From Diplocarpon mali (Eukaryota; Ascomycota; Leotiomycetes; Helotiales; Drepanopezizaceae): DNA of 64,000 nt. Where the stretch lies: positions 54,651 through 118,650 of the forward strand of contig JAENRP010000115.1 of assembly GCA_024741835.1 (NCBI GenBank), read 5' to 3'. A program made the translations under genes and the position numbers. A model generated the notes under the pieces. It searched no databases and was not told the origin of the DNA. It was given only the letters and a program-made list of their open reading frames with translations. Of this stretch, positions 1-64,000 are shown piece after piece; position 1 is the first letter of the stretch; each line of letters begins with the position of its first letter.

Positions 1-180
1 ATGTAATTGAGAAGAAAAGATGAAGAAGAAAAGAGAGTCTTTAGTAGAGCTCCTTTAGAATAAGTATAAGTACTTTACTAGTATACATATGATCTAGCTA
101 CCTTGCTACCTTAGCGGGCACTTGACTTTGTGCACTTGACTAATACGTAATATAACTATATATGTAATGCGGCTGTAATA
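1..180 (-). repeat. Gypsy-1 3' LTR (partial)
   Basis: Matches the inner and right part of the LTR at 13,465-13,719 and the solo LTR at 55,393-55,653: the shared GAAAAGATGAAGAAGAAAAG stretch, the CACCTGACTT..GTGCACCTGAC region and the terminal GCGGCCGTAACA (here GCGGCTGTAATA). Differences are nearly all C/T or G/A transitions. The outer end lies left of the window. Confidence 0.85.
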
Positions 181-201
181 CTACCTCCCCCCTTTAAAAA
201 A
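181..201 (-). promoter_or_regulatory. Polypurine tract of Gypsy-1
   Basis: Read on the minus strand this is AAAGGGGGGAGGTAG directly abutting the 3' LTR, the expected primer site for plus-strand DNA synthesis. The same tract abuts the Gypsy-3 LTR at 17,111, so the two families share this end structure. Confidence 0.8.
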
Positions 202-630
202 CTGCGCCCGCGCAGTTGTATCTATAGGCGTATTGTCCTCTAGGTCCTTATAATCGTTAACTCTATTGTTATATAACCTAAGTTAGCTTAATAGCACCCT
301 TAGTAGCCTCTTAGCTTAAGGGTTTTTTAGATGGAAGTTTTAAATAGTATACGGTGCTGTTATAGCATTAGAGTACAGGTACTATTTGAGGTCTTTATTA
401 GCTCCTTTCCATTTAATCTAATATTTGAGCTTCTTAGCTTAAATATAAGATTTAATTATTTCTTCTATCTCCTATTTCTCTTATTCTAGCAATACTTTAA
501 TTAGAGCTAGAGGTTCCTGAGCTTAGCTTAGCAAAGGGTTAGGAATATATTTTCGCAGTGAGTAGGAGTGGAATATAAGGTAGATCGAATAGAGTGAATT
601 AGGCAATTGTAGCTTTTAGCTTTCTCTTAA
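202..630 (-). other. Gypsy-1 3' untranslated part, left of the Gypsy-2 insertion
   Basis: AT-rich retroelement sequence with no readable protein domain. It ends at the target site CTTAA (626-630). The other copy of the target site, CTTAG, is at 8,667-8,671, where Gypsy-1 resumes. Confidence 0.6.
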
Positions 631-911
631 TATCACGGCACGGTTGTACCATGGTCGCAATAGGAGTATAAGAACTATTAAAGCACCTATAACTGATATA
701 GTAGATGCGACGTCTTATAATCATACCTTTCTTTTAGCAGGTAGAATATAAGTAGTTAGTAGAAATCGACCTTTCTAAGTCTTAGGCTAAGGAGGCATAT
801 TAAAGGAGAGGTTTCCTACTTTATATATACTCCTTAGCTTTGAATTCTATACAATTTAGCAGCCTTAATCTTAGTAACTTTATCAACTTATGCTTTACTT
901 CTACTATTATA
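631..911 (+). repeat. Gypsy-2 5' LTR
   Basis: 281 bp, aligned end to end with 8,386-8,666. The shared core includes AGGAGTATAAGAACTAT and ACTCCTTAGCTTTGAATTCT. Mismatches are almost all transitions. Confidence 0.92.
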
Positions 912-1329
912 TAATTCAAAGCTCACACCCCCTCCGGCCTTATAAGGCGATATAATATACCTAGCAAAGGACTAGTACCCCCTTAGAGACCCTTCTTCCG
1001 ACTGACTCCTATAATACGCAAAAGCAACCTAAAGAACAGCCTCGACGTTCGGTCCCTTCCTGAACTCAAGAATCGAAAGAAGAGCTAATAGACTCAGCTA
1101 GAATAACTATTAATAGTTAGTAGCTCTCGGCTGACTCTAAAAAGAAATTGTAAAATCTATAAGTTAAGGCATTTCCTGACCACAGCCCTTAATAGGACAA
1201 AAACGTTATATAAGGACCTCTTACTCTAAGAGAATCAACCCTAAGATAATAATGCTAGTACCTCTTAAGTCGAGCAACCTCTCAATTAGAGAGGATACTC
1301 CTTAAAACCCTGCGGACAATAAATCTCTG

Positions 1330-2850
1330 ATACCGGCCGACTCTACTAGCAAGCCTCGACTAGCCCTCTCTTTAAAACAAACCTTATACAATATAAAAGA
1401 TATATCAACCTCTTTTAAACAAGAAGCCTTAATCCAACCTATCTCTTATACTAACGTAAAGGCTAAGAGAGACGACTTCTTTATATTACTAAGGTTCCGA
1501 ACCAAGGCAGGCAAGAGATCTACCACGTATAAGGATCGACTAGCAGTAAAGGAACGCTTAATAAAATACTACTACTAATATATCAAATAATAAGATTCGG
1601 TAGTTTAAAGTTTTTATAATTACATTTAAAGAATAAAGGAAGCGACTATACCTATAATTGCGCAGCTGTAAGAAGAGCTTAGAACAACCTAGGAGACTAG
1701 CGCGTACTAGAAGAACTTAGCAGAAGAATAATAATGTACGAACTTAGTTAGCCAGCCGGCTACCCTTATTCTATAAAGCCGACCTCTCCTTGAAAATCCT
1801 TATAAAGATCCTCCTACCGCCTAGCTTAAATAGCCTATCGAAAGGGAACCCTACTCTAATACCCTTAACTTTAGAGGATAGAGTCGAACCTTTAAACCTA
1901 ATCGCTGGGTCCGCTTAGCAAAGATCAAGGATCCAAACCCCTTCTTAAGTAAAGGAGATATTAAGGTTAAGGACTAGATCTTTAATATATAGCAGAAGAT
2001 AAAAGTTAATTATATAGAGTTCCCTAACGAATCGGTCGCCTTAGTATATACTACTAGTTTAATAATAAGAGACGCCTAAAGCTTAATCTGAGATCAGCTT
2101 ATAAAAGGATCTATCGGACAAATCGAGACGGCTGCGCAGCTATTCCGAATCCTATAAAGGGCCTATAGAGTTAGCAAAGAAATAAAGCGATAGATAGCTA
2201 AAGACAATTAGATAAAGCTTAAATAAGGAAATACCCCCTTTATAGCCTTTTAAGCCAACTTCTGCAGACTAGCTTTTAAGCTAGGGAAGTCGACTAGCAA
2301 CCAATATAAGGCGCTTTAGGATAAGGTAAAAGTGTCCCTTTTAAAGCAACTCTCCGACCGAAAGTTCGACTACCCTAAAGATTTGGCCGAATGGTTTATA
2401 AACAAGGAGAACCGACAACTCTGCCTCTTACTATAACGCTCTAACTGAAACGAGTATTAGGCTAAAACTCCCAACTAGCCCTCTTCCACCTTATAATAAA
2501 TAGGACCCGTACGCTACAAACGAGCCCTAAGTCGTCTTTAAAAGGAATTGAGCACTACCCCTAGACCTTTAGTATCTAGAGATAATAAACGCGCCCCTTA
2601 CGACCGAACCCTAAAGACCGACGACACTTACTATAAGTATAGATAAAAAGGGCACTACAGCCGAGACTGCCTTAAATAATATAAGATTATACTAGTAGAG
2701 AAAGGCCGCGACGAACTAGAGAATAACGCTAAGACAATAGATGATATAAAGGAATTAGGAAACGAATCGCTCTAGGATTTCAAGTGTTACTCCTAGAGCG
2801 CAATTAACACTAGGAATCGGTCGACCTATCTAGGCTAATCGGAGGCTAGC
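1330..2850 (+). pseudogene. Gypsy-2 gag remnant
   Basis: Degraded capsid/nucleocapsid region. The clearest mark is a zinc knuckle at about 2,627-2,680, read as YYKYR-stop-KGHYSRDC. It fits C-x2-C-x4-H-x4-C with both first Cys changed to Tyr by a G-to-A change. Upstream sequence is Lys/Glu/Gln-rich with many TAA/TAG at presumed Gln positions. The start codon could not be fixed. It lies directly before the protease frame, as usual for Gypsy elements. Confidence 0.7.
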
Positions 2851-5800
2851 AATTTATAACCTAGTACCAACTCTATTAAAAAGGGCGCCATACCGACCTA
2901 ATAGCCCTAATAGACTATAAGGCTAACGCCTTAGGAATTATCAATTATAAGATACTCCTCTCCTTAACTATATAGCTAAAGTTACCGACTTACTACCTTA
3001 AGAGACCGATCCCCTTGCAAGGATTTAATAGATAACCTAGCGAGGCTATTTGATAGGTTATATAAATAAATATTACAATTAACAAATACAATTTTAAAGA
3101 ATAGTTCTTCTTAGCCGCCGACTTAAGCTTATATAATATGATCTTAGGTCGCAAGTGGCTAGCCGAATAAGATATAATCGTCGACTATAAGAGAAAGAAG
3201 CTATATTAACCTAACATTTATTAATTAGATCAATAGGACGCCGACCGGAGAGACTAGCGATAGCTTAATAAGACTAGCATCCTTAGACTACTAAAAGCTC
3301 TTAAAGACCCCCTGACTAAGTCTAAGGATATGCTAATATAAGACTTCGATACTCGCTTAGCTAACTATAAATAATAAAGAGAGGAACTTAATATTAATAC
3401 CCTCTAACCGATAAGTATAAATATATTAATAATCTTAGGACCAGCCTTTAAAGTTAGCTTCTATTAGACTAATACTAAGATTAGGTCGGTTACGCTTACA
3501 GAACTAGATCACCTCTTTAAAAAAAGAGATAAGAGAACCCCTTATATCCAAACTCGATACGAAGCTATCATTCGCCTACCAAACTTAGAAATAGACTAGA
3601 CTCCGATTTATATAATAAAAAAGGAAGAACCTAACGCGCTTAGTAAGCATAACGCTCTAAGACCTTAAGAGGCCTACGAGTTATACGCCAAGTTACCACC
3701 CTTCCTTTATAACCTAATCATATACTTCTTTAAAAGCGCCGCGAATACGCTACCCTTATCGCAGCTAATCAATTATAAGATCGAGTTCAAAGGACTACTA
3801 CCGATAATAAAAACCGCCTACTTATATAAAATAAGCAAGCCCGAACTTAAGAAAATAAGAGAATACCTTATAAACAATTTGAAGAAAGGATTTATATAAC
3901 CGTCTAACGCTGCCTTCTTATCGCCTATCCTATTTATAAAGAAACCCAAAGGCAGCCTACGGTTTTATATTAACTACTAAGAGTTAAATAGACTTATTAA
4001 AAAAGACCAGTACCTCCTCCTTCTAATTATAAAAACCCTCAACCGACTTAGGAATATAACGCTCTTTATAAAGCTTAACGTCTACCACGCGTTCTATTGC
4101 ATCCTAATAGACCCTGACTCTATAATATAAGCAGCCTTTAAGATAAGATACAGCTCCTTCAAACCGGTAGTACTCCCCTTTAGACTATATAATAGCCTAG
4201 CTACCTTCTAGCAGTATATTAATACTATCCTAATAGAATACTTAAACGACTTTTGCTCTATATATATTAATAATATCTTAATCTTTTCGAAAACTAAGGA
4301 AGAATACTAATAATACATTAGATAGGTCTTAGAAAGACTACGCAAAGCTGGCCTATAGGTCGATATTAAAAAGTGCAAATTCAAAGTCACTAGCACCAGA
4401 TTCTTAGGGTTTATTATTACTAATTAAGGAGTATAAGTCGACCCTACTAAGGTTAAGGTCATTAAAGAATAGACCCTCTTATTAATAAAGAAATAAGTAT
4501 AGTCATTCTTAAGATTCTGCAACTTCTACTAAAGATTCATTAAAGCCTATAGTCGAATTGCGCGCCCCCTTAACTAGCTAACGATAAAGGAGACTAGTCT
4601 AACGTTCGTCCTAACTAAGGAATAATAAGACGCGTTTAAACAATTAAAAAAGCAGCTACTAAATGCGCCTACCTTACTATACTTTAAAAACCACCGACTA
4701 ATAAGGATCGAAACCGACTGCTCAGACCTAGCAGCAGCCGGAGTACTTAGCTAAAAAGACAAGGATGATAAATAATAGCACCTTATCGCCTTCTTCTCTA
4801 AAGGATTGCAGAATACGGAATCATACTATAAAATCTATAATAAAGAGATGCTAGTAGTCATACTAGCTTTAAAAGAATAGGACGCAGAGTTACAAAGTAT
4901 ATCAAGCTTCTTAGTAATTACCGATCATAAGGCTTTAAAGTACTTTAAAACTAAAAAACTCTTTAATAAATGATAAATCCGATAGATAGACGTACTCTTG
5001 AGATATAATTACCAGATTACCTATCGCCTTAGAAAGGAGAATATAATAGCTGACATACTATTATAGAAAAACGAACTCACGCCTATTTAAAAAGCCGTAA
5101 GAGAAGCTGAGAGAACCTAATAGCTTCTTAACCTAGCTAGTATTATTTAGGATCGTCTTATAATAGCTTTAGTCGACCCTACGACCCTTAAGGAACGCTC
5201 CTCTATTAATAACTTCCAAATAATAGAAGAAGTCCTTAATACTAACCGAACCTATAAGTCGCTGCAACTAAAGTAAGAGAAAGCTATTAGAAAAGAGACT
5301 CCTTAGACCTTATTAAAGGACGGACTACTCTTATACAACAAAAGGCTAATAGTTCTTAAAGAACTGGACAATCTCCGCACCTACCTATTCTACCAAATTT
5401 ATAATAGCATATCAATAGCTTACCCTAGTAGAACCAAGACTATATAATTCCTTTAATACTACTACTAGTAGCCTATATACCACTATAACGCAAAGAGGTA
5501 TATCGCTAACTATCACAACTACTGATATTTATATAAACCTTAAGATAAGACGCCAAGACTCCTTAAACTACTGCCTATCCTCTTGCGTATATAAGACGAC
5601 CTATCTATAGACTTCTATACTCTTAGATTAACTAGCAATAGCTATAACACTATATTTATTATAATTAACCGACTCTTTAAGCGGTATATCTGCCTACTAA
5701 TAATAAAAAAGGCTACTGCGCAGACCGCCGCCTCCCTATTTTACCAATATATCTAAAGGTTTAAAGGGAGCCCTCTTACTATTACTAGCGACTAAGGACC

Positions 5801-6780
5801 TCAGTTTATCTCCGACTTTATAAACGAGTTATTAATACTAGCGCGGGTTAAGCTCTAGCTATCGACCTCCGAATACGCTTAGACGGACGGATAGACTGAG
5901 ATTATTAACTAAATAATTAATATACGACTACGCCCCTTTATCAACTACTTTTAAGACGATTAGGCCGACTTACTCCCTGCTATAGATGCTGCCAGCACTG
6001 CTTATCCGAACGAGTCAACTGGCCTCTCTCCTTCTATAGTCGATTACAATTACAAACCCCGCTTGGATTTTAACTAGACCGCCTATACTACTAAGCACTC
6101 AAACCCTTAGGAGAAGCTAAATAAGGAAGAAGCGCAAGCATAGGCTAGAAGAATCGATGAAGCAGTCCAGTTTGCCTAAGAATCTATATTAGCAGCTTAA
6201 AAGAGATAATCTAAATAAGCAAATAAAAAGCGACGCTAACCCGACTTTAACTTAGGCGACCTAGTATATATTATAAAAAGAGTTTAGAAAATAGACCGAC
6301 CCTTTAATAAGCTCGACTTCCCTATTATAGGCCCTTTTAAAATTATTAGTCTAGTCTACTACTCTTATAAGGTAGACCTATCCCTATCCTATCGAATATA
6401 TAATATCTTTTACGCTAATAGACTAAGGAAAGCCGCTAATAACCTTTTGCCTAAGTAGATCAACCCGCTAGTAGAACCTATTATTATTAATACCTATTTG
6501 GAATAGGAAGTCGACCAAATCTTAGCGTCTAATATATAGCGAAAACAACTCTATTATAAAGTCAGCTAAGTAGGATAGGATCCCGACGATTAATAGTACC
6601 CTATTAGCAACTTTAAGAATGCGGCTATACTACTTAAGAAGTTCCACTCTAACTACCCTAACGCCCTTAGGCCCCTAGTAAGATTGCAGACCTAGCTAGA
6701 AGCCGCCTCTAAAGATGAACTCAACCTAGACCACCTGTTAGATAATACCCCTGCGAACAAAGGTTATTACTAAACGCGCT
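2850..6780 (+). pseudogene. Gypsy-2 pol remnant: protease, RT, RNase H, integrase, chromodomain
   Basis: Domains in order: aspartic protease near 2,910 (ALIDYKANA, from D-S-G-A) followed by ILGRKWLAEQDIIVDY near 3,150. RT at about 3,880-4,560 has KKPKGSLRFYINY and a catalytic box YINNI near 4,265 (from YVDDI; both Asp now Asn). RNase H near 4,690-5,060 has ETDCSDLAAAGVLS and ITDHKALKYF. The integrase core near 5,600-5,960 has TSD-stop-GPQFISDFINEL. A C-terminal chromodomain at about 6,495-6,640 ends VG-stop-DPDD. Gln and Trp codons are systematically stops. Loss of catalytic Asp and the stops make it inactive. Confidence 0.9.
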
Positions 6781-7099
6781 AGTAATAACAGTAGATACCT
6801 TTATAGCGATTCAACCCTAATAAAAACTAGGAATAAAGCGCTAGACGCTAACGCACCTATTTAAAACGCATAATAAAGACCACCCTCCCTTAAACTATTC
6901 TTATAATTCACCGCCTTACTACTTGCTATTCTTTACTATTCTATTCCTTTATTCTTAATTCCACGCTAGTACTTCTGCCTAGATCTATTCCCTTATAAAT
7001 ACTTCTCCTTCCTACTACCTTTACTTTACTTTTATAAATTAATTAACTCGCTCTTCTAACCTACTGCCCTGCCGCCATATACTATATTATCAAACTGAA

Positions 7100-8345
7100 C
7101 TACTTGACTAACTATTACTATAAGCAAACTAATAAACAACCCCCTTCCCTTTAATAATAAGACCACTACGCCTACCCTTGCGCTTACCGACTCCCTTAAT
7201 ACATAAGACGATTCTATAATTAGAGTCGAAGACGCTATAGCCTTCCTAATAGAAGAGGACCTTATATAGGCTGCCCTTACCTAATAGCTAATAGACGACC
7301 AACCTATAATACTAACTAGGCTAGCTAGAAATACCTCTTCCCCCTTAGCCATAAGTGATACGAATAGCAAATCCGAGAGCGACGAAGACAACGAACCTGC
7401 GGCCTTGCCGTCACTAACGCCCCTCCTATTTACAGACGAAGATAATGAACCTACTGCCTCGCCGACCCTAACCCCCTTCCTATTCAAAAACAGCGCCACC
7501 CCTAGTAAGAAGGTCCCTTTCGACTAGCTCTGCAATAAGTCAGAGAATAAGAACAACGAAGATGACCAACCTGCGCCTATTAAGATAAAGAGGGATAGCA
7601 CGCTAATAAAGAGAAAGGACAGCGCAATAATTTAAGAGTTATAACCTAGCAAGTTAAGACTCTTAAAGAACAACCTTTAGAAATAGCTACAATAGAACAT
7701 CTTTAACTAAGGCGAGATATAGGTTAACCTAAGGCCTGCCAGATTTAGAGCCTTTAAATAGCGCATTTGGAAAACGGTTATAAAAGCTATATAGAGCGAG
7801 AAACGCCTGCCTACTAATATTAACAAAGTAGTTGCGAAGATCAAGGCCAAAGGAGGAACTTTTATATAAAGTGGCTATATAGTCTTTATTATACTATTTA
7901 AGGCAGTCGAGTTCAATCGCCTATATAACGATCTTAGCGAATAATCCTGCGAATTAAAGGCCTTGCGCACTAAAGCAAAGGAGGACGAGCTAAAGCTTAA
8001 GACATTATAAAACGAGAACAACAAGCTATAATAGTAAGTCGCCACTTATACTATCATATAGAAGAGGAAGGCCACCCTTACTAATACCGCTAGCACCCCT
8101 GCTAAACGATAGAAGTCAAACTAGATAGATTAGCTAGAATAGATATACGAAAACTAATAATAATAACGCGATCTTAAGGATCTACGCGATAGAAAGCTTA
8201 TTAGCGCATTCGATAACTTAGACAAACTAGTCAAGACCGCTATCGAGACTATCTATGCTAAAGGGGATCCGATAAACGAAAAGATAAAGGGCTTTATTAA
8301 TAGAGCCAAAAATAGGATCATATACGACTTTATCTAATAATTAGT
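7100..8345 (+). pseudogene. Extra frame downstream of pol in Gypsy-2 (coiled-coil protein, unknown role)
   Basis: Between the chromodomain and the purine tract lies about 1.2 kb that reads as protein in the sense direction with few breaks other than TAA/TAG. The N-terminal half is acidic and Ser/Thr/Pro-rich (SESDEDNEPAA and a second DEDNEPTAS). The middle is basic (KIKRDSTLIKRKDS). The C-terminal half is heptad-like (SCELKALRTKAKEDELKLK, NENNKLQQQVA if stops are read as Gln). Chromoviruses normally lack a third gene. I do not recognise a family. It could also be an untranslated region with chance coding bias. Confidence 0.45.
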
Positions 8346-8369
8346 CGAGATAAGGGCACCTTGCTTCTT

Positions 8370-8385
8370 AAGAGGGGAAGGGTAA
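8370..8385 (+). promoter_or_regulatory. Polypurine tract of Gypsy-2
   Basis: AAGAGGGGAAGGGTAA immediately 5' of the right LTR, in the sense expected for the plus-strand element. Confidence 0.8.
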
Positions 8386-8666
8386 TATCATAGCATAGTT
8401 ATACCATAGTTGCGACAGGAGTATAAGAACTATCAAAGCACCTATAACTAATATAATAGATATAACATCTTATAATCATACCTTTCCTTTAATAAGCAGA
8501 ACATAAGTAGTTAGTAGAAATCGACCTTTTTAAATCTTAGGCTAAAGAGGCATATTAAGGAAAAGGTTTCCTACTTTATATATACTCCTTAGCTTTGAAT
8601 TCTATACAATTTGGCAGCCTTGATCTTAGTGACTTTATCGACTTGTGCTTTGCTTCTGCCGTCATA
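8386..8666 (+). repeat. Gypsy-2 3' LTR
   Basis: 281 bp, same length as the 5' LTR and collinear with it. It is followed by CTTAG, the right copy of the target site. Confidence 0.92.
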
Positions 8667-8671
8667 CTTAG

Positions 8672-11100
8672 CTTTTCTAGTACTTTTACTAGGCCGTACC
8701 ACTTGTCGGAGAGCTTTCGGCTCGGCCGGTCCAGTTTCTAATTTTTAATATTAATTAGCATATTATCTCTTATAGTCTAATCAACTGGCCGGCAGTAGAG
8801 ATCTGTAAGCCGTTTCATTTTAGCTTATTATGCTTAGAGAGACGATTAAGCGAATTAGACTACTTTTTGAGCTTTAGTAGCTATACGGAGCGCCGTTTTA
8901 CAATTTACTCTCTCGTTTGCTGTCTATAGAGGTTCTAGGTTAATTAAATTTTAAGAGGAGCGAGCTTTATAGCCATTTAGCACTTGGAAAGGGGAAATTT
9001 GCCCTAGGGATTTATAAGGTAAGGTCAATTAGGCAATATCTATTAAAAGTAAGAGATAACTCTAATTGTCTTAATAGTATAAGTAGAACAGTCTGAGGTG
9101 TTATTTTAAGTACTGGTTTATAATCTTAGTTTAGCTATCGATATTAGGGTTATAAGCTATAGTTAGCTTGACCTTTGTACCTAGTATCTAATAGAGTTCT
9201 TTTTAAAAGGAAAAGACGAATTAGGCGCCTCTATCTAATAGAATCAAGTTAGGCATACTAAAATAGCGTATCTAGTGAATTAAAAATAACTCTGCAAGGC
9301 CTTTTGCGTCGATCGAATTATAGTATAGAATCGAAACTGCCTTCTTTAATAACCTATCGATAATTATAAGGGCAAAATTATAACCGAGTTCGTTAAGCGG
9401 AAGCTTTATAAAATCTATTATTAAGTATTAGTAAGCTCGTTTGGGAATTGGCAAGGGTTATAGGAAACCTGGGGTCTTATTATAATAAGCTTTCATTCTT
9501 GAATAATAATAGTTCTGGATATAAGTGCTAATGTTGCTACTAAGACTTTTCTAATAGTATTTTCTTCCTATTAGAAGCCTTGTTTTCCTAATTCTAGCGT
9601 ATATAACGTAAGGTTGCTTATGCATATAACGAATTAGGGCTATTTGCAGTTCGGGAGGTTAGGATAGTATAACGAGTCTACCTTAAAAGAAGAGTTTGCC
9701 TTAGCTGAGTTTATAATCGAGGCTATGGCTCTGCGCCTCGTCTCGGAACTTCTATAGCTTAAGGGAGGTCTTATTAGCTTAAATGACTTTGTCGATAATA
9801 TAGTAGCTTGCCATATTATACTCGACCCTGGACGTTGGGTCGGCAGGTGCCTCTATTAGCGCGATTGGTACGGTCGTTACTCGTGGGCCGGGCCCAGGAG
9901 TGGAATCGCCTTTAGTGGCGAGTACTTCTATAGAGAGCTTGTCATTGGGTAAGAGCTGCTAATGGCGTAAAGCTCGTTTCCTAGCCTCAAGAGGGGTTAG
10001 CTCCTGGTCTTAATATAAGAGTGTGTCAGCTAGCGTATTCGTTATGCTTGTTCGGTATATGATAAGGAAGTTGAAATCAGCGAAGAACTCCGCCTAGCGA
10101 GCCTACTAGGCTATTAAGTCCTTAGTTATTATAAAGTACTTAAGGGCCTTATGATCTATATATACGTATACTGTTTTCTAAGCCTTAAGTAGCTCTGCCT
10201 TATACTAGTAGAATGATCTAAAAATCGCTAAGAGCTCCTTATTATAAATAAGGTAATTCAGCTCGGTGTTATTTATCGTCTTTAAGAAGTACCCGATTGG
10301 GTGGTAGTTCTTATCTTCCTAGAGTTAGGAGAGTACGCCGGCGACTATACCGTCGGAGGCGTCGGTCTCAAGCCTTATCTGCTTCTAAGGGTAATAGTAA
10401 TATAAAATCAGGGTCGTTTAAAGCCTTAAGCGCAGAGCTTCCTAAGCTTCCTAACAAGCGTTGTTAAAATCAAAAGGAACGTTTCTTATAAGAGCTATTA
10501 AGGGTCGGCAGATACAACTATAGCCTTGAATGAACCTTCGATAGAAGTTACAGAACCCTAGGAAGCTTTGTACGCCGCGTACGTTCTCGGCGTCCATTAT
10601 AGCAGCTCGACGATCGACGTCTTGCTAGGCCATTAGGGGTTTTATTAGCCGTAAGAGATCGATTAGTACGCGTCGATTAAAGTAGGGGATGATAGGCATA
10701 TCCTTAGGCTAGGAGATGCTGTTTTTTCCCCTTCCGTAGGACTGTTTGAGGTTATAGTGCTTTAGGAACTTCCTACTGATTAAAATGTCGGTTGCTCCTA
10801 AGCTTATGATTAGGAAAGGGAAGTTTATTTGTCGCTTATCGATTATAAGTATAAGTAAGACGGCGAATCGAATGGTTTCTCCCTTAAGGCTATTGTAGTT
10901 AGTAGGAGTAATCGGTTTAGGCAGTTTAATAAACTTTACCTTAAGTCTTTAGGAGAGCTAGTATGCTAGAGATGTCTTAATAATACTGAAAATATTAGCT
11001 CTACTATTAATATAAGTAACTGTTTTAATAAATGATCTATTTCGAGCTAGTTCTATAGGAATTAAGAACTGGCGGCCGCTTATTAATAGGCGGGAATTAA
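8672..11100 (-). pseudogene. Gypsy-1 pol remnant with missing RT palm
   Basis: Read on the minus strand: protease with DSRAN (from D-S-G-A) near 11,000 and LGATDILISRKFLKHY near 10,770. After a short stretch the frame jumps to [16 protein letters not shown] (about 10,545-10,595), which belongs to the RT connection region. The palm with the YxDD box, normally several hundred bases between these two, is not there. RNase H follows (YIDHKALKYF near 10,150). Then comes a linker holding palindrome copy 9,879-9,901, and an integrase core near 9,190-9,420 (LDRGAQFVFSFQKEL). Stops are fewer than in Gypsy-2. Confidence 0.8.
9879..9901 (-). repeat. 23-bp palindrome copy 1 (Gypsy-1 RNase H-integrase linker)
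   Basis: Plus-strand arms ACTCGTGGGCC and GGCCCAGGAGT around one G. In the minus coding frame it reads T-P-G-P-G-P-R-V. Confidence 0.8.
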
Positions 11101-11249
11101 AATCTAAGTCTTTTTACAAATTGTGACCTATGCTATAGTAGGAGTCTTTGCTATAGCTTAGCAGTTTCCTAATAGTAGGTTGTTTTCTATCTTAACTTTA
11201 GCTATTATAAACTCGCCTTACTTCTTTAGCTTTAGGTAGTCTATTGTAT

Positions 11250-12545
11250 AGTGATTAAGGGCTTTATAATTATAGTAGAGACTAGATGACGGCTTTGGGC
11301 TAGTAGACCTTTCTTAGTGAGTCGCTAGCGAGGGGGAATAAGTATAAGGAGCTAAGGAGGTAGCTATAGCGGTAGGTCTTTATAACTCCCTTTTTAATAT
11401 GCTAAGGACGCGGTCCTTTAAAGGAGAGAATGCAACGGCAGAGGCAACTTATCAAGCGTTATAGGCCTCTTCTTACTTGATATTACAGGCCTTGCGGTCT
11501 GCAATAGCTAAGAACTTATTTAAAGTAGTATAATTATTATTTATTTTATACTTCTTTACTCAAAGGTCGTTCTTTAAAGCTAAGGAGACCTTTTTATAAA
11601 TGTTATCAAACTAGTAAGACTAATCGATCTTTTTAGCTATAGCAAAGGTGACGAACTTAGATCAGAACTTATTATATAATAATAAACCTATAGTTAGCTT
11701 GCTATATTTAAGCTTAATAGATTAAATGTAGTTATAGTTAAAGAACCTTTGATCTAAGATCCTAAGGATATTAATAGCGTATATGAACTTATTAGTAAAG
11801 ATAGGATCTATATATTATAAGATTAAGTTCTAAGCTTTACCTATTGTATACTTAAAGTAGGTAGTGATCTAGTCCTCTTTTAAAGTGAAGTTGCTTAAGT
11901 ACTTTTAAATAAATACCTTTATAGCTATCTTTTAAGCATTATAGGTGATTTCGCCCTAGTAATTGCTAAAATGGGTTTAAGGGTACTTGATTTAATAGAG
12001 GTCGACGGCTAAGACTAAAGGTCTAATAATTAAAAGGTAGTAGTCTAAGGGAGGTAGTAAGTCGGCGGTAAGGGACTAAGTATTCTAAAGGCTAGCACTT
12101 AAGGAAGAAGGGGCGGTAGTATTATTTTAGAGAGCAGCGGCTATAGCAGCGCTGATAAGGTTTGCAATTTCAGCCTATTAAGCAGCTAAGAAGAGAGGGG
12201 CTGATATAGTAGGAGTAGACGTCGGTTCTTCTTTAACTTTAATTGATAGAAGGAGAGTATTTCGAGAATCCACTTACGGTCTGGGCCTAAGAGTAAAATC
12301 GGTATTAAGGGAGGTTTCTTCTTAAGTGGGCTTAGGAGGGGGAATATCTTTAGGACTGGGGTTGGTAGTAAGGCCTATAGAACTGGTAGTAGTAAGGCCT
12401 GGTGGTAGAGGTGCGGTTAACCTTTCACTTCTCTTAAGTGGTATAAGATTAGAGGTTATAAGTACTAACTCTTTTTATATTATCTGGTTTAGTCTAAAGG
12501 GACCTAATGCTAAATAGTAACCTATTTAAAAGGGGGAAGATTAGT
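11250..12545 (-). pseudogene. Gypsy-1 gag remnant
   Basis: Minus-strand frame upstream of the protease, with many stops and no clear zinc knuckle. It includes the peptide DFTLRPRP-stop-VDSRNT, encoded by palindrome copy 12,272-12,294. Assigned to gag by position (between the 5' leader and protease) rather than by a recognised domain. Confidence 0.5.
12272..12294 (-). repeat. 23-bp palindrome copy 2 (Gypsy-1 gag)
   Basis: Arms ACTTACGGTCT and GGCCTAAGAGT around G. Minus-strand reading T-L-R-P-R-P-stop-V, the same register as in Copia-C. Confidence 0.75.
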
Positions 12546-13464
12546 ATAGGCGGAGCTGTATATGTTCTTAAAGCCTTTTGATAGAGTATATATTAAGGTA
12601 TTATAAGTTTATAGATCTTAAGAAAGAAGGTTTTACTTTAGGATCACTTCTCTTTATTAATTAGGAGTTGTAATAAGGTTGCCTAGGGGTATAGTATAAA
12701 TCTAAGGAAGTGGGGTCCGAGGATCTAAAGCTTATTATTCTACTAAAGTTGACCTAGTCTTTAATAGTATAGTATAACCTATTAAGGCTAACTAAGTCTT
12801 TACGTATATATATAGGTATAGGTCCCTTAGTTTTATACCTGAGTATTCGAAGGAAGGAGTAAAGAGCTTCGAAGAGTATAAGGAAGAGTCGATGAGTATA
12901 GGTCGATGAGTATGGGTCGATAAGTATAGGTCGATAGGGAGTATAGAGAAGGTCGACGACTTATTCGCAAGGAGGTATCTTCGAGGAGTTGAGTTGTATT
13001 TAAGGGTTTTAAAGGAAAGAGTAAGGAGCTTTAAAGAGTATAAGGAGAGTTATCGATAAGTATATTATTGATAAAAAAGAGTAGTATAGAGTTGTTTATA
13101 AGGGAGGGAGAAAGTTAAGAAGAGAAAAGCTATTATACTGCTCTAGGCAGTAGCTTATACTAGCAAAGTAAGAGTATAGTGAATAAAAAATTTTTTCGAA
13201 TTGAAATTGAAGGTAAATCTCCGTTTACTAAATGGAAGAGGTAAGGGGTCGAAAAAACGAGCTGATCTTGTATTCGAAGGTCGTTTTTTAGCTTTCTTTG
13301 AAAACTAGATTAGTAAGATCTAGGCGCTATATATAAGTTGCTTAGGGCAGTTTATAGTAGAAGTCAAGATTAAGAGATCGAGTTGCTTAAGGTAGTTCGA
13401 AATGATAATTCTAAAGGTGGTAGATATTAAGCTTCTTAGCAAAGGTTGAGTAGATCTTTTCTTA
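12546..13464 (-). other. Gypsy-1 5' leader
   Basis: Region between the 5' LTR and gag, with no readable protein. It contains the 14-bp tandem repeat at 12,888-12,945 and nearby related GAAGAGTATAAGGA repeats. Confidence 0.5.
12888..12945. repeat. 14-bp tandem repeat, four units
   Basis: Units GTCGATGAGTATAG, GTCGATGAGTATGG, GTCGATAAGTATAG and an imperfect fourth. Non-coding, inside the Gypsy-1 leader. Confidence 0.8.
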
Positions 13465-13719
13465 TATTACGACTCGCTCTTAAGCGTATAGAAGGCGAGA
13501 ATCAAATAACGCTAATGGTATTGCTTTAAGAGGTACGCTATATAATTAAAAAGAAAAGATAAAGAAGAAAAGAGAGTCTTTAGTAGAGCTCCTTTAGAAT
13601 AAGTATAAGTGCTTTACTAATATGCACGTGATCCAGCCACCTTGCTACCTTAGCGGGCACCTGACTTCGTGCACCTGACCAATACGTGACATAACCGTGT
13701 ACGTAATGCGGCCGTAATA
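13465..13719 (-). repeat. Gypsy-1 5' LTR
   Basis: 255 bp from TATTACGACTCGC to GCGGCCGTAATA. Aligns along its length with the solo LTR at 55,393-55,653 (TGTTACGGCTGGC..GCGGCCGTAACA). The Copia-D coding frame begins immediately outside it. Confidence 0.9.
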
Positions 13720-16672
13720 CTTTTAGTATAATTCAAGCCTTCCTTTTTACTAATACTCTATTTATAATCTTATTTCGTAGAACTAATCTCGATTTTATTA
13801 GCTTTCTTTTAATAGGAGGTTTACCTAATATTATTTTAAAGGTTCCTACTGATTTTATAGCTTCGAATTCACTAAGTATTGCTTCTCTTTATTCTTTTGG
13901 ATTTTGACTTAGCGTATCATATACTAATATTACCTCTATAAGAACAGTTAGTTGATTTCTTATAAAGGTCAACGCACTCTCTTAAGTATTAATCTCGCTA
14001 AATACTCATTTTAGCTTCAGCTTCCTACTATACCATAAGGTAGGAGTCTCTATTTGCTTTAAAACGCGTTAATCAGACGCTTTAAGGATATTTTCTATCA
14101 CCCTTTAAGGTTTAATACCTCTTACTTTAGCTTCATTGCTATAGATTTGCCTATTTTCTAACAACTCTAATATTGCAGGTCTTTTAATACTATATACTCT
14201 CTCAGTTTCATATACTAGCCTTTCTATAACTCTTATAAGAGGTCTTTTAATAATATCTACTGGCCTTATAAGTCTTATTAAGCTTATAGCACTATATGCT
14301 AGCCTCTTATTCTAAGGTCTTTCCTATAATTATACTTCTCTTACATTATATATTAAGTATTTGTCAAATTTAATATCAGCAGATATCAGTTCTTTTAAAG
14401 TCTCGACATTTAATAGCTTATACATCTTCGAGCTTATTATACCTATAAGTATCTAAGCTCCTATTATAGTTCTTAACTCGAACTTACCTAGGCCATTTCC
14501 TCTATTATTTAATAGGAACGCCCTAGACCTAAATACTCTAATTTTTAAGAGATCTTTAGTATATTCTAAGTACGCCTCTAATAGAGTTAGGCCTTTCAGC
14601 TCTCCAAAAGGTAGAGCCTTTGTAGGCCTCCTATTCTTTAGCCTATAGGCCCACTCCATAGCGTAATACTATATATAGCTGTTCATCTTAGCGTTATATA
14701 TGTAAGAGCGAGCTATTTTTGTAATTTCGTATATCTAATATTCGACAACGCTATTTAAACTATACTTATAAGCAGGTAAAGGTTCTAAGGTTATACCTCC
14801 TTCTAATAGCTATAGTAAGAATCTGCCTCCAAACTCTCCTATACTATTATCAAACCTCTAGTATACTATTAAAGTAGAGTTCTCTATCTCTAATTACTTC
14901 TTTAAGTCTTTGATTTTTAGCTATATCTTATTGGCGCTCTTATTCTTTAATAGCCTTATCTAACAGTATCTGCAGGCGTTATCTACTACTAATAGGAAGT
15001 AGTAATACCCCTTAATCGATAGCAGTAGTATTCCTAATATATCGGCGTAGAGTCTTCTATAGATCTTATCTATTTTTATATCTGTTTTCTTATTGAATTG
15101 CTCCTTTATTCTACTTGCTAAGCAGCTTTCGCAGTTTCTCTCTCCTTTAAGAGCGATTCGAGCTTCTATATTCAAGCTATAGTTGTTATCGACTAGCTTC
15201 TTTAGCTTAATATAGTTAAGGTGACTTAGTCTCCTATAGAGGAGCTTTGAATCCGTTTTATTCGAGTTTTATAATATTGTCTCTATATTAATTAGTTCTA
15301 AAGGTTATATAAGGCTAAGGTTTATAGCTTTTTCATTTACTTTAATTGCAATAGCAGTATGCGATTGAGATAAAGTGAATAATCCATTAAGCTATAGTAT
15401 AGTAAATACTATATCGTCGCCTCGATACCCTTTTGCCTCTTCTTTACTAAAGATCATAGTAATATTATCGTCGCCAAGCTTTAAAACTAATATAAGTCGA
15501 GTATTGCCAAATAATAGAATATATTATATATTATATAGCGTCAGTTTATTATTAATAATATAGTTTCTATAGCCAATTGCTTCTAAGAGCGCGCCGTTTG
15601 CTATTCTGACTTACTTTAGGTTATTCTACTTCCTAATTTTAATAAAATCATTCTATATACTAAAGAAGTATCTTATAGCGCCAGAGTCTACTTTCTAAAA
15701 AGGCTAATCTATCTCTAAGCTTAAAGCTATCTTAATAGCTTCTATTATTAAGGCAACTTTACATTTTAAAGAATAAGAGTAAATAGATAAGGTTGTATTA
15801 TTTTCAGCTATCTAAGCTCTAGCTTTATCTCTTCCTCTCTTCTTTAATTAGCACTTTGCTTTCCAATAGCTAAGTTTGCCGCAATTATAATACTTTCCTC
15901 CTCTTTCTCCCTTCTATATTCCTCCTTATTATATTCCTCCTTTTCCTCTATTACCTCTGCCTCTATATCTGCCTCTGCCTCTATCTCTCCCTTTATCTCT
16001 ACTGCGGCCTCCTCCTTTTGCAAGGTAGGCCTTAGCGATTAATGCAGCTATCTGCGTAGATATAGGCGCCACCTTTAGCTCTTATCTATATATCACTTCA
16101 TACTTTTAAATTATAACGATTATCTTTTAAAAGGTTATAGGAGAGGTTTTAAGGTTAATTATAATTGAACTCTATATTCTAACTATTAGAAGACTATTAA
16201 GCAACTGCTTTTTCATTTAAGTATTATTAAAAGGATTGCTATAGCCTTAAAGGAGAGCTTGAATACTCTTAAGTTATAAAACGTAGTTATTAAACGACTT
16301 AGAGTAGGGAATGTACTTAGCCTTATTAAACTCCTTAATCAAGTTTATATAAGTCTTAGAGTTCTTAATAAGTTTGCTCTCTCCTACTTTAAGAGCGTTC
16401 TAAAGAGCGTAAGCGTTATCGACCATGATCTAGGTGCGATACTTTCTATTAAGGCTAAGGGTAAGGCCTTTAGCTATAGTAGCTATAGCCTCCTAGTTCT
16501 TCTTCTCTTATTTACCTTTAGATTTGGCAGGTTTTAAAGGAATAAGGCCGATAGCCTATTAAAGACAGCTATTTATAGCTAAGTTTTAAATAGTAGCTGG
16601 TTCCTATTCCTAGTAGTTAGACCAATTGAGCTTAATCTTAGTATTATTAATCTTAGTAGTCTTCTTAATCAT
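13720..16672 (-). pseudogene. Copia-D gag-pol remnant (gag, protease, integrase, start of RT)
   Basis: The frame starts at ATG 16,672 (MIKKTTKINN). Gag is followed by an Arg/Gly-rich stretch near 15,940-16,020 and a zinc knuckle near 15,880 (YYNCGKLSYWKAKC, first Cys and the His altered). The protease near 15,690 keeps VDSGA. The GAG-pre-integrase zinc site LSHLNYIKLKKL...CESC is at about 15,120-15,220. The integrase core follows with YADILGILLLSIKGYYYFL. The frame ends at 13,720 in the segment before the RT palm (EAILSEFEAIKSVGTFKIIL), where Gypsy-1 is inserted. Stops sit at Gln/Trp positions. Gene order gag-PR-IN-RT defines Copia. Confidence 0.88.
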
Positions 16673-16803
16673 TTTTATTAAGTTAGGGTTATTGAAAAAA
16701 AAAGGGGTGAAAAATAGGGGTAAAAAGGGAAAGAAGGTATATATATGTATATATATATAAGGGTATATAAAGAGGTATTATATAATTGTGTTTTACTAAG
16801 AAG
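16673..16803 (-). other. Copia-D leader and junction with Gypsy-3
   Basis: AT-rich with (TA)n-type stretches near 16,740-16,765. It ends with AGAAG (16,799-16,803), the left copy of the Gypsy-3 target site. Confidence 0.6.
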
Positions 16804-17110
16804 TGTAACGACACAGAACCGCCAAAGTGCAAGATCAAGTATAGGAGTAAGAAGTGGTGCAAAAGGCGTATTCTATAGGTCTAATACAAAGGAAACGAAG
16901 AAGTTAAAGAACCCTCCTTAAGAGAGAGCCCTTCTTCCTTATATATATAGCAGCTAGGAGCTCTATTGCCTGCTTATGTAATATTATGTAAGAATATCCT
17001 TTTGCACCTTTAGGGTTGATTTGAGAAAACCCTATATCGAATCGAGATTGCGAAACCTTAAAACGCCGTACTCCTAAGTAATTGCACTAAGTGGAGGTGC
17101 AGCTGTTATA
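16804..17110 (-). repeat. Gypsy-3 3' LTR
   Basis: 307 bp, collinear with 24,085-24,391. The first 24 bases differ at seven sites, all transitions. Confidence 0.93.
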
Positions 17111-17130
17111 CTACCTCCCCCCTTTAAAAA
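17111..17130 (-). promoter_or_regulatory. Polypurine tract of Gypsy-3
   Basis: Minus-strand AAAGGGGGGAGGTAG directly next to the 3' LTR. Confidence 0.8.
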
Positions 17131-17429
17131 CGCTTGCCTATAAGTGTTAGTAGGTTATAATGATTTTTATATAGTAATGTACTTAGCGCGTTATTATACA
17201 AACGGTACCGTTTTATATTTAGTTTAGCGCAAGTCGCGTTATATACTTAAATTTGTTTTTCCTCTCGCAGGATCTTCCTTCCTTAGTATAATAATTGCAT
17301 ATAATCGCATAGGTCCCTTACTCCTACTACTATAGCGCAAGGCTAATGCATAGTAGTAGAAACAATTACTACTACTACTACCAACTACTATAAGTAAGTT
17401 TGCCCTAGTCTAGGGTCGAATTGCATCTA

Positions 17430-18360
17430 ATATGCGTAGTGCCAATTCCCTTGCTATTAGGCGCCTTTACGATAGCTTACTACATTTATTATTACTAGTG
17501 TATGCGGCGCCTTATATATGATATTACGCATAAGTGCGAGTTTGAATTAGAGCGTAGTAAGAAGTGCTACTAGTGCTAGGAGCAGAAGGCGGAGTGCATC
17601 CTTATAAGTATCTTAAATTGAGTTTAAAGACTTAGTTGTGCTAATACTTATTTATAGCTTCCCTTCTATATTAGTAAGGAGTTCGCAGCGCTATCTGCAG
17701 CCCTTAAGGAGTAGCAGGGGGAGGCTCCTTAGTAGCAAAAGGAGGATGACGATAATAATAATGAGGACGCGCGTGCGGTTTCGGCAGGGAACCGTAAGAT
17801 GCTCTATTAAGAGGCGGTCTAGCGCGCCTAGATTCTTATCAACCTCTTGCTAATAGCTAGCGCAGAGGCTCTAATTAGCCGCTTCTAATTAGAGTGTGCT
17901 AGCCTTGCAAAGCTCTGCTTTATAGCTAAGGCTATAGTAAGCTAGCTAGAGGGGATCTAGGCGACGGTTGCTATAAGTTAAACCCGAATTAGTATTAAAT
18001 CGACCGCTGACTTTCTAATAGGAGCGCAGCGACCTTATTAAGTCCTAGCTAGTAAGGTTAAAGCAATCCAGTTAAACTATACTAGGCCTCTTAAGGTCTA
18101 TTGCTATATTAGTAAAGCGGACCGCTATAGCAGTAGAGTCTTTTATAAGAGGAGGGGGGCTCGCAATAGCGAGGGTAGCATTGGGCGCAGCGGCTAGTAG
18201 GGTAGCGCTAGCAGCGGTAAGAGGAGGAGGTCGGGGTTGTTTTAGGCGGGGGCGTATTTAAGAGGCAAGCTTTAGCTTTAGAATAGAGTTGGAGCTTATC
18301 TCCTTAAGCGTAGAGGAGGAGGGGTCGAAGGAGTTATAAGGGGAGGGGGCAGTTGGCCTA
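17430..18360 (+). pseudogene. Antisense Cys-rich frame in the 3' part of Gypsy-3
   Basis: Opposite to the Gypsy-3 genes, between chromodomain and LTR, about 1 kb has less AT bias and a plus-strand frame. It reads MRRLIYDITHKCEFELERSK, then KCYxC and QKAECI (17,505-17,590), with two stops at probable Gln/Trp codons. The spacing C..C..C-x5-C resembles a zinc-cluster half. Downstream is Glu/Asp/Arg-rich. I cannot name a family. The alternative is a non-coding 3' region with retained CG-rich sequence. Confidence 0.4.
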
Positions 18361-18401
18361 GCGTTATTGTTTTTCTATTTTTATTATTTTTCTCCTTTTT
18401 T

Positions 18402-18436
18402 NNNNNNNNNNNNNNNNNNNNNNNNNNNNNNNNNNN
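18402..18436. other. Assembly gap (35 N)
   Basis: Run of undetermined bases inside Gypsy-3, following a T/C-rich stretch at 18,370-18,401 that may have blocked assembly. Confidence 0.99.
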
Positions 18437-18479
18437 TTTATTTATATTTTTAGATTTGTTTATTAACCTATTTTGCGTC

Positions 18480-21400
18480 TAGCCTATTATCTTCCAAATG
18501 ACTATAATCATCTATACCACTTTCTTAAGCCTTTAGCCAAGCTTATAGGTTTTAAGGTAGTCCTAGCTTTATAGGATTAGTCTAATAAAAGTCGCAAATC
18601 TTATATAGGGATCCTATAAAATTTAAGGTGCGATATTAACTCAAATTAAGGTTATAATTAGTCCATTTGACTTAGTACTTTAGCTTTCCTTAAGATAGGC
18701 GTATACCTAGTATCTTAGATACTTTATACTCTTCTTACTTAGCAATCTTTTTTATAATAGGCTAGGGTTATTCCTAACTTAGCAAAGGGTTCTATAGATC
18801 TTTAAATAGTAGCTCTAGCGTAAAGATATTGTATATTATAAAACCTATAGGCAGCTTGATCTAATATAAATTGCCTACCTTCTTAAGAACCTCGAAAGGA
18901 CTATCCTATTAATTAGCCAGTTTCCTACTAAGGCGGTAGTTCTTAAGATTTTTTATCAAAAGGTAGACTATATCTTTAAGTTTCTAATCAATCTCCCTTT
19001 AGTATTAATTTATAGACTTACGCATTTTCTCCTAGGCGCATTCCATATTGCCTTTCGCTACTTCCTAAGCTGTATATATCCTCTCTGCTACTAGCTTAGC
19101 TTCTGCTTAGTTCAATTTCTCCTATAGGCTAGACGTTTTTAAAGAGATCTAGTCCCAACTTATCTAAGGCGTAACTCTATACTTAAGCTAATATAGGGTT
19201 ATACTAATTAAAGCGTAAGGTAGAGTTGATTGCGCATAATCTATTAATAGAATCAGTTTACTTTAATTATCTTAATAGTAATTAATAAAAGGCCTTAGCC
19301 TTAAATTAATATACTTATTTATAATCTCTATTTGGCTATTAGTCTCCTTATAGTACGCTATAGAGAGTTTAATCTTAATACTGATAATATAGTAGAACTC
19401 TTTCTAAAATAAGGAGACGAATTAGGGGCCTTGGTTTAAGGTAATTATCTTTAGAGTATAGCCGAATCGATATATCTATTAAACAAATAATTGGGCAGTT
19501 CCTTAAGTGTTAATATCTTTTTAATAAGGAATTGTAATAGCGCTCTTACTAAGTCGGTCTATAAAAACCAGGATTCGATCAAAACTGTACTTATTAAGAG
19601 GGAAATCCTTAAAATCTATATATAAGTGCTATATAAGATAATTAGGAATAGGAAGAGGCTGCAAGAGGCCTTATTATTTAGTGGTCTTCAAATGTGAGAA
19701 TTAATAAGGTCTATAATTTGTAATAAATCTTTTGCAGTCCGAACCTATCCTAACTTAATAGTATTTAAAAGCGAGTAGCTAGTAGGTCTTTAAGCTACTA
19801 AGGTATGCGCTTAAAGGTTGGTTATAAGCTTCTTAAATTAAACAAGTGCATAAGGGAGTATTGCGATATACGCAAAGACGCTTCTTAAAGCAAAGTAATC
19901 TGTCTTTTAAAGAGTAGTTCTTAAGGAGGTCGGCGCAAATCTTTTAAAAGGATTTGTAATTGTCTTAATAAAGCTTCTTAATTAAATCAAAGGAATCCTT
20001 AAGTCGATTTAGGATCGAATTAGGATTATTAGTTGATATTAGGGTAAGGGTGCCTTCGGCAGATTCGGCGAGAAATTTGTCGGCCAGTTCGGTATTAATT
20101 TAAAGGTTTAACTAAGCTAGGGAAATTAGAACCTAGGATCGGCTATTTAGCTTCGCTTACTTATAAACTGGCATATCCTGCTCTTGGCGGCTAAGAATAT
20201 CGGCCTTCCGATTATCTTTACTAGGAGTGTATATGATTCGAAAATTAAAGTCGGATAGGAATTCTATCTATTAGCACTATTTCGCAGTTAGAACCTTAGT
20301 AGTTATAAAGTACTTAAGGGAGCGGTAATTTAAGTAAATATCAACTCGCTCCTTAAGTAATATAAGCTTAGGTCTCTATTTGTAGTAGGATTCAATAATA
20401 GCAAAGAGTTCCTTATTGTATATTTCCTAATTAGGTTTATAGTTAGAGAGTATATGCAAATAGAAGCTAATTAGGTACTATTGCTTATCAGAGTGTTATT
20501 AAGAAAGTACTTTAGTAATAACGCTATTAGAAGTATCAGTTTCTAGCTTTATAGGCAAGTTAGGGTTAAAATGGTAAATTCGCTAAATCGAGAGTAGCTG
20601 CTTGCGAAGCTCTTTAAAAGCGATTCGGCACTCTTCCATCCAATTCCAAGGTACTATTAGTTAGGTTAGAACCGAGAGGGGTTTAGCAATTAGCCTAAAG
20701 TTGCAAATGAATTATTAGTAGAACCTGCAAAATCCTAAGTAGGACTTCACTTTAGTAATAGTTTTCGAATACCTTTAGTTGTATAGTAGTTCGACCTTTT
20801 TAAGGTCCGGTTCAATCCTAATTATTATTAGAATGTATTTGAGATATCAAGTTCGAGTAATATAGAACTCGCACTTCTTAATATCTACTTAAAGGCTAGC
20901 CTTTAAGAGTCGTTTTAGTACCTTTTCAATATGATCCTAGTGCTCTTTAACATTCTTTAAGTAAATTAAAATATCGTCTAAATACGCTATGTAAAAATCA
21001 TTTAAGTAATTTAAAAGAACGTCATTTATATACTGCTAGTAAGTAGCAGGTCTGTTATAAAGGCCGAATGGGAGAACTTTGCATTTATAGGATCTGTACC
21101 TTATTCGAAAGGTGGTGTATTCCTTTGATTTAAGGTCTATTTGTATCCGATTGAAAGCGGCCCGAATATCTAGTTTTGTAAAAATCTTAGCTTTAGATAC
21201 TCGCCTTAAAAGCTTATTTATCCTTGGAATCGGGTAAGCGTCTTTCTAAGTTAATGCGTTTAGCTTCTAGTAGTCTATGCAAAATCGGAGGCTACTGTCG
21301 GCCTTCTTTACAAATAGCATTAGCGAAGCAAAGGGGCTAGTACTTGTCTTAATAAAGCCTTTATTTAAATTCTTAAGTAAGTACTCCTTTATAACCTTAA

Positions 21401-22420
21401 GCTCTTTAGTAGATTAATAGTAGAAGGGCAAATAGGCATTAGGTAAGGGCTCTTTTAGCTATATCTTATAATTGTAGTACCGATAAGGAGGGAGGGTATC
21501 TGCATCCCTTTTTAAGAAAGCTAGTCTTAAAGATTAGTACTATTTTAAAAGTCGATTATTGATTAGCTTTTCGATATCGGGATTCTTAGGCTTATATCTT
21601 TCCTTTAGAATCCTATCTACTTTATAAATACTGGTTTAAAAGAACTCTATCTCCTTACGCTTTATATTATAATAAAAGGCATTAGTACTGATTTTGCAAA
21701 TAGGAACTGCAGCTTTAAGGCATTTGCGAATAGGGTCAGATTGTAGTCGATTCGTATTAGACTGTTTTCCTAAATCTAGCTTAGTTATAGGTAAGGGCGC
21801 TGGCCTAGTGATAGCAATAGGGATCTTGCGCCTAGCTAAAGCTATTAAATTAATATAGGACTGTCTTCTATTAATCTATTGAGCTTTATCTATAGCTATT
21901 TCTTATTCTCTGCGATTGATATTAGCTTAATAATCGGATCGGATCTAAAGTCCTTTAAAAGGGGGAAGACGAATGACGATTTCCTTTGCAAATTAGGGAG
22001 ATAGGGGGTAATACAAAGGCTATAAGAATCGGTTTTCCTTTAGGTTAAGTTTAAGTCGGAATCGGCGCATCCATTTGACTCTAATAATAGTATTGCGCTA
22101 GCTAAGGTCGAGAATAACCTAAGGGCAGTTATAAATACGCCTTCTATTAATTGTTAAGTAAAAGCGCATATAGTGTATAGCTTATATATAAATGGTATTT
22201 TAAAATCCATAGATAGGAATAAGGGCTAAAAGAGGAAGAATTTTAAAGCCAGTTGCTTTTGAAAGACATATAGAAAGGGAACGATTTAAAAATAGGTAAC
22301 TAAGGGCTTTAGTATCTGCTAAAGCTAATAATGATACTCTAAGTCCATTTATACTAATAGTATAAGAGGTTAAGAATTGCTTCCTTCCTATTAAAGAGTT
22401 AAGATCTAGCTTCGATAAGT
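18480..22420 (-). pseudogene. Gypsy-3 pol remnant: protease, RT, RNase H, integrase, chromodomain
   Basis: Minus strand, right to left. Protease near 22,300 (ADTKASYLF-like, read LADTKALSYLF, then YNCP-stop-VILDLS). RT at about 20,935-21,320 has LMLFVKKADSSLRFCIDY, IFTKLDIRAAFNRI and YIAYLDDILIYLKN, so the catalytic YLDD is intact. RNase H follows near 20,300-20,600. The integrase core near 19,400-19,450 has GPQFVSLFQKEFYYI. The chromodomain at about 18,560-18,740 has ILGIRLS-stop-GKLKY-stop-VKWTNYN. Stops are fewer than in Gypsy-2, suggesting later insertion or lighter mutation. Confidence 0.9.
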
Positions 22421-23776
22421 CGCACTTTCGCAGGCCTAAGTAAGAGTCTTTTCCTAGGCCTCTTCGTTTTCCTAATCTTCCTCTATTTCGACCCTATTCT
22501 TAGTTGAGTCTAAAGTTGGATTAGCTTCCTTTGCATCTTCTAAGGCATTGATCTTGCCTATAGAAGGGCACTTAGTCTTATAGTGACCAGTTTTGCTATA
22601 GGTCTAGTAGGTGGCTTGCTTAAGGGGTAAAGCAAGAGAACTAGCCTTAGCTAGCATATTTTAATAAAAAGGGGTAATCGGCTTTAGGGCTAGTATCCTA
22701 GAAGCTTAAGTAGTACTTTTAACGCTCGGACTGCAAGCGGTCTTATTAAGGAGCGAACCAGATATCTTCTAATATAATACTAGGGTCGCCTTACTTCCAG
22801 TCGAAGGGTTGAGAAGTTAGTTACTTTAGCGTTCGGTATTAAAGGCGTTCAATTGGTTAACTATAATAGTATAGTCCTTCCCTTAAGAGGCCTTAGCTAA
22901 AGCGTAAGTAGATTTAAGCTAAGGAGTAATCTTATTCTATATAAAGAAGAACCACTTAGATCTTAAGACCTCTCCTTAGATCGCAGCGGATTAGAATCGG
23001 GCCTAAAACTAAGGAAAAGTTTCTTTAAAATAACCGGCTTCCCTTATATAAAGGTGGTAGAAAGTAGATTAGAATAGGTCTACCTCTTAGCTAGTTAAAA
23101 AGTAACTGCTTAGCAGTTCTACTATTTCTTAACAGTTTCGAAAGGGGTTAGTCTTTAAGAGGTACTAGGGTTTAAGGTACATTTGGGCTTATCCTATAGT
23201 AGATCTTTAAATAAGGGCTTGGCAAGCTTGCTTATTCGGGTATAAGTCGGCATTGACTTGCAATCGGTCTCGGACTAAAGCTAACTACTACTTATATATT
23301 AAAGAGGTTCTATTATTAAAGGGGGTGATCTTTTCAATCAGCTGAATTTTTAGCTATTTTATATTTATATCGACTTCTAAAGGAGGCTAAGTCTCGCTTT
23401 ATCAAGGGTAGGTAGATTCTCACTTAGTAGTTTAATATACGCGCTAAGCTGTTTCTTAGCTTTAATAAGCTAGGGTCTTTAGGCTAGAGATAGCTTAGGC
23501 AATCCTGCTAATCTCACTTTACAATTATCGATTAAATTGATTTTAGCATTATAAGGATTCCTTTAAACCTAAGACTATTCCTTATAAGACGTTCGGGTTC
23601 GAAAAGTCTTATTTATCTTAATTGGCTTAGCTATAGTATTATAGTCTCTTGCCCTTAGCAGCAAAGGAAGGTCCGGCCTTAGGGGCTAGGGTAAGGGTAC
23701 TTCTTATAGAAGCTAGTTCCTTAAACAAACCAGGTATATTCTATATCTATTGACTTCCAGCTAGTAGGAAATTCAT
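22421..23776 (-). pseudogene. Gypsy-3 gag remnant
   Basis: Probable start ATG at 23,776 (MNFLLAGSQ). The body is Gln/Lys/Glu-rich with stops at Gln codons. A zinc knuckle of type C-x2-C-x4-H-x4-C is at about 22,565-22,610, read TYSKTGHYKTKC with the first Cys positions altered. It leads directly into the protease. Confidence 0.75.
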
Positions 23777-24084
23777 TTTACCGATTTTGGTTTTAGTAGT
23801 AATTCGATTAAAAAGGGGTTCTATAGAAAAAGGGTTCCGATAGCATAGTGCTCTCTTAACTTCTGCCTATAGTACTTCTATAAAAGGAGTAGTTAAGAAA
23901 ATCCAGCTAATGAAAGCGTTCCTCAATTATACTAGTTAACGAGCTACACTTAAGCTCCCAGTTTGTCTAAGAGATCTTTAGGATCCTAACTCTATCGAAA
24001 GTTAAAACAATCGCAAATCGATTTTCTAAAAGGGTAGGATATTATTAAAAGCTATCCTTAGCAGAGAAGAACTTCTTTATTTAA

Positions 24085-24391
24085 TATAATAATACAAAAC
24101 TGCTAAAGTGCGAGATTAAGTATAGGAGTAAGAAGTGGTATAAAAGGCGTATTCTATAGGTCTAATATAAAGGAAACAAAGAAGTTAGAGAACCCTCCTT
24201 AAGGGAGAGCCCTTCTTCCTTATATATATAGCAGCTAAGAGCTCTATTGCCCGCTTATATAATATTATATAAGAATATCCTTTTGCACCTTCGGGGTCGA
24301 TTCGAGAAAACCCTATATCAAATCGAGATTGCGAAACCTTAGAACGCCATACTCCTAGGTAATTGCATTAAGTGGAGGTGCAGCCGTTATA
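24085..24391 (-). repeat. Gypsy-3 5' LTR
   Basis: 307 bp, ends GCAGCCGTTATA, followed by AGAAG (24,392-24,396). Confidence 0.93.
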
Positions 24392-24396
24392 AGAAG

Positions 24397-24575
24397 CAGG
24401 TTCAAAATTGAAGAGATTGATTAAGTTAATCGATTCTAGGAATTGCTACTATAATAGAATCGAAAGGTATAGATTCTAGTTCTAGAGAGCTGAAGTAGTA
24501 TATATATAAGGTTGGCTTACCAAGCCTTAGCCTCCGCTCTATGCGGTAATCTCCGTACCTTATATATTTCTAACA
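24397..24575 (-). repeat. Copia-D 5' LTR (outer part)
   Basis: Minus strand begins TGTTAGAAATATATAAGG, a Copia-type terminus. A TATATATAAGG promoter-like box is at about 24,498-24,512. The inner end of the LTR lies left of Gypsy-3. No second LTR copy is in the window, so the length is not fixed. Confidence 0.65.
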
Positions 24576-25181
24576 CCTGTGAACACTAGATCCGATCAGG
24601 ATAATATGACGCCGTCGTTTGGCCCTCGTACTGCTTGTTTATGACCTTGGTGTCAGGTACCAAGGTTTCTGGGCGTGACCCTGCACAACCCCGACTGTCT
24701 CTCTTATCTCCATCTCGCGCACAAACCTCATTCTCGAACAGAACATCCTCTCGGTCCTATCTCTTGGTCCTAGAGCCATATCTGTAGCTGCAATGCTGCA
24801 GAGACCATGGGGACGGCGGGCGCAGCATGCAGTTGCCAGAAGCTCCAGCTGATATTCACCCGTTTCCGGGGGGGCGCCAGCCACAAGCCAGACATCACCC
24901 GACGGGGAACTTCTTGTCCAACTTGGTATATTTGCGATTCCATAAGCGCCTTGATTTCCTCGTCTTTGATTTCCGCCTGGCGGTGTGAGGCGTCTTTAGT
25001 GGCATATTCAGCTTATCGGCTCGAGCAGAGGTCGTTGGGAATATACTGTTCCAAAAGGGGTTGTTTGGTCATATTCCCTTTCTCGTGTTCCTTTCTATAA
25101 GAGATGGCCGCCTCTCTGTTGCGACTCTCCAGCAGAGTTCCGCTCATCTGACTCCAAATTATCTTTATACCACCTTCAAAT
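24576..25181 (+). promoter_or_regulatory. Upstream region of the secreted-protein gene
   Basis: Start of the base-balanced island. A TATAAG box at 25,096-25,101 lies about 80 bases before the start codon, followed by CT-rich leader (CTCTCTGTTGCGACTCTCC). Short frames here (e.g. 24,807-25,100) have no protein features. No RIP bias is seen. Confidence 0.55.
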
Positions 25182-26479
25182 ATGCGCGCGACACTCGCAG
25201 CCTCGGCCTTCGCAGCTCTTGCCCTGGCCGCCCCTCGTCCTCAAGCCATTGACATCGATGTTATTGATGCACTGCCCAATCCCCAGCTTGACACAGCTCC
25301 ATCAAATGCCACCTCAGAGACGGTCCCAATCGTGCCTGTTGCATCAGCGGTCCAGGTTGCCGATGCATCAGTGACTGATGTTGCCCAGACCAAAGGGAAA
25401 CGCGAGCTTCTGAACAAGAGGGATGGGAACTGTGCTGTGCAGTCTGCTGGTACGGGTACTCAAGTATCCACGTAAGCCGTATGCTCACCCTCACCGGTCA
25501 ATGACTGACAAACCGGACAGTCCAGACGATTCGGCAGATTCATTCCTGAAGTGGCAGCCATTCAAGGACAACGCTGCTGCTGCTGCTCTTCCAGCAAACG
25601 TTCCTCAAGGATACAGCCTGGCCTTCTCAAACCTCGAGGGATCCTCGCAGACAGTCTCTTATCTCGGATTCCAGACGATCAGCAAATACGATCCAGTCAC
25701 CTGCGCCAGCTACTGCGATCAACTCGATGGCTGCATTGCGTTCAATCTCTACTACGAACGCGATCCATCCGAGGACCCAAATGTCACGGACTGCCCTAAC
25801 CCACCATCCGTGACTAATATCAAGTGTGTTCGCTGGGGGGTCCAGATCAACAAGACAACGGCGACAAATGTGGGAGAGACAAGAGGTGGCAGGCTCTCCA
25901 CGAAAGTAAAAGCGCCTAGCTAATGCCTCCCTAGATTCTTTCAAGGTCGTCATATCCGGTAGCAACGGCTATAACAAGGACGCTGCCCCAAAGTCTCAAG
26001 CAGGTTTCAGCGGTCCCATGTCACTCGGCGGTGCAATCAACGCACCCAACGACCCAGTAACCAACACAAACACCTATATGGGCTATAAATTCTTTACTTT
26101 CGCCCAAGTTGGGACCTTCGCCAATGGGGTGTCCGCTTGCACCGCCGCTTGCACCGCTCAAACCGCCTACAACGCCCGCCACCCTCCCGCGACCCCAGCG
26201 AAGCCCAGTATCTGCAACCAAGCGGTCGTCTATGTATTGAGTCAAAACAACCAGCCCCAGGGAATCTACTGCTCGATGTACACCGAACAATGGGCGGCCA
26301 ACTACGGCACCAACTCCGGCCAGTACAGAGGCAGCGACTACTGGAGTGTCAGCCAGGCGTATGCTTACACCAACGCGACGTACGCGGCGGGTTATGGCCC
26401 GATTTGTGCGGTTGGCGGGTGTCCCAAGGGCTCATACAGAGGCGGCAACTGCGGCGGGTATGGTGGAGCCTGTTCTTAA
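25182..26479 (+). CDS. Secreted Cys-containing protein, unknown function (two introns, 399 aa)
   Basis: Intact host gene. Exons 25,182-25,471, 25,521-25,885 and 25,935-26,479; both introns are 49 bp. Intron 1 is GTAAGC..CAG with CTGAC branch site; intron 2 is GTGGCA..TAG with GCTAATG. I chose the second junction because it joins NVGETR to DSFKVVISGSNGYN, as in a widespread Pezizomycotina secreted family with this motif (from memory). Signal peptide: residues 1-17; Kex2-like site LNKR (77-80) before DGNC implies a propeptide. Mature part has two related halves: LGFQTISKYDP..C..YC..LDGC..FN and MGYKFFTFAQV..C.AAC, each later with N-x-T sites, then a Gly/Cys-rich tail. Function unknown; PAN/apple-like Cys pattern is only a resemblance. 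An alternative donor at 25,870 gives a shorter protein. Confidence 0.85.
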
Positions 26480-26573
26480 TTCTGGCGTATATATCTTGGA
26501 GGTGTTAAGCGTGATTGTGGTAACAATGGGAAGGAAGGATACGGCTGGCTATACATAAAGCTATTAAAATAAT
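26480..26573 (+). other. 3' flank of the secreted-protein gene
   Basis: 94 bases between the stop codon and the solo LTR; contains AATAATT/ATTAAAAT-like A/T stretches near 26,563. The LTR probably supplies or replaces part of the transcript end. Confidence 0.4.
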
Positions 26574-26745
26574 TGTCGTGCTGTATTTAGAGGTAGATTC
26601 CTAGTGGTGGCAGAAGCTTGTAAAATTCTACTCTAACTGTATATCTGAGCTCCCTTTATAGAAGTGCTCCGTGGCCACTTCAGGGGTACATTACATAAGC
26701 CAGTCCTCAGAGGCCTCAGCGCCTGAGGCTCCTCATGGCGCAACA
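26574..26745 (-). repeat. Solo LTR of the Copia-A family (172 bp, not mutated)
   Basis: Plus strand TGTCGTGCTG..GGCGCAACA; reverse complement matches the Copia-A 5' LTR at 30,082-30,253 over the same 172 bp. The flanking duplication is perfect: ATAAT at 26,569-26,573 and 26,746-26,750. CA and TG dinucleotides are retained here, unlike in the full-length copy, where they are TA. Confidence 0.95.
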
Positions 26746-26750
26746 ATAAT

Positions 26751-27380
26751 GCAATCAAAGAGCATCCGTGATAGACAGGCGACGAGGTGACCTCGAAATC
26801 ATGAATTGTGATATCCCGAACATATCGTTCGGGAGATACTTGATGGTTGTTGATTCTATGCCCATCTGAAGACATCGTCTGTCATCACTATTAGGACCGG
26901 AACGCTAGGGGCTCCTTGCAAGCTCGGTAGATTCTCATGGTGTAGACGGCGCAGGTACCCGGTGTAGCTGATTACTCGTGAAAACCAAGTCAGGGCTATA
27001 AAAAGTACGAAATACTCAAAAGCTGAGCAGAATTCAGGTCTAGATTTGTATAACATTTCAGATCTCGAGGCAGCCACTGATGTTTTCTCTCTTTCCGAAA
27101 GGCTCGGACCAAACACGACATCAAGTCAAAGATGAAATCACTTACCGATATTCCTTTCATCTGGGCCTGACCAAGCGGGCCCTCAGTCACACAGAATTGG
27201 GAGGGTATGGACACGTGTTTCCAGCGGGGTATCAAATTTAGCGAATCCCCCTACGAGCGTAGTAAACAACCGACTAGCGAGCAGAACATGAAGCGCAGCC
27301 CAGCAAACATCGCCAAAATCGAAACCCATCCACGCCCCCGCAGCCGCCCAGCGATCTACCTGCACCGCACACGAGAAGAC
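26751..27380. other. Intergenic, base-balanced
   Basis: Unique-looking sequence. Short frames on both strands lack start context, signal peptide or recognisable domain. I see no gene or repeat. Confidence 0.5.
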
Positions 27381-27686
27381 CTATCCAGAAAAGGGGACCG
27401 GGGCATTCCTCTTGGCCACGCTCTCTGGATCGGCTGGGACAGAGCGCTTGGTGTACGTTGGTTCGAAGCCGGCGTCGGCTGGTTCTCGGGCCGCGGAAGG
27501 GCGTGTTTCGGCTCCGCGGTGGTCGTGTCCCGTCTCGAGGTCGCGAGCGCTGAGAGGCAGGAGAGGCTCTGCTGGGGATTCTTCTCTGGCTGCGACAGAG
27601 TCGATGGGCTGTACTATCGGGCCGTGAGCGGCGGCAGCGGCAATGAGGGATGCCAGAAGCCCCATGAGGATTGTCTTGGAGTACAT
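27381..27686 (-). CDS. Small secreted peptide precursor with Kex2-type sites (101 aa)
   Basis: ATG at 27,686 is chosen over an upstream in-frame ATG because it starts a clear signal peptide (MYSKTILMGLLASLIAAAAA, cleavage near residue 20-22) in context ATCAAG-ATG. No cysteine. The rest is Pro/Ala/Glu/Arg-rich. Two Lys-Arg pairs at residues 80-81 and 92-93 would release SVPADPESVA and a C-terminal NAPVPFSG if cut and trimmed by Kex2-type enzymes. Single exon, stop TAG at 27,381. Candidate effector, small secreted protein or peptide-type precursor; no family recognised. A long opposite-strand frame (27,207-27,722) overlaps but has no protein features. Codon use matches the neighbouring gene, with no RIP marks. 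Confidence 0.65.
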   Translation of the reverse strand: MYSKTILMGLLASLIAAAAAHGPIVQPIDSVAAREESPAEPLLPLSARDLETGHDHRGAETRPSAAREPADAGFEPTYTKRSVPADPESVAKRNAPVPFSG

Positions 27687-27850
27687 CTTGATGGTGTGGA
27701 GCGGAATCCGAGAAAGCTGTAGGCGGTAGGGCAGATCTGAGTAGAGAGTGAATGTGAAGCTGTATGGGAGTGATCTGAGAACGATGATGATGATGATCGT
27801 GATAATGTGTGATGTCTGGGGATACTTATACAACCCAAGCTCTGCAGAAA
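27687..27850 (-). promoter_or_regulatory. Promoter of the small secreted precursor
   Basis: Minus strand: TATAAGTATC box at about 27,821-27,830, a short ATC/GAT trinucleotide run at 27,782-27,800, then CT-rich leader (TTCACTCTCTACTCAGATC) before the start codon. Confidence 0.5.
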
Positions 27851-30081
27851 ACGCCTCTCGCCTTAGACGAGGCTTGTGTCAGGCGGTTCTGTACGTTGCA
27901 GATTGAGTTAATTCTCGGCAATAGCATGAGTATGCGTACGTGTAGAATCAATTATCCGCCGCAAGGAAGCCCTACAGAGTTCTTACCGGAGTGCACTTGT
28001 CAAAAATCAGTAACTTTGTACTTCCTCAGACCAATTAAAGTTGATGATTTGAATCGAAAATAATAATATGAGCTACACACTTCTAAAAGTGACTAGATCA
28101 GTGAGGAAAAACCACGCGTATTCCGCCCGCCCTCTCTGACCCTTGCCGCCGCTTTTCCTATTATTTCACTTTGATTTATTTCCCAATCTTCCTTCCTATT
28201 TCCCTTCAAATCGAGCTTCTGAATCTGCTTATATTACGTGCATTGACAGCTGGGAAATTAAAACAGAGGAGGAGGATAAGGAGGAAGGGAGAAAACGGGT
28301 ATAGTTGATTCTATTACACAGTAGAGAGTAACGAAATGCGAGTATCTATCGAAAGACTAAGAGCGAGAAGCCCTTGTTATAGTAAGCCGTGCCCAAAGAT
28401 AGCGGGAGCCACGGGTCCAAGAGAGAGCGTATGGCAAGTCCGCACCTTAATGCTCGTCTGGTAACTCAAGACTGACTCCAATACAGTTTTGCCGTGTAGT
28501 TTGTAGGAATAGTATCGCGCTTCAACGGGGTGATATTCGTAGCGAGAAAAGCAATGGTTTAGTAAGGACGCCTTTGTAAACTCGCATCACGCACTTGAAT
28601 ATTGTTTTTAAAGGTAAATTATGGTTTAAAAACTGATTTGATATTTGATATTATACTACATACTAATTTTTTAGACATATTTCAAAAAGCCAACTGAAAC
28701 TATGTTGATTTGCGATAGCATTATAGAGATGACATATAGAGATCTTTGTATGGTGATTCTAATATTAGACCTACAGATCAGTGATGTCTGAGGGGCTAGT
28801 TGTGTCACGTACTAGTATGAGACAGCCAAACTGTAACCATCATAAGATCTTACGGCTATAGACATGCTAGTACAGTTTCAAGTGGACACAGCGGATCTAC
28901 GGCAAAAACTCCATGACTTTGCCAAAAAAAAAAAACCTTCAAACATACTACCAGAAGTGGCTGATTTGCAATTACAAGATTCGCAGATCTGAGACTTACT
29001 TTTTTCTGATCGAAACCTTCTCGCAAAAATGCTTTGAGCCACCAAACAAGCATCAAGGTAATCAATGTCGAGATTTGCGAAACTAGCAGTCTGACCTATT
29101 AATGCCGTAGGGACCAAGTCATCCTAAAAAACATGTATACTCTATTTAGGTAGGGCTTCTATCGACTTAAGTTTGCTTGTCTAATATAGTCAGCTCTTTA
29201 TAACTACGAGTTTATAAGCCCGATAATAGCATTTCGATACTACATATGAATATACACTACTTCTAAAGAGTATCGCAAAATTAGTCTGAATTTGGCTGGT
29301 CTACGAAGAACTTTTGCAAAACTAATATATGATTTATATTAAATACTAAGTCGGTGGGCTAAGTTTCGCCTTTGGATACGGTAATGAAATCAGTGGTTTT
29401 GAAATGCTAAATGTGCTTATTACGTAGGTCTCTGTATTACTTTGGGAGCCGTCAATTATGAATGAAATTAACTGCTTCGACTTCAGCAACGAGTGAAGTC
29501 AAGTTTACCAGTAAAGTTTGATCGGTTGATATTGGCATAATTGATCAACAATGAGATTACTAATAATATATCAAACGAATCGATTTGATCAATCTTGCGA
29601 CTTAATCTGCTTTGAAGAGAGGTATACTAAACAGCATTAGGATATTAAGCCTGTTGCGGTCCAAATTCATAGAGATTTGAAGAAGCCGTTAAAGGCTATA
29701 ATGCTTGATCTCAACTAAACAAAGCATAGAGGCTAAATATGTAGGGCAAAGGGTACTTATATTAAGCATATTGAATATATAATGTAAAGTTTAAAAGCTA
29801 CCTATCTGAACATATAACCCTTCTATTACTAATATAGTCTGGAATATCTAGCCAGTCTAGACATTAATTCTATATAAAAGCCGAACTCAGATACTAAATT
29901 CTCGAATATTGGTAACTGACAGGTGGCCTAGTTTCTCGTGTATCCGCTGATAAAACTTGCTTAAGATTAATTGGACTAAACAGCATTTAATAAAGATTAG
30001 TTTCAGGTTTGATAAGCGAATAGAAAGCTAAGTACTTCGAATAACAAGGATAGTATAGAAGAAGAAAAATTTTAAGATAAT
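27851..30081. other. Intergenic; base composition falls toward the AT-rich right flank
   Basis: No convincing gene. A purine-rich stretch lies at 28,263-28,297 and a run of A at 28,924-28,935. Overlapping minus frames at 28,856-29,117 (70-80 codons) could be a decayed gene fragment but show no known motif. From about 28.6 kb AT content rises. ATAAT at 30,077-30,081 precedes Copia-A. Confidence 0.45.
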
Positions 30082-30253
30082 TGTTGCGCCATGAGGAGCC
30101 TCAGGCGCTGAGGCCTCTGAGGACTGGCTTATGTAATATACCCCTGAAGTGGCCACGGAGCACTTCTATAAAGGGAGCTTAGGTATATAGTTAGAGTAGA
30201 ATTTTATAAGCTTCTGCTACTACTAAGAATCTACCTTTAAATATAGTATAATA
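30082..30253 (+). repeat. Copia-A 5' LTR
   Basis: 172 bp, TGTTGCGCC..TATAGTATAATA (from TACAGCACGACA). Differences from the solo LTR are mostly CA/TG to TA changes in the right half. GTTATTAGCACTATTTGC follows, a possible primer-binding site. Confidence 0.9.
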
Positions 30254-30393
30254 GTTATTAGCACTATTTGCAACTCTTAAGAGCAAACGATTAAAAATCT
30301 ACTATATTTAAAGACTTCTTAAAGAGGTTTCACTACTATTTTCATCTATTCTCCTTTGCCTATACGCATTATACAACCTAACTCAACGTTCTA

Positions 30394-33300
30394 ATGCTCC
30401 CAGCCAACTAATAGAACCTATACTCCCTACTATCCTAGTCAATATAAGCGAATACTAGCAAAAAGAAGCTTAAGAGCTTAGCTCTAGTAGAGTTATACTC
30501 TAGGATAGGAAGTCATAGCGAATTTGATACGCTAAGCTAGAGTTTTAAGCCGAATTTCTATGCCTTTAAAAGCATATAGAAAAGCCAAGATAGGTTAATA
30601 ACCCTAAACTATATACTATAGAGATAGGAAACCAAGCTCCGCTTTATAAGAATAAAGCTTTATACTTATTAGATCTAGAAATAGAACTGCTATAGCTTGA
30701 AAAAATTGTAAAAGAATAGGACTAAAGAGTATTGCAAAGCTACTACAAGTTGTACTAATAGTAGGAAGCTACTAATTAACAAACGCTAGCTCTATTACTA
30801 CCTGCAAAGATAATAGCTAAAGATATAGAGCTAGAGTACAAAATGGCAATAATACAATACAATCTTATAGTAGAAACGTAGAAAAGGAATAGGAGCTCCT
30901 ATACTTAATTATACCATTAGATTACTAAGATAGTATACCCTACGTTGCTTTAAGCAGTGCAATATAACTGCAAGGAAGCGGGGAAACTATTAATTCAATA
31001 GATTGTAAAGCACTTGCGCAAAGAACTAGCCCCCTTTAAAGTTAGTATAATAGAATCAATTTAAGAAGACTATAATAATAAGCTCTTTAAAATAAAGAGT
31101 AGTAAAGTAGAACCGAAGACCTAGCTTACTAGCTTTAAAGAGATCTACTGAGAAGTATAAACGTATAGAATCCCAAAGGTTCAAGGCTCCTTTATAATTA
31201 CAAAGTTTCTATAATTAGTTTACTACTAAGCTCTTACTTAATCCTAGCAGACTTAGGCAAAGCTTATTAAAGATAATAAGCTAAGTCTAAAGTATAAAAA
31301 AGATATAGTCTACTATATTAATTAGTTCTTAAGCTTAATAGATCGAAGCCTCGCAAGCTCTTTATTAAAGGCAACCCTTAGAATATACGCCTTACTTAAA
31401 GGAGTAGGCGATTATACTAATCTAAGAGCATTAAGTAAAGGCAAGGTAAAGAAGACTCTTAAAGGGAGCGTTAAAAAGTGCCCTTGTCCTTAGGTCAAAA
31501 ATCACTTTTAAAACCTAAAGGAGTATAATAGGCTAAAATACGCCTTAACTAGCGCTAAGGAAGGTACGCTTTAAAACCTCCTTAGCTATAATAAGATCAA
31601 AAGAATATATGAAAACCTTACTTCCTTAAAATAGAAAGAGCTTTAAGCTAAGCTCTCTTATATTAAATAAGCTCCTATAGATCAATTCAAAGAAAGAATA
31701 TCTGCTAAAGCTTTAAGAAGTAGCAAATCTAAGATTATCGCCGCCCTTTTAAATCCAGCTCTCTTTAAAGACTTTACCCTAGGAATATACTCTACCCTTA
31801 AAGCTCCTTATACTCTCTCGAATATAACCCTACTTAATAACTGCGCTATAATATACCTTATTAATCGAAAGGAGCTTCTAGTTCCTAGATTATTAAAAAT
31901 CGCATATCCCTAGGATTATATAAAGGCAGGAAGCTCGAGTCTACTAATAAAAGGGAAGGGTATACGTTTGATAAAAGGGGTTCTTACTAATAGAGGAGAC
32001 TTAAAGCTTAGGAATATAGCACTTATAGATAAGTTCAATATTAATATTATCTTAAAGCCTCTTTTAAAGAAGGCTAAGGTATAGTATATAAGCTTAAATG
32101 CAATACTCTAAAGGGGTATAGCAGATAATAACGTAGTTATAAAGCAGCTAAAGCGTAGGTCGAATGTTATAGTATTTGAATATAAGCCTATTAACTTTTA
32201 TAACGCTCTTAACTTGCTATACTATACTCAACCAACCTACTTAGCTTTTCCTACTTTATAACAGCGTCTATAAAGCTAATATAAACTCCTAAGGAGCAGC
32301 GTATTCTTAAGAGCTAAGAACGATTTAATAGATATTTAGCACCTTTAATTAGGCTATTTAAGAGCTAAGGCGTTTAAGAAGCTTATATTAAACGCAAAAG
32401 GGGTAAAGATCAAAGGGAAGCTATAAATCAATTATAAAGCTTGCGCTTAGGCAAAAGCTAAGTAAAAGCCTTTTAAAAGAGAGTCAGATTTTAAGGCTCT
32501 AAGACCGTTCTTTAAGTACTCCTAGGACCTATTTGACTATAGTACATCAAGCCTCTCCTTAGAAAGCTAGCTTCTCCTAATTAAGGATGAATTTAATAGG
32601 AAGTTATTTGGATATACTCTACTCTATAAGTCCTTAACACTAGTTTTAAGAGCTCTTTAATCTTTTAAAGCATAGGTAAAGCGCTATTATAGCCTCTCCT
32701 TATATATTCTAAAGAGCGATAATAATACTTTAGTATTTCCCTTATAGGAAGTATCGAAATATAGAAAGTGGTGCGAAGCTAAAGGTATAGAGGTAGAAGT
32801 CACTCTATCTTATACTTATAAACCAAATAGAGCTTCCAAGAGAGTAGGAGTAGAGATTATTAAAAAGGTACTTACTATACTAATCTTTATAAACCTCTTA
32901 AAGCACCTATAGCCTAAAGCCGTACTAGCTGCAATATACCTTTATAATATCGGCCTATTAAAGCGTAAGGAATAGAAGAGTCCAAATGAGGTACTTTAGC
33001 TTTAGTTTAAATAATACTTTAAGTAGTATAATCCGCAGATTACTATAAAGCTTACTACTAATTTAAAACTAGAATAGAAGGGTATAAAAGTGTATAAAGC
33101 GCGCGCGTACTTATTAGCAAAGGAGAAGGAAGCTTTAAAGAATAAAAGAGCTTTTAAAACTATATCATAAGGGTATATTAGATACTTAATTAATTACTGC
33201 ACTACTAATATATATAGGATCTAAGTGCTTAAGCTCCGAAAGGTTATAATCTCTTAAAACGTTAAGTTTGATAAGTCCAAATTCTACTTTAAAGAGTATA

Positions 33301-34824
33301 AAAAGGTAGCTGGCCACCTGCTCCTAATTATTAAGGAGATTATATAAATAATCGAAAAGGAGGAGGAGGAAGCTTAAGACGCTAAATTAATTATTAAAAA
33401 TGTAAAGGAAGCTTTAAATAAGCAGCCTGCAGATAACCTAATAGAAGGTAAGCCTATTAATCTTTTACTAATAGAAGCTCTAAGCTCAGATCTATTAAGG
33501 GCTATTATCCCTTATAAGGCTACTTATAGCGTTTCTACTCTAGCTACTTAAAAGCAGCTGCCTAGTAATAAAGGGTTAAACGCTTTAAGACAACTATCAA
33601 TAGTTAGAAGGAGCGTCGAAAGCGATATTATAACTGCCAATTCCGCCGGAGAGCGTAATACCAGGCCTTTAGTTACTATATAGACTAAGCAATCGCAAGG
33701 GCAAGAGCAGGCCTTTCAATTACTAAAAGCTCTACTATAGGCAACTAGTAAAGAAGCATACCAGCTCTTATTAAAAGCACCGATCGATCAAGAGCTACAC
33801 TAAGATATAGAAGCTCTTAAGGATAATACTAAAAGAGGGAGCTCTTTAAAACTAATAAAAGCTTAGCCTAAAGTACTTAATATAAGGGCCTTTTGAAAAC
33901 GCAAAAAGCCTAATAAAGAGTAGGAAATAGTACCTATACTACTCTACAGGTCGAAAAGGAGAAGAGGAAGTAGAAATACCATATACGCAATATGCATTAA
34001 GGATCTCCTACTAGCCCTTAAAGAACTTAAAATACATTAATTAGAGTAAGTAAATAGCTTTATATCGACTTTCTAGCTAAGTCAGGAGCCTATAAGAACT
34101 AATAGAGAAGAGTATAAAGCAGTATACTATATTATTACTATAGCAACTTAATCTAAAAGCTCTAAAGGAAACTCTACCCTTCTAATCCCACCTTAAGACA
34201 AGCTTCCTAAAGCGCCAACTCACTAAAAGGAGCTTGCAAATCACCCTTTCGGAAAGCAATTTGAAAAGGGAGCTAAAACTAAGATCAAGAACCTAAAAGC
34301 GCGCAATTGCTAAAGAGTAATCGATAGAAGCAAAGCTACTATAAGGCCTATACTACTAAAGTGGGTCTTTAACTATAAGCTAAACTCCTCTAAGGAGATT
34401 AGCCGCTTTAAGTCAAGAATAGTAGTAAAGGGAGATCTTTAAGAGGAAGCTTCTATTTTCTCTACCTATATTATAACACTTATATTAAGATCTTTTAAAG
34501 TTATAATAGCAATAGCCGCTAAATTTAATATAGAGCTTTAATAGTTCGATATTATTAACGCCTTTATAAATGCTAAAAGAGACCCTTAAAGCGCGCCAGT
34601 TATTTGCTTCTTACTAGATAATTAAAAGTAGAAAGATAAGGTAGTAAAGCTCGATCGCGCCTTATATAGCCTTTAAGACTCCTTAGCGCTTTAGTATAGG
34701 GATTTTACTAGTATTCTAAAGTCTCTGAAGCTTACCCCTCTTAGTAAAGAGCCTTATATATTCATTAATAATAATAGGACTGTATTTATAGCCTTCTATA
34801 TTAATAATATATAAGTAATATACT
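30394..34824 (+). pseudogene. Copia-A gag-pol remnant
   Basis: Probable start ATG 30,394 (MLPAN). A long Lys/Ser/Leu-rich gag has a Cys/His motif near 31,465-31,510 (KCPCP-stop-VKNHF). Protease/integrase lie at about 31,850-33,100 with NCAIIYLINRKELL and IALIDKFNINI, then a linker ending in a Lys/Arg-rich segment. RT starts near 34,330 (LKWVFNYKLNS, RFKSRIVVKGDLQE if stop is Gln), with FDIINAFINA and FYINNI (from FYVDDI) near 34,795. Stops are at Gln positions throughout and indels seem rare. It is closest in this window to Copia-B. Confidence 0.82.
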
Positions 34825-35238
34825 TGTTGGTACGCAGATTCCTATGCAGGAGGCAAGCTGCCCTCGTTCCTGGGGTCATCCTACACAGCTGTACCATATG
34901 CGATATAAGGGGTTTCGTATGTATTTCGGACGGCTATTCAGCCGGAGGACTTCGAAAGGATATCCATATGCGGCTAGAAGGGACTATAAGAGGGAGGATA
35001 TTTATAGGTATAAAGGTACTATCTCGGTTATATAGAGATAGACAAACATTATAATAGATTCTTTTTAATAATAAGTACTTAACTATATTTACGTAAATAT
35101 CGATTACCAGTATAGAACCTATACTAATCAGTAGTAGTACCTTTACTACAAATAGCAAGGTTATTAAACTAAAGAATTCTTTCTTAATTTAAGGAGTACT
35201 TGATTGTATTTCCAGCTTACCTTAAATACCAACCTAAA
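34825..35238. other. Orphan segment, possibly an LTR-like insertion
   Basis: Starts TGTTGGTACGCAG exactly where Copia-A stops. The first 170 bases keep CA/TG and have higher GC, then AT content rises. CAAGGTTATTAAAC near 35,156 resembles a TG..CA end plus primer site. I found no second copy and no matching duplication, so identity is open. Confidence 0.35.
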
Positions 35239-35430
35239 TATTATGGAGACCTGAGATGGATAGGTCTTATAACATATATCATATGATCGGCGCAAGATAA
35301 TAGGAGGATAAAAGGGCCATCTTCTATATATAGAGATAGCGCGCGTTGCTATAATATTGAATATATCCTATACTTAGGACTTATTCCTAATATCTTATCT
35401 AAGAGAGCCCGCTTATAATGCTTCCTCCTT
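35239..35430 (+). repeat. Candidate Gypsy-4 5' LTR
   Basis: TATTATGGAGACCTGAGATG at the left, a GGATAAAAGGG promoter-like box near 35,303 and CCGCTTATAA near 35,410. Based on texture only; no partner LTR in the window. Confidence 0.25.
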
Positions 35431-35899
35431 TTGTTTTTAAGTCTTCCCTTAGGCCTATTCTTATATTATCTCCCCTTTGTTTTATATTAGTGACCTACGC
35501 AAGGACCGATTTCTTAAGATTTCTATCCTTATATAACCTTATCGATCTCTTGGTTTGCAAATAAGAGACCGGCCTTTCTAAAAAAATACATTTTCGAAAC
35601 ACTTATAGCATTTTGATCAACTTTAAAAACCTTATCCTTAATTGCCTAATTACTTAGAACTGTCGATTTTCGTTTAGCAACTATTAATAACCTTAGATTT
35701 TCCCTTTTCGGCTCTGCTTTGAAAACCCCTATTTTCTTCCTTAACTCTGAGATTTTCGGAATTTTCGGCTTCTTAGTATAAAAAGTTTGGCGAACCTTAT
35801 AATAGCAATCTTAAATAGCAGTAGTTTTAAGTACTTAAGTAATACTAAGCGCAAACTTCAACTAAAGGTATCTCCTTAAAGTCCTTAGAAATCCGAATC

Positions 35900-38800
35900 T
35901 GATAATTCAACCGCCTTAGTTTAATAGAACTTTAAAGATTGCCTTAGAATCGTCTTTAAAGACCCCTTTATTCTAAGGACTAATAGGAATTGACCTAAAG
36001 GCTAAGAAGAATCTTAAATATAAACCTTATTTTAAAAATTAGCTTTAGATTAAGTGAACCTTATCTTATTATAATTAGTTATAACGCTTCTATTAGCTAT
36101 TTAGTACTTAATTAGAATCTCTTAATAAACTTAGATTAAACTTTTAATAGAATCCGGAATTCTACTCCTAGGCTTAGCCTATAAGTAGAAGGATAAAAAG
36201 ACGTCTTTAAATAACTTAAGACTACTACTTACTTTTTTAATATTAACGCTTAAAAATACTAAAAATAATAACAATTTTAAACTTTTTATTAACCCTTTAT
36301 CTAAATCTTTTCAAACTCGTCTTAATTACTTTAAGATTAACTTAGATTCTAAATATTCTTTAAGCCCTTTTGAATTTCGAAGTACTCCTTTTAGCAATCA
36401 ATCTTATAATATTAAAGCTTCCCCTTTGCCTCTTATAGATTCTATTAACTTAAATAGTTAGTATAAAACGATAATAGCTGCATTTAAAGCTATTGCTAAT
36501 CACTTTCCCCTCCTTAGTTCTCTTAGCGCTCCTTACTTTATAAGCGCTAACATTACTGATTTTCTTAAGTAATATAAGGAAACTTATTACAATTTTAATA
36601 TTATATAAAAGGATATAATTTCTTAACTTCCTTACTACTATAATTATATAAGTAAAGATATTATCAAGTCCTTCCTTAAATAGAAAACTCATAGTTTATA
36701 AGAACTCCTTATTAAGGCCCTTAAATCTGAATTCCGCGAATTTGACAGATAGTAGATTCGCAATACCTTAGCTTTCTTAAAGGAATTTATTTTAATCACT
36801 TATACTCCTAAAGAACTTAAGAACTACTATCAGACTTTTACTTATATATTAAATACCTTAATCAGCTAGAAAATACTTAGCAAAGTTAAAAGAGGCTGCC
36901 TTTTCTTACTTAGATTACCTACTAGCCTTTGAAATAAGATCATTAAGCATTTTAGGATTAATAAGCAAGACCTTATAACCTTTGCCTTATTTGAGGAATT
37001 CTCGGCCTTTGCTTTAAAATCAGATCTTAGTAAAAGAACTATTGATACTATAGAGTAGGAAAAAGCCCTTACTCCCTCTTATACTAAAGACCTTAAAAGC
37101 CTAGTCTAAGAATACTTAAAAGCTCTAGAAGTTATAAAGGAGGCAAAGAAGAACCTAATAGTTATACCTTTCACTTGCAGGCCTAACCTAAGAATAAGAT
37201 CTAACCTTAGAATTAAGGAACTTAAGACCTAATTTACAAAACTCCGAATCTAAAGCTTAGAAACTAAGATTAATAATCTCTTATAAGAAAAATAGTATAT
37301 TCTTCAATTTAATAATAAATAAAACTTAGCTACTATAAGCCAACCTAGTAGTTCCTATTACCAGACTCCTGCTTCTTATCATTTAAAATAACCAGCTAAT
37401 ATAAGAACGCAATAGCTGGCTAAAGAAGGAGGAATTGATCCTAACTAGCACTCTACTAATATCAATGCTATAAGGTACTAAGGAAATAATAATAGAAGGC
37501 GACTAACCTGCAACTTTTACAATAATAAAGAACCTAACTGCACTTTATATAAATACTATAACGATTGCCCTCTTTTCCTTTGTTTTATTAATACTAAGGT
37601 TATACATATTAACAAATATAGGATGCTTTATATTAAAGATCCTAGGCCAGATGCTATCCCTATTAAAAAATACTAGAATTGTTTATAGCTATAGACTATT
37701 CGAATAATAATATATAGTATAAAGTAAGACGAGGATTTGGCCGAATAGAAGCGTATTATCGAAATCAACTCTAAGGTCTTAACTTATATATATATAAGTC
37801 TAGCTAACAATCTACCTAAGGGAATGCTTATTAATTAAACTTCGAACTAGACTGCTACTAAAGTTAAAGGTATTTCTATTTTAAAGTAGATTAATAATAA
37901 TATATCTACTGATATTAATACTACTTTTATATCCAGAAACCCTTAGAATACTCAGCGTCCTTCTAGATCTACTACTCCCTTAATACTAATAAAACCAGCC
38001 AAAGTCCAGAAATTAATATATATATCTTAGGAATCTTAATATAGAGTCCAAATGTTAAAAGATACTTAATAATCTAAGACTATAGTAGATAAGGATAAAG
38101 CCAATATAATAGACGAATTAATTAGAGATATAATAGATAAAGATAGCTTTAAGCTTAAAGATTAAGAAGTTGAAGTTATTGCGCAGACCCTTGACCTTAA
38201 GCGAAAGAGACAGATATTAAAATAGGAAAAATTCGTTAATAAATATACTAGTTTAATTATAATAAAGAAAGCTATAGAGAATATTAAAGCTTAGCAAATT
38301 AACCTTACATTTAAAGACCTATTTAGTTTAATTAAACGCTTTAATAAAGTGCTAGAAAAGCATATCTTAATTGCCTTTAAAGATTTGAATAATAATAAGG
38401 AAATGGAAATTATAATATAAAAGAACTTTAAGAAATACCTAGCCTTAATCAAATGTCTTTAGATTGCAAAAGATAAAGGAACTTAAAGGTATTATAATAT
38501 TATAGTAATAGCTTTAATATCTTAAAATATCAATTGAAATTGTTTAGCAGTTATAATAAAAAGCCCTATTATTATTTGTTTTATAAAAGAATTAGTTAAA
38601 GCAAAGGCTTTGATCGATTATAGTTTAGAAGTTAATGCAATAATTAAAAAAGTAGCGGAAATGGCTTAATTAATAATTGTTAGCAATCGACTCCTTATTT
38701 ATTTAACTATCTTTAAATTAAAATACAATTTTAATAGATAGGTGAAAAATGTAAAGGTTAGAGTTAAAGGAATTATTAATTATACTAACTTTTTAATAAT

Positions 38801-39010
38801 AAAGAATTCTTTAAATAACATTCTTTTAAGAATGCCCTTTATTTTAAAATCTCAGTTAATATTTAACTATCTTAGAGATAGTCTTATAAAAGCTAGTCTT
38901 TAAAATATAGATCGATCTTTAAAAGGATAAATGGTTATTATAAGAGATATAGCCGAATTCTAAAATAAGGTTTTAAGAAACAATTAGCTAATATAAGGGC
39001 TAAGCTTAAT
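35900..39010 (+). pseudogene. Gypsy-4 gag-protease remnant
   Basis: One continuous frame with about forty or more stops at Gln/Trp positions. An alpha-helical gag region is at 36.4-37.1 kb. Palindrome copy 37,173-37,195 encodes TCRPNLRI. A Cys/His cluster follows at 37,505-37,640 (CNFYNNKEPNC, CPLFLCF), probably the nucleic-acid-binding part. A retropepsin-like site is near 38,610 (ALIDYSLEVNA, from D-S-G-x-E-x-N-A), followed by VKGIINYTNFLII. The start was not fixed. Confidence 0.75.
37173..37195 (+). repeat. 23-bp palindrome copy 3 (Gypsy-4 gag)
   Basis: Arms ACTTGCAGGCC and AACCTAAGAAT around T; reads T-C-R-P-N-L-R-I in the gag frame. Confidence 0.75.
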
Positions 39011-39088
39011 ACTAATAAAGGAAGGCACCTAGCAAGGAGTTATAGTAAAAGAAAGGTAAGTTTGCCGATTTTGAATAATAGCGATTTG

Positions 39089-39111
39089 ACTTGCAGTCTT
39101 AAACTAAGAGT
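39089..39111 (+). repeat. 23-bp palindrome copy 4 (Gypsy-4 pol, N-terminal)
   Basis: ACTTGCAGTCT, T, AAACTAAGAGT; flanks extend it as TTG before and CAA after, a 29-bp palindrome. Reads T-C-S-L-K-L-R-V. Confidence 0.7.
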
Positions 39112-39250
39112 CAAATCTGGAATTTTAAAAAATGGTATAATCGGCGTTTTATTAAATTAATAATTAAAAAAAAAGAAAAATAAAGTAAAAAAGAGGGTTC
39201 GTTTTATAAATTTCAATAGTTTACTAATCATTTTAAAAAACTTAAAAACC

Positions 39251-39273
39251 ACTTATAAGCTGGACCTGCAAGT
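39251..39273 (+). repeat. 23-bp palindrome copy 5 (Gypsy-4 pol)
   Basis: ACTTATAAGCT, G, GACCTGCAAGT, followed by GAAA. Confidence 0.7.
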
Positions 39274-41217
39274 GAAAAATAATAAAATTACTAATGACAT
39301 TTCCATTTATACACTTTAAATTAACAACTTAGAAAATCTTTTATTTATTTTTAAAAAGGAAAATTCGGACCGCTTTATAGGATTTGATAAAAAAGGAAAG
39401 AAGTAGAGAAGTATAGTATTAGCTAATATTCGAATTATATACAAAAGCAAGGCCGATAAAGTACGACTAATAGATTAAGGAATCTCTAATAGCTTAAAGC
39501 CTAAAGGACTAGATAATTAGTTTAAATAAGATAAGAAGCTTCGACCTCTGAAGCTAAGTGGCAAATTCGATAAGTTTATTATAGGCAGATTTTCTAATAA
39601 ACCTATCGGATATTAGCTAATAAAAGAACGTTTCGATATGCTAAAAATTAGAGATAACTTAATAGAATAAGAATGCGAATTACTTTATAAAACCTTAATA
39701 AATCGAGAGGACGCCTTAGCTTTTGATTAGATAGAACTTGGCCAGATTTAAAAAGAGGTTACGCCTTATATTAAAATTAAGATAATACCTTATAAAGCCT
39801 GGTAAGAGAAAACATTCAAAGTCCTTAAAGCTCTTTAAGAAAAGGTAATCAAAATATTAAAGGATAGGCTGAAGTAAGGTATTCTCAAGTTTTATAATAG
39901 CCCTTATAAGAATAAATGGTTCCTAATTACTAAGAAAGAGAAGGGAACTTATAGATTAATAATAGTAGTAGTAAAGATAAACCGAGTAATTATTAAAGAT
40001 ACTAATATTCCTTTGAATATAGATAAGTTCTTAAATAAATTCGTAAGATTAACCTATAGCTCTTTTATTAACTTCTTCTTTAGATATAACCAATTTATTC
40101 TTAATGTTAAATCAAGAGATATAATAGTAATTCAAACCCCTCTTAAGCTACTTCAGATGATAAGATTACCTTAAGAGGCTATAAATTCGATCGCTCAATT
40201 TATTTAAGTAATTTATAAGATACTAGTAGATTGCATACCTAATATTGCACTCCCTTATATAAATAATATAAGAGTAAAAGGATTAAGATCATTTTATAAT
40301 TATAAAGAAGTTCTCCTTAATATATAACGATTTATAATAGAATACATTTAGAACTTGGACTAAGTGCTTATACGATTCCAAAGGGCAAAAGCAATAATTG
40401 GCCTAAAGTTATAATACTATTTCCTATTAATGGAAATTATTAGTTTTATTACTAATTCTAATAGCCGAAGTCCTTAAAAGGCTAAAGTACTTAAAATCGA
40501 CAAATGGAAAAGGTATAATAATATAGTAGAAGCTCGCGCGTTTATTGGCATTATGGTATACTATTGCATTTAGATCAAGGATTTTGCTAAAAAGGCAGCA
40601 CTTATTTATACCTTATTTTAGAAAGGGGCTGAGTTTCAATAGGAGGAACCTTAAATAAAGGCTATAAAATAATTGAAGCAAGCGTTGCTTAAAGCGCTAT
40701 ATCTGATTAAAATAGACTATAGAGCTAATATAGGGCTAATTATACTAATAGTTGACGCAAGCTTAATCAGATAGGGTATTATCTTTTAATAAGCTAATAG
40801 CTAATAGAAAAGACATCTAGCTTGCTTTAAAAGTAGTCTTTAAAATTTAGTAAAGATAAAGTATAATACTATTAAGTAAGAATGTAGAGGTACTTTAAAG
40901 GTAATAAAAAAGATAAGAAGCGACCTTTATAGCACTTACTTCATCTTTGAAATTAATACTAAAGTGCTAGTAGAACAATTGAATAAAGTTATAAGCGACC
41001 TATTAAGAGCCTTGCTAATAAAATAGATTGCTTAAATAAGACTAATAGACTTTAAAGTCAAATATATTCTAAGAATGAAAAATACTACTACTAATAGCCT
41101 TTTAAGAAGAACTTATCCCTACCCCTTTGATTTAATTAAAAAAGATAAAATAGATATTAATAAGTAGGTAGAAAACGAAGTTAGTTATCTATTAATATAT
41201 TGCCTTAAAGGGACTCG

Positions 41218-41240
41218 ACTCGCGAGCCTAGCCTATAAGT
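41218..41240 (+). repeat. 23-bp palindrome copy 6 (Gypsy-4 pol)
   Basis: ACTCGCGAGCC, T, AGCCTATAAGT. The open pol frame here reads R-L-A-S-L-A-Y-K, one base out of the usual Thr register, so this copy is the exception or marks a frameshift. Confidence 0.75.
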
Positions 41241-41747
41241 CAAATAAGAGAATTTTATCACTTGACTACTTAAGTGATTTTAAAGAAATTGCGAAATTTT
41301 TAATTATACTTAGATAATTAAAGACAGTTGCTCTTAAGGATTTTCAGAAATTCAAAGCTAAAGCTCTGATTTATTTAATATAAGGAAGATAATTATTTAA
41401 AAGGAGCGATAACTTATTCCTTATATAACTTTACTTAGATAATGAAAAACTAAGGGCTAAGGCTATTTAGGATATTTATAAGGAAACTGGCTATTAAGGT
41501 GCTAAGTCTACCTACTATTGACTTTTAAGGAAATTCTTTTAAAAAGGTTCTTTTAAAGATTGTAAAGCCTTTATGAAAAGTTGCATCTCCTATTAGAAAT
41601 GAAAACCTAGCTATAAAGAGAATCCCTTATTCCTAACCTAGCTATTAGGCCTTTTCTATAAAGTCAGTCTCGATATTATATAAGTACTAATAATTAAAAA
41701 TAGGATTATATATTTTATTTTAATAAAGGAAGACCTATTAGGATGGC

Positions 41748-41945
41748 TGTCGTGCAGAATGGGCGGAGTCTCCACTTATTCTGAAGACCCTTTACGTGAC
41801 TCCTGCTGAGTCATAGACTCTCCCTTTTCTTTCCGAAGTCTCTTTACTATATATATATTAGATAATAATACAATTAATCATCTTCTCCTACTTCTGCGAG
41901 TCTCTTAAGCGACTTAATAAAGGCCCTTTAGCTGACCGCACTATA
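41748..41945 (+). repeat. Copia-B 5' LTR
   Basis: 198 bp, less mutated than its partner (TGTCGTGCAG versus TATTATATAA). GTTATAAGTCCTATAAGC follows, a possible primer-binding site. Confidence 0.93.
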
Positions 41946-42059
41946 GTTATAAGTCCTATAAGCACTTTAATATGCTTTCTCTTTGCATACAACCGGCTAG
42001 AGGGCCCTTTAAGCTCCTGACCGACTTTTCGAGTATTTATAACGACTTAAAGGACCTTT

Positions 42060-45000
42060 ATTTTTAATTAATAAATCTTCAATTTCCAATTGAACCTTAT
42101 TTGCAAACTTCATTTATATACCTAACCTTTTTTATTAGATTCTATTTAATATATCTGACTCTTTAAGTATCTTTAAGCCTTACCTTAATACCTTTGCCTC
42201 TTAGGTGAAGTGGTTTAGTAAATATATATTCTTCGCTAAGCTTTATAATATTACTATTTTTGCCGATCTGAGACTCCTATTTAAGTCAATTATAAAGACT
42301 GAGCCTTAAGCTCCCTTTATATAGGAGCTTAAGGAATTGGAAACGGCTAACCTTTGCATAGTATATGCGAGGTTATATAAAGAGTATATAGCGATTCCAT
42401 TTAAATAGATTTACGCCTACTTTCCCTTAGGAGACCTATTAAAGGCTCCTCTTCTATAGGCTTCTTATAAGGATATTAAGGATGAATATAAAATCCTAAT
42501 AAAGGAGTACTATATATGTAAGGAAACTTAAAAGACCTAACGCAAATACTATAAGCTACTCTTAAAATAGGTCTCTAAGACTATTAATAGAACGCTCTTA
42601 GCTTCTGCGATAGCTTAAGTACAAATCCAAGCTAAGAAGCTCTTCTCCTTAATATCTAATAGAGATACTCCTATAAGTGGAACTACTGCTAACGACCTGC
42701 ATACCAATTTAGTGAATTAGCAACTCTTACTTTAAGGCCTAGTATCTATTTTAAAGTATGATATTGCGCCTTTTAATAAGGCTATTCAGTCTTAGATAAG
42801 GCTTTAATACCGCGACGTACTACGCTAAGGCAAGATTAGGAGAACTAATACTTAGCAGTAGATCTAGGAGTAGTAGGAGGCATACCGCCTAGTAGAATAA
42901 TATAGTTTTCTTAAGATTAAAAGGAGACTAGGAGTTACTGACTTTTTAAACTTAGTTATAGTAAAGATTAATCTAAGTTAGGCGACTTGCTTAAAGGAGG
43001 AAATTATTACTAATAAGCAGATAAGAACCCTATATAAGTACAACCTAATATAGTTAAGCCGCGCCCTAGCAGGCATTGAATCTAATAAAGCAATTGATAA
43101 TAAAGGGCTAGCAGTTTTTGCTACTTAAGAGTCTCTCTTAAATGCCGAAACCCCTTTGCAAGCTCTAGCGAGCAGCTCCCGAAATCGCTCTATAAGCTTT
43201 AGAAGGGAGATCAGGCCTAAGTGCCCTTATAAAGGCTCTAAAAATCACTATTAGAAGCCCTAGGACTATTAGAAACTATTATATACTATAGACGGGCGCA
43301 AGGAAAATATAAAGGTTCTCCCTTTGCGAAAGGAGGTCCTACGAATATAAAAGGCGTTAAACGCAAGAGACTAGTTCAAGGGTCTCTAAGCATAGCTTAA
43401 GGAGAATGATATTACAGTAATAGCAATTAATAAATTTAAGGGAAAGGCTTTAGCCTTTAGGGAGGATAGTTCAGGCGATAAAAGGGAGAACTCATTAGTC
43501 TTTATAGTAATAGATCCCTTTGCCTTTAACGCTTTTGAAGAATCATTTAATATCTACTACCTCTTTAAGCTAGAATGCCACTTGCTCTCCTTAAGTACGC
43601 TCCTTAACAATTGCGCGGCTACTTATATTATTAATTCGAAGGATTTACTTATTGCAAGTACCTTTAAGCCTTCTGGCGACTTATAGCAATATATTAAAGC
43701 AGGTACCTTAAGACTCCTAATCATTAGGAGAGGTAATAGATATATGGCAGACTCTCTTCTATAGCGTAACGGCTCTCTTATAAGGATAACGCTTTGCAAT
43801 ATTGCTATTATAAAGGAGTTTACTACTAATATCATCTTAAAGAGGCTCCTCGCAAATAAGGGTTTTTAATACTCTAAGGTAGACCTCACTTTGCGCTCTA
43901 GGAGCATTAAAGACTTTATAAAGCGAGCTCAGTTAGAGCGTTACTATAATCTCGTTTTCTTTAAATATAAGTTTATTAACTATTTAGATCTTTCAAATAT
44001 GCTTTAATATAACTTCTCTACCTTAATAGCGTTCCTTATAGCTAAGACGACGCTTTATAATAGGTTCCAGTCTAGCTATATACCTACTAGGGTATAGGAT
44101 AATAATATATACACTTAGCACCTTTATACTAGTTACTTAAGCGCAAAGGCTCTCTAAGCGCTAGTTAAGTGCGCTAAAGGAGTGAAGATTAAGGGAATAT
44201 AGAGGCTAGAGTGCCTTATATACGCAGTAGCGTTTGCTAAGTAAGTTATTTCTTATGCTACCTTTAAAAACCGATCTTTAAGGCTCTTCTTTAAGATCTC
44301 TTAAGATCTCTTTAACTTTTTAAATAACTTATATAATAGTTGCTTATAGGTTCTTTTAATTAAGGATAAGTATAGTAGTATACTTTAGACGTTCCTACTA
44401 AGATCGAAGGGCAGAGATATAGTTATAAAGGTCCTCTAGGCCTTTAAAGCATAGGTGAAACGTTAATATAGGCTTTCTATTTGTAAAATTAGGCAAGATA
44501 ATAATACTTTAGTGATCTTTTTAAAGGAAGACTCTCTTATAGAGTATTAGAGATAGGTAAAAGAGGAGGGAATCGATTTAAAGCTTACTCCTGCTTATAT
44601 ATACTAATCAAATGAAGGCGCAAAGCAAGTAGGAAGGGAGTTGATTAAACGCTCTATTAAAATAAGGATCTACGCTAGGCTTTTAGCGAGCCTTTGGCTA
44701 AAGGTTATAAAGGCTACTATATACTTTTATAATATTTCCTTACTTATTAAGAAGAAGATGATCTTATTAAGCAAGGCTCTTTATAGTTGGTTTAAGTAGT
44801 ATTTTCGATTTTATAAGCTATTGCTTATTAAGTAGATAATAGCAAGCTTAAAGCCTGATTGGAGTTGCGTTTATATATATAGCGCTTACGTATACCCTTT
44901 AATTAAAGAGAGAGAGGCGGAGAAGGACCGCCGAACCTTTAAAATTAAATTATAAGGGCACCTAGGTTACTTAGTTAGATATATTACCTTTAATATTTAT

Positions 45001-47640
45001 AGAATCTGGGTTCTTATACTCTAATAAGTAATAATGACTTATAATATCGAATTTAATAAGTCTCTCTTCTATAGTTTAAAAGCTAAGCGCGTAAACCCTA
45101 TATCGCGCTAGGAACTTAAGACGACCCTTTAATTGATTAGAGAAGGAGAGGGAGCTTAAGACGCTAAGTTCGAAGGCATTTTTAAAGAATCGGAGCTTAT
45201 CGTAAGGCTAAATGCAATCGCTGCGGAAGAAGCCGCTATATAGGAAGAGCCTGCATTATAGACCGACGCTACTCTATAGCCTTTAACTAATAATATAAAA
45301 GGCCTTAACTTAAATCCAAATTCTCTAAGAGACCTACTTAGAAACTCAAGAGTGGAAGCAAGCGAACTGGAAGCTACTTCGCTAATCTTTAAGAAGGCAA
45401 ATGGTAACTAAAGCTTAAGGGTAATGATTCCTTATAAAGGCCCTATTAAAGAAGGAACTATAGATAACTTTAAGGGAGTCTTTAAAGATGAGTTCTATAA
45501 AGCGATCGGTAGATCTTTAGCCGCTATTCTATATAGGAATAGAGATAGCTTAAGGGCTTTAAGATAAAGTCTTTAATTATAAAGGCAGGCCTTAGTAAAC
45601 TCTAATAAAAGGCTAGAGGTACTGCTGCTAAAATCTAGGAGGAGCTCTAATAGTCTTATAAGAAGCGACTTAATAAAAGGAGTAGGCCTTAATAATATAA
45701 TACCTTAAGTTATAATACTAGCTTAAAGACTATAGGCTTAGGAGATAGAGCCACTTAGACTCTTAAAGGAACCTTTAATAATAATAAAAATAGAAGAGGA
45801 GACCTATAGAGAAAAGCGTAAAGAGGAACTCCTTTTTCTTAAGTAAAAGAGGATAAGACGCTTAAGCGTTAAGTAATAAGAGACTTTAAAAGTATATACT
45901 ACTACTTTAAAGCATATGCTCTTTTAAAGTAATATTAATTTACCTTACTCCTTATATACATAAGAGTTTGTATCGACCTTTTGAGCAAATGAATAGATAA
46001 GGGAGGATAGGAAGGACTATTTAACGGTTTATATAGTTGTTAAAGCTGCAGTTAATAATCGGGTAAAGGATAGAGCGCAGTCTCTTAACCGCCTATAGCA
46101 CTAAGGCTTTCTGCCGAAGCCTTTGAAAGGATAGCTAGACCTAAAGAAGCACCCTTTTAGCAAATGATTTAAGGAAAGAGGGCGCTAGGAGATTAGGAAT
46201 TTAGAATCTTAAAGTTGCTAAAGAATCGTATAAAAGGATTACTTAAAACCCTTGCTAATACTATTGAAATGGGTTTTTACCTATAAGGTTAATAGCTTTA
46301 GCGAGCTTCTAAAGTGCCGATTATAGCTAATTATACAAGAGGATCTTTAAGATAAAGCTTTAATTTTCTCAACCTATATAGCCACGCTTATAGCAAGGTC
46401 TTTTAGGGTACTAATAGCGCTTGCTATATACTTTGATATAGAAGTAAAGTAGTTTAATATTATTAATATGTTTATTAACGCTTTTAAAGACTTAAGGAGT
46501 GCTTTAGTTATATACTTTTTATTAGATGGCTTTAAGCGCCTTAGTATAATAATAGAACTGGACCGCGCGCTCTATAGGCTGAAAGACTCTTTAGTGCTAT
46601 AGTATAGGAACTTTGCAAGAACGCTTAAGGGCCTTTAACTTAAGCTACTAGGCAAGGAGCCTTGTATTTTTATAATAAAGGATCGCATAGTCTTTATAGC
46701 GTTTTACATTAATAATATTTAAGTATTATATAAGGCCTTTAACTTAGATTGAGCGACTTATCTAATTGAAGACCTAAAGAGGGCATATAAGCTTACTATT
46801 ATAGGAGATATCTCCTAATTCCTTAGAGTAAGGATTATTTAAAATAAGAAGGTAAAGAGGATCTCCTTAGTTTATAATACCTATATTAAGAAGATCGCTT
46901 AAAAGTTCGGAGCTAATATAAGGAGAGTGTTTAGTACTTTACTACTAAAGAAGGAGTTTATTAAGAACTTAGGGTAAGCTTCTTTAGAAAAGGTAAAGGA
47001 GTATTAAAAGAAAATAGGCTTTATTCTCTATATAGCGATTATAATACGCTTAAACATTACGTTTATAGCCTTTTAACTGTCTTTCTTCTTAATTAATCTA
47101 AGCTTTAAGTACCTCTTAGCTGCGGACTAGACGCTTTAATACTTATATAGTATGCGCTTCTTAAGAATTGCCTATAGCTTTAAAGCTAGGGAATACTAAT
47201 TGGTTGCATCTTTAAATGCTTCTTTTAAAGATGATTAAGAGATTTGCAGATCCTCTTAAGGATATATCTTCTTCTTATTTAAAGGACTGATTATTTAGAA
47301 AGTGAATCGCTAAGCAATTGTCACGCTCTCCTTTACTAAAGTAGAACTCTATAGTATGGTTTCTACTATAAAGGAGATAATAGCTATAAAACGCCTCTTT
47401 AAGGAGATTCGCATAGACTTCCTCTTTAAATAGAATATATATTGCAATAACTAATAGACGATTCGGCTAATTGTTATAGAGAATAAGAAGATTAAGATAA
47501 GCCTTTAATATATTGAAATTAGTAATATATAAATCCGCTAGGAGTACTAGAAAGGAAGCTTTTAGATAATCTACCTCCTTATTAGGAAGATATATATAGA
47601 TAGGCTTATTAAGAACCTAGATCGCTAGAAGTTTAAAAGC
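42060..47640 (+). pseudogene. Copia-B gag-pol remnant
   Basis: Gag at about 42.06-43.2 kb. A Cys/His motif near 43,215-43,255 (KCPYKGSKNHY) occupies the same place as in Copia-A. A protease/pre-integrase region follows, with IYYLFKLECHLLSL and NNCAATYIINSKDLL (43.56-43.65 kb). Integrase runs to about 44.9 kb, then a linker. RT near 46.2-46.9 kb has FDIINMFINA-like sequence and FYINNI near 46,703 (from FYVDDI). RNase H ends near 47.55 kb with SFTKVELYSMVSTIKEI-like sequence. The frame stays continuous over long stretches with TAA/TAG at Gln. Confidence 0.85.
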
Positions 47641-49152
47641 TTTATTTATTTATTAAACTTTTAAAGCTTTTAAATAATTGTTTAGCAATTCGCACTTACT
47701 AATAAGTAGTCACTTATTATTAGAAGACTTATACTTATAAGCTCCTACTCTTTTATAGTTACGTTTATTTGTTTTCTTTTGCAAAGCGCATTATAAAAGC
47801 TTCTCCTTTTTTAAAAATATAAAAATAGGTAATATTCCTAAGCTGCTATTATAAGGCGCGACCCTCTCTTAGATTCTCTTAGCTAAGGCTAAGAGCCGAG
47901 ATGCTATAGCTAAGAGCTTTATACAGATCTCCTTTTAAGAGAGGCCTACTGGCACTCCTTCGGCCAGAGGCCTGCTGGCAAATATACTAGTAATAGCAGG
48001 GGCGAAGGCGGGGGGTGCGGCGGGGGCGATAGGAGCGAGGGCGGCGGGAGCGGCAGCGAGGATAGGCGCAGCGACGGCAGGGGCCAGGGAGATAAACGGG
48101 GAGACTATAGCGGCGGCTGCGATAGTAGAGGCGGAGGGAATAGGAGCGGTGGCGGCAGCGATAAGGGCGAACGGGTCCAAGCTAAAGGGACTGGGAGCGA
48201 ATAGGAATAGTATACTAGGAGTAGGAGAGGCAGTAGTACTACCACTCGCAGGAGTAGCAGGCCCTCTTAGCACTAGGGTTCGATCGCTTCCATCTTTTAG
48301 AATCAGCTTAAAACTTAATAAGATTTGATAAGATATATTATAAAAGCTCTAAAGCGCACCCTTTACTATATTTAGTAGTAGCACTACCTCCTCTTTAAAA
48401 GCGCCACAGGCGCGGGCCGATATAATAGCCTTTTAAGAGGCAAGGAGAGGTCCGCTGGCCTGCTAGCAGCTATTACTTAATATTATATAATAAATATAAT
48501 ACGCATTAAAGGTGCTATTAAAGTATTAATAATCGAGATTGCTAGTACTCTTATATACAATATAACACACGCACGCGTTATTATGCTCTATCATAGGCTT
48601 AAGCATACGGCGCGCAGCAAGGGCAGGGCTCTTAGGTAGCGGCAGCAGCAGCGGGGGCGGCGGCGGCAGCAGGGATAGCGGCGGCGGCTTATTACCTAGT
48701 AGGCGCTAGGAGGACTAGGATAGGGTTCCTGCTCCTATAAGAGCGCTAGCGACTTAGCGCAAAGTTAGTATAATATAAGGTATAGGGACTTTAAGGGTCT
48801 TACTTTGCAAGGGCGGCTAGGGCTATAATAAGCAGGAGTTCCTTCTATATTTAAAAATTATTAATATAAAGACGATATTTTTAAATAATAAAGGAGGGTT
48901 ATTTTTAAAAGAAGGAAAGGAGAACCTTTGCGATAGAAATACTCTATAAGAAGCCTAATAGAGTACTAGCGTAGAATTGCGAAGATTCCTAAGCGCGCTT
49001 ATTGCCTATAGTAACCCTTCTTATTTTAAAAGGAACGACCTTTAGAAGGGCGGTATATAAGATAGAGCCTCTTTTCTTTACAACTGCTATTCTTTCTTTT
49101 ATTTTATCTATATAGTTAAGCGATTCTAGGAGTATCGCCTAACTAAGGGGTA
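47641..49152 (+). other. Copia-B 3' region with GC-rich blocks
   Basis: No pol domains. Two G+C-rich blocks (about 47,940-48,250 and 48,610-48,700, built of GGC/GCA/GCG units) stand out sharply against an AT-rich surround. It corresponds in position to the long 3' region of Gypsy-3. Confidence 0.6.
47935..48273 (-). CDS. Uninterrupted antisense frame in Copia-B 3' region (112 codons)
   Basis: ATG to stop without interruption on the strand opposite the element. The product is almost wholly Ala/Pro/Ser/Ile (SASTIAAAAIVSP, PILAAAPAALAPIAPAAPP), with no signal peptide or known domain. The underlying DNA is a GGC/GCG-rich quasi-repeat that lacks CA and so escaped RIP. Sense reading is Gly/Arg/Ser-rich. 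It may be only a compositional artefact; protein status is doubtful. Confidence 0.2.
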   Translation of the reverse strand: MLRGPATPASGSTTASPTPSILFLFAPSPFSLDPFALIAAATAPIPSASTIAAAAIVSPFISLAPAVAAPILAAAPAALAPIAPAAPPAFAPAITSIFASRPLAEGVPVGLS

Positions 49153-49350
49153 TATTATATAAAATAGGCGGAGTCTCTACTTATTCTAAAGACCCTTCAT
49201 ATAACTCCTACTAAGTTATAGACTCTTCCTTTTCTTTCCGAAGTCTCCTTATTATATATATATTAGATAATAATATAATCAATTATCTTCTTCTACTTCT
49301 GCGAGCCTCTTAAGCGACCTAATAAAGGCCCTCCAGCCGACCGTACCATA
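49153..49350 (+). repeat. Copia-B 3' LTR
   Basis: 198 bp, collinear with the 5' LTR, followed by ATGGC. Confidence 0.93.
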
Positions 49351-50260
49351 ATGGCTTAAAGGACGACTTTTAAGATCTGCTAACTCTGAATCTATTGCAA
49401 AGTTCCTTTAAGAAGATATAGTCTATTGCTATAGACTTTTTAGCAGACTAACTATTAATAAAGGCCTTGAAAACAAAGGAGTAGTTAAAGCTTTCTTATA
49501 GAAATATAGCATTAAGCGGGTTCAAATCTTAGTATATAACTTAAAAGCTAATAGAGTAGTAGAATGAGGATACTATGATATTCTTAATGGTCTATCTAAA
49601 GTTACTTATAAAGGATTTAAGAATTAGATAAAATACTTTTATAGAATACTCTTTGCTTATTAAATGATAATTTATAAACCGATTGGAATTATACTATTTT
49701 TCCTTATCTATAGTAGAGAGGTATAGCTCCCTTTTGAATCCTAATAGCCTATTTGGAGATTGTTCGACTATAGTCAAATTCAAAACCGTTCCGATTTACT
49801 TATAATAAGATGCTAACAACTTAAGCTTTAAGATATAGATATAGAGGAAATCATTTTGTAAAAGAAATAATATTAGGAAAAAGCTAAGGAAGCATAGGCT
49901 GCTTTTAAAGTATTTAAAACGCACCCTATTTGAAAAGATGATCTTATCTTAATTTACAATATTACAAAAAGTATTAATATATTAGTAGATACTAAACTTA
50001 ATTATCGATAGCTTAGTCTATTTAAGGTTAAATCTAAGTAAAAAGAAAAGGGATACTATTCTCTTTAGGAACTTAATAGAGTTGATATTAAAGGAACCTT
50101 TGCAGCCAATCGACTAAAGCGCTTTTATTAATGCGACTAGACCTTATTCCCTTTAAAAGACGAATTAGAAATTGATATAACCTTTGAATCTTCTATAGGA
50201 ACTAATAGTAATATAAGCAATTTTAAACCCTTAGATAAAGACCAAGATTTTTCCAACTTA

Positions 50261-50283
50261 ACCTATAAGCCAGTCCTGCGAGT
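50261..50283 (+). repeat. 23-bp palindrome copy 7 (Gypsy-4 integrase C-terminus)
   Basis: ACCTATAAGCC, A, GTCCTGCGAGT; reads T-Y-K-P-V-L-R-V in the pol frame. Confidence 0.7.
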
Positions 50284-51436
50284 AAAGAATATTAAAATAC
50301 CTAATAAATTATAACTTTAAGTTATTATTCCTAAAATATCTAAAGAATGCAAGTAGGAATATTAAGCGATTTCCTAGCTTATTAATTGTCCTGCCTTCCT
50401 TTAATCCTTGTTTTTACATTCTTAGTAAGGTCGCCTCCTTTATTATTTAGGATATAGATCTTTTAAGATCACTTTAAATTCTTACCTACTCTGACTTATT
50501 TTACATTCTTAATATTAGCCTTTAATTATAGCATTCCTATTACTTTCCTTAAATAATAAATAAAAAGTCCAATTTCCTTAATATATATATAGCAAACCTA
50601 TTGCAGCTTATATGCCCTTTTAATTCTTATATCCTATTGAACTCTCTTATTTATACTCCTTAACTTTTATAAGCAATATGCCTTTAAAGAACTCATAAAT
50701 GGCTTTATCTACTATAATAAGGGATAAATAATCATTAGTTATAAACTTCTCTTAGGATAGTAGAGCTATTATATTATTAAAGAGCTTTAAATCGACTTAT
50801 ATAGCCTTAGGAGATATAGAGTAATAAAAACTCCTTTTAGCTTATGCGAATGCTATTAATAACCTTTTAACCTAAGTGGCCTTTGGAATTCTCCAATTTG
50901 ACAACTTTTTAATTAAAGAATTAAAACTGAAGGGAATCTCTAAAGAGGAATTCTTAGCTGATGCAGATTAATATATAACCTTGGCTAATACTTTTAAAAT
51001 GGACTAAGATAAAAGGGAAGAATCTATTCAACAACTGGATAATTTAGCTATTAATAAGAGAGGACTCCTATTTCGTTTACGCTTCTTAATAAATATTGAT
51101 TCTAATAATAGAAGGCGAGTATTATTAAAAATTCTTAAGGAAAACACTCTTATAGCTAAAGCTATTCAGATTCTCAATTTCTTTATTATTTAAGAAGGAG
51201 TAGTAAAATTCTAAGGCAATCGAATTTGTGGTCGCAGATTTGTAGGCCTATCTAATATAATACTTATAGTAGTAAATAGGGTTATAAAAAGATCAAATTA
51301 AGCTATAGATATTACCTTACTTAATAGTACTATTATTAATATGCTAGGGTTCTACGCTTTTGCTTATAATTTACTTATTTTAAGAGAGAACTAGACTCCT
51401 ATACTAGGGTTTGGATAAGATTTCTTTAATAATAAA

Positions 51437-51676
51437 TATAGCAATGAGGTTCTCTGATAGTGAACTTGATAGTAAACTAGAAGAGGGCACGAAGAAGTAT
51501 GAGGTGCAAACGACGATGTTGGGTGTCTTATGTCTTGATTTATAAGAGCTCTCTAACTACGAGCTATTTAATAAGGGCTGCCACTAAGTCATATGGCAAA
51601 TCATATAATATATTATATATATGATATATTATATAACAGATCATATGATAAATATATAATAGGCATTCCTGCAATA
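51437..51676 (-). repeat. Copia-C 3' LTR
   Basis: 240 bp, contains CATATG-rich inverted stretches at 51,590-51,660. Minus-strand purine tract CTCCCCAAAGGGGTA abuts it (51,677-51,691). Confidence 0.93.
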
Positions 51677-51836
51677 TACCCCTTTGGGGAGACCTTTAAA
51701 GGTACTCGCTAGTAATATATATGATATTATAACTTTTGTTATAATCTACAGTTTCGTATGAAAAATCAACCTGCAGATATAGGAAATAGAGTAGAGTTCG
51801 CTAGCGCGAAATCCACCCTTTAGTAAGTCAAAATCA

Positions 51837-51859
51837 ACTTGCGGGCCCGGCCCGGGAGT
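51837..51859 (-). repeat. 23-bp palindrome copy 8 (Copia-C 3' region)
   Basis: ACTTGCGGGCC, C, GGCCCGGGAGT, the most GC-rich copy. Minus-strand reading T-P-G-P-G-P-Q-V. Confidence 0.8.
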
Positions 51860-51952
51860 AAAAAAATCACCCCTTAATAGAAGTGCAAAAAAAAAAAATC
51901 ACCTTATAATAGAGGTATAAAAAAAATCACCCCTTAATCAAGGTGTAGAACC
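51860..51952. repeat. Imperfect tandem repeat of about 30 bp, three units
   Basis: Units made of a run of A followed by ATCACCCCTTAAT and AGAAGTG/AAGGTG-like ends. On the minus strand this is AAGGGGTGATTTT, the same lead-in that precedes the palindrome at 53,872. Confidence 0.7.
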
Positions 51953-51959
51953 TTTATAT

Positions 51960-54900
51960 TTAACAATTTGATAAAAGCGGCGTAGTTAGAGCTATTTAAG
52001 CTCTTAGTAAGGCTATTAGTGGCGTTGTCTTTAGTATTCGTATACTAAAGGTCCAAATGGCCTTTCTAAAGCTCTTGCTGAATATAATAGAACTTGATAT
52101 TAATATACTTCGTTCTCTAATAATATTCGGGGTTTTCGATAAGATAAAGGGCTCTTTAGTTGTCGCAGATCATCTCGACTTTAGTAGCGTCGTCGCCGAT
52201 ATAGCCTATTTCCTTAAGTACCTGGCGTATCTAAGAGGCCTCTTATGCGAATTTGCATATAGCGACGTACTCTGCTTTTATAAATGAAAGAGCGATAATA
52301 GTCTATCGTTTAAAGGAGGTAGTAATTATGCTATTATTAAGGAAGAAGACGGCCCTAGAATAAGAGGCCCTAGTTCCTCTATTACCTACCTAATTAGAAT
52401 CGCAGTAGCTATGCAATTTCTAAAGCTCTAGGTCAATTGTTTTACTTCCGAAGGTAGTATAATAGAATCGCGTTCCTTATAAGTATTGTAAAACTCGTTT
52501 TAAAGCTACTATATATTATAGCAAAGGGTTAATAAGGAATTTGCTAAAAATAGAGCAGTAGTATAGTATATCCTAACGCGTATAGTGCGTAAGGTACTAT
52601 AAAGAACTACAGATCTCTTAGTATAGCTTCACTTCCTATAGAATGGCTTAGCCTTCAAATTTGACTATATGAACTTTATAGCTACTAGCAAAAGGAGTTA
52701 GTACGCTCTTACAATTAGTCATATGAAAACGTTTAAGAACCTTATTAACGTAGGCGTTTTAATAAAGTAAGATCGTTCTATTTTATCGATCTCTAACTAT
52801 ACGTACTCTTAAGAAGTAATTAGCCGGTTCGCTACCTATAATCTTAAAGAGGTTGCGAAGATCTCTTTTAAACTTATTATATATATTACCTTTCTTAGCT
52901 ACTATAAGGAAGTCGTTGATATAGGTGACGATGAGAATCCGAGAGGCGCGGTTGATATATACGCAATTATTAGTATTAAGAGGTTGAAAATCGAGCTTTT
53001 GCAGCTTAGACCGTAGCTTTTCTTACTATAGTTGTAGAGATTGCTTTAAGCTATATAAGGCCTTAAGAAGCTTAAGATAGTATTCTTAAGGTAAAAGAAC
53101 GACCTTATCTTAAGTGTATCTAGGAGGTAACTTGATATAGATATTAGAGTTAGCTTTTAAATTAAGGAAAGCTGTCTTAACGTCGAACTGATCTAGCTCG
53201 AAGTCGTATAGCGCTATAAGCGCAATTGCGATCTTCTAAACCGCAGATTTGCATACTTTAGCAAAAGTCTAATCGTAATCTCAACCTTATTATTATATAT
53301 AGCCTTATATAATAAATCTGACCTTCTATTAGGAGATTTTCCTATTTTAGTCTTTTTTAATTTTAAAGACAAGCCTCGATCTAAGTACTCTATCATCTTT
53401 AGAGAGTTTTAAGCGTTTTACTACTACCTATATATTCTTATAAGCGAGGGAATTGTACTTAAAGTTGATCGCAGATCGCTATTTATCGGCGTTAGTGCAA
53501 GAGAGGGCTTATTCGACTATTTTTAAGTCATTTGGATATAGAGAGTCAAGTAGGGCTATATAGAAGGCGCCTAAATAGGCTTTCTTATTATTAGAGTTAT
53601 CAGCTTTAAATCCAAGAGTAGTAGAGCAAGTAGCTCTCTTCTCAAAAGGCTAAGGGTGAGCCTTATTCTTTAAACCAAGAGGTCTTCCTCTCTTTCTTAG
53701 AGTTGGAAGCTCAGCTTTATTAGCTTCTTCTGAATCGATTCGCGGTCCCGGCCTAGGAGTAAAATCATTATTATCGTAAGAGTCAGAATTAACTCGCGGT
53801 CCCGGCCTAGGAGTGAAATCATTATTATCGTAAGAGTCAGAATTGACTCGCGGTCCCAGCCTAGGAGTGAAATCACCTCTTAATTGCGGCTTTATAATTA
53901 AGCCGTCTTTATTAAATTAAACGTAAGATAATCGAATAATCTTTTCACCTATTCGCAATAGTATATAGATTTGATAAATACTTCTACTATTAAATCTAAT
54001 AAGAGTACCTACCTTTGCTTTTAAAGCGAGTTTATTACTTTAAGTTCGCTTTTCTTTCTCAATTAGCATATAGATACAACAGCCTAGTACTCGAAGATGC
54101 TTAACTAAGGGAGTATAAGGCTTATTAGGCTTAATATTATCCTAAAAAACCTTATATAAAGTCTTGCTACTAAGAATATCAAAGGCAATAAGATTGGTAA
54201 TATATATTACTAAAAGAAGGAGGTAAGGCTAGAGAAAGGAAGGGATATTTTAATCAATTACAGCTATTTGCAACTTTTCCATTAGTATACAAATTGATCA
54301 TTCCGATCTGCCATCTTATTCTAGCGTATATAGAGTAGATTCTTTTAAAATTATACCAAGGTTTTCTATAAGTATTCGCATCTATATAAGAGAGTACTCC
54401 TTACCTCTATCAGTTCTCTACCGCTTGATTATATAATTGTACTAAGTTTGTAAAAGGCTAATCATTTTCTTATTTGCTTTAAAGGCGTTAGATTTATTTA
54501 TATAAGTCCATCCCTACCTAGCTATTATAGCTGCGCAAGTAAAGATAGAAGCGTATTTATAGCCGTTAAGGCCAGTTGGCTTTAGATGAACCATATTAAC
54601 GTATAGCTTATTAAATGCCTTTATAGGTCGAAGGCAAGCTAAACGTTTATTAATATATTAAAGAGGTCTGCCTTTCTCGCAAGAGCGCAGATTCGCGTCT
54701 TCCCTGATTTTATTTCCTTAATCTGTATATTAGTAATAGCAGATTGGGTCTTTCTGACCGTTTATAGGCCAGCGTAGCCTAATCGACAGTACTATAGCTT
54801 AATATTAAGAGGTCTATTCTTAATAGTAGCTAAGAGAGTATATCCACTTATATAACTAGAGGAGTTAGTAGAAGGCTATTCCTTATTAATATACATATTA

Positions 54901-55240
54901 TTATCAATAGTGCAAATTTCCTTCTTATTAGATAGGAACAGCTTACTATTTCGATAGAAGCCTTTTATTTTATTAAGTTTACTACCTAAGTATAGGCAGA
55001 TAGGTGATTAAGGTATATAGAGAGTATTAATTAACTTAAGAATATATACCTTTCTATTGGATTTAAATGCATTAACTTTGCAAGTGCTAATGCTAAAAGG
55101 TTGAATAGATCTATTAACTGTACTTAAGGAGGGTAGATTATCTTAAGTAGTATAGGAAGTGAACTTAGAGAGATTATTAAAGACGTGCTTACTAGCACCT
55201 ATATTATATAGCCAATGATTCTTCAATTTTAATAAGAAGT
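51960..55240 (-). pseudogene. Copia-C pol remnant: protease, integrase, RT, RNase H
   Basis: Minus strand, right to left. Protease near 55,145-55,215 (HWLYNIGASKHVFNNLSKF; D-S-G-A now N-I-G-A). GAG-pre-integrase and integrase at about 53.95-55.06 kb. A linker carries three 54-bp repeats (53,738-53,868) and a RGRPLGLKNKAHP-type segment before RT. RT at 52.56-53.48 kb has an Asp-box near 52,910 read VTYINDFLIVAKK (from VYVDD). RNase H runs to about 51.98 kb. Some sub-frames, e.g. around 53,214-53,396, have no stops, so mutation is lighter than in Gypsy-4. Confidence 0.85.
53738..53868 (-). repeat. Three 54-bp tandem repeats carrying palindrome copies 9, 10 and 11
   Basis: Palindromes at 53,738-53,760, 53,792-53,814 and 53,846-53,868, period exactly 54 bp (18 codons). 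Minus-strand unit reads DFTPRPGPRVNSDSYDNN. It lies in the integrase-RT linker of Copia-C, in frame. Confidence 0.9.
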
Positions 55241-55257
55241 AGGAGGTAGAAGAACTA

Positions 55258-55334
55258 AGTCCTAGGCCTGGCCTGCGAGTGGAAATTGGCCCTAGGGAGG
55301 AGTCGGAATTGAGTCCTAGGCCCGGCTCGCGAGT
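55258..55334 (-). repeat. Two 54-bp-spaced palindromes (copies 12 and 13) in Copia-C gag-protease
   Basis: 55,258-55,280 (AGTCCTAGGCC, T, GGCCTGCGAGT) and 55,312-55,334 (AGTCCTAGGCC, C, GGCTCGCGAGT). Minus-strand readings T-R-R-P-G-L-G-L and T-R-E-P-G-L-G-L, next to the protease site. Confidence 0.88.
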
Positions 55335-55392
55335 AAGAATTGGCCCTAGGGTTAGTAATGGCATAGTATGCCTAAAGAGGTCATTATCTAAC

Positions 55393-55653
55393 TGTTACGG
55401 CTGGCTCTGGAGCGTACAGTGGGGCGAGAATCGAACGCTGACTGTATTACCTCAAGAGGTACGCTATGTAATTGAGAAGAAAAGATAAAGGAGAGAGAGT
55501 CTCTAGTAGAGCTCCTCCAGAATAAGTACAGGTGCTTTACTAGCGTGCACGTGATCCAGCCACCTTGCTACCTTAGCGTGCACCTGACTTTGTGCACCTG
55601 ACCGACACGTGATATAACCGTGCACGTGATGTGCACGTGATGCGGCCGTAACA
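55393..55653 (-). repeat. Solo LTR of the Gypsy-1 family (261 bp, not mutated) inside Copia-C
   Basis: TGTTACGGC..GGCCGTAACA with inverted ends. CTAAC is perfectly duplicated at 55,388-55,392 and 55,654-55,658. It retains many CA/TG sites (e.g. GTGCACGTGATGTGCACGTG), in contrast to the two Gypsy-1 LTRs at 1-180 and 13,465-13,719. It falls between the protease and the remaining gag of Copia-C. Confidence 0.96.
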
Positions 55654-55658
55654 CTAAC

Positions 55659-57040
55659 TCTTCGTCTTCCTTTTGAATCTTCCTAAAAGGCTTCTTGCCT
55701 TTTAGTGATAATAATAATAGCAAGGACTTATCGTCCTTGCCTTTAAGGTAATAAAATACATACTTTTTCCCTAAGTCCTTCTCCTAAGCCTCTCTTTTCG
55801 ATTTGTTAATTGCAAAACAATCTTCTGCCTTATAGTATAGCTTTAGTTGCTTATAATAAGAATAGGAAGAGCTAGGGAAGGAGGTAGTATTCCTAGAGGT
55901 ACTCTTTTTTAAGTCTTTAAAACCTCCCTTGTTTTCTAACTTCTTATAATCAGAGGAATGCGGCTTACTAGCCGATTTGTTACTATATAAGACGGTTCTA
56001 TTCATTTTTAAATTCTATAAGGCTCGAGCTTCATCTGTAATATCTTTAATAAGAGCTTTAAGCGTGATCTCTAATTTTCGTCCAGCTGCTATAGCTAAGC
56101 AAAGGTTAAAGCATTATCGATCTGCCTAAATAGGCCATCTATTGAAATAGCTAACAATAAATATAATAGGGTGCTAGTAAGAGGGAGGGGCAGAGTCGAG
56201 AGCTTCCAATTTAGTAATTAAAAGCCTAAAGGCGATAACGTAAGCTTTAAGTAAATTGAAGTCGTTATATTTAATAGTAACGTAGGTCTATATAACGTTA
56301 TATTCAAGCACTATTCTAGATCCTTTATACTATTTTTAAAGAGCTTTCCATATATCTAAGGCAGATTTGTCGCCTTTTATATAAGCTAGTAGGCCTAGTT
56401 TACAATTAAGTATAATAGCAAGCTTCATCTGAGATTCCTTAGCTTCCTATTTAACCTAATTATCCCTTTCCTCATTTGTAATAGAACAGTCCTATAAGTC
56501 AACCTTAGGTAGAGTATATATTCTAGCTTTTATATAGAGATATATAGTCAAGGCGTTTGACTTTGCAAGGTTTAAAACCTTATTCCTCTACTAGCTATAG
56601 TCCTCTGCGCCTTTAAGCTTTTAAGACTTAAGGAGGCTAAGGGCAGCTGAAGATAATGACAATATCTTATTTGTATATTTATATATAAAGTTGTCAAAAG
56701 GAGAAGGTAAAGAAGGAGGAAGAGGAGGAGATAAACTATTGAATTCGAGTTTAAGGTACTATATATTAGTCCCTTTAAAAATAGGTGATTCAGGCAGTAG
56801 AGTACTTTTAGCAATTAAGCTAGTAATCTTAGCTATCAGTCCTAATGATTCAGCTATAGTAACGAATCTTGCATAAGCTTGGATTATTACATAGTGCTTT
56901 AGAAGGGGAGTAGCCACTATTTTATTATTGAAATAACGCTTATTATACGTTGTTAGTTGAGTAAAACTTAAAATATCGATCAGCCTTTTCGTTTGTAAGG
57001 GAGACTCTAATTGATAGAATTTGTCGAATGCTATTTATAG
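55659..57040 (-). pseudogene. Copia-C gag remnant
   Basis: Minus strand. The part from 55,784 to 56,005 is open for 73 codons and holds a zinc-knuckle-like YYKAEDCFAINKSKR (first Cys altered), preceded by a Ser/Lys-rich stretch. The start lies close to the primer site next to the right LTR. Confidence 0.65.
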
Positions 57041-57059
57041 GCATGCGGGGCTCATAACC

Positions 57060-57299
57060 TATAGCAAGGAGGTTCTCTAATAGTGAACTTGATAGTAAAC
57101 TAGAAGAGGGTACGAAGAAGTTTAAGGTGCAAACGACAATATTAGGTGTCTTGTATCTTGATTCATAAGAGCTCTCTAACTACGAGCTATTTAACAAGGG
57201 CTGCCACTAAGTCATATGGCAAGTCATATGATATATCATATATATGATGTGTCATATGACAGATCATATGACAAACATGTGACGGGCATTCCTGCAATA
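57060..57299 (-). repeat. Copia-C 5' LTR
   Basis: 240 bp, collinear with 51,437-51,676 and less mutated (CATATGACAGATCATATGAC kept). Flanked by ATAAA. Confidence 0.93.
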
Positions 57300-57391
57300 A
57301 TAAAGAAGGGAATTGGTTATTTATAGTCAAGCCTGCTTTGAAATTCGCCTCTTAGCTTAAAGATATAATAAGTGCTAGACTATATAATTTG

Positions 57392-57414
57392 ACTTATAGT
57401 CTTAGATTAGGAGT
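57392..57414 (+). repeat. 23-bp palindrome copy 14 (X1), heavily mutated
   Basis: ACTTATAGTCT, T, AGATTAGGAGT, preceded by TTG; reads T-Y-S-L-R-L-G-V in the X1 frame. It sits at the position homologous to copy 17 in X2. Confidence 0.65.
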
Positions 57415-58777
57415 TAGAAATAAGAATTTTAAAACTGGATCTAACTTGCCTTTTGCTAAAATAATTCTAAAAACCGCTGCCGAATAAACTGCCTAAATGC
57501 TTAGCGCAGCCTCTTTAGAATTTTTAGAATCTTTAAAAGACTCTCCTTTAGCTAAATAACCAATTTTAGCTTAACCTTTAAAAAGGATAGATCGTTTAAT
57601 AGCCACCTTAGCTAATTTGCAATTTAAAACCAAAGGATTGCGCGCTTACTTAAACTCCTTCCTTAACAACTTAAAGGAGCTAGTTCTTAACTTCTTTATA
57701 TTTATATATAACTGTTTTAAAAATGATAATATAAGGGAAGACCCTATTCCTACTGCTCTAGAGATAACTAGGAGAGCTGTTAAATAGATTTAATAGCTTA
57801 TCTTAGACGAGTTCGCCCTTATAGATATTATTCAATTCTTTAATAATTATAAAAGTTAAGAACTTAGTCTCTTAGATGCTAAGCGAGACTATTTTATCTT
57901 ATAAGAAAGAGAATATAAAGAGGAATCTATTAATTAGGATATTTGTAATTATAGCAATATGCTTCAATCGGTTATTCTCAACCTTAAGCTTAAAGAATAA
58001 TATAATATTTAAGTGTCCTTTATAATGAAAACTCGCTTTTAATAGTATCTTCTTAATATAAGAATCGAAGGGAGAAGACTTTGCGACCTTTATATTTGCT
58101 CTCTTTCGATTTACTATAGTCTTAATTATAAAGGATTTAATATTAACGAAACTATTAAATACTTTAAACTTCTCTATATAGCAGAAGATATTAATCTTTT
58201 TCTAATCCACTTTGATAATTAGTTCTTTATCTCTTTAAAGATATGTAAATCTAATCTATTAATAATAGAGGTATCTTTAAATGCTATAAAATTTAAAGCT
58301 GATCCTAAAGCCTTAAAAGCATTAAAGCCGATTAAATAGAACAATTCCTTCTTATTAATATTATTAAGTAATAAATAGTAAGAGGAAATAGAGGAAGAAG
58401 GGTCAATTGTAATGCCTAAACCCTTTGGATGCCGCTTCCTAATCGACAATTTTACTACTGATAATAGTGCTTTTATAAGTATATTCCTCTTTATTATAAG
58501 ATAAGAAGCAAAGATATATCTTTATCACTTCTGCCTTATAGATAGCGCGACCTTTATACCTTCTTATTTTCTTTATAATATAATATTTAGTCTTACTTAA
58601 TAAGTCCTTCGAATATATTATAGACTCTACCTCTTAACTATAATAGTAAGAAGTGGAGGAACCTATTAGCTTATAGCCTATCCTAAACCTCTTTAATTGA
58701 TTGGCCTTAGTCTTTACAATTAAGTCATTTTAATAAAGAGAGATGCAAGTGCTATTAATAAAGAAATTCCGATTTTC

Positions 58778-58800
58778 ACTTGCAGTCCTAGCTTATAAGT
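58778..58800 (+). repeat. 23-bp palindrome copy 15 (X1)
   Basis: ACTTGCAGTCC, T, AGCTTATAAGT; reads T-C-S-P-S-L-stop-V, codon-aligned. Confidence 0.75.
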
Positions 58801-59662
58801 TAATTTTATTAGAAAGTAAGTCTTAGATTATTAGATCCTACCGATCGGATAAGGGCCAGCTTTTAAAAGCCTTAATAGGTAGGTCGGCTCTTAGTCGAAT
58901 GTAAAACTTACTCTATCTGCGAAGAAGATAAGTCGATAGACTTCTTAAGCACTTAGTTCAAAATCTTAATTAGTTTAAATAATTATAAAATTAAAGTAAA
59001 AGGAGATCTTGCGACCTATTATTAATAATAGTAATCCAATTATAGTAATAATAAAATAGGGATACCTTCTTAAAATGCTTTCGGATAATTCTTATAAGAT
59101 TAGTGGTTTTATAGCCTTTTATAATAACTATATAGTAGTCTGCGATAAGAATACTTTGGAAAATGAGACTCGAATCTTTGATCTTATCTTTTCAATCTTT
59201 GCTTTAAAGCAACCTCTAGTACTTTAATAGATTAATGCAAGTAGAACTGCTGCACCTTTTAAGGTAGCTTTTTATCTTAAGAACTGCGGTAGCCTTTTTA
59301 AAGCTATTATTAGTTAATAGTTTTAAATGGATCTATCGGTTATAATCGAAGTATAAGAGTTGTTTCTTCTTAATAAAGACGAATTGAAAATCTACCTTAT
59401 AGAATATAATTAGAAGCTCTTTAATGCCCTTATTAAGGCCTAGATAAATGTTATAAATACTAAGTCACTTCTTTATAGACTTAAGTCTTAGGGATAATGC
59501 GATAAAGTAAATGCTATCCGAGAGCCTAATACATTAATTGATAAAGGCATTATTATAAGAAAATTTGGAAAAGAGATAAACTAAGATGCTAGTATAGTAT
59601 TAGACCCTAATTTGGAAACTAATCCCCTGTTTTTACCTTTAAGTTTAGAAACGCTAAGACTG

Positions 59663-59685
59663 ACTCGCGAGCCCGGCCTACAAGT
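59663..59685 (+). repeat. 23-bp palindrome copy 16 (X1)
   Basis: ACTCGCGAGCC, C, GGCCTACAAGT; reads T-R-E-P-G-L-Q-V, codon-aligned and intact. Confidence 0.85.
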
Positions 59686-59950
59686 GAGGTTGGACTCGGC
59701 TAGCTTTAGCCTATAAGATAGTTCGGATAAACTTTAGCTATTAAATCTAGGGGTACTAATAGAAGATCCTTTAAGAGAGGTCCCTGAAGCTGAAAACTTA
59801 TTAAGAAATGAGAACTAACATAAGAGAAGAAGACTCTAAAGTGATAATAGAACTGATAATTGAGTCGAGTAATTTAGAGAATCTAGCCTATTACCTTTAG
59901 AGAATACTATTTAAAGAACTTATAAATTTAAGTTGAATCTTTTTTATTAA

Positions 59951-60472
59951 GATTATTTACTTCTTATATATTAGCACCTTATTATTCTTTATTTATTATT
60001 TAATTCTATATATATTCTTTACTCTACTTTATTCTTTATATAATCTATCCTTTGATTATTTCCTTTGTATGCAACTTTTTAACGCTTACCTTTGAAATAT
60101 CATCCTTACCTTTGAAGAATTATCATTTACCAATTATAGGTCCTTATATGCGTTATATCCTACTTTTATTCCTACTTCTAAGCTTATTATGCCCGCTTCT
60201 CCTTTGTGCACTAGTGCGATTCCAAACTCTATAAATAAGCCTCTCCTTATACTACAATTTTACTTTTTTTTACTTTTTCTATAACCCTATTAGACCTATA
60301 ATACTAGCACTACTACTATTATCCTTCTATTATCAATCTTTTCTAATACAAGCCTCTTATATTAATTAATCTTTCCTAATAATCATCTACTCGTTTAGCT
60401 CCACGTTTCTTAATAAGCTGATTTACTATAGTGCCCTTAAACTCATTTAAGAAAGCTATACCTAAGAAGAGC
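59951..60472 (+). promoter_or_regulatory. X1-X2 intergenic region and X2 promoter candidate
   Basis: T/A-rich with pyrimidine stretches. TATAAATA at about 60,230-60,237, followed by CT-rich sequence (TTACTTTTTTTTACTTTTTC) and ATG at 60,473. This is ordinary fungal promoter layout and not an LTR. Confidence 0.45.
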
Positions 60473-61315
60473 ATGGCGGTTATTGCCTTAGGTAGTAAAT
60501 CCCTAAGCACTCCTAATAATAAACTAATATTAGAAGGAGGATTTTCTTAGGACGGAAAAGCTCTAAGATCATTAGAAGATATAGTGACTACCTATAGAAT
60601 ATTAGGCGAAATAGAATAATAGGTATTTTTGAACTCATTTATTAATATGCTTAATTATAGAATTTCCGCTATAGAAGAAGGATTTCTAAGGTTTAATGAT
60701 TTCTTTGATAATAAACTTAAAATTAAAGGTATTAATTATAAGAAATTTTTATAAGAGTACTAAGGGTATACTAACTTAGTGGATTTGTTTCGAAAGAACT
60801 AAGATAAGAAAGATGAATGTATAAAGAGGCTAAGATAATTCACTAAAGGTACTTAAGGCATGCTTTTCCAAAGTCACTTTATGAATGATATTATTACTAA
60901 TAATACCCTGCGGGGGCTTGGTAAAATCTTTGAAACCTATTAACCTATAGTAAAAGCTATATAGGTATTAAACTATTTTATAATATAAGAGGGTATAAAG
61001 AAACTCTAAGGAAATAGCATAAGAAGTAGAAAGTTCGTAGGATTCTTAAGCACTATTATATACTCTACTATTCAAACTATAAAAGATAATCCTTTATAGT
61101 ATAACAATTTCGCACTTCCTAACTAAACTGTTTTAAATACCCTCGGCCTTTAATAATTATAGTGCGGACTGCTTATTATAAAAGAAAAGATGATTTACCT
61201 AGCTAAGTATATAATGAACTTCTTTAATAATAAGTCGGAGAGATAGGAATTTGTTATATCTGCCACTTTAAAGCTACTATTACCCTTGGTAGAATAGACT
61301 AATAAGGAAGATTTG

Positions 61316-61338
61316 ACTTATAGGCCCGGCCTATAGGT
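61316..61338 (+). repeat. 23-bp palindrome copy 17 (X2)
   Basis: ACTTATAGGCC, C, GGCCTATAGGT; reads T-Y-R-P-G-L-stop-V. Confidence 0.8.
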
Positions 61339-61501
61339 GGAAGTACCATATAAGGAGGAGGTCCTTAAGCATAAGGTGCCTATAATACTAAGAATATAAA
61401 TTGCTAACTATTATAACCCTTATTTATTAGATTTAAATGAGTTTGAATTGCCGTCTTTAGAAATGCCTTAAATACCTCGAATACTAGTAGTAAAGAAATT
61501 G

Positions 61502-61524
61502 ACTCGCGAGCCCGGCCTATAGGT
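61502..61524 (+). repeat. 23-bp palindrome copy 18 (X2)
   Basis: ACTCGCGAGCC, C, GGCCTATAGGT; reads T-R-E-P-G-L-stop-V. Confidence 0.82.
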
Positions 61525-62731
61525 TAATATATATAATAATATAGACTCAGATAATAAAATGTCAGATAAAGAGAATAATACTATCCCTAATATGCTAGAG
61601 ATTTTTAATAATAATAAGAAAGATATTACTGATATTATGCAATCCTTCCCTAAGGACTTGCAAAAATTCGTCTTAAAATTTTATAAGTCAATAATAAAAC
61701 GTTTAAAGAAAGAAGGTTAAGGAGAAGTTTTATTAGTATAAGAGGGAATGGCAAAGGCCGTCAAATAGATTATAAAGTTATAATAAGACGAATTCTCTAT
61801 AGATAATATTATATGATTCTTTATCGATTATAAGAAATTTAATAGTAACTACTATATTCTTAAAGAAAAGTCAGAAGACAGTACGACTATCGTTTCTATA
61901 GAATGCTATTAAGTTCCCCTTAATATTAAAATAATACTATAGTATGGTAATAAGTTTAAGATTATAGTAATATTAGAAATGAAAACAAGACTCTCTAAAT
62001 TTATAATAAGAATGTTTAAGGACTTTAATTTTAATAAATTCTACGCCCTTTATAAACGATAATACGCATAGTACTATAGGCTGGTAATAATAGGCCTTAA
62101 TAATAAAGATATATTATCTAATATTTACAAATTTTATACTACCCCTAACTTAAAGCTGTTTTTACTACACCTAGGGAATTATGCAATTATAGCCACTAGC
62201 AATAGAATAGCAAGCTAAGTTAAAAAAGATATATTATTAAGTTTCGCTAAGTTTAAAGTAGAGCTTAAAGCTTTGAAATTATTCTATAATATCGCCTGGA
62301 CTCCTGCTTAATATAGTACTATACTAGCTAGTAATAACCTAATATCACTCTATAGCAAAGGGTTTTTAAATATGCTTAAATTGTTTAGCTGCGCTTTCTT
62401 AAGTGCTATACGTATATATAGTTATAGTTCTCGCATAAAGACTTCATTTTTAGCATTAGCATAAGAAGAATTAGAAATGTATAGATATTATTTTCAAGTA
62501 TCTAATAAGAGACTAGTACCTCTATTCGCATTTCTTTATAATATAACTTATAGTCTGATATAATAAATGCTAAGAATATACTATAGATTGTATTTAAGTG
62601 CTCTGCTAACTTATTATAATTCTTTATATAAGCTAGTAATATACCTTAAGCTAGCATAGTTTATAGGGATTGACTACTATACAAAAGTAGTTTCTATTAG
62701 AATTGACGCTAATATAAGATTCGTTAGATTG

Positions 62732-62754
62732 ACTCCTAGGCCTAGCTCGCGGGT
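62732..62754 (+). repeat. 23-bp palindrome copy 19 (X2)
   Basis: ACTCCTAGGCC, T, AGCTCGCGGGT; reads T-P-R-P-S-S-R-V. Confidence 0.8.
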
Positions 62755-63553
62755 TACTATGCCTAATAATAGGACTATCAATTACTATATGATTCCAGTA
62801 GCTAAGCAGTCTATTAGACAATTTGCAATATAGGAAAAGTCGTACGAATCATTAATTCTTATACTACCTAGGCCTAAAAATACTTAATAGGTCTTAATAA
62901 ACCTAGCATAAAGCGCTAGTTAATAAAAGGAACTAAGCATTAAATAAAGAATACCCCTAGAGGAATATATTTCCAATAAGACTGTCCCATTTTCAGTATT
63001 TATAAAATAAGGCATATTTATTAACCTTAAGTCTAAACGGGAACCTAGCAAAGGCAGTTTTTTAACAATTAGCAATAACTATATTAAGGTAGTTAGAAAT
63101 AGAGCACTTGAGAACGGCATTAACCTAAAGGATTTTATTATTAACTCTATTAATATAAAGTGACCTTAACCTGCGAGATGGAATATTATAAGTGAATTGT
63201 CTGCTAAGTTTCGTATGACCCTTAGTATAATAAAAGGTGGCCTCCTATTAGAGGCTCTTATAGGAAAGAGACCTTAAAGCGACCTATTAGTAGTAATAAC
63301 TATAAAGGATTTATTTGCGAAAGATATGACTTAGCTAATAGCATATTTGAAAAAGTATAAATAAGAACTTTTTAAAGATTTTATTAATACTTAAAAGCTA
63401 GTTTAATAGCTAGAGCTGCAATTGTATAGAGATAAGTCGTAGACTAAGATAAGAGGCTTTAATAATAATATTAATGCTAATAATATAATCGATAAGACGA
63501 TTCTATTTAAGAAGTATAGTATTAAGAAACCCTATGCAAAGACACCTAATATA

Positions 63554-63576
63554 ACTCCTAAGCCTGGCTTGCAACT
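63554..63576 (+). repeat. 23-bp palindrome copy 20 (X2)
   Basis: ACTCCTAAGCC, T, GGCTTGCAACT; reads T-P-K-P-G-L-Q-L. Confidence 0.75.
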
Positions 63577-63892
63577 TGATTTAGCAAAGGGCAAGGCTAA
63601 GGAAGTAGTATCTATAGAATCTCCTGCCTCCCCTTCCTCTATTACCGATAATTCCCTTAAGGATAATGATAATAATAATAATAATAATACTACTATATAA
63701 GTCTCTCTTCTTATTAGTAGAAGCCGCTAAAGTATACTAGTATTTGCCTAAACTACTAAAGCTCTTATTATACTAAGACCTATCTTATCGGATACTAATA
63801 GCAATGCTATAAGAAGAAGTGGTCGTTTGGTAAAGAGAGTATTATCTAGTAATAGGTCTCCCTGCCTTTTAAAGAGAACTAAGGAAAATTGA

Positions 63893-64000
63893 TATTTAAG
63901 TTAATACTATTTTTAATTGTTTTTTGCAATTCTATAGCTTATTTATTTTGCTAGTTTCATTTTCTAACTCCTAGGCCTAGCCTATAGGTGAAAAGCTATA
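63893..64000. other. Region after X2 to window end
   Basis: AT-rich; only the palindrome copy at 63,967 is recognisable. It could be the start of a further frame outside the window. Confidence 0.5.
63967..63989 (+). repeat. 23-bp palindrome copy 21 (after X2)
   Basis: ACTCCTAGGCC, T, AGCCTATAGGT, followed by GAAAA. Lies past the X2 stop, near the window edge. Confidence 0.8.

What the first reader, a model, noticed from the sequence alone, without database searches (positions are those of the whole stretch)
9879..63989. A dispersed palindrome of exactly 23 bp inserted in frame in unrelated elements
I found 21 copies, each 23 bp, beginning ACT (or its transition variant) and ending AGT, with complementary 11-base arms around one centre base (example arms ACTCGCGAGCC and GGCCTGCGAGT). 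Flanks often extend the symmetry (TTG before, CAA or GAA after). They occur in Gypsy-1, Gypsy-4, Copia-C, X1 and X2, which are otherwise unrelated. Where the frame is known, ACT is a whole codon and the peptide is T-x-x-P-x-x-x-V/L in nearly all cases, on either strand. They sit mostly in inter-domain linkers. Palindromic elements inserted in frame within coding sequence are known in Rickettsia; I know of no equivalent in fungal nuclear retroelements. Whether the DNA is mobile or the peptide is selected is inference.
Basis: partly seen in the sequence, partly recalled or inferred. Interest (0 to 1): 0.88.

Follow-up and report, generated by a model that had tools for sequence, protein, structure and literature searches.

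The report
Tiny palindrome riding inside fungal retrotransposons
A 23-base mirror-symmetric DNA word occurs over two thousand times in the genome of a leaf-spot fungus, where the copies examined sit mostly in one fixed reading frame in linker regions of several unrelated jumping genes, and it looks like a minute DNA parasite (or a shared control site) living inside larger ones.

Summary
The window has 22 copies of a 23-bp palindrome, ACTCSCGGKCCNGGMCCGSGAGT plus transition decay, against 0.4 expected. The genome has 2,272 strict places and none for the reversed control. Arms occur almost only in pairs (85 of 87 in 304 kb). Weak symmetry runs about 6 bp further out on both sides. The copies examined lie in decayed retroelement DNA: two Gypsy and two Copia families plus unclassified stretches, at domain boundaries and in one or two 3' untranslated regions. 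At 10 of 11 sites with an anchored frame, ACT is a whole codon (T-x-x-P-x-x-x-V); window 41218 is in phase 2. Copia homologues of Rhynchosporium and Gypsy homologues of Drepanopeziza brunnea lack the peptide at the compared sites; full-length predicted Diplocarpon coronariae proteins carry it. Two unnamed relatives carry TREP variants. Best reading: a DNA-level palindrome spread into several active retrotransposons, was kept where a 3n insertion is harmless, and multiplied with them and by tandem duplication. Movement, insertion length and target duplication are not shown. A selected dimeric DNA-binding site or a selected peptide stays possible. Literature searches listed no fungal nuclear equivalent.

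The parts
9879..9901 (-). palindrome copy, Gypsy-2 RNaseH-integrase linker, phase 0 (TPGPGPRV on the minus strand)
   Evidence: domain order from the homologous copy in L026
12272..12294 (-). palindrome copy, Gypsy-2 gag, phase 0 on the minus strand
36164..36186 (.). palindrome copy about 1 kb upstream of the Gypsy-1 gag copy; frame not anchored, context open
37173..37195 (+). palindrome copy, Gypsy-1 gag, phase 0
39089..39111 (+). palindrome copy, Gypsy-1 protease-RT linker (first), phase 0 in the pol frame of the less decayed copy L031
39251..39273 (+). palindrome copy, Gypsy-1 protease-RT linker (second), phase 0 in the pol frame
40655..40942 (+). Gypsy-1 RNase H (PF17919; 25.3 bits, below Pfam's cut-off in this copy, above it in L031), anchor of the pol frame
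41218..41240 (+). palindrome copy, Gypsy-1 RNaseH-integrase linker, PHASE 2 (LASPACES in the less decayed copy): the exception
41441..41611 (+). Gypsy-1 integrase H2C2 zinc domain (PF17921; 23 bits, below cut-off in this copy, above it in L031)
50261..50283 (+). palindrome copy, C-terminal end of Gypsy-1 pol, phase 0 (TYKPVLRV)
51837..51859 (.). palindrome copy in the 3' untranslated region of Copia-1 (between pol stop and 3' LTR): non-coding
53738..53760 (-). palindrome copy 3 of 3, 54-bp array in the Copia-1 integrase-RT linker, phase 0
53792..53814 (-). palindrome copy 2 of 3, same array, phase 0
53846..53868 (-). palindrome copy 1 of 3, same array, phase 0
55258..55280 (-). palindrome copy, just upstream of the Copia-1 protease, phase 0
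55312..55334 (-). palindrome copy, 54 bp from the last, same site, phase 0
57392..57414 (.). palindrome copy in the 3' region of Gypsy-1; no Pfam domain there, coding status open
58778..58800 (.). palindrome copy in the 3' region of Gypsy-1, 885 bp from the next, coding status open
59663..59685 (.). palindrome copy in the 3' region of Gypsy-1, coding status open
61316..61338 (.). palindrome copy in an unclassified stretch; in one frame with the next three on either strand, coding strand open
61502..61524 (.). palindrome copy, same unclassified stretch and frame
62732..62754 (.). palindrome copy, same unclassified stretch and frame
63554..63576 (.). palindrome copy, same unclassified stretch and frame
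63967..63989 (.). palindrome copy at the window end, other frame; context open

Best explanation
A short, DNA-level palindrome (core 23 bp, weakly symmetric to about 35 bp) spread as a unit into several different LTR retrotransposon families of a Diplocarpon-like fungus while these were active. It persisted where an insertion of 3n bases was harmless: polyprotein domain linkers, chiefly in the one codon phase that gives the soft Pro/Gly linker T-x-x-P-G-x-x-V and rarely makes a stop, and 3' untranslated regions. It then multiplied passively with its carriers (a parasite of parasites) and locally by tandem duplication, and later decayed with them by transitions (RIP, recalled from fungal biology, not tested as such). 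Shown: unit, copy number, carriers, sites, phase, inheritance within families, absence of the peptide in homologues from related genera. Inferred: copying between families, its enzyme (unknown; template switching in reverse transcription or an unknown transposase), and the insertion length.
For: 2,272 genome places, 0 in the control; arms paired in 85 of 87. Carriers include Gypsy and Copia families at unlike positions. DNA symmetry beyond the peptide: the second base outside the core is a purine on 44 of 44 outward flanks of 22 sites; mean match to SAAATC is 3.5 of 6 at the edge against 1.6-2.2 farther out, and 0 of 5,000 random offsets are as good. One non-coding site, confirmed by the end of a D. 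coronariae protein exactly at the pol stop, and one apparent second. Phase-2 copy at 41218. A particular asymmetric unit (C-arm plus G-arm) predominates: 1,845 of 2,272, with C/C only 31. Peptide absent from the Rhynchosporium Copia (P0003, P0008) and D. brunnea Gypsy (P0223, P0224) homologues at the compared sites, present in D. coronariae. Copies of one Copia site hold 1 to 4 strict motifs with 3n spacing (decayed motifs may be missed).
Against: No clean empty site: every copy compared within a family keeps the motif (11, 5, 9, 9 and 5 copies at five sites); the only partial ones are a truncated third motif in L016 and L029. No target duplication: the bases next to the core agree in transition class at 8 of 22 sites, 6 of 18 if arrays are left out (my count). 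The flank signal fades gradually, like a target or binding preference, instead of ending sharply. No longer element with these arms was seen in 304 kb. The phase bias points partly to the peptide. Flanking blocks are not shared between families above the null. Within families the motif shows no movement.
Confidence: 0.45

Rival explanations
1. The palindrome is a binding site for a dimeric DNA-binding protein (host factor or retroelement protein) that benefits the retroelements; each family gained several sites and selection keeps them. The codon phase is mere tolerance.
For: Degenerate positions 5 and 9 in both arms, a free centre base and weak flanks on both sides look like a dimer logo. Several copies per element, also in a 3' untranslated region. 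One copy, a retroelement one, in 13 sampled pieces of GC 0.44 or more.
Against: An 11-base arm plus flank is long for de novo selection. Arm types are not drawn independently: C/C 31 of 2,272 although C-arms are 42% of arms (families weigh unequally). Two- to eight-motif arrays sit inside coding sequence, an odd place for control sites.
Confidence: 0.25
2. The peptide is what is selected: T-x-x-P-G-x-x-V is a linker, cleavage or interaction motif shared by several retroelement polyproteins; the DNA symmetry is a by-product of its origin.
For: 10 of 11 anchored sites in phase 0 (P = 1.3e-4 for equal phases, 0.015 if weighted by which phases are open). Sites at domain junctions of Gag-Pol. Related peptides TREPGARV, TREPVPPV and TREPVSQA in the nearest unnamed relatives. 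C/C, the form without Arg, is rare.
Against: The motif is also non-coding, one coding copy is in phase 2, and both arm orders occur in coding phase 0. Of 129 held sites none has a transversion at third codon positions 3, 6, 18 or 21 (weak, since the scan favours these letters). The purine at +2 is a first codon base on one side and, as its complement, a second codon base on the other (for phase-0 sites).
Confidence: 0.15
3. A coding minisatellite: a linker repeat that expands by slippage and was passed between elements by recombination or template switching together with its spacers.
For: Arrays with units of 39, 45, 48, 54, 66 and 72 bp differing between copies. The Gypsy-2 and Copia-2 spacers look alike over 16 bp.
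Against: That likeness (score 24) lies within the null (median 19, 95% 28). Many sites hold a single motif. Slippage does not explain the palindrome or its spread to unlike sites.
Confidence: 0.1
4. Translational bypass: the motif is a hairpin that ribosomes skip or frameshift on, so that its length need not be 3n.
For: GC-rich palindrome; some motifs lie within a few hundred bases of the protease-to-RT frame change in both Gypsy families.
Against: Upstream and downstream frames are the same across the motif at the anchored sites, and spacings in coding arrays are 3n. Predicted D. coronariae proteins include the motif peptide, though these are gene predictions.
Confidence: 0.03

Closest known systems
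Rickettsia palindromic elements (RPE); Wolbachia relatives seen only as a reference title
   Same: palindromic DNA with open reading frames, fused in frame in protein genes, hairpin-capable, many copies (passages of review PMC2229807)
   Different: RPE are 105-146 bp and occur in conserved host genes and between genes; here 23-35 bp, found so far only in retroelement-type DNA of a eukaryotic nucleus; mobility unproven
Short palindromes of fungal mitochondria (Fusarium A/T palindromes; Neurospora palindromes and Podospora ultra-short invasive elements seen only in a reference list; yeast GC clusters recalled and seen in listings)
   Same: short, palindromic, dispersed, optional between relatives (passages of PMC7218506)
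   Different: mitochondrial and, in the passages seen, intergenic; here nuclear and mostly in frame in coding linkers of retrotransposons
MITEs
   Same: short inverted-repeat DNA without coding capacity of its own
   Different: no internal sequence, no target duplication found, no longer element with the same ends in 304 kb
Conserved hairpin site of fungal GalEa Copia elements
   Same: conserved palindrome in fungal Copia elements (passages of PMC5445492)
   Different: 9 bp, next to the 5' LTR where a primer binding site is expected, described for one clade

Membership tests
Rickettsia-type palindromic coding elements | palindromic DNA unit dispersed in the genome | tested here: met
   2,272 places, control 0; arms paired 85 of 87
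Rickettsia-type palindromic coding elements | insertion within protein-coding sequence in frame | tested here: met
   11 anchored coding sites, frame kept on both sides; that they are insertions rests on protein alignments with homologues that lack the peptide
Rickettsia-type palindromic coding elements | length about 100-150 bp | tested here: not met
   core 23 bp, symmetry fades by about 35 bp
Rickettsia-type palindromic coding elements | present in cellular protein genes | tested here: inconclusive
   one copy, in a retroelement, in 13 sampled pieces of GC 0.44 or more, 130 kb or about 0.3% of the genome
MITE | target-site duplication | tested here: not met
   adjacent bases agree in class at 8 of 22 sites; longer duplications were not tested systematically
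MITE | autonomous element with the same terminal repeats | tested here: inconclusive
   no solo arms above background in 304 kb; rest of the genome not examined for this
mitochondrial GC clusters / ultra-short invasive elements | mitochondrial location | tested here: not met
   copies on many contigs, up to 560 kb, of a 49.4-Mb assembly, among LTR elements
dimeric DNA-binding site | a protein that binds it | not testable with these tools
   needs binding assays

The most novel reading that the evidence does not exclude
A mobile palindrome of about 23-35 bp, very small for a mobile element of a nuclear genome, is a hyperparasite of retrotransposons: it jumps between unrelated Gypsy and Copia families, is written into their polyproteins as a harmless linker peptide, and is spread by them. 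A variant in a related species would show arms changed together (GAG/CTC for GGG/CCC), inferred so far from peptides only.
Probability: 0.35. Interest if true: 0.87.

Novelty: new variant of a known kind. Interest (0 to 1): 0.72.

Why it matters
Protein-coding palindromes were described in Rickettsia as a way for selfish DNA to enter genes. A nuclear fungal case inside retrotransposons would show a like path in eukaryotes, a second layer of parasitism, and a source of linker peptides. Many copies, several carriers and related genomes make the question of how such tiny palindromes move directly testable by comparison.

Tried and rejected
Chance: rejected. The loose 14-base template alone was not enough (28 hits against 5-19 in its null); the transition-aware class pattern was.

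Descent in one ancestral domain: rejected, since sites lie in gag, protease-RT, RNaseH-integrase, integrase-RT, pre-protease and 3' untranslated positions of different superfamilies.

Ends of a longer transposon: no solo arms above background. One-base target duplication: 8 of 22, not supported. Shared flanking blocks between families: best score within the null; four Copia-1 rows of that call had wrong coordinates and are disregarded, and one search uses corrected ones. Ongoing exchange between sites: within a family the motif varies almost only by transitions (four positions with a transversion over five sites). Empty sites: of 62 motif queries one gave an empty-like match, a partial deletion.

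Rfam: 0 families in the window. Viral contigs: 0. One genome per prokaryote species: 0. Window 60-64 kb: no Pfam match in six frames. L031 minus strand: none. Literature, 7 searches: asked for palindromes with retrotransposons or RIP (0, 0 and 25 papers, 10 listed); some searches asked for bacterial or mitochondrial palindromes; for the D. coronariae genome. None of the listed titles is a fungal nuclear case, but only open-licence papers are held and I read passages of four.
Full report
What is there. A transition-tolerant scan finds 22 copies in the window, against a mean of 0.4 in 40 order-2 Markov windows, all of these at the loosest score. The genome that holds the window (49.4 Mb, 676 contigs) has 2,272 places that fit ACTYSYRRKYYNRRMYYRSRAGT exactly, and none that fit the reversed control. 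Fifty places fit the C/G-armed form without any transition. The arms come in pairs: of 87 arm matches in 304 kb (the window and L009-L032), 85 have their partner, and the 2 solo ones lie below a block-shuffled background of 3-8.

Where it is. Of 20 ten-kb pieces taken at coordinates chosen blind, 6 held copies: L016, L018, L020, L025 and L026 (GC 0.32-0.36), and L024 (GC 0.456) with one copy that belongs to the Copia-1 3' site. The other 14 had none: 12 of the 13 pieces with GC 0.44 or more, and two AT-rich ones. The sample is 0.4% of the genome, so host genes are not excluded.

Carriers (names are mine). Gypsy-1 (L031; window 36-42 kb and 49-50 kb): RNase H and H2C2 above Pfam's cut-off in L031, a protease just below it; both domains below cut-off in the window copy. 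Gypsy-2 (L026, L029; window 9.9-12.3 kb): RT and RNase H above cut-off in L026, H2C2, rve and SH3 below it. Copia-1 (L030, L053; window 51.8-55.3 kb): by its homologues, the best of which, P0001, carries RVT_2 and other Copia domains. Copia-2 (L026, L018): a weak protease-region match (Pol_BBD, E 0.0097, below cut-off) and RVT_2 above cut-off. A stretch at 61-64 kb has no Pfam match.

Sites. Gypsy-1: gag, protease-RT (two, 162 bp apart), RNaseH-integrase, pol C-terminus, and three in a 3' region without Pfam match. Gypsy-2: gag, protease-RT (two, three, or two and a truncated third, 45 bp apart), RNaseH-integrase (one or two). Copia-1: before the protease, integrase-RT (array), and 73 bp behind the pol stop codon, before a 228-bp repeat that is 90% identical to one upstream and taken as the LTR. 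The full-length protein P0001 ends exactly at this stop, so that copy is non-coding. Copia-2: an eight-motif array between protease and pre-integrase (the latter domain named by eye), and one behind the apparent pol end.

Frame. At 11 sites the coding frame is anchored by Pfam domains, by alignment to homologous proteins, or by a long low-stop frame. Ten have ACT as a codon. The exception is the RNaseH-integrase site of Gypsy-1 (window 41218, L031 4857), where the peptide is LASPACES. For equal phases P = 1.3e-4. Counting which phases are open around these same sites (10, 5 and 3 of 11), P = 0.015; this is conservative because the sites were free to gain stops in unused phases. So part of the bias is avoidance of stops, and part probably preference for a Pro/Gly linker. 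At 61-64 kb four motifs share one frame on either strand, with 57 and 59 stops, so the coding strand is open. Predicted D. coronariae proteins show 5, 2, 2, 3 and 2 phase-0 peptides (P0001, P0122, P0123, P0133, P0163; the last four share the same Gypsy-2 site) and none matching my phase-1 or phase-2 expressions.

DNA level. In the 44 outward flanks of 22 sites (arrays counted once, my grouping), the second base is a purine 44 times. The match to SAAATC averages 3.5 of 6 at the edge, against 1.6-2.2 farther out, and 0 of 5,000 random offsets reach it. The unit is therefore nearer 35 bp, with a fading edge. C/G arm pairs make up 1,845 of 2,272 by subtraction, G/G 396 and C/C 31 (families weigh unequally). 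By site I count 15 C/G, 7 G/G and no C/C of 22, reading decayed letters back by transition (by eye). Among 129 held sites, departures from the class pattern are mainly transitions at positions 5 and 19 (56 of 67), with 10 transversions, at positions 2, 10, 14 and 22. Within families the motif is inherited, with changes almost only by transition. The number of strict motifs varies between copies of one site.

Relatives. The best named hits are Diplocarpon coronariae proteins for Copia-1 and Gypsy-2; the Gypsy-1 search gave none. The genome is probably Diplocarpon (Drepanopezizaceae, Helotiales); I did not settle the species. Published D. coronariae assemblies are 50-54 Mb (passages of PMC11527701). 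Rhynchosporium Copia homologues (P0003, P0008) and D. brunnea Gypsy homologues (P0223, P0224) lack the peptide at the compared sites, but the linkers are too variable to mark exact insertion ends. The nine Gypsy-1 homologues P0086-P0094 lack it at the aligned RNaseH-integrase site.

A possible second species. Among 236 homologues not named Diplocarpon (323,006 aa; of the 790 hits only the best 120 are included), the expression T[RPH][EGR]P[GV][PLASV][RGPQ][VA] matches only P0124 (twice) and P0086 (once). P0086 is the best hit of the Gypsy-1 search and P0124 the best hit of the Gypsy-2 search not named Diplocarpon. P0124 reads DLTREPGARVES in the RNaseH-integrase linker and TTREPVPPVKS in the protease-RT linker. 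The expression was written after seeing these hits; looser ones match other proteins too (T..PG..[VL]: 8 matches).

Mechanism. I favour a DNA unit that entered several active families and was filtered by tolerance. What moved it is unknown. The fading flanks and the lack of a target duplication leave a selected dimer site as the main rival, and the phase bias leaves a peptide role. I rank these 0.45, 0.25 and 0.15.

Novelty. Bacterial protein-coding palindromes (passages of PMC2229807) and fungal mitochondrial palindromes (passages of PMC7218506) are the nearest kinds I found. Seven searches listed no nuclear fungal case; three of them asked for one.

Noticed in passing
window 41746-49352: Residues 1-942 of Gypsy-1 pol match 38921-41746 and residues 942-1257 match 49352-50299, so about 7.6 kb of other DNA seems nested in the element.
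   Followed up: partly
L031 6400-10000; window 57-60 kb: Gypsy-1 seems to carry a 3' region of over 3 kb without Pfam match, with two minus-strand open frames of 132 and 145 aa; possibly an extra or antisense gene.
   Followed up: partly
window 51860-51938; L030 7508-7588: The Copia-1 3' untranslated region has tandem units of about 28 bp, one of which holds the palindrome; GGTGATTT also precedes motifs in Copia-1 integrase-RT and Gypsy-1 protease-RT.
   Followed up: partly
window 24639-27878: GC-rich island (GC 0.50) with open frames that look like a secreted host protein, without any palindrome.
   Followed up: no
window 47914-48688: Repeat-rich, G-rich coding-like stretch (33-, 21- and 18-bp units) in AT-rich DNA.
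   Followed up: no
L018 6841: A more decayed motif-like stretch 61 bp from the one at 6902, behind the apparent Copia-2 pol end: a spacing that is not 3n, as expected outside coding sequence (seen by eye).
   Followed up: no
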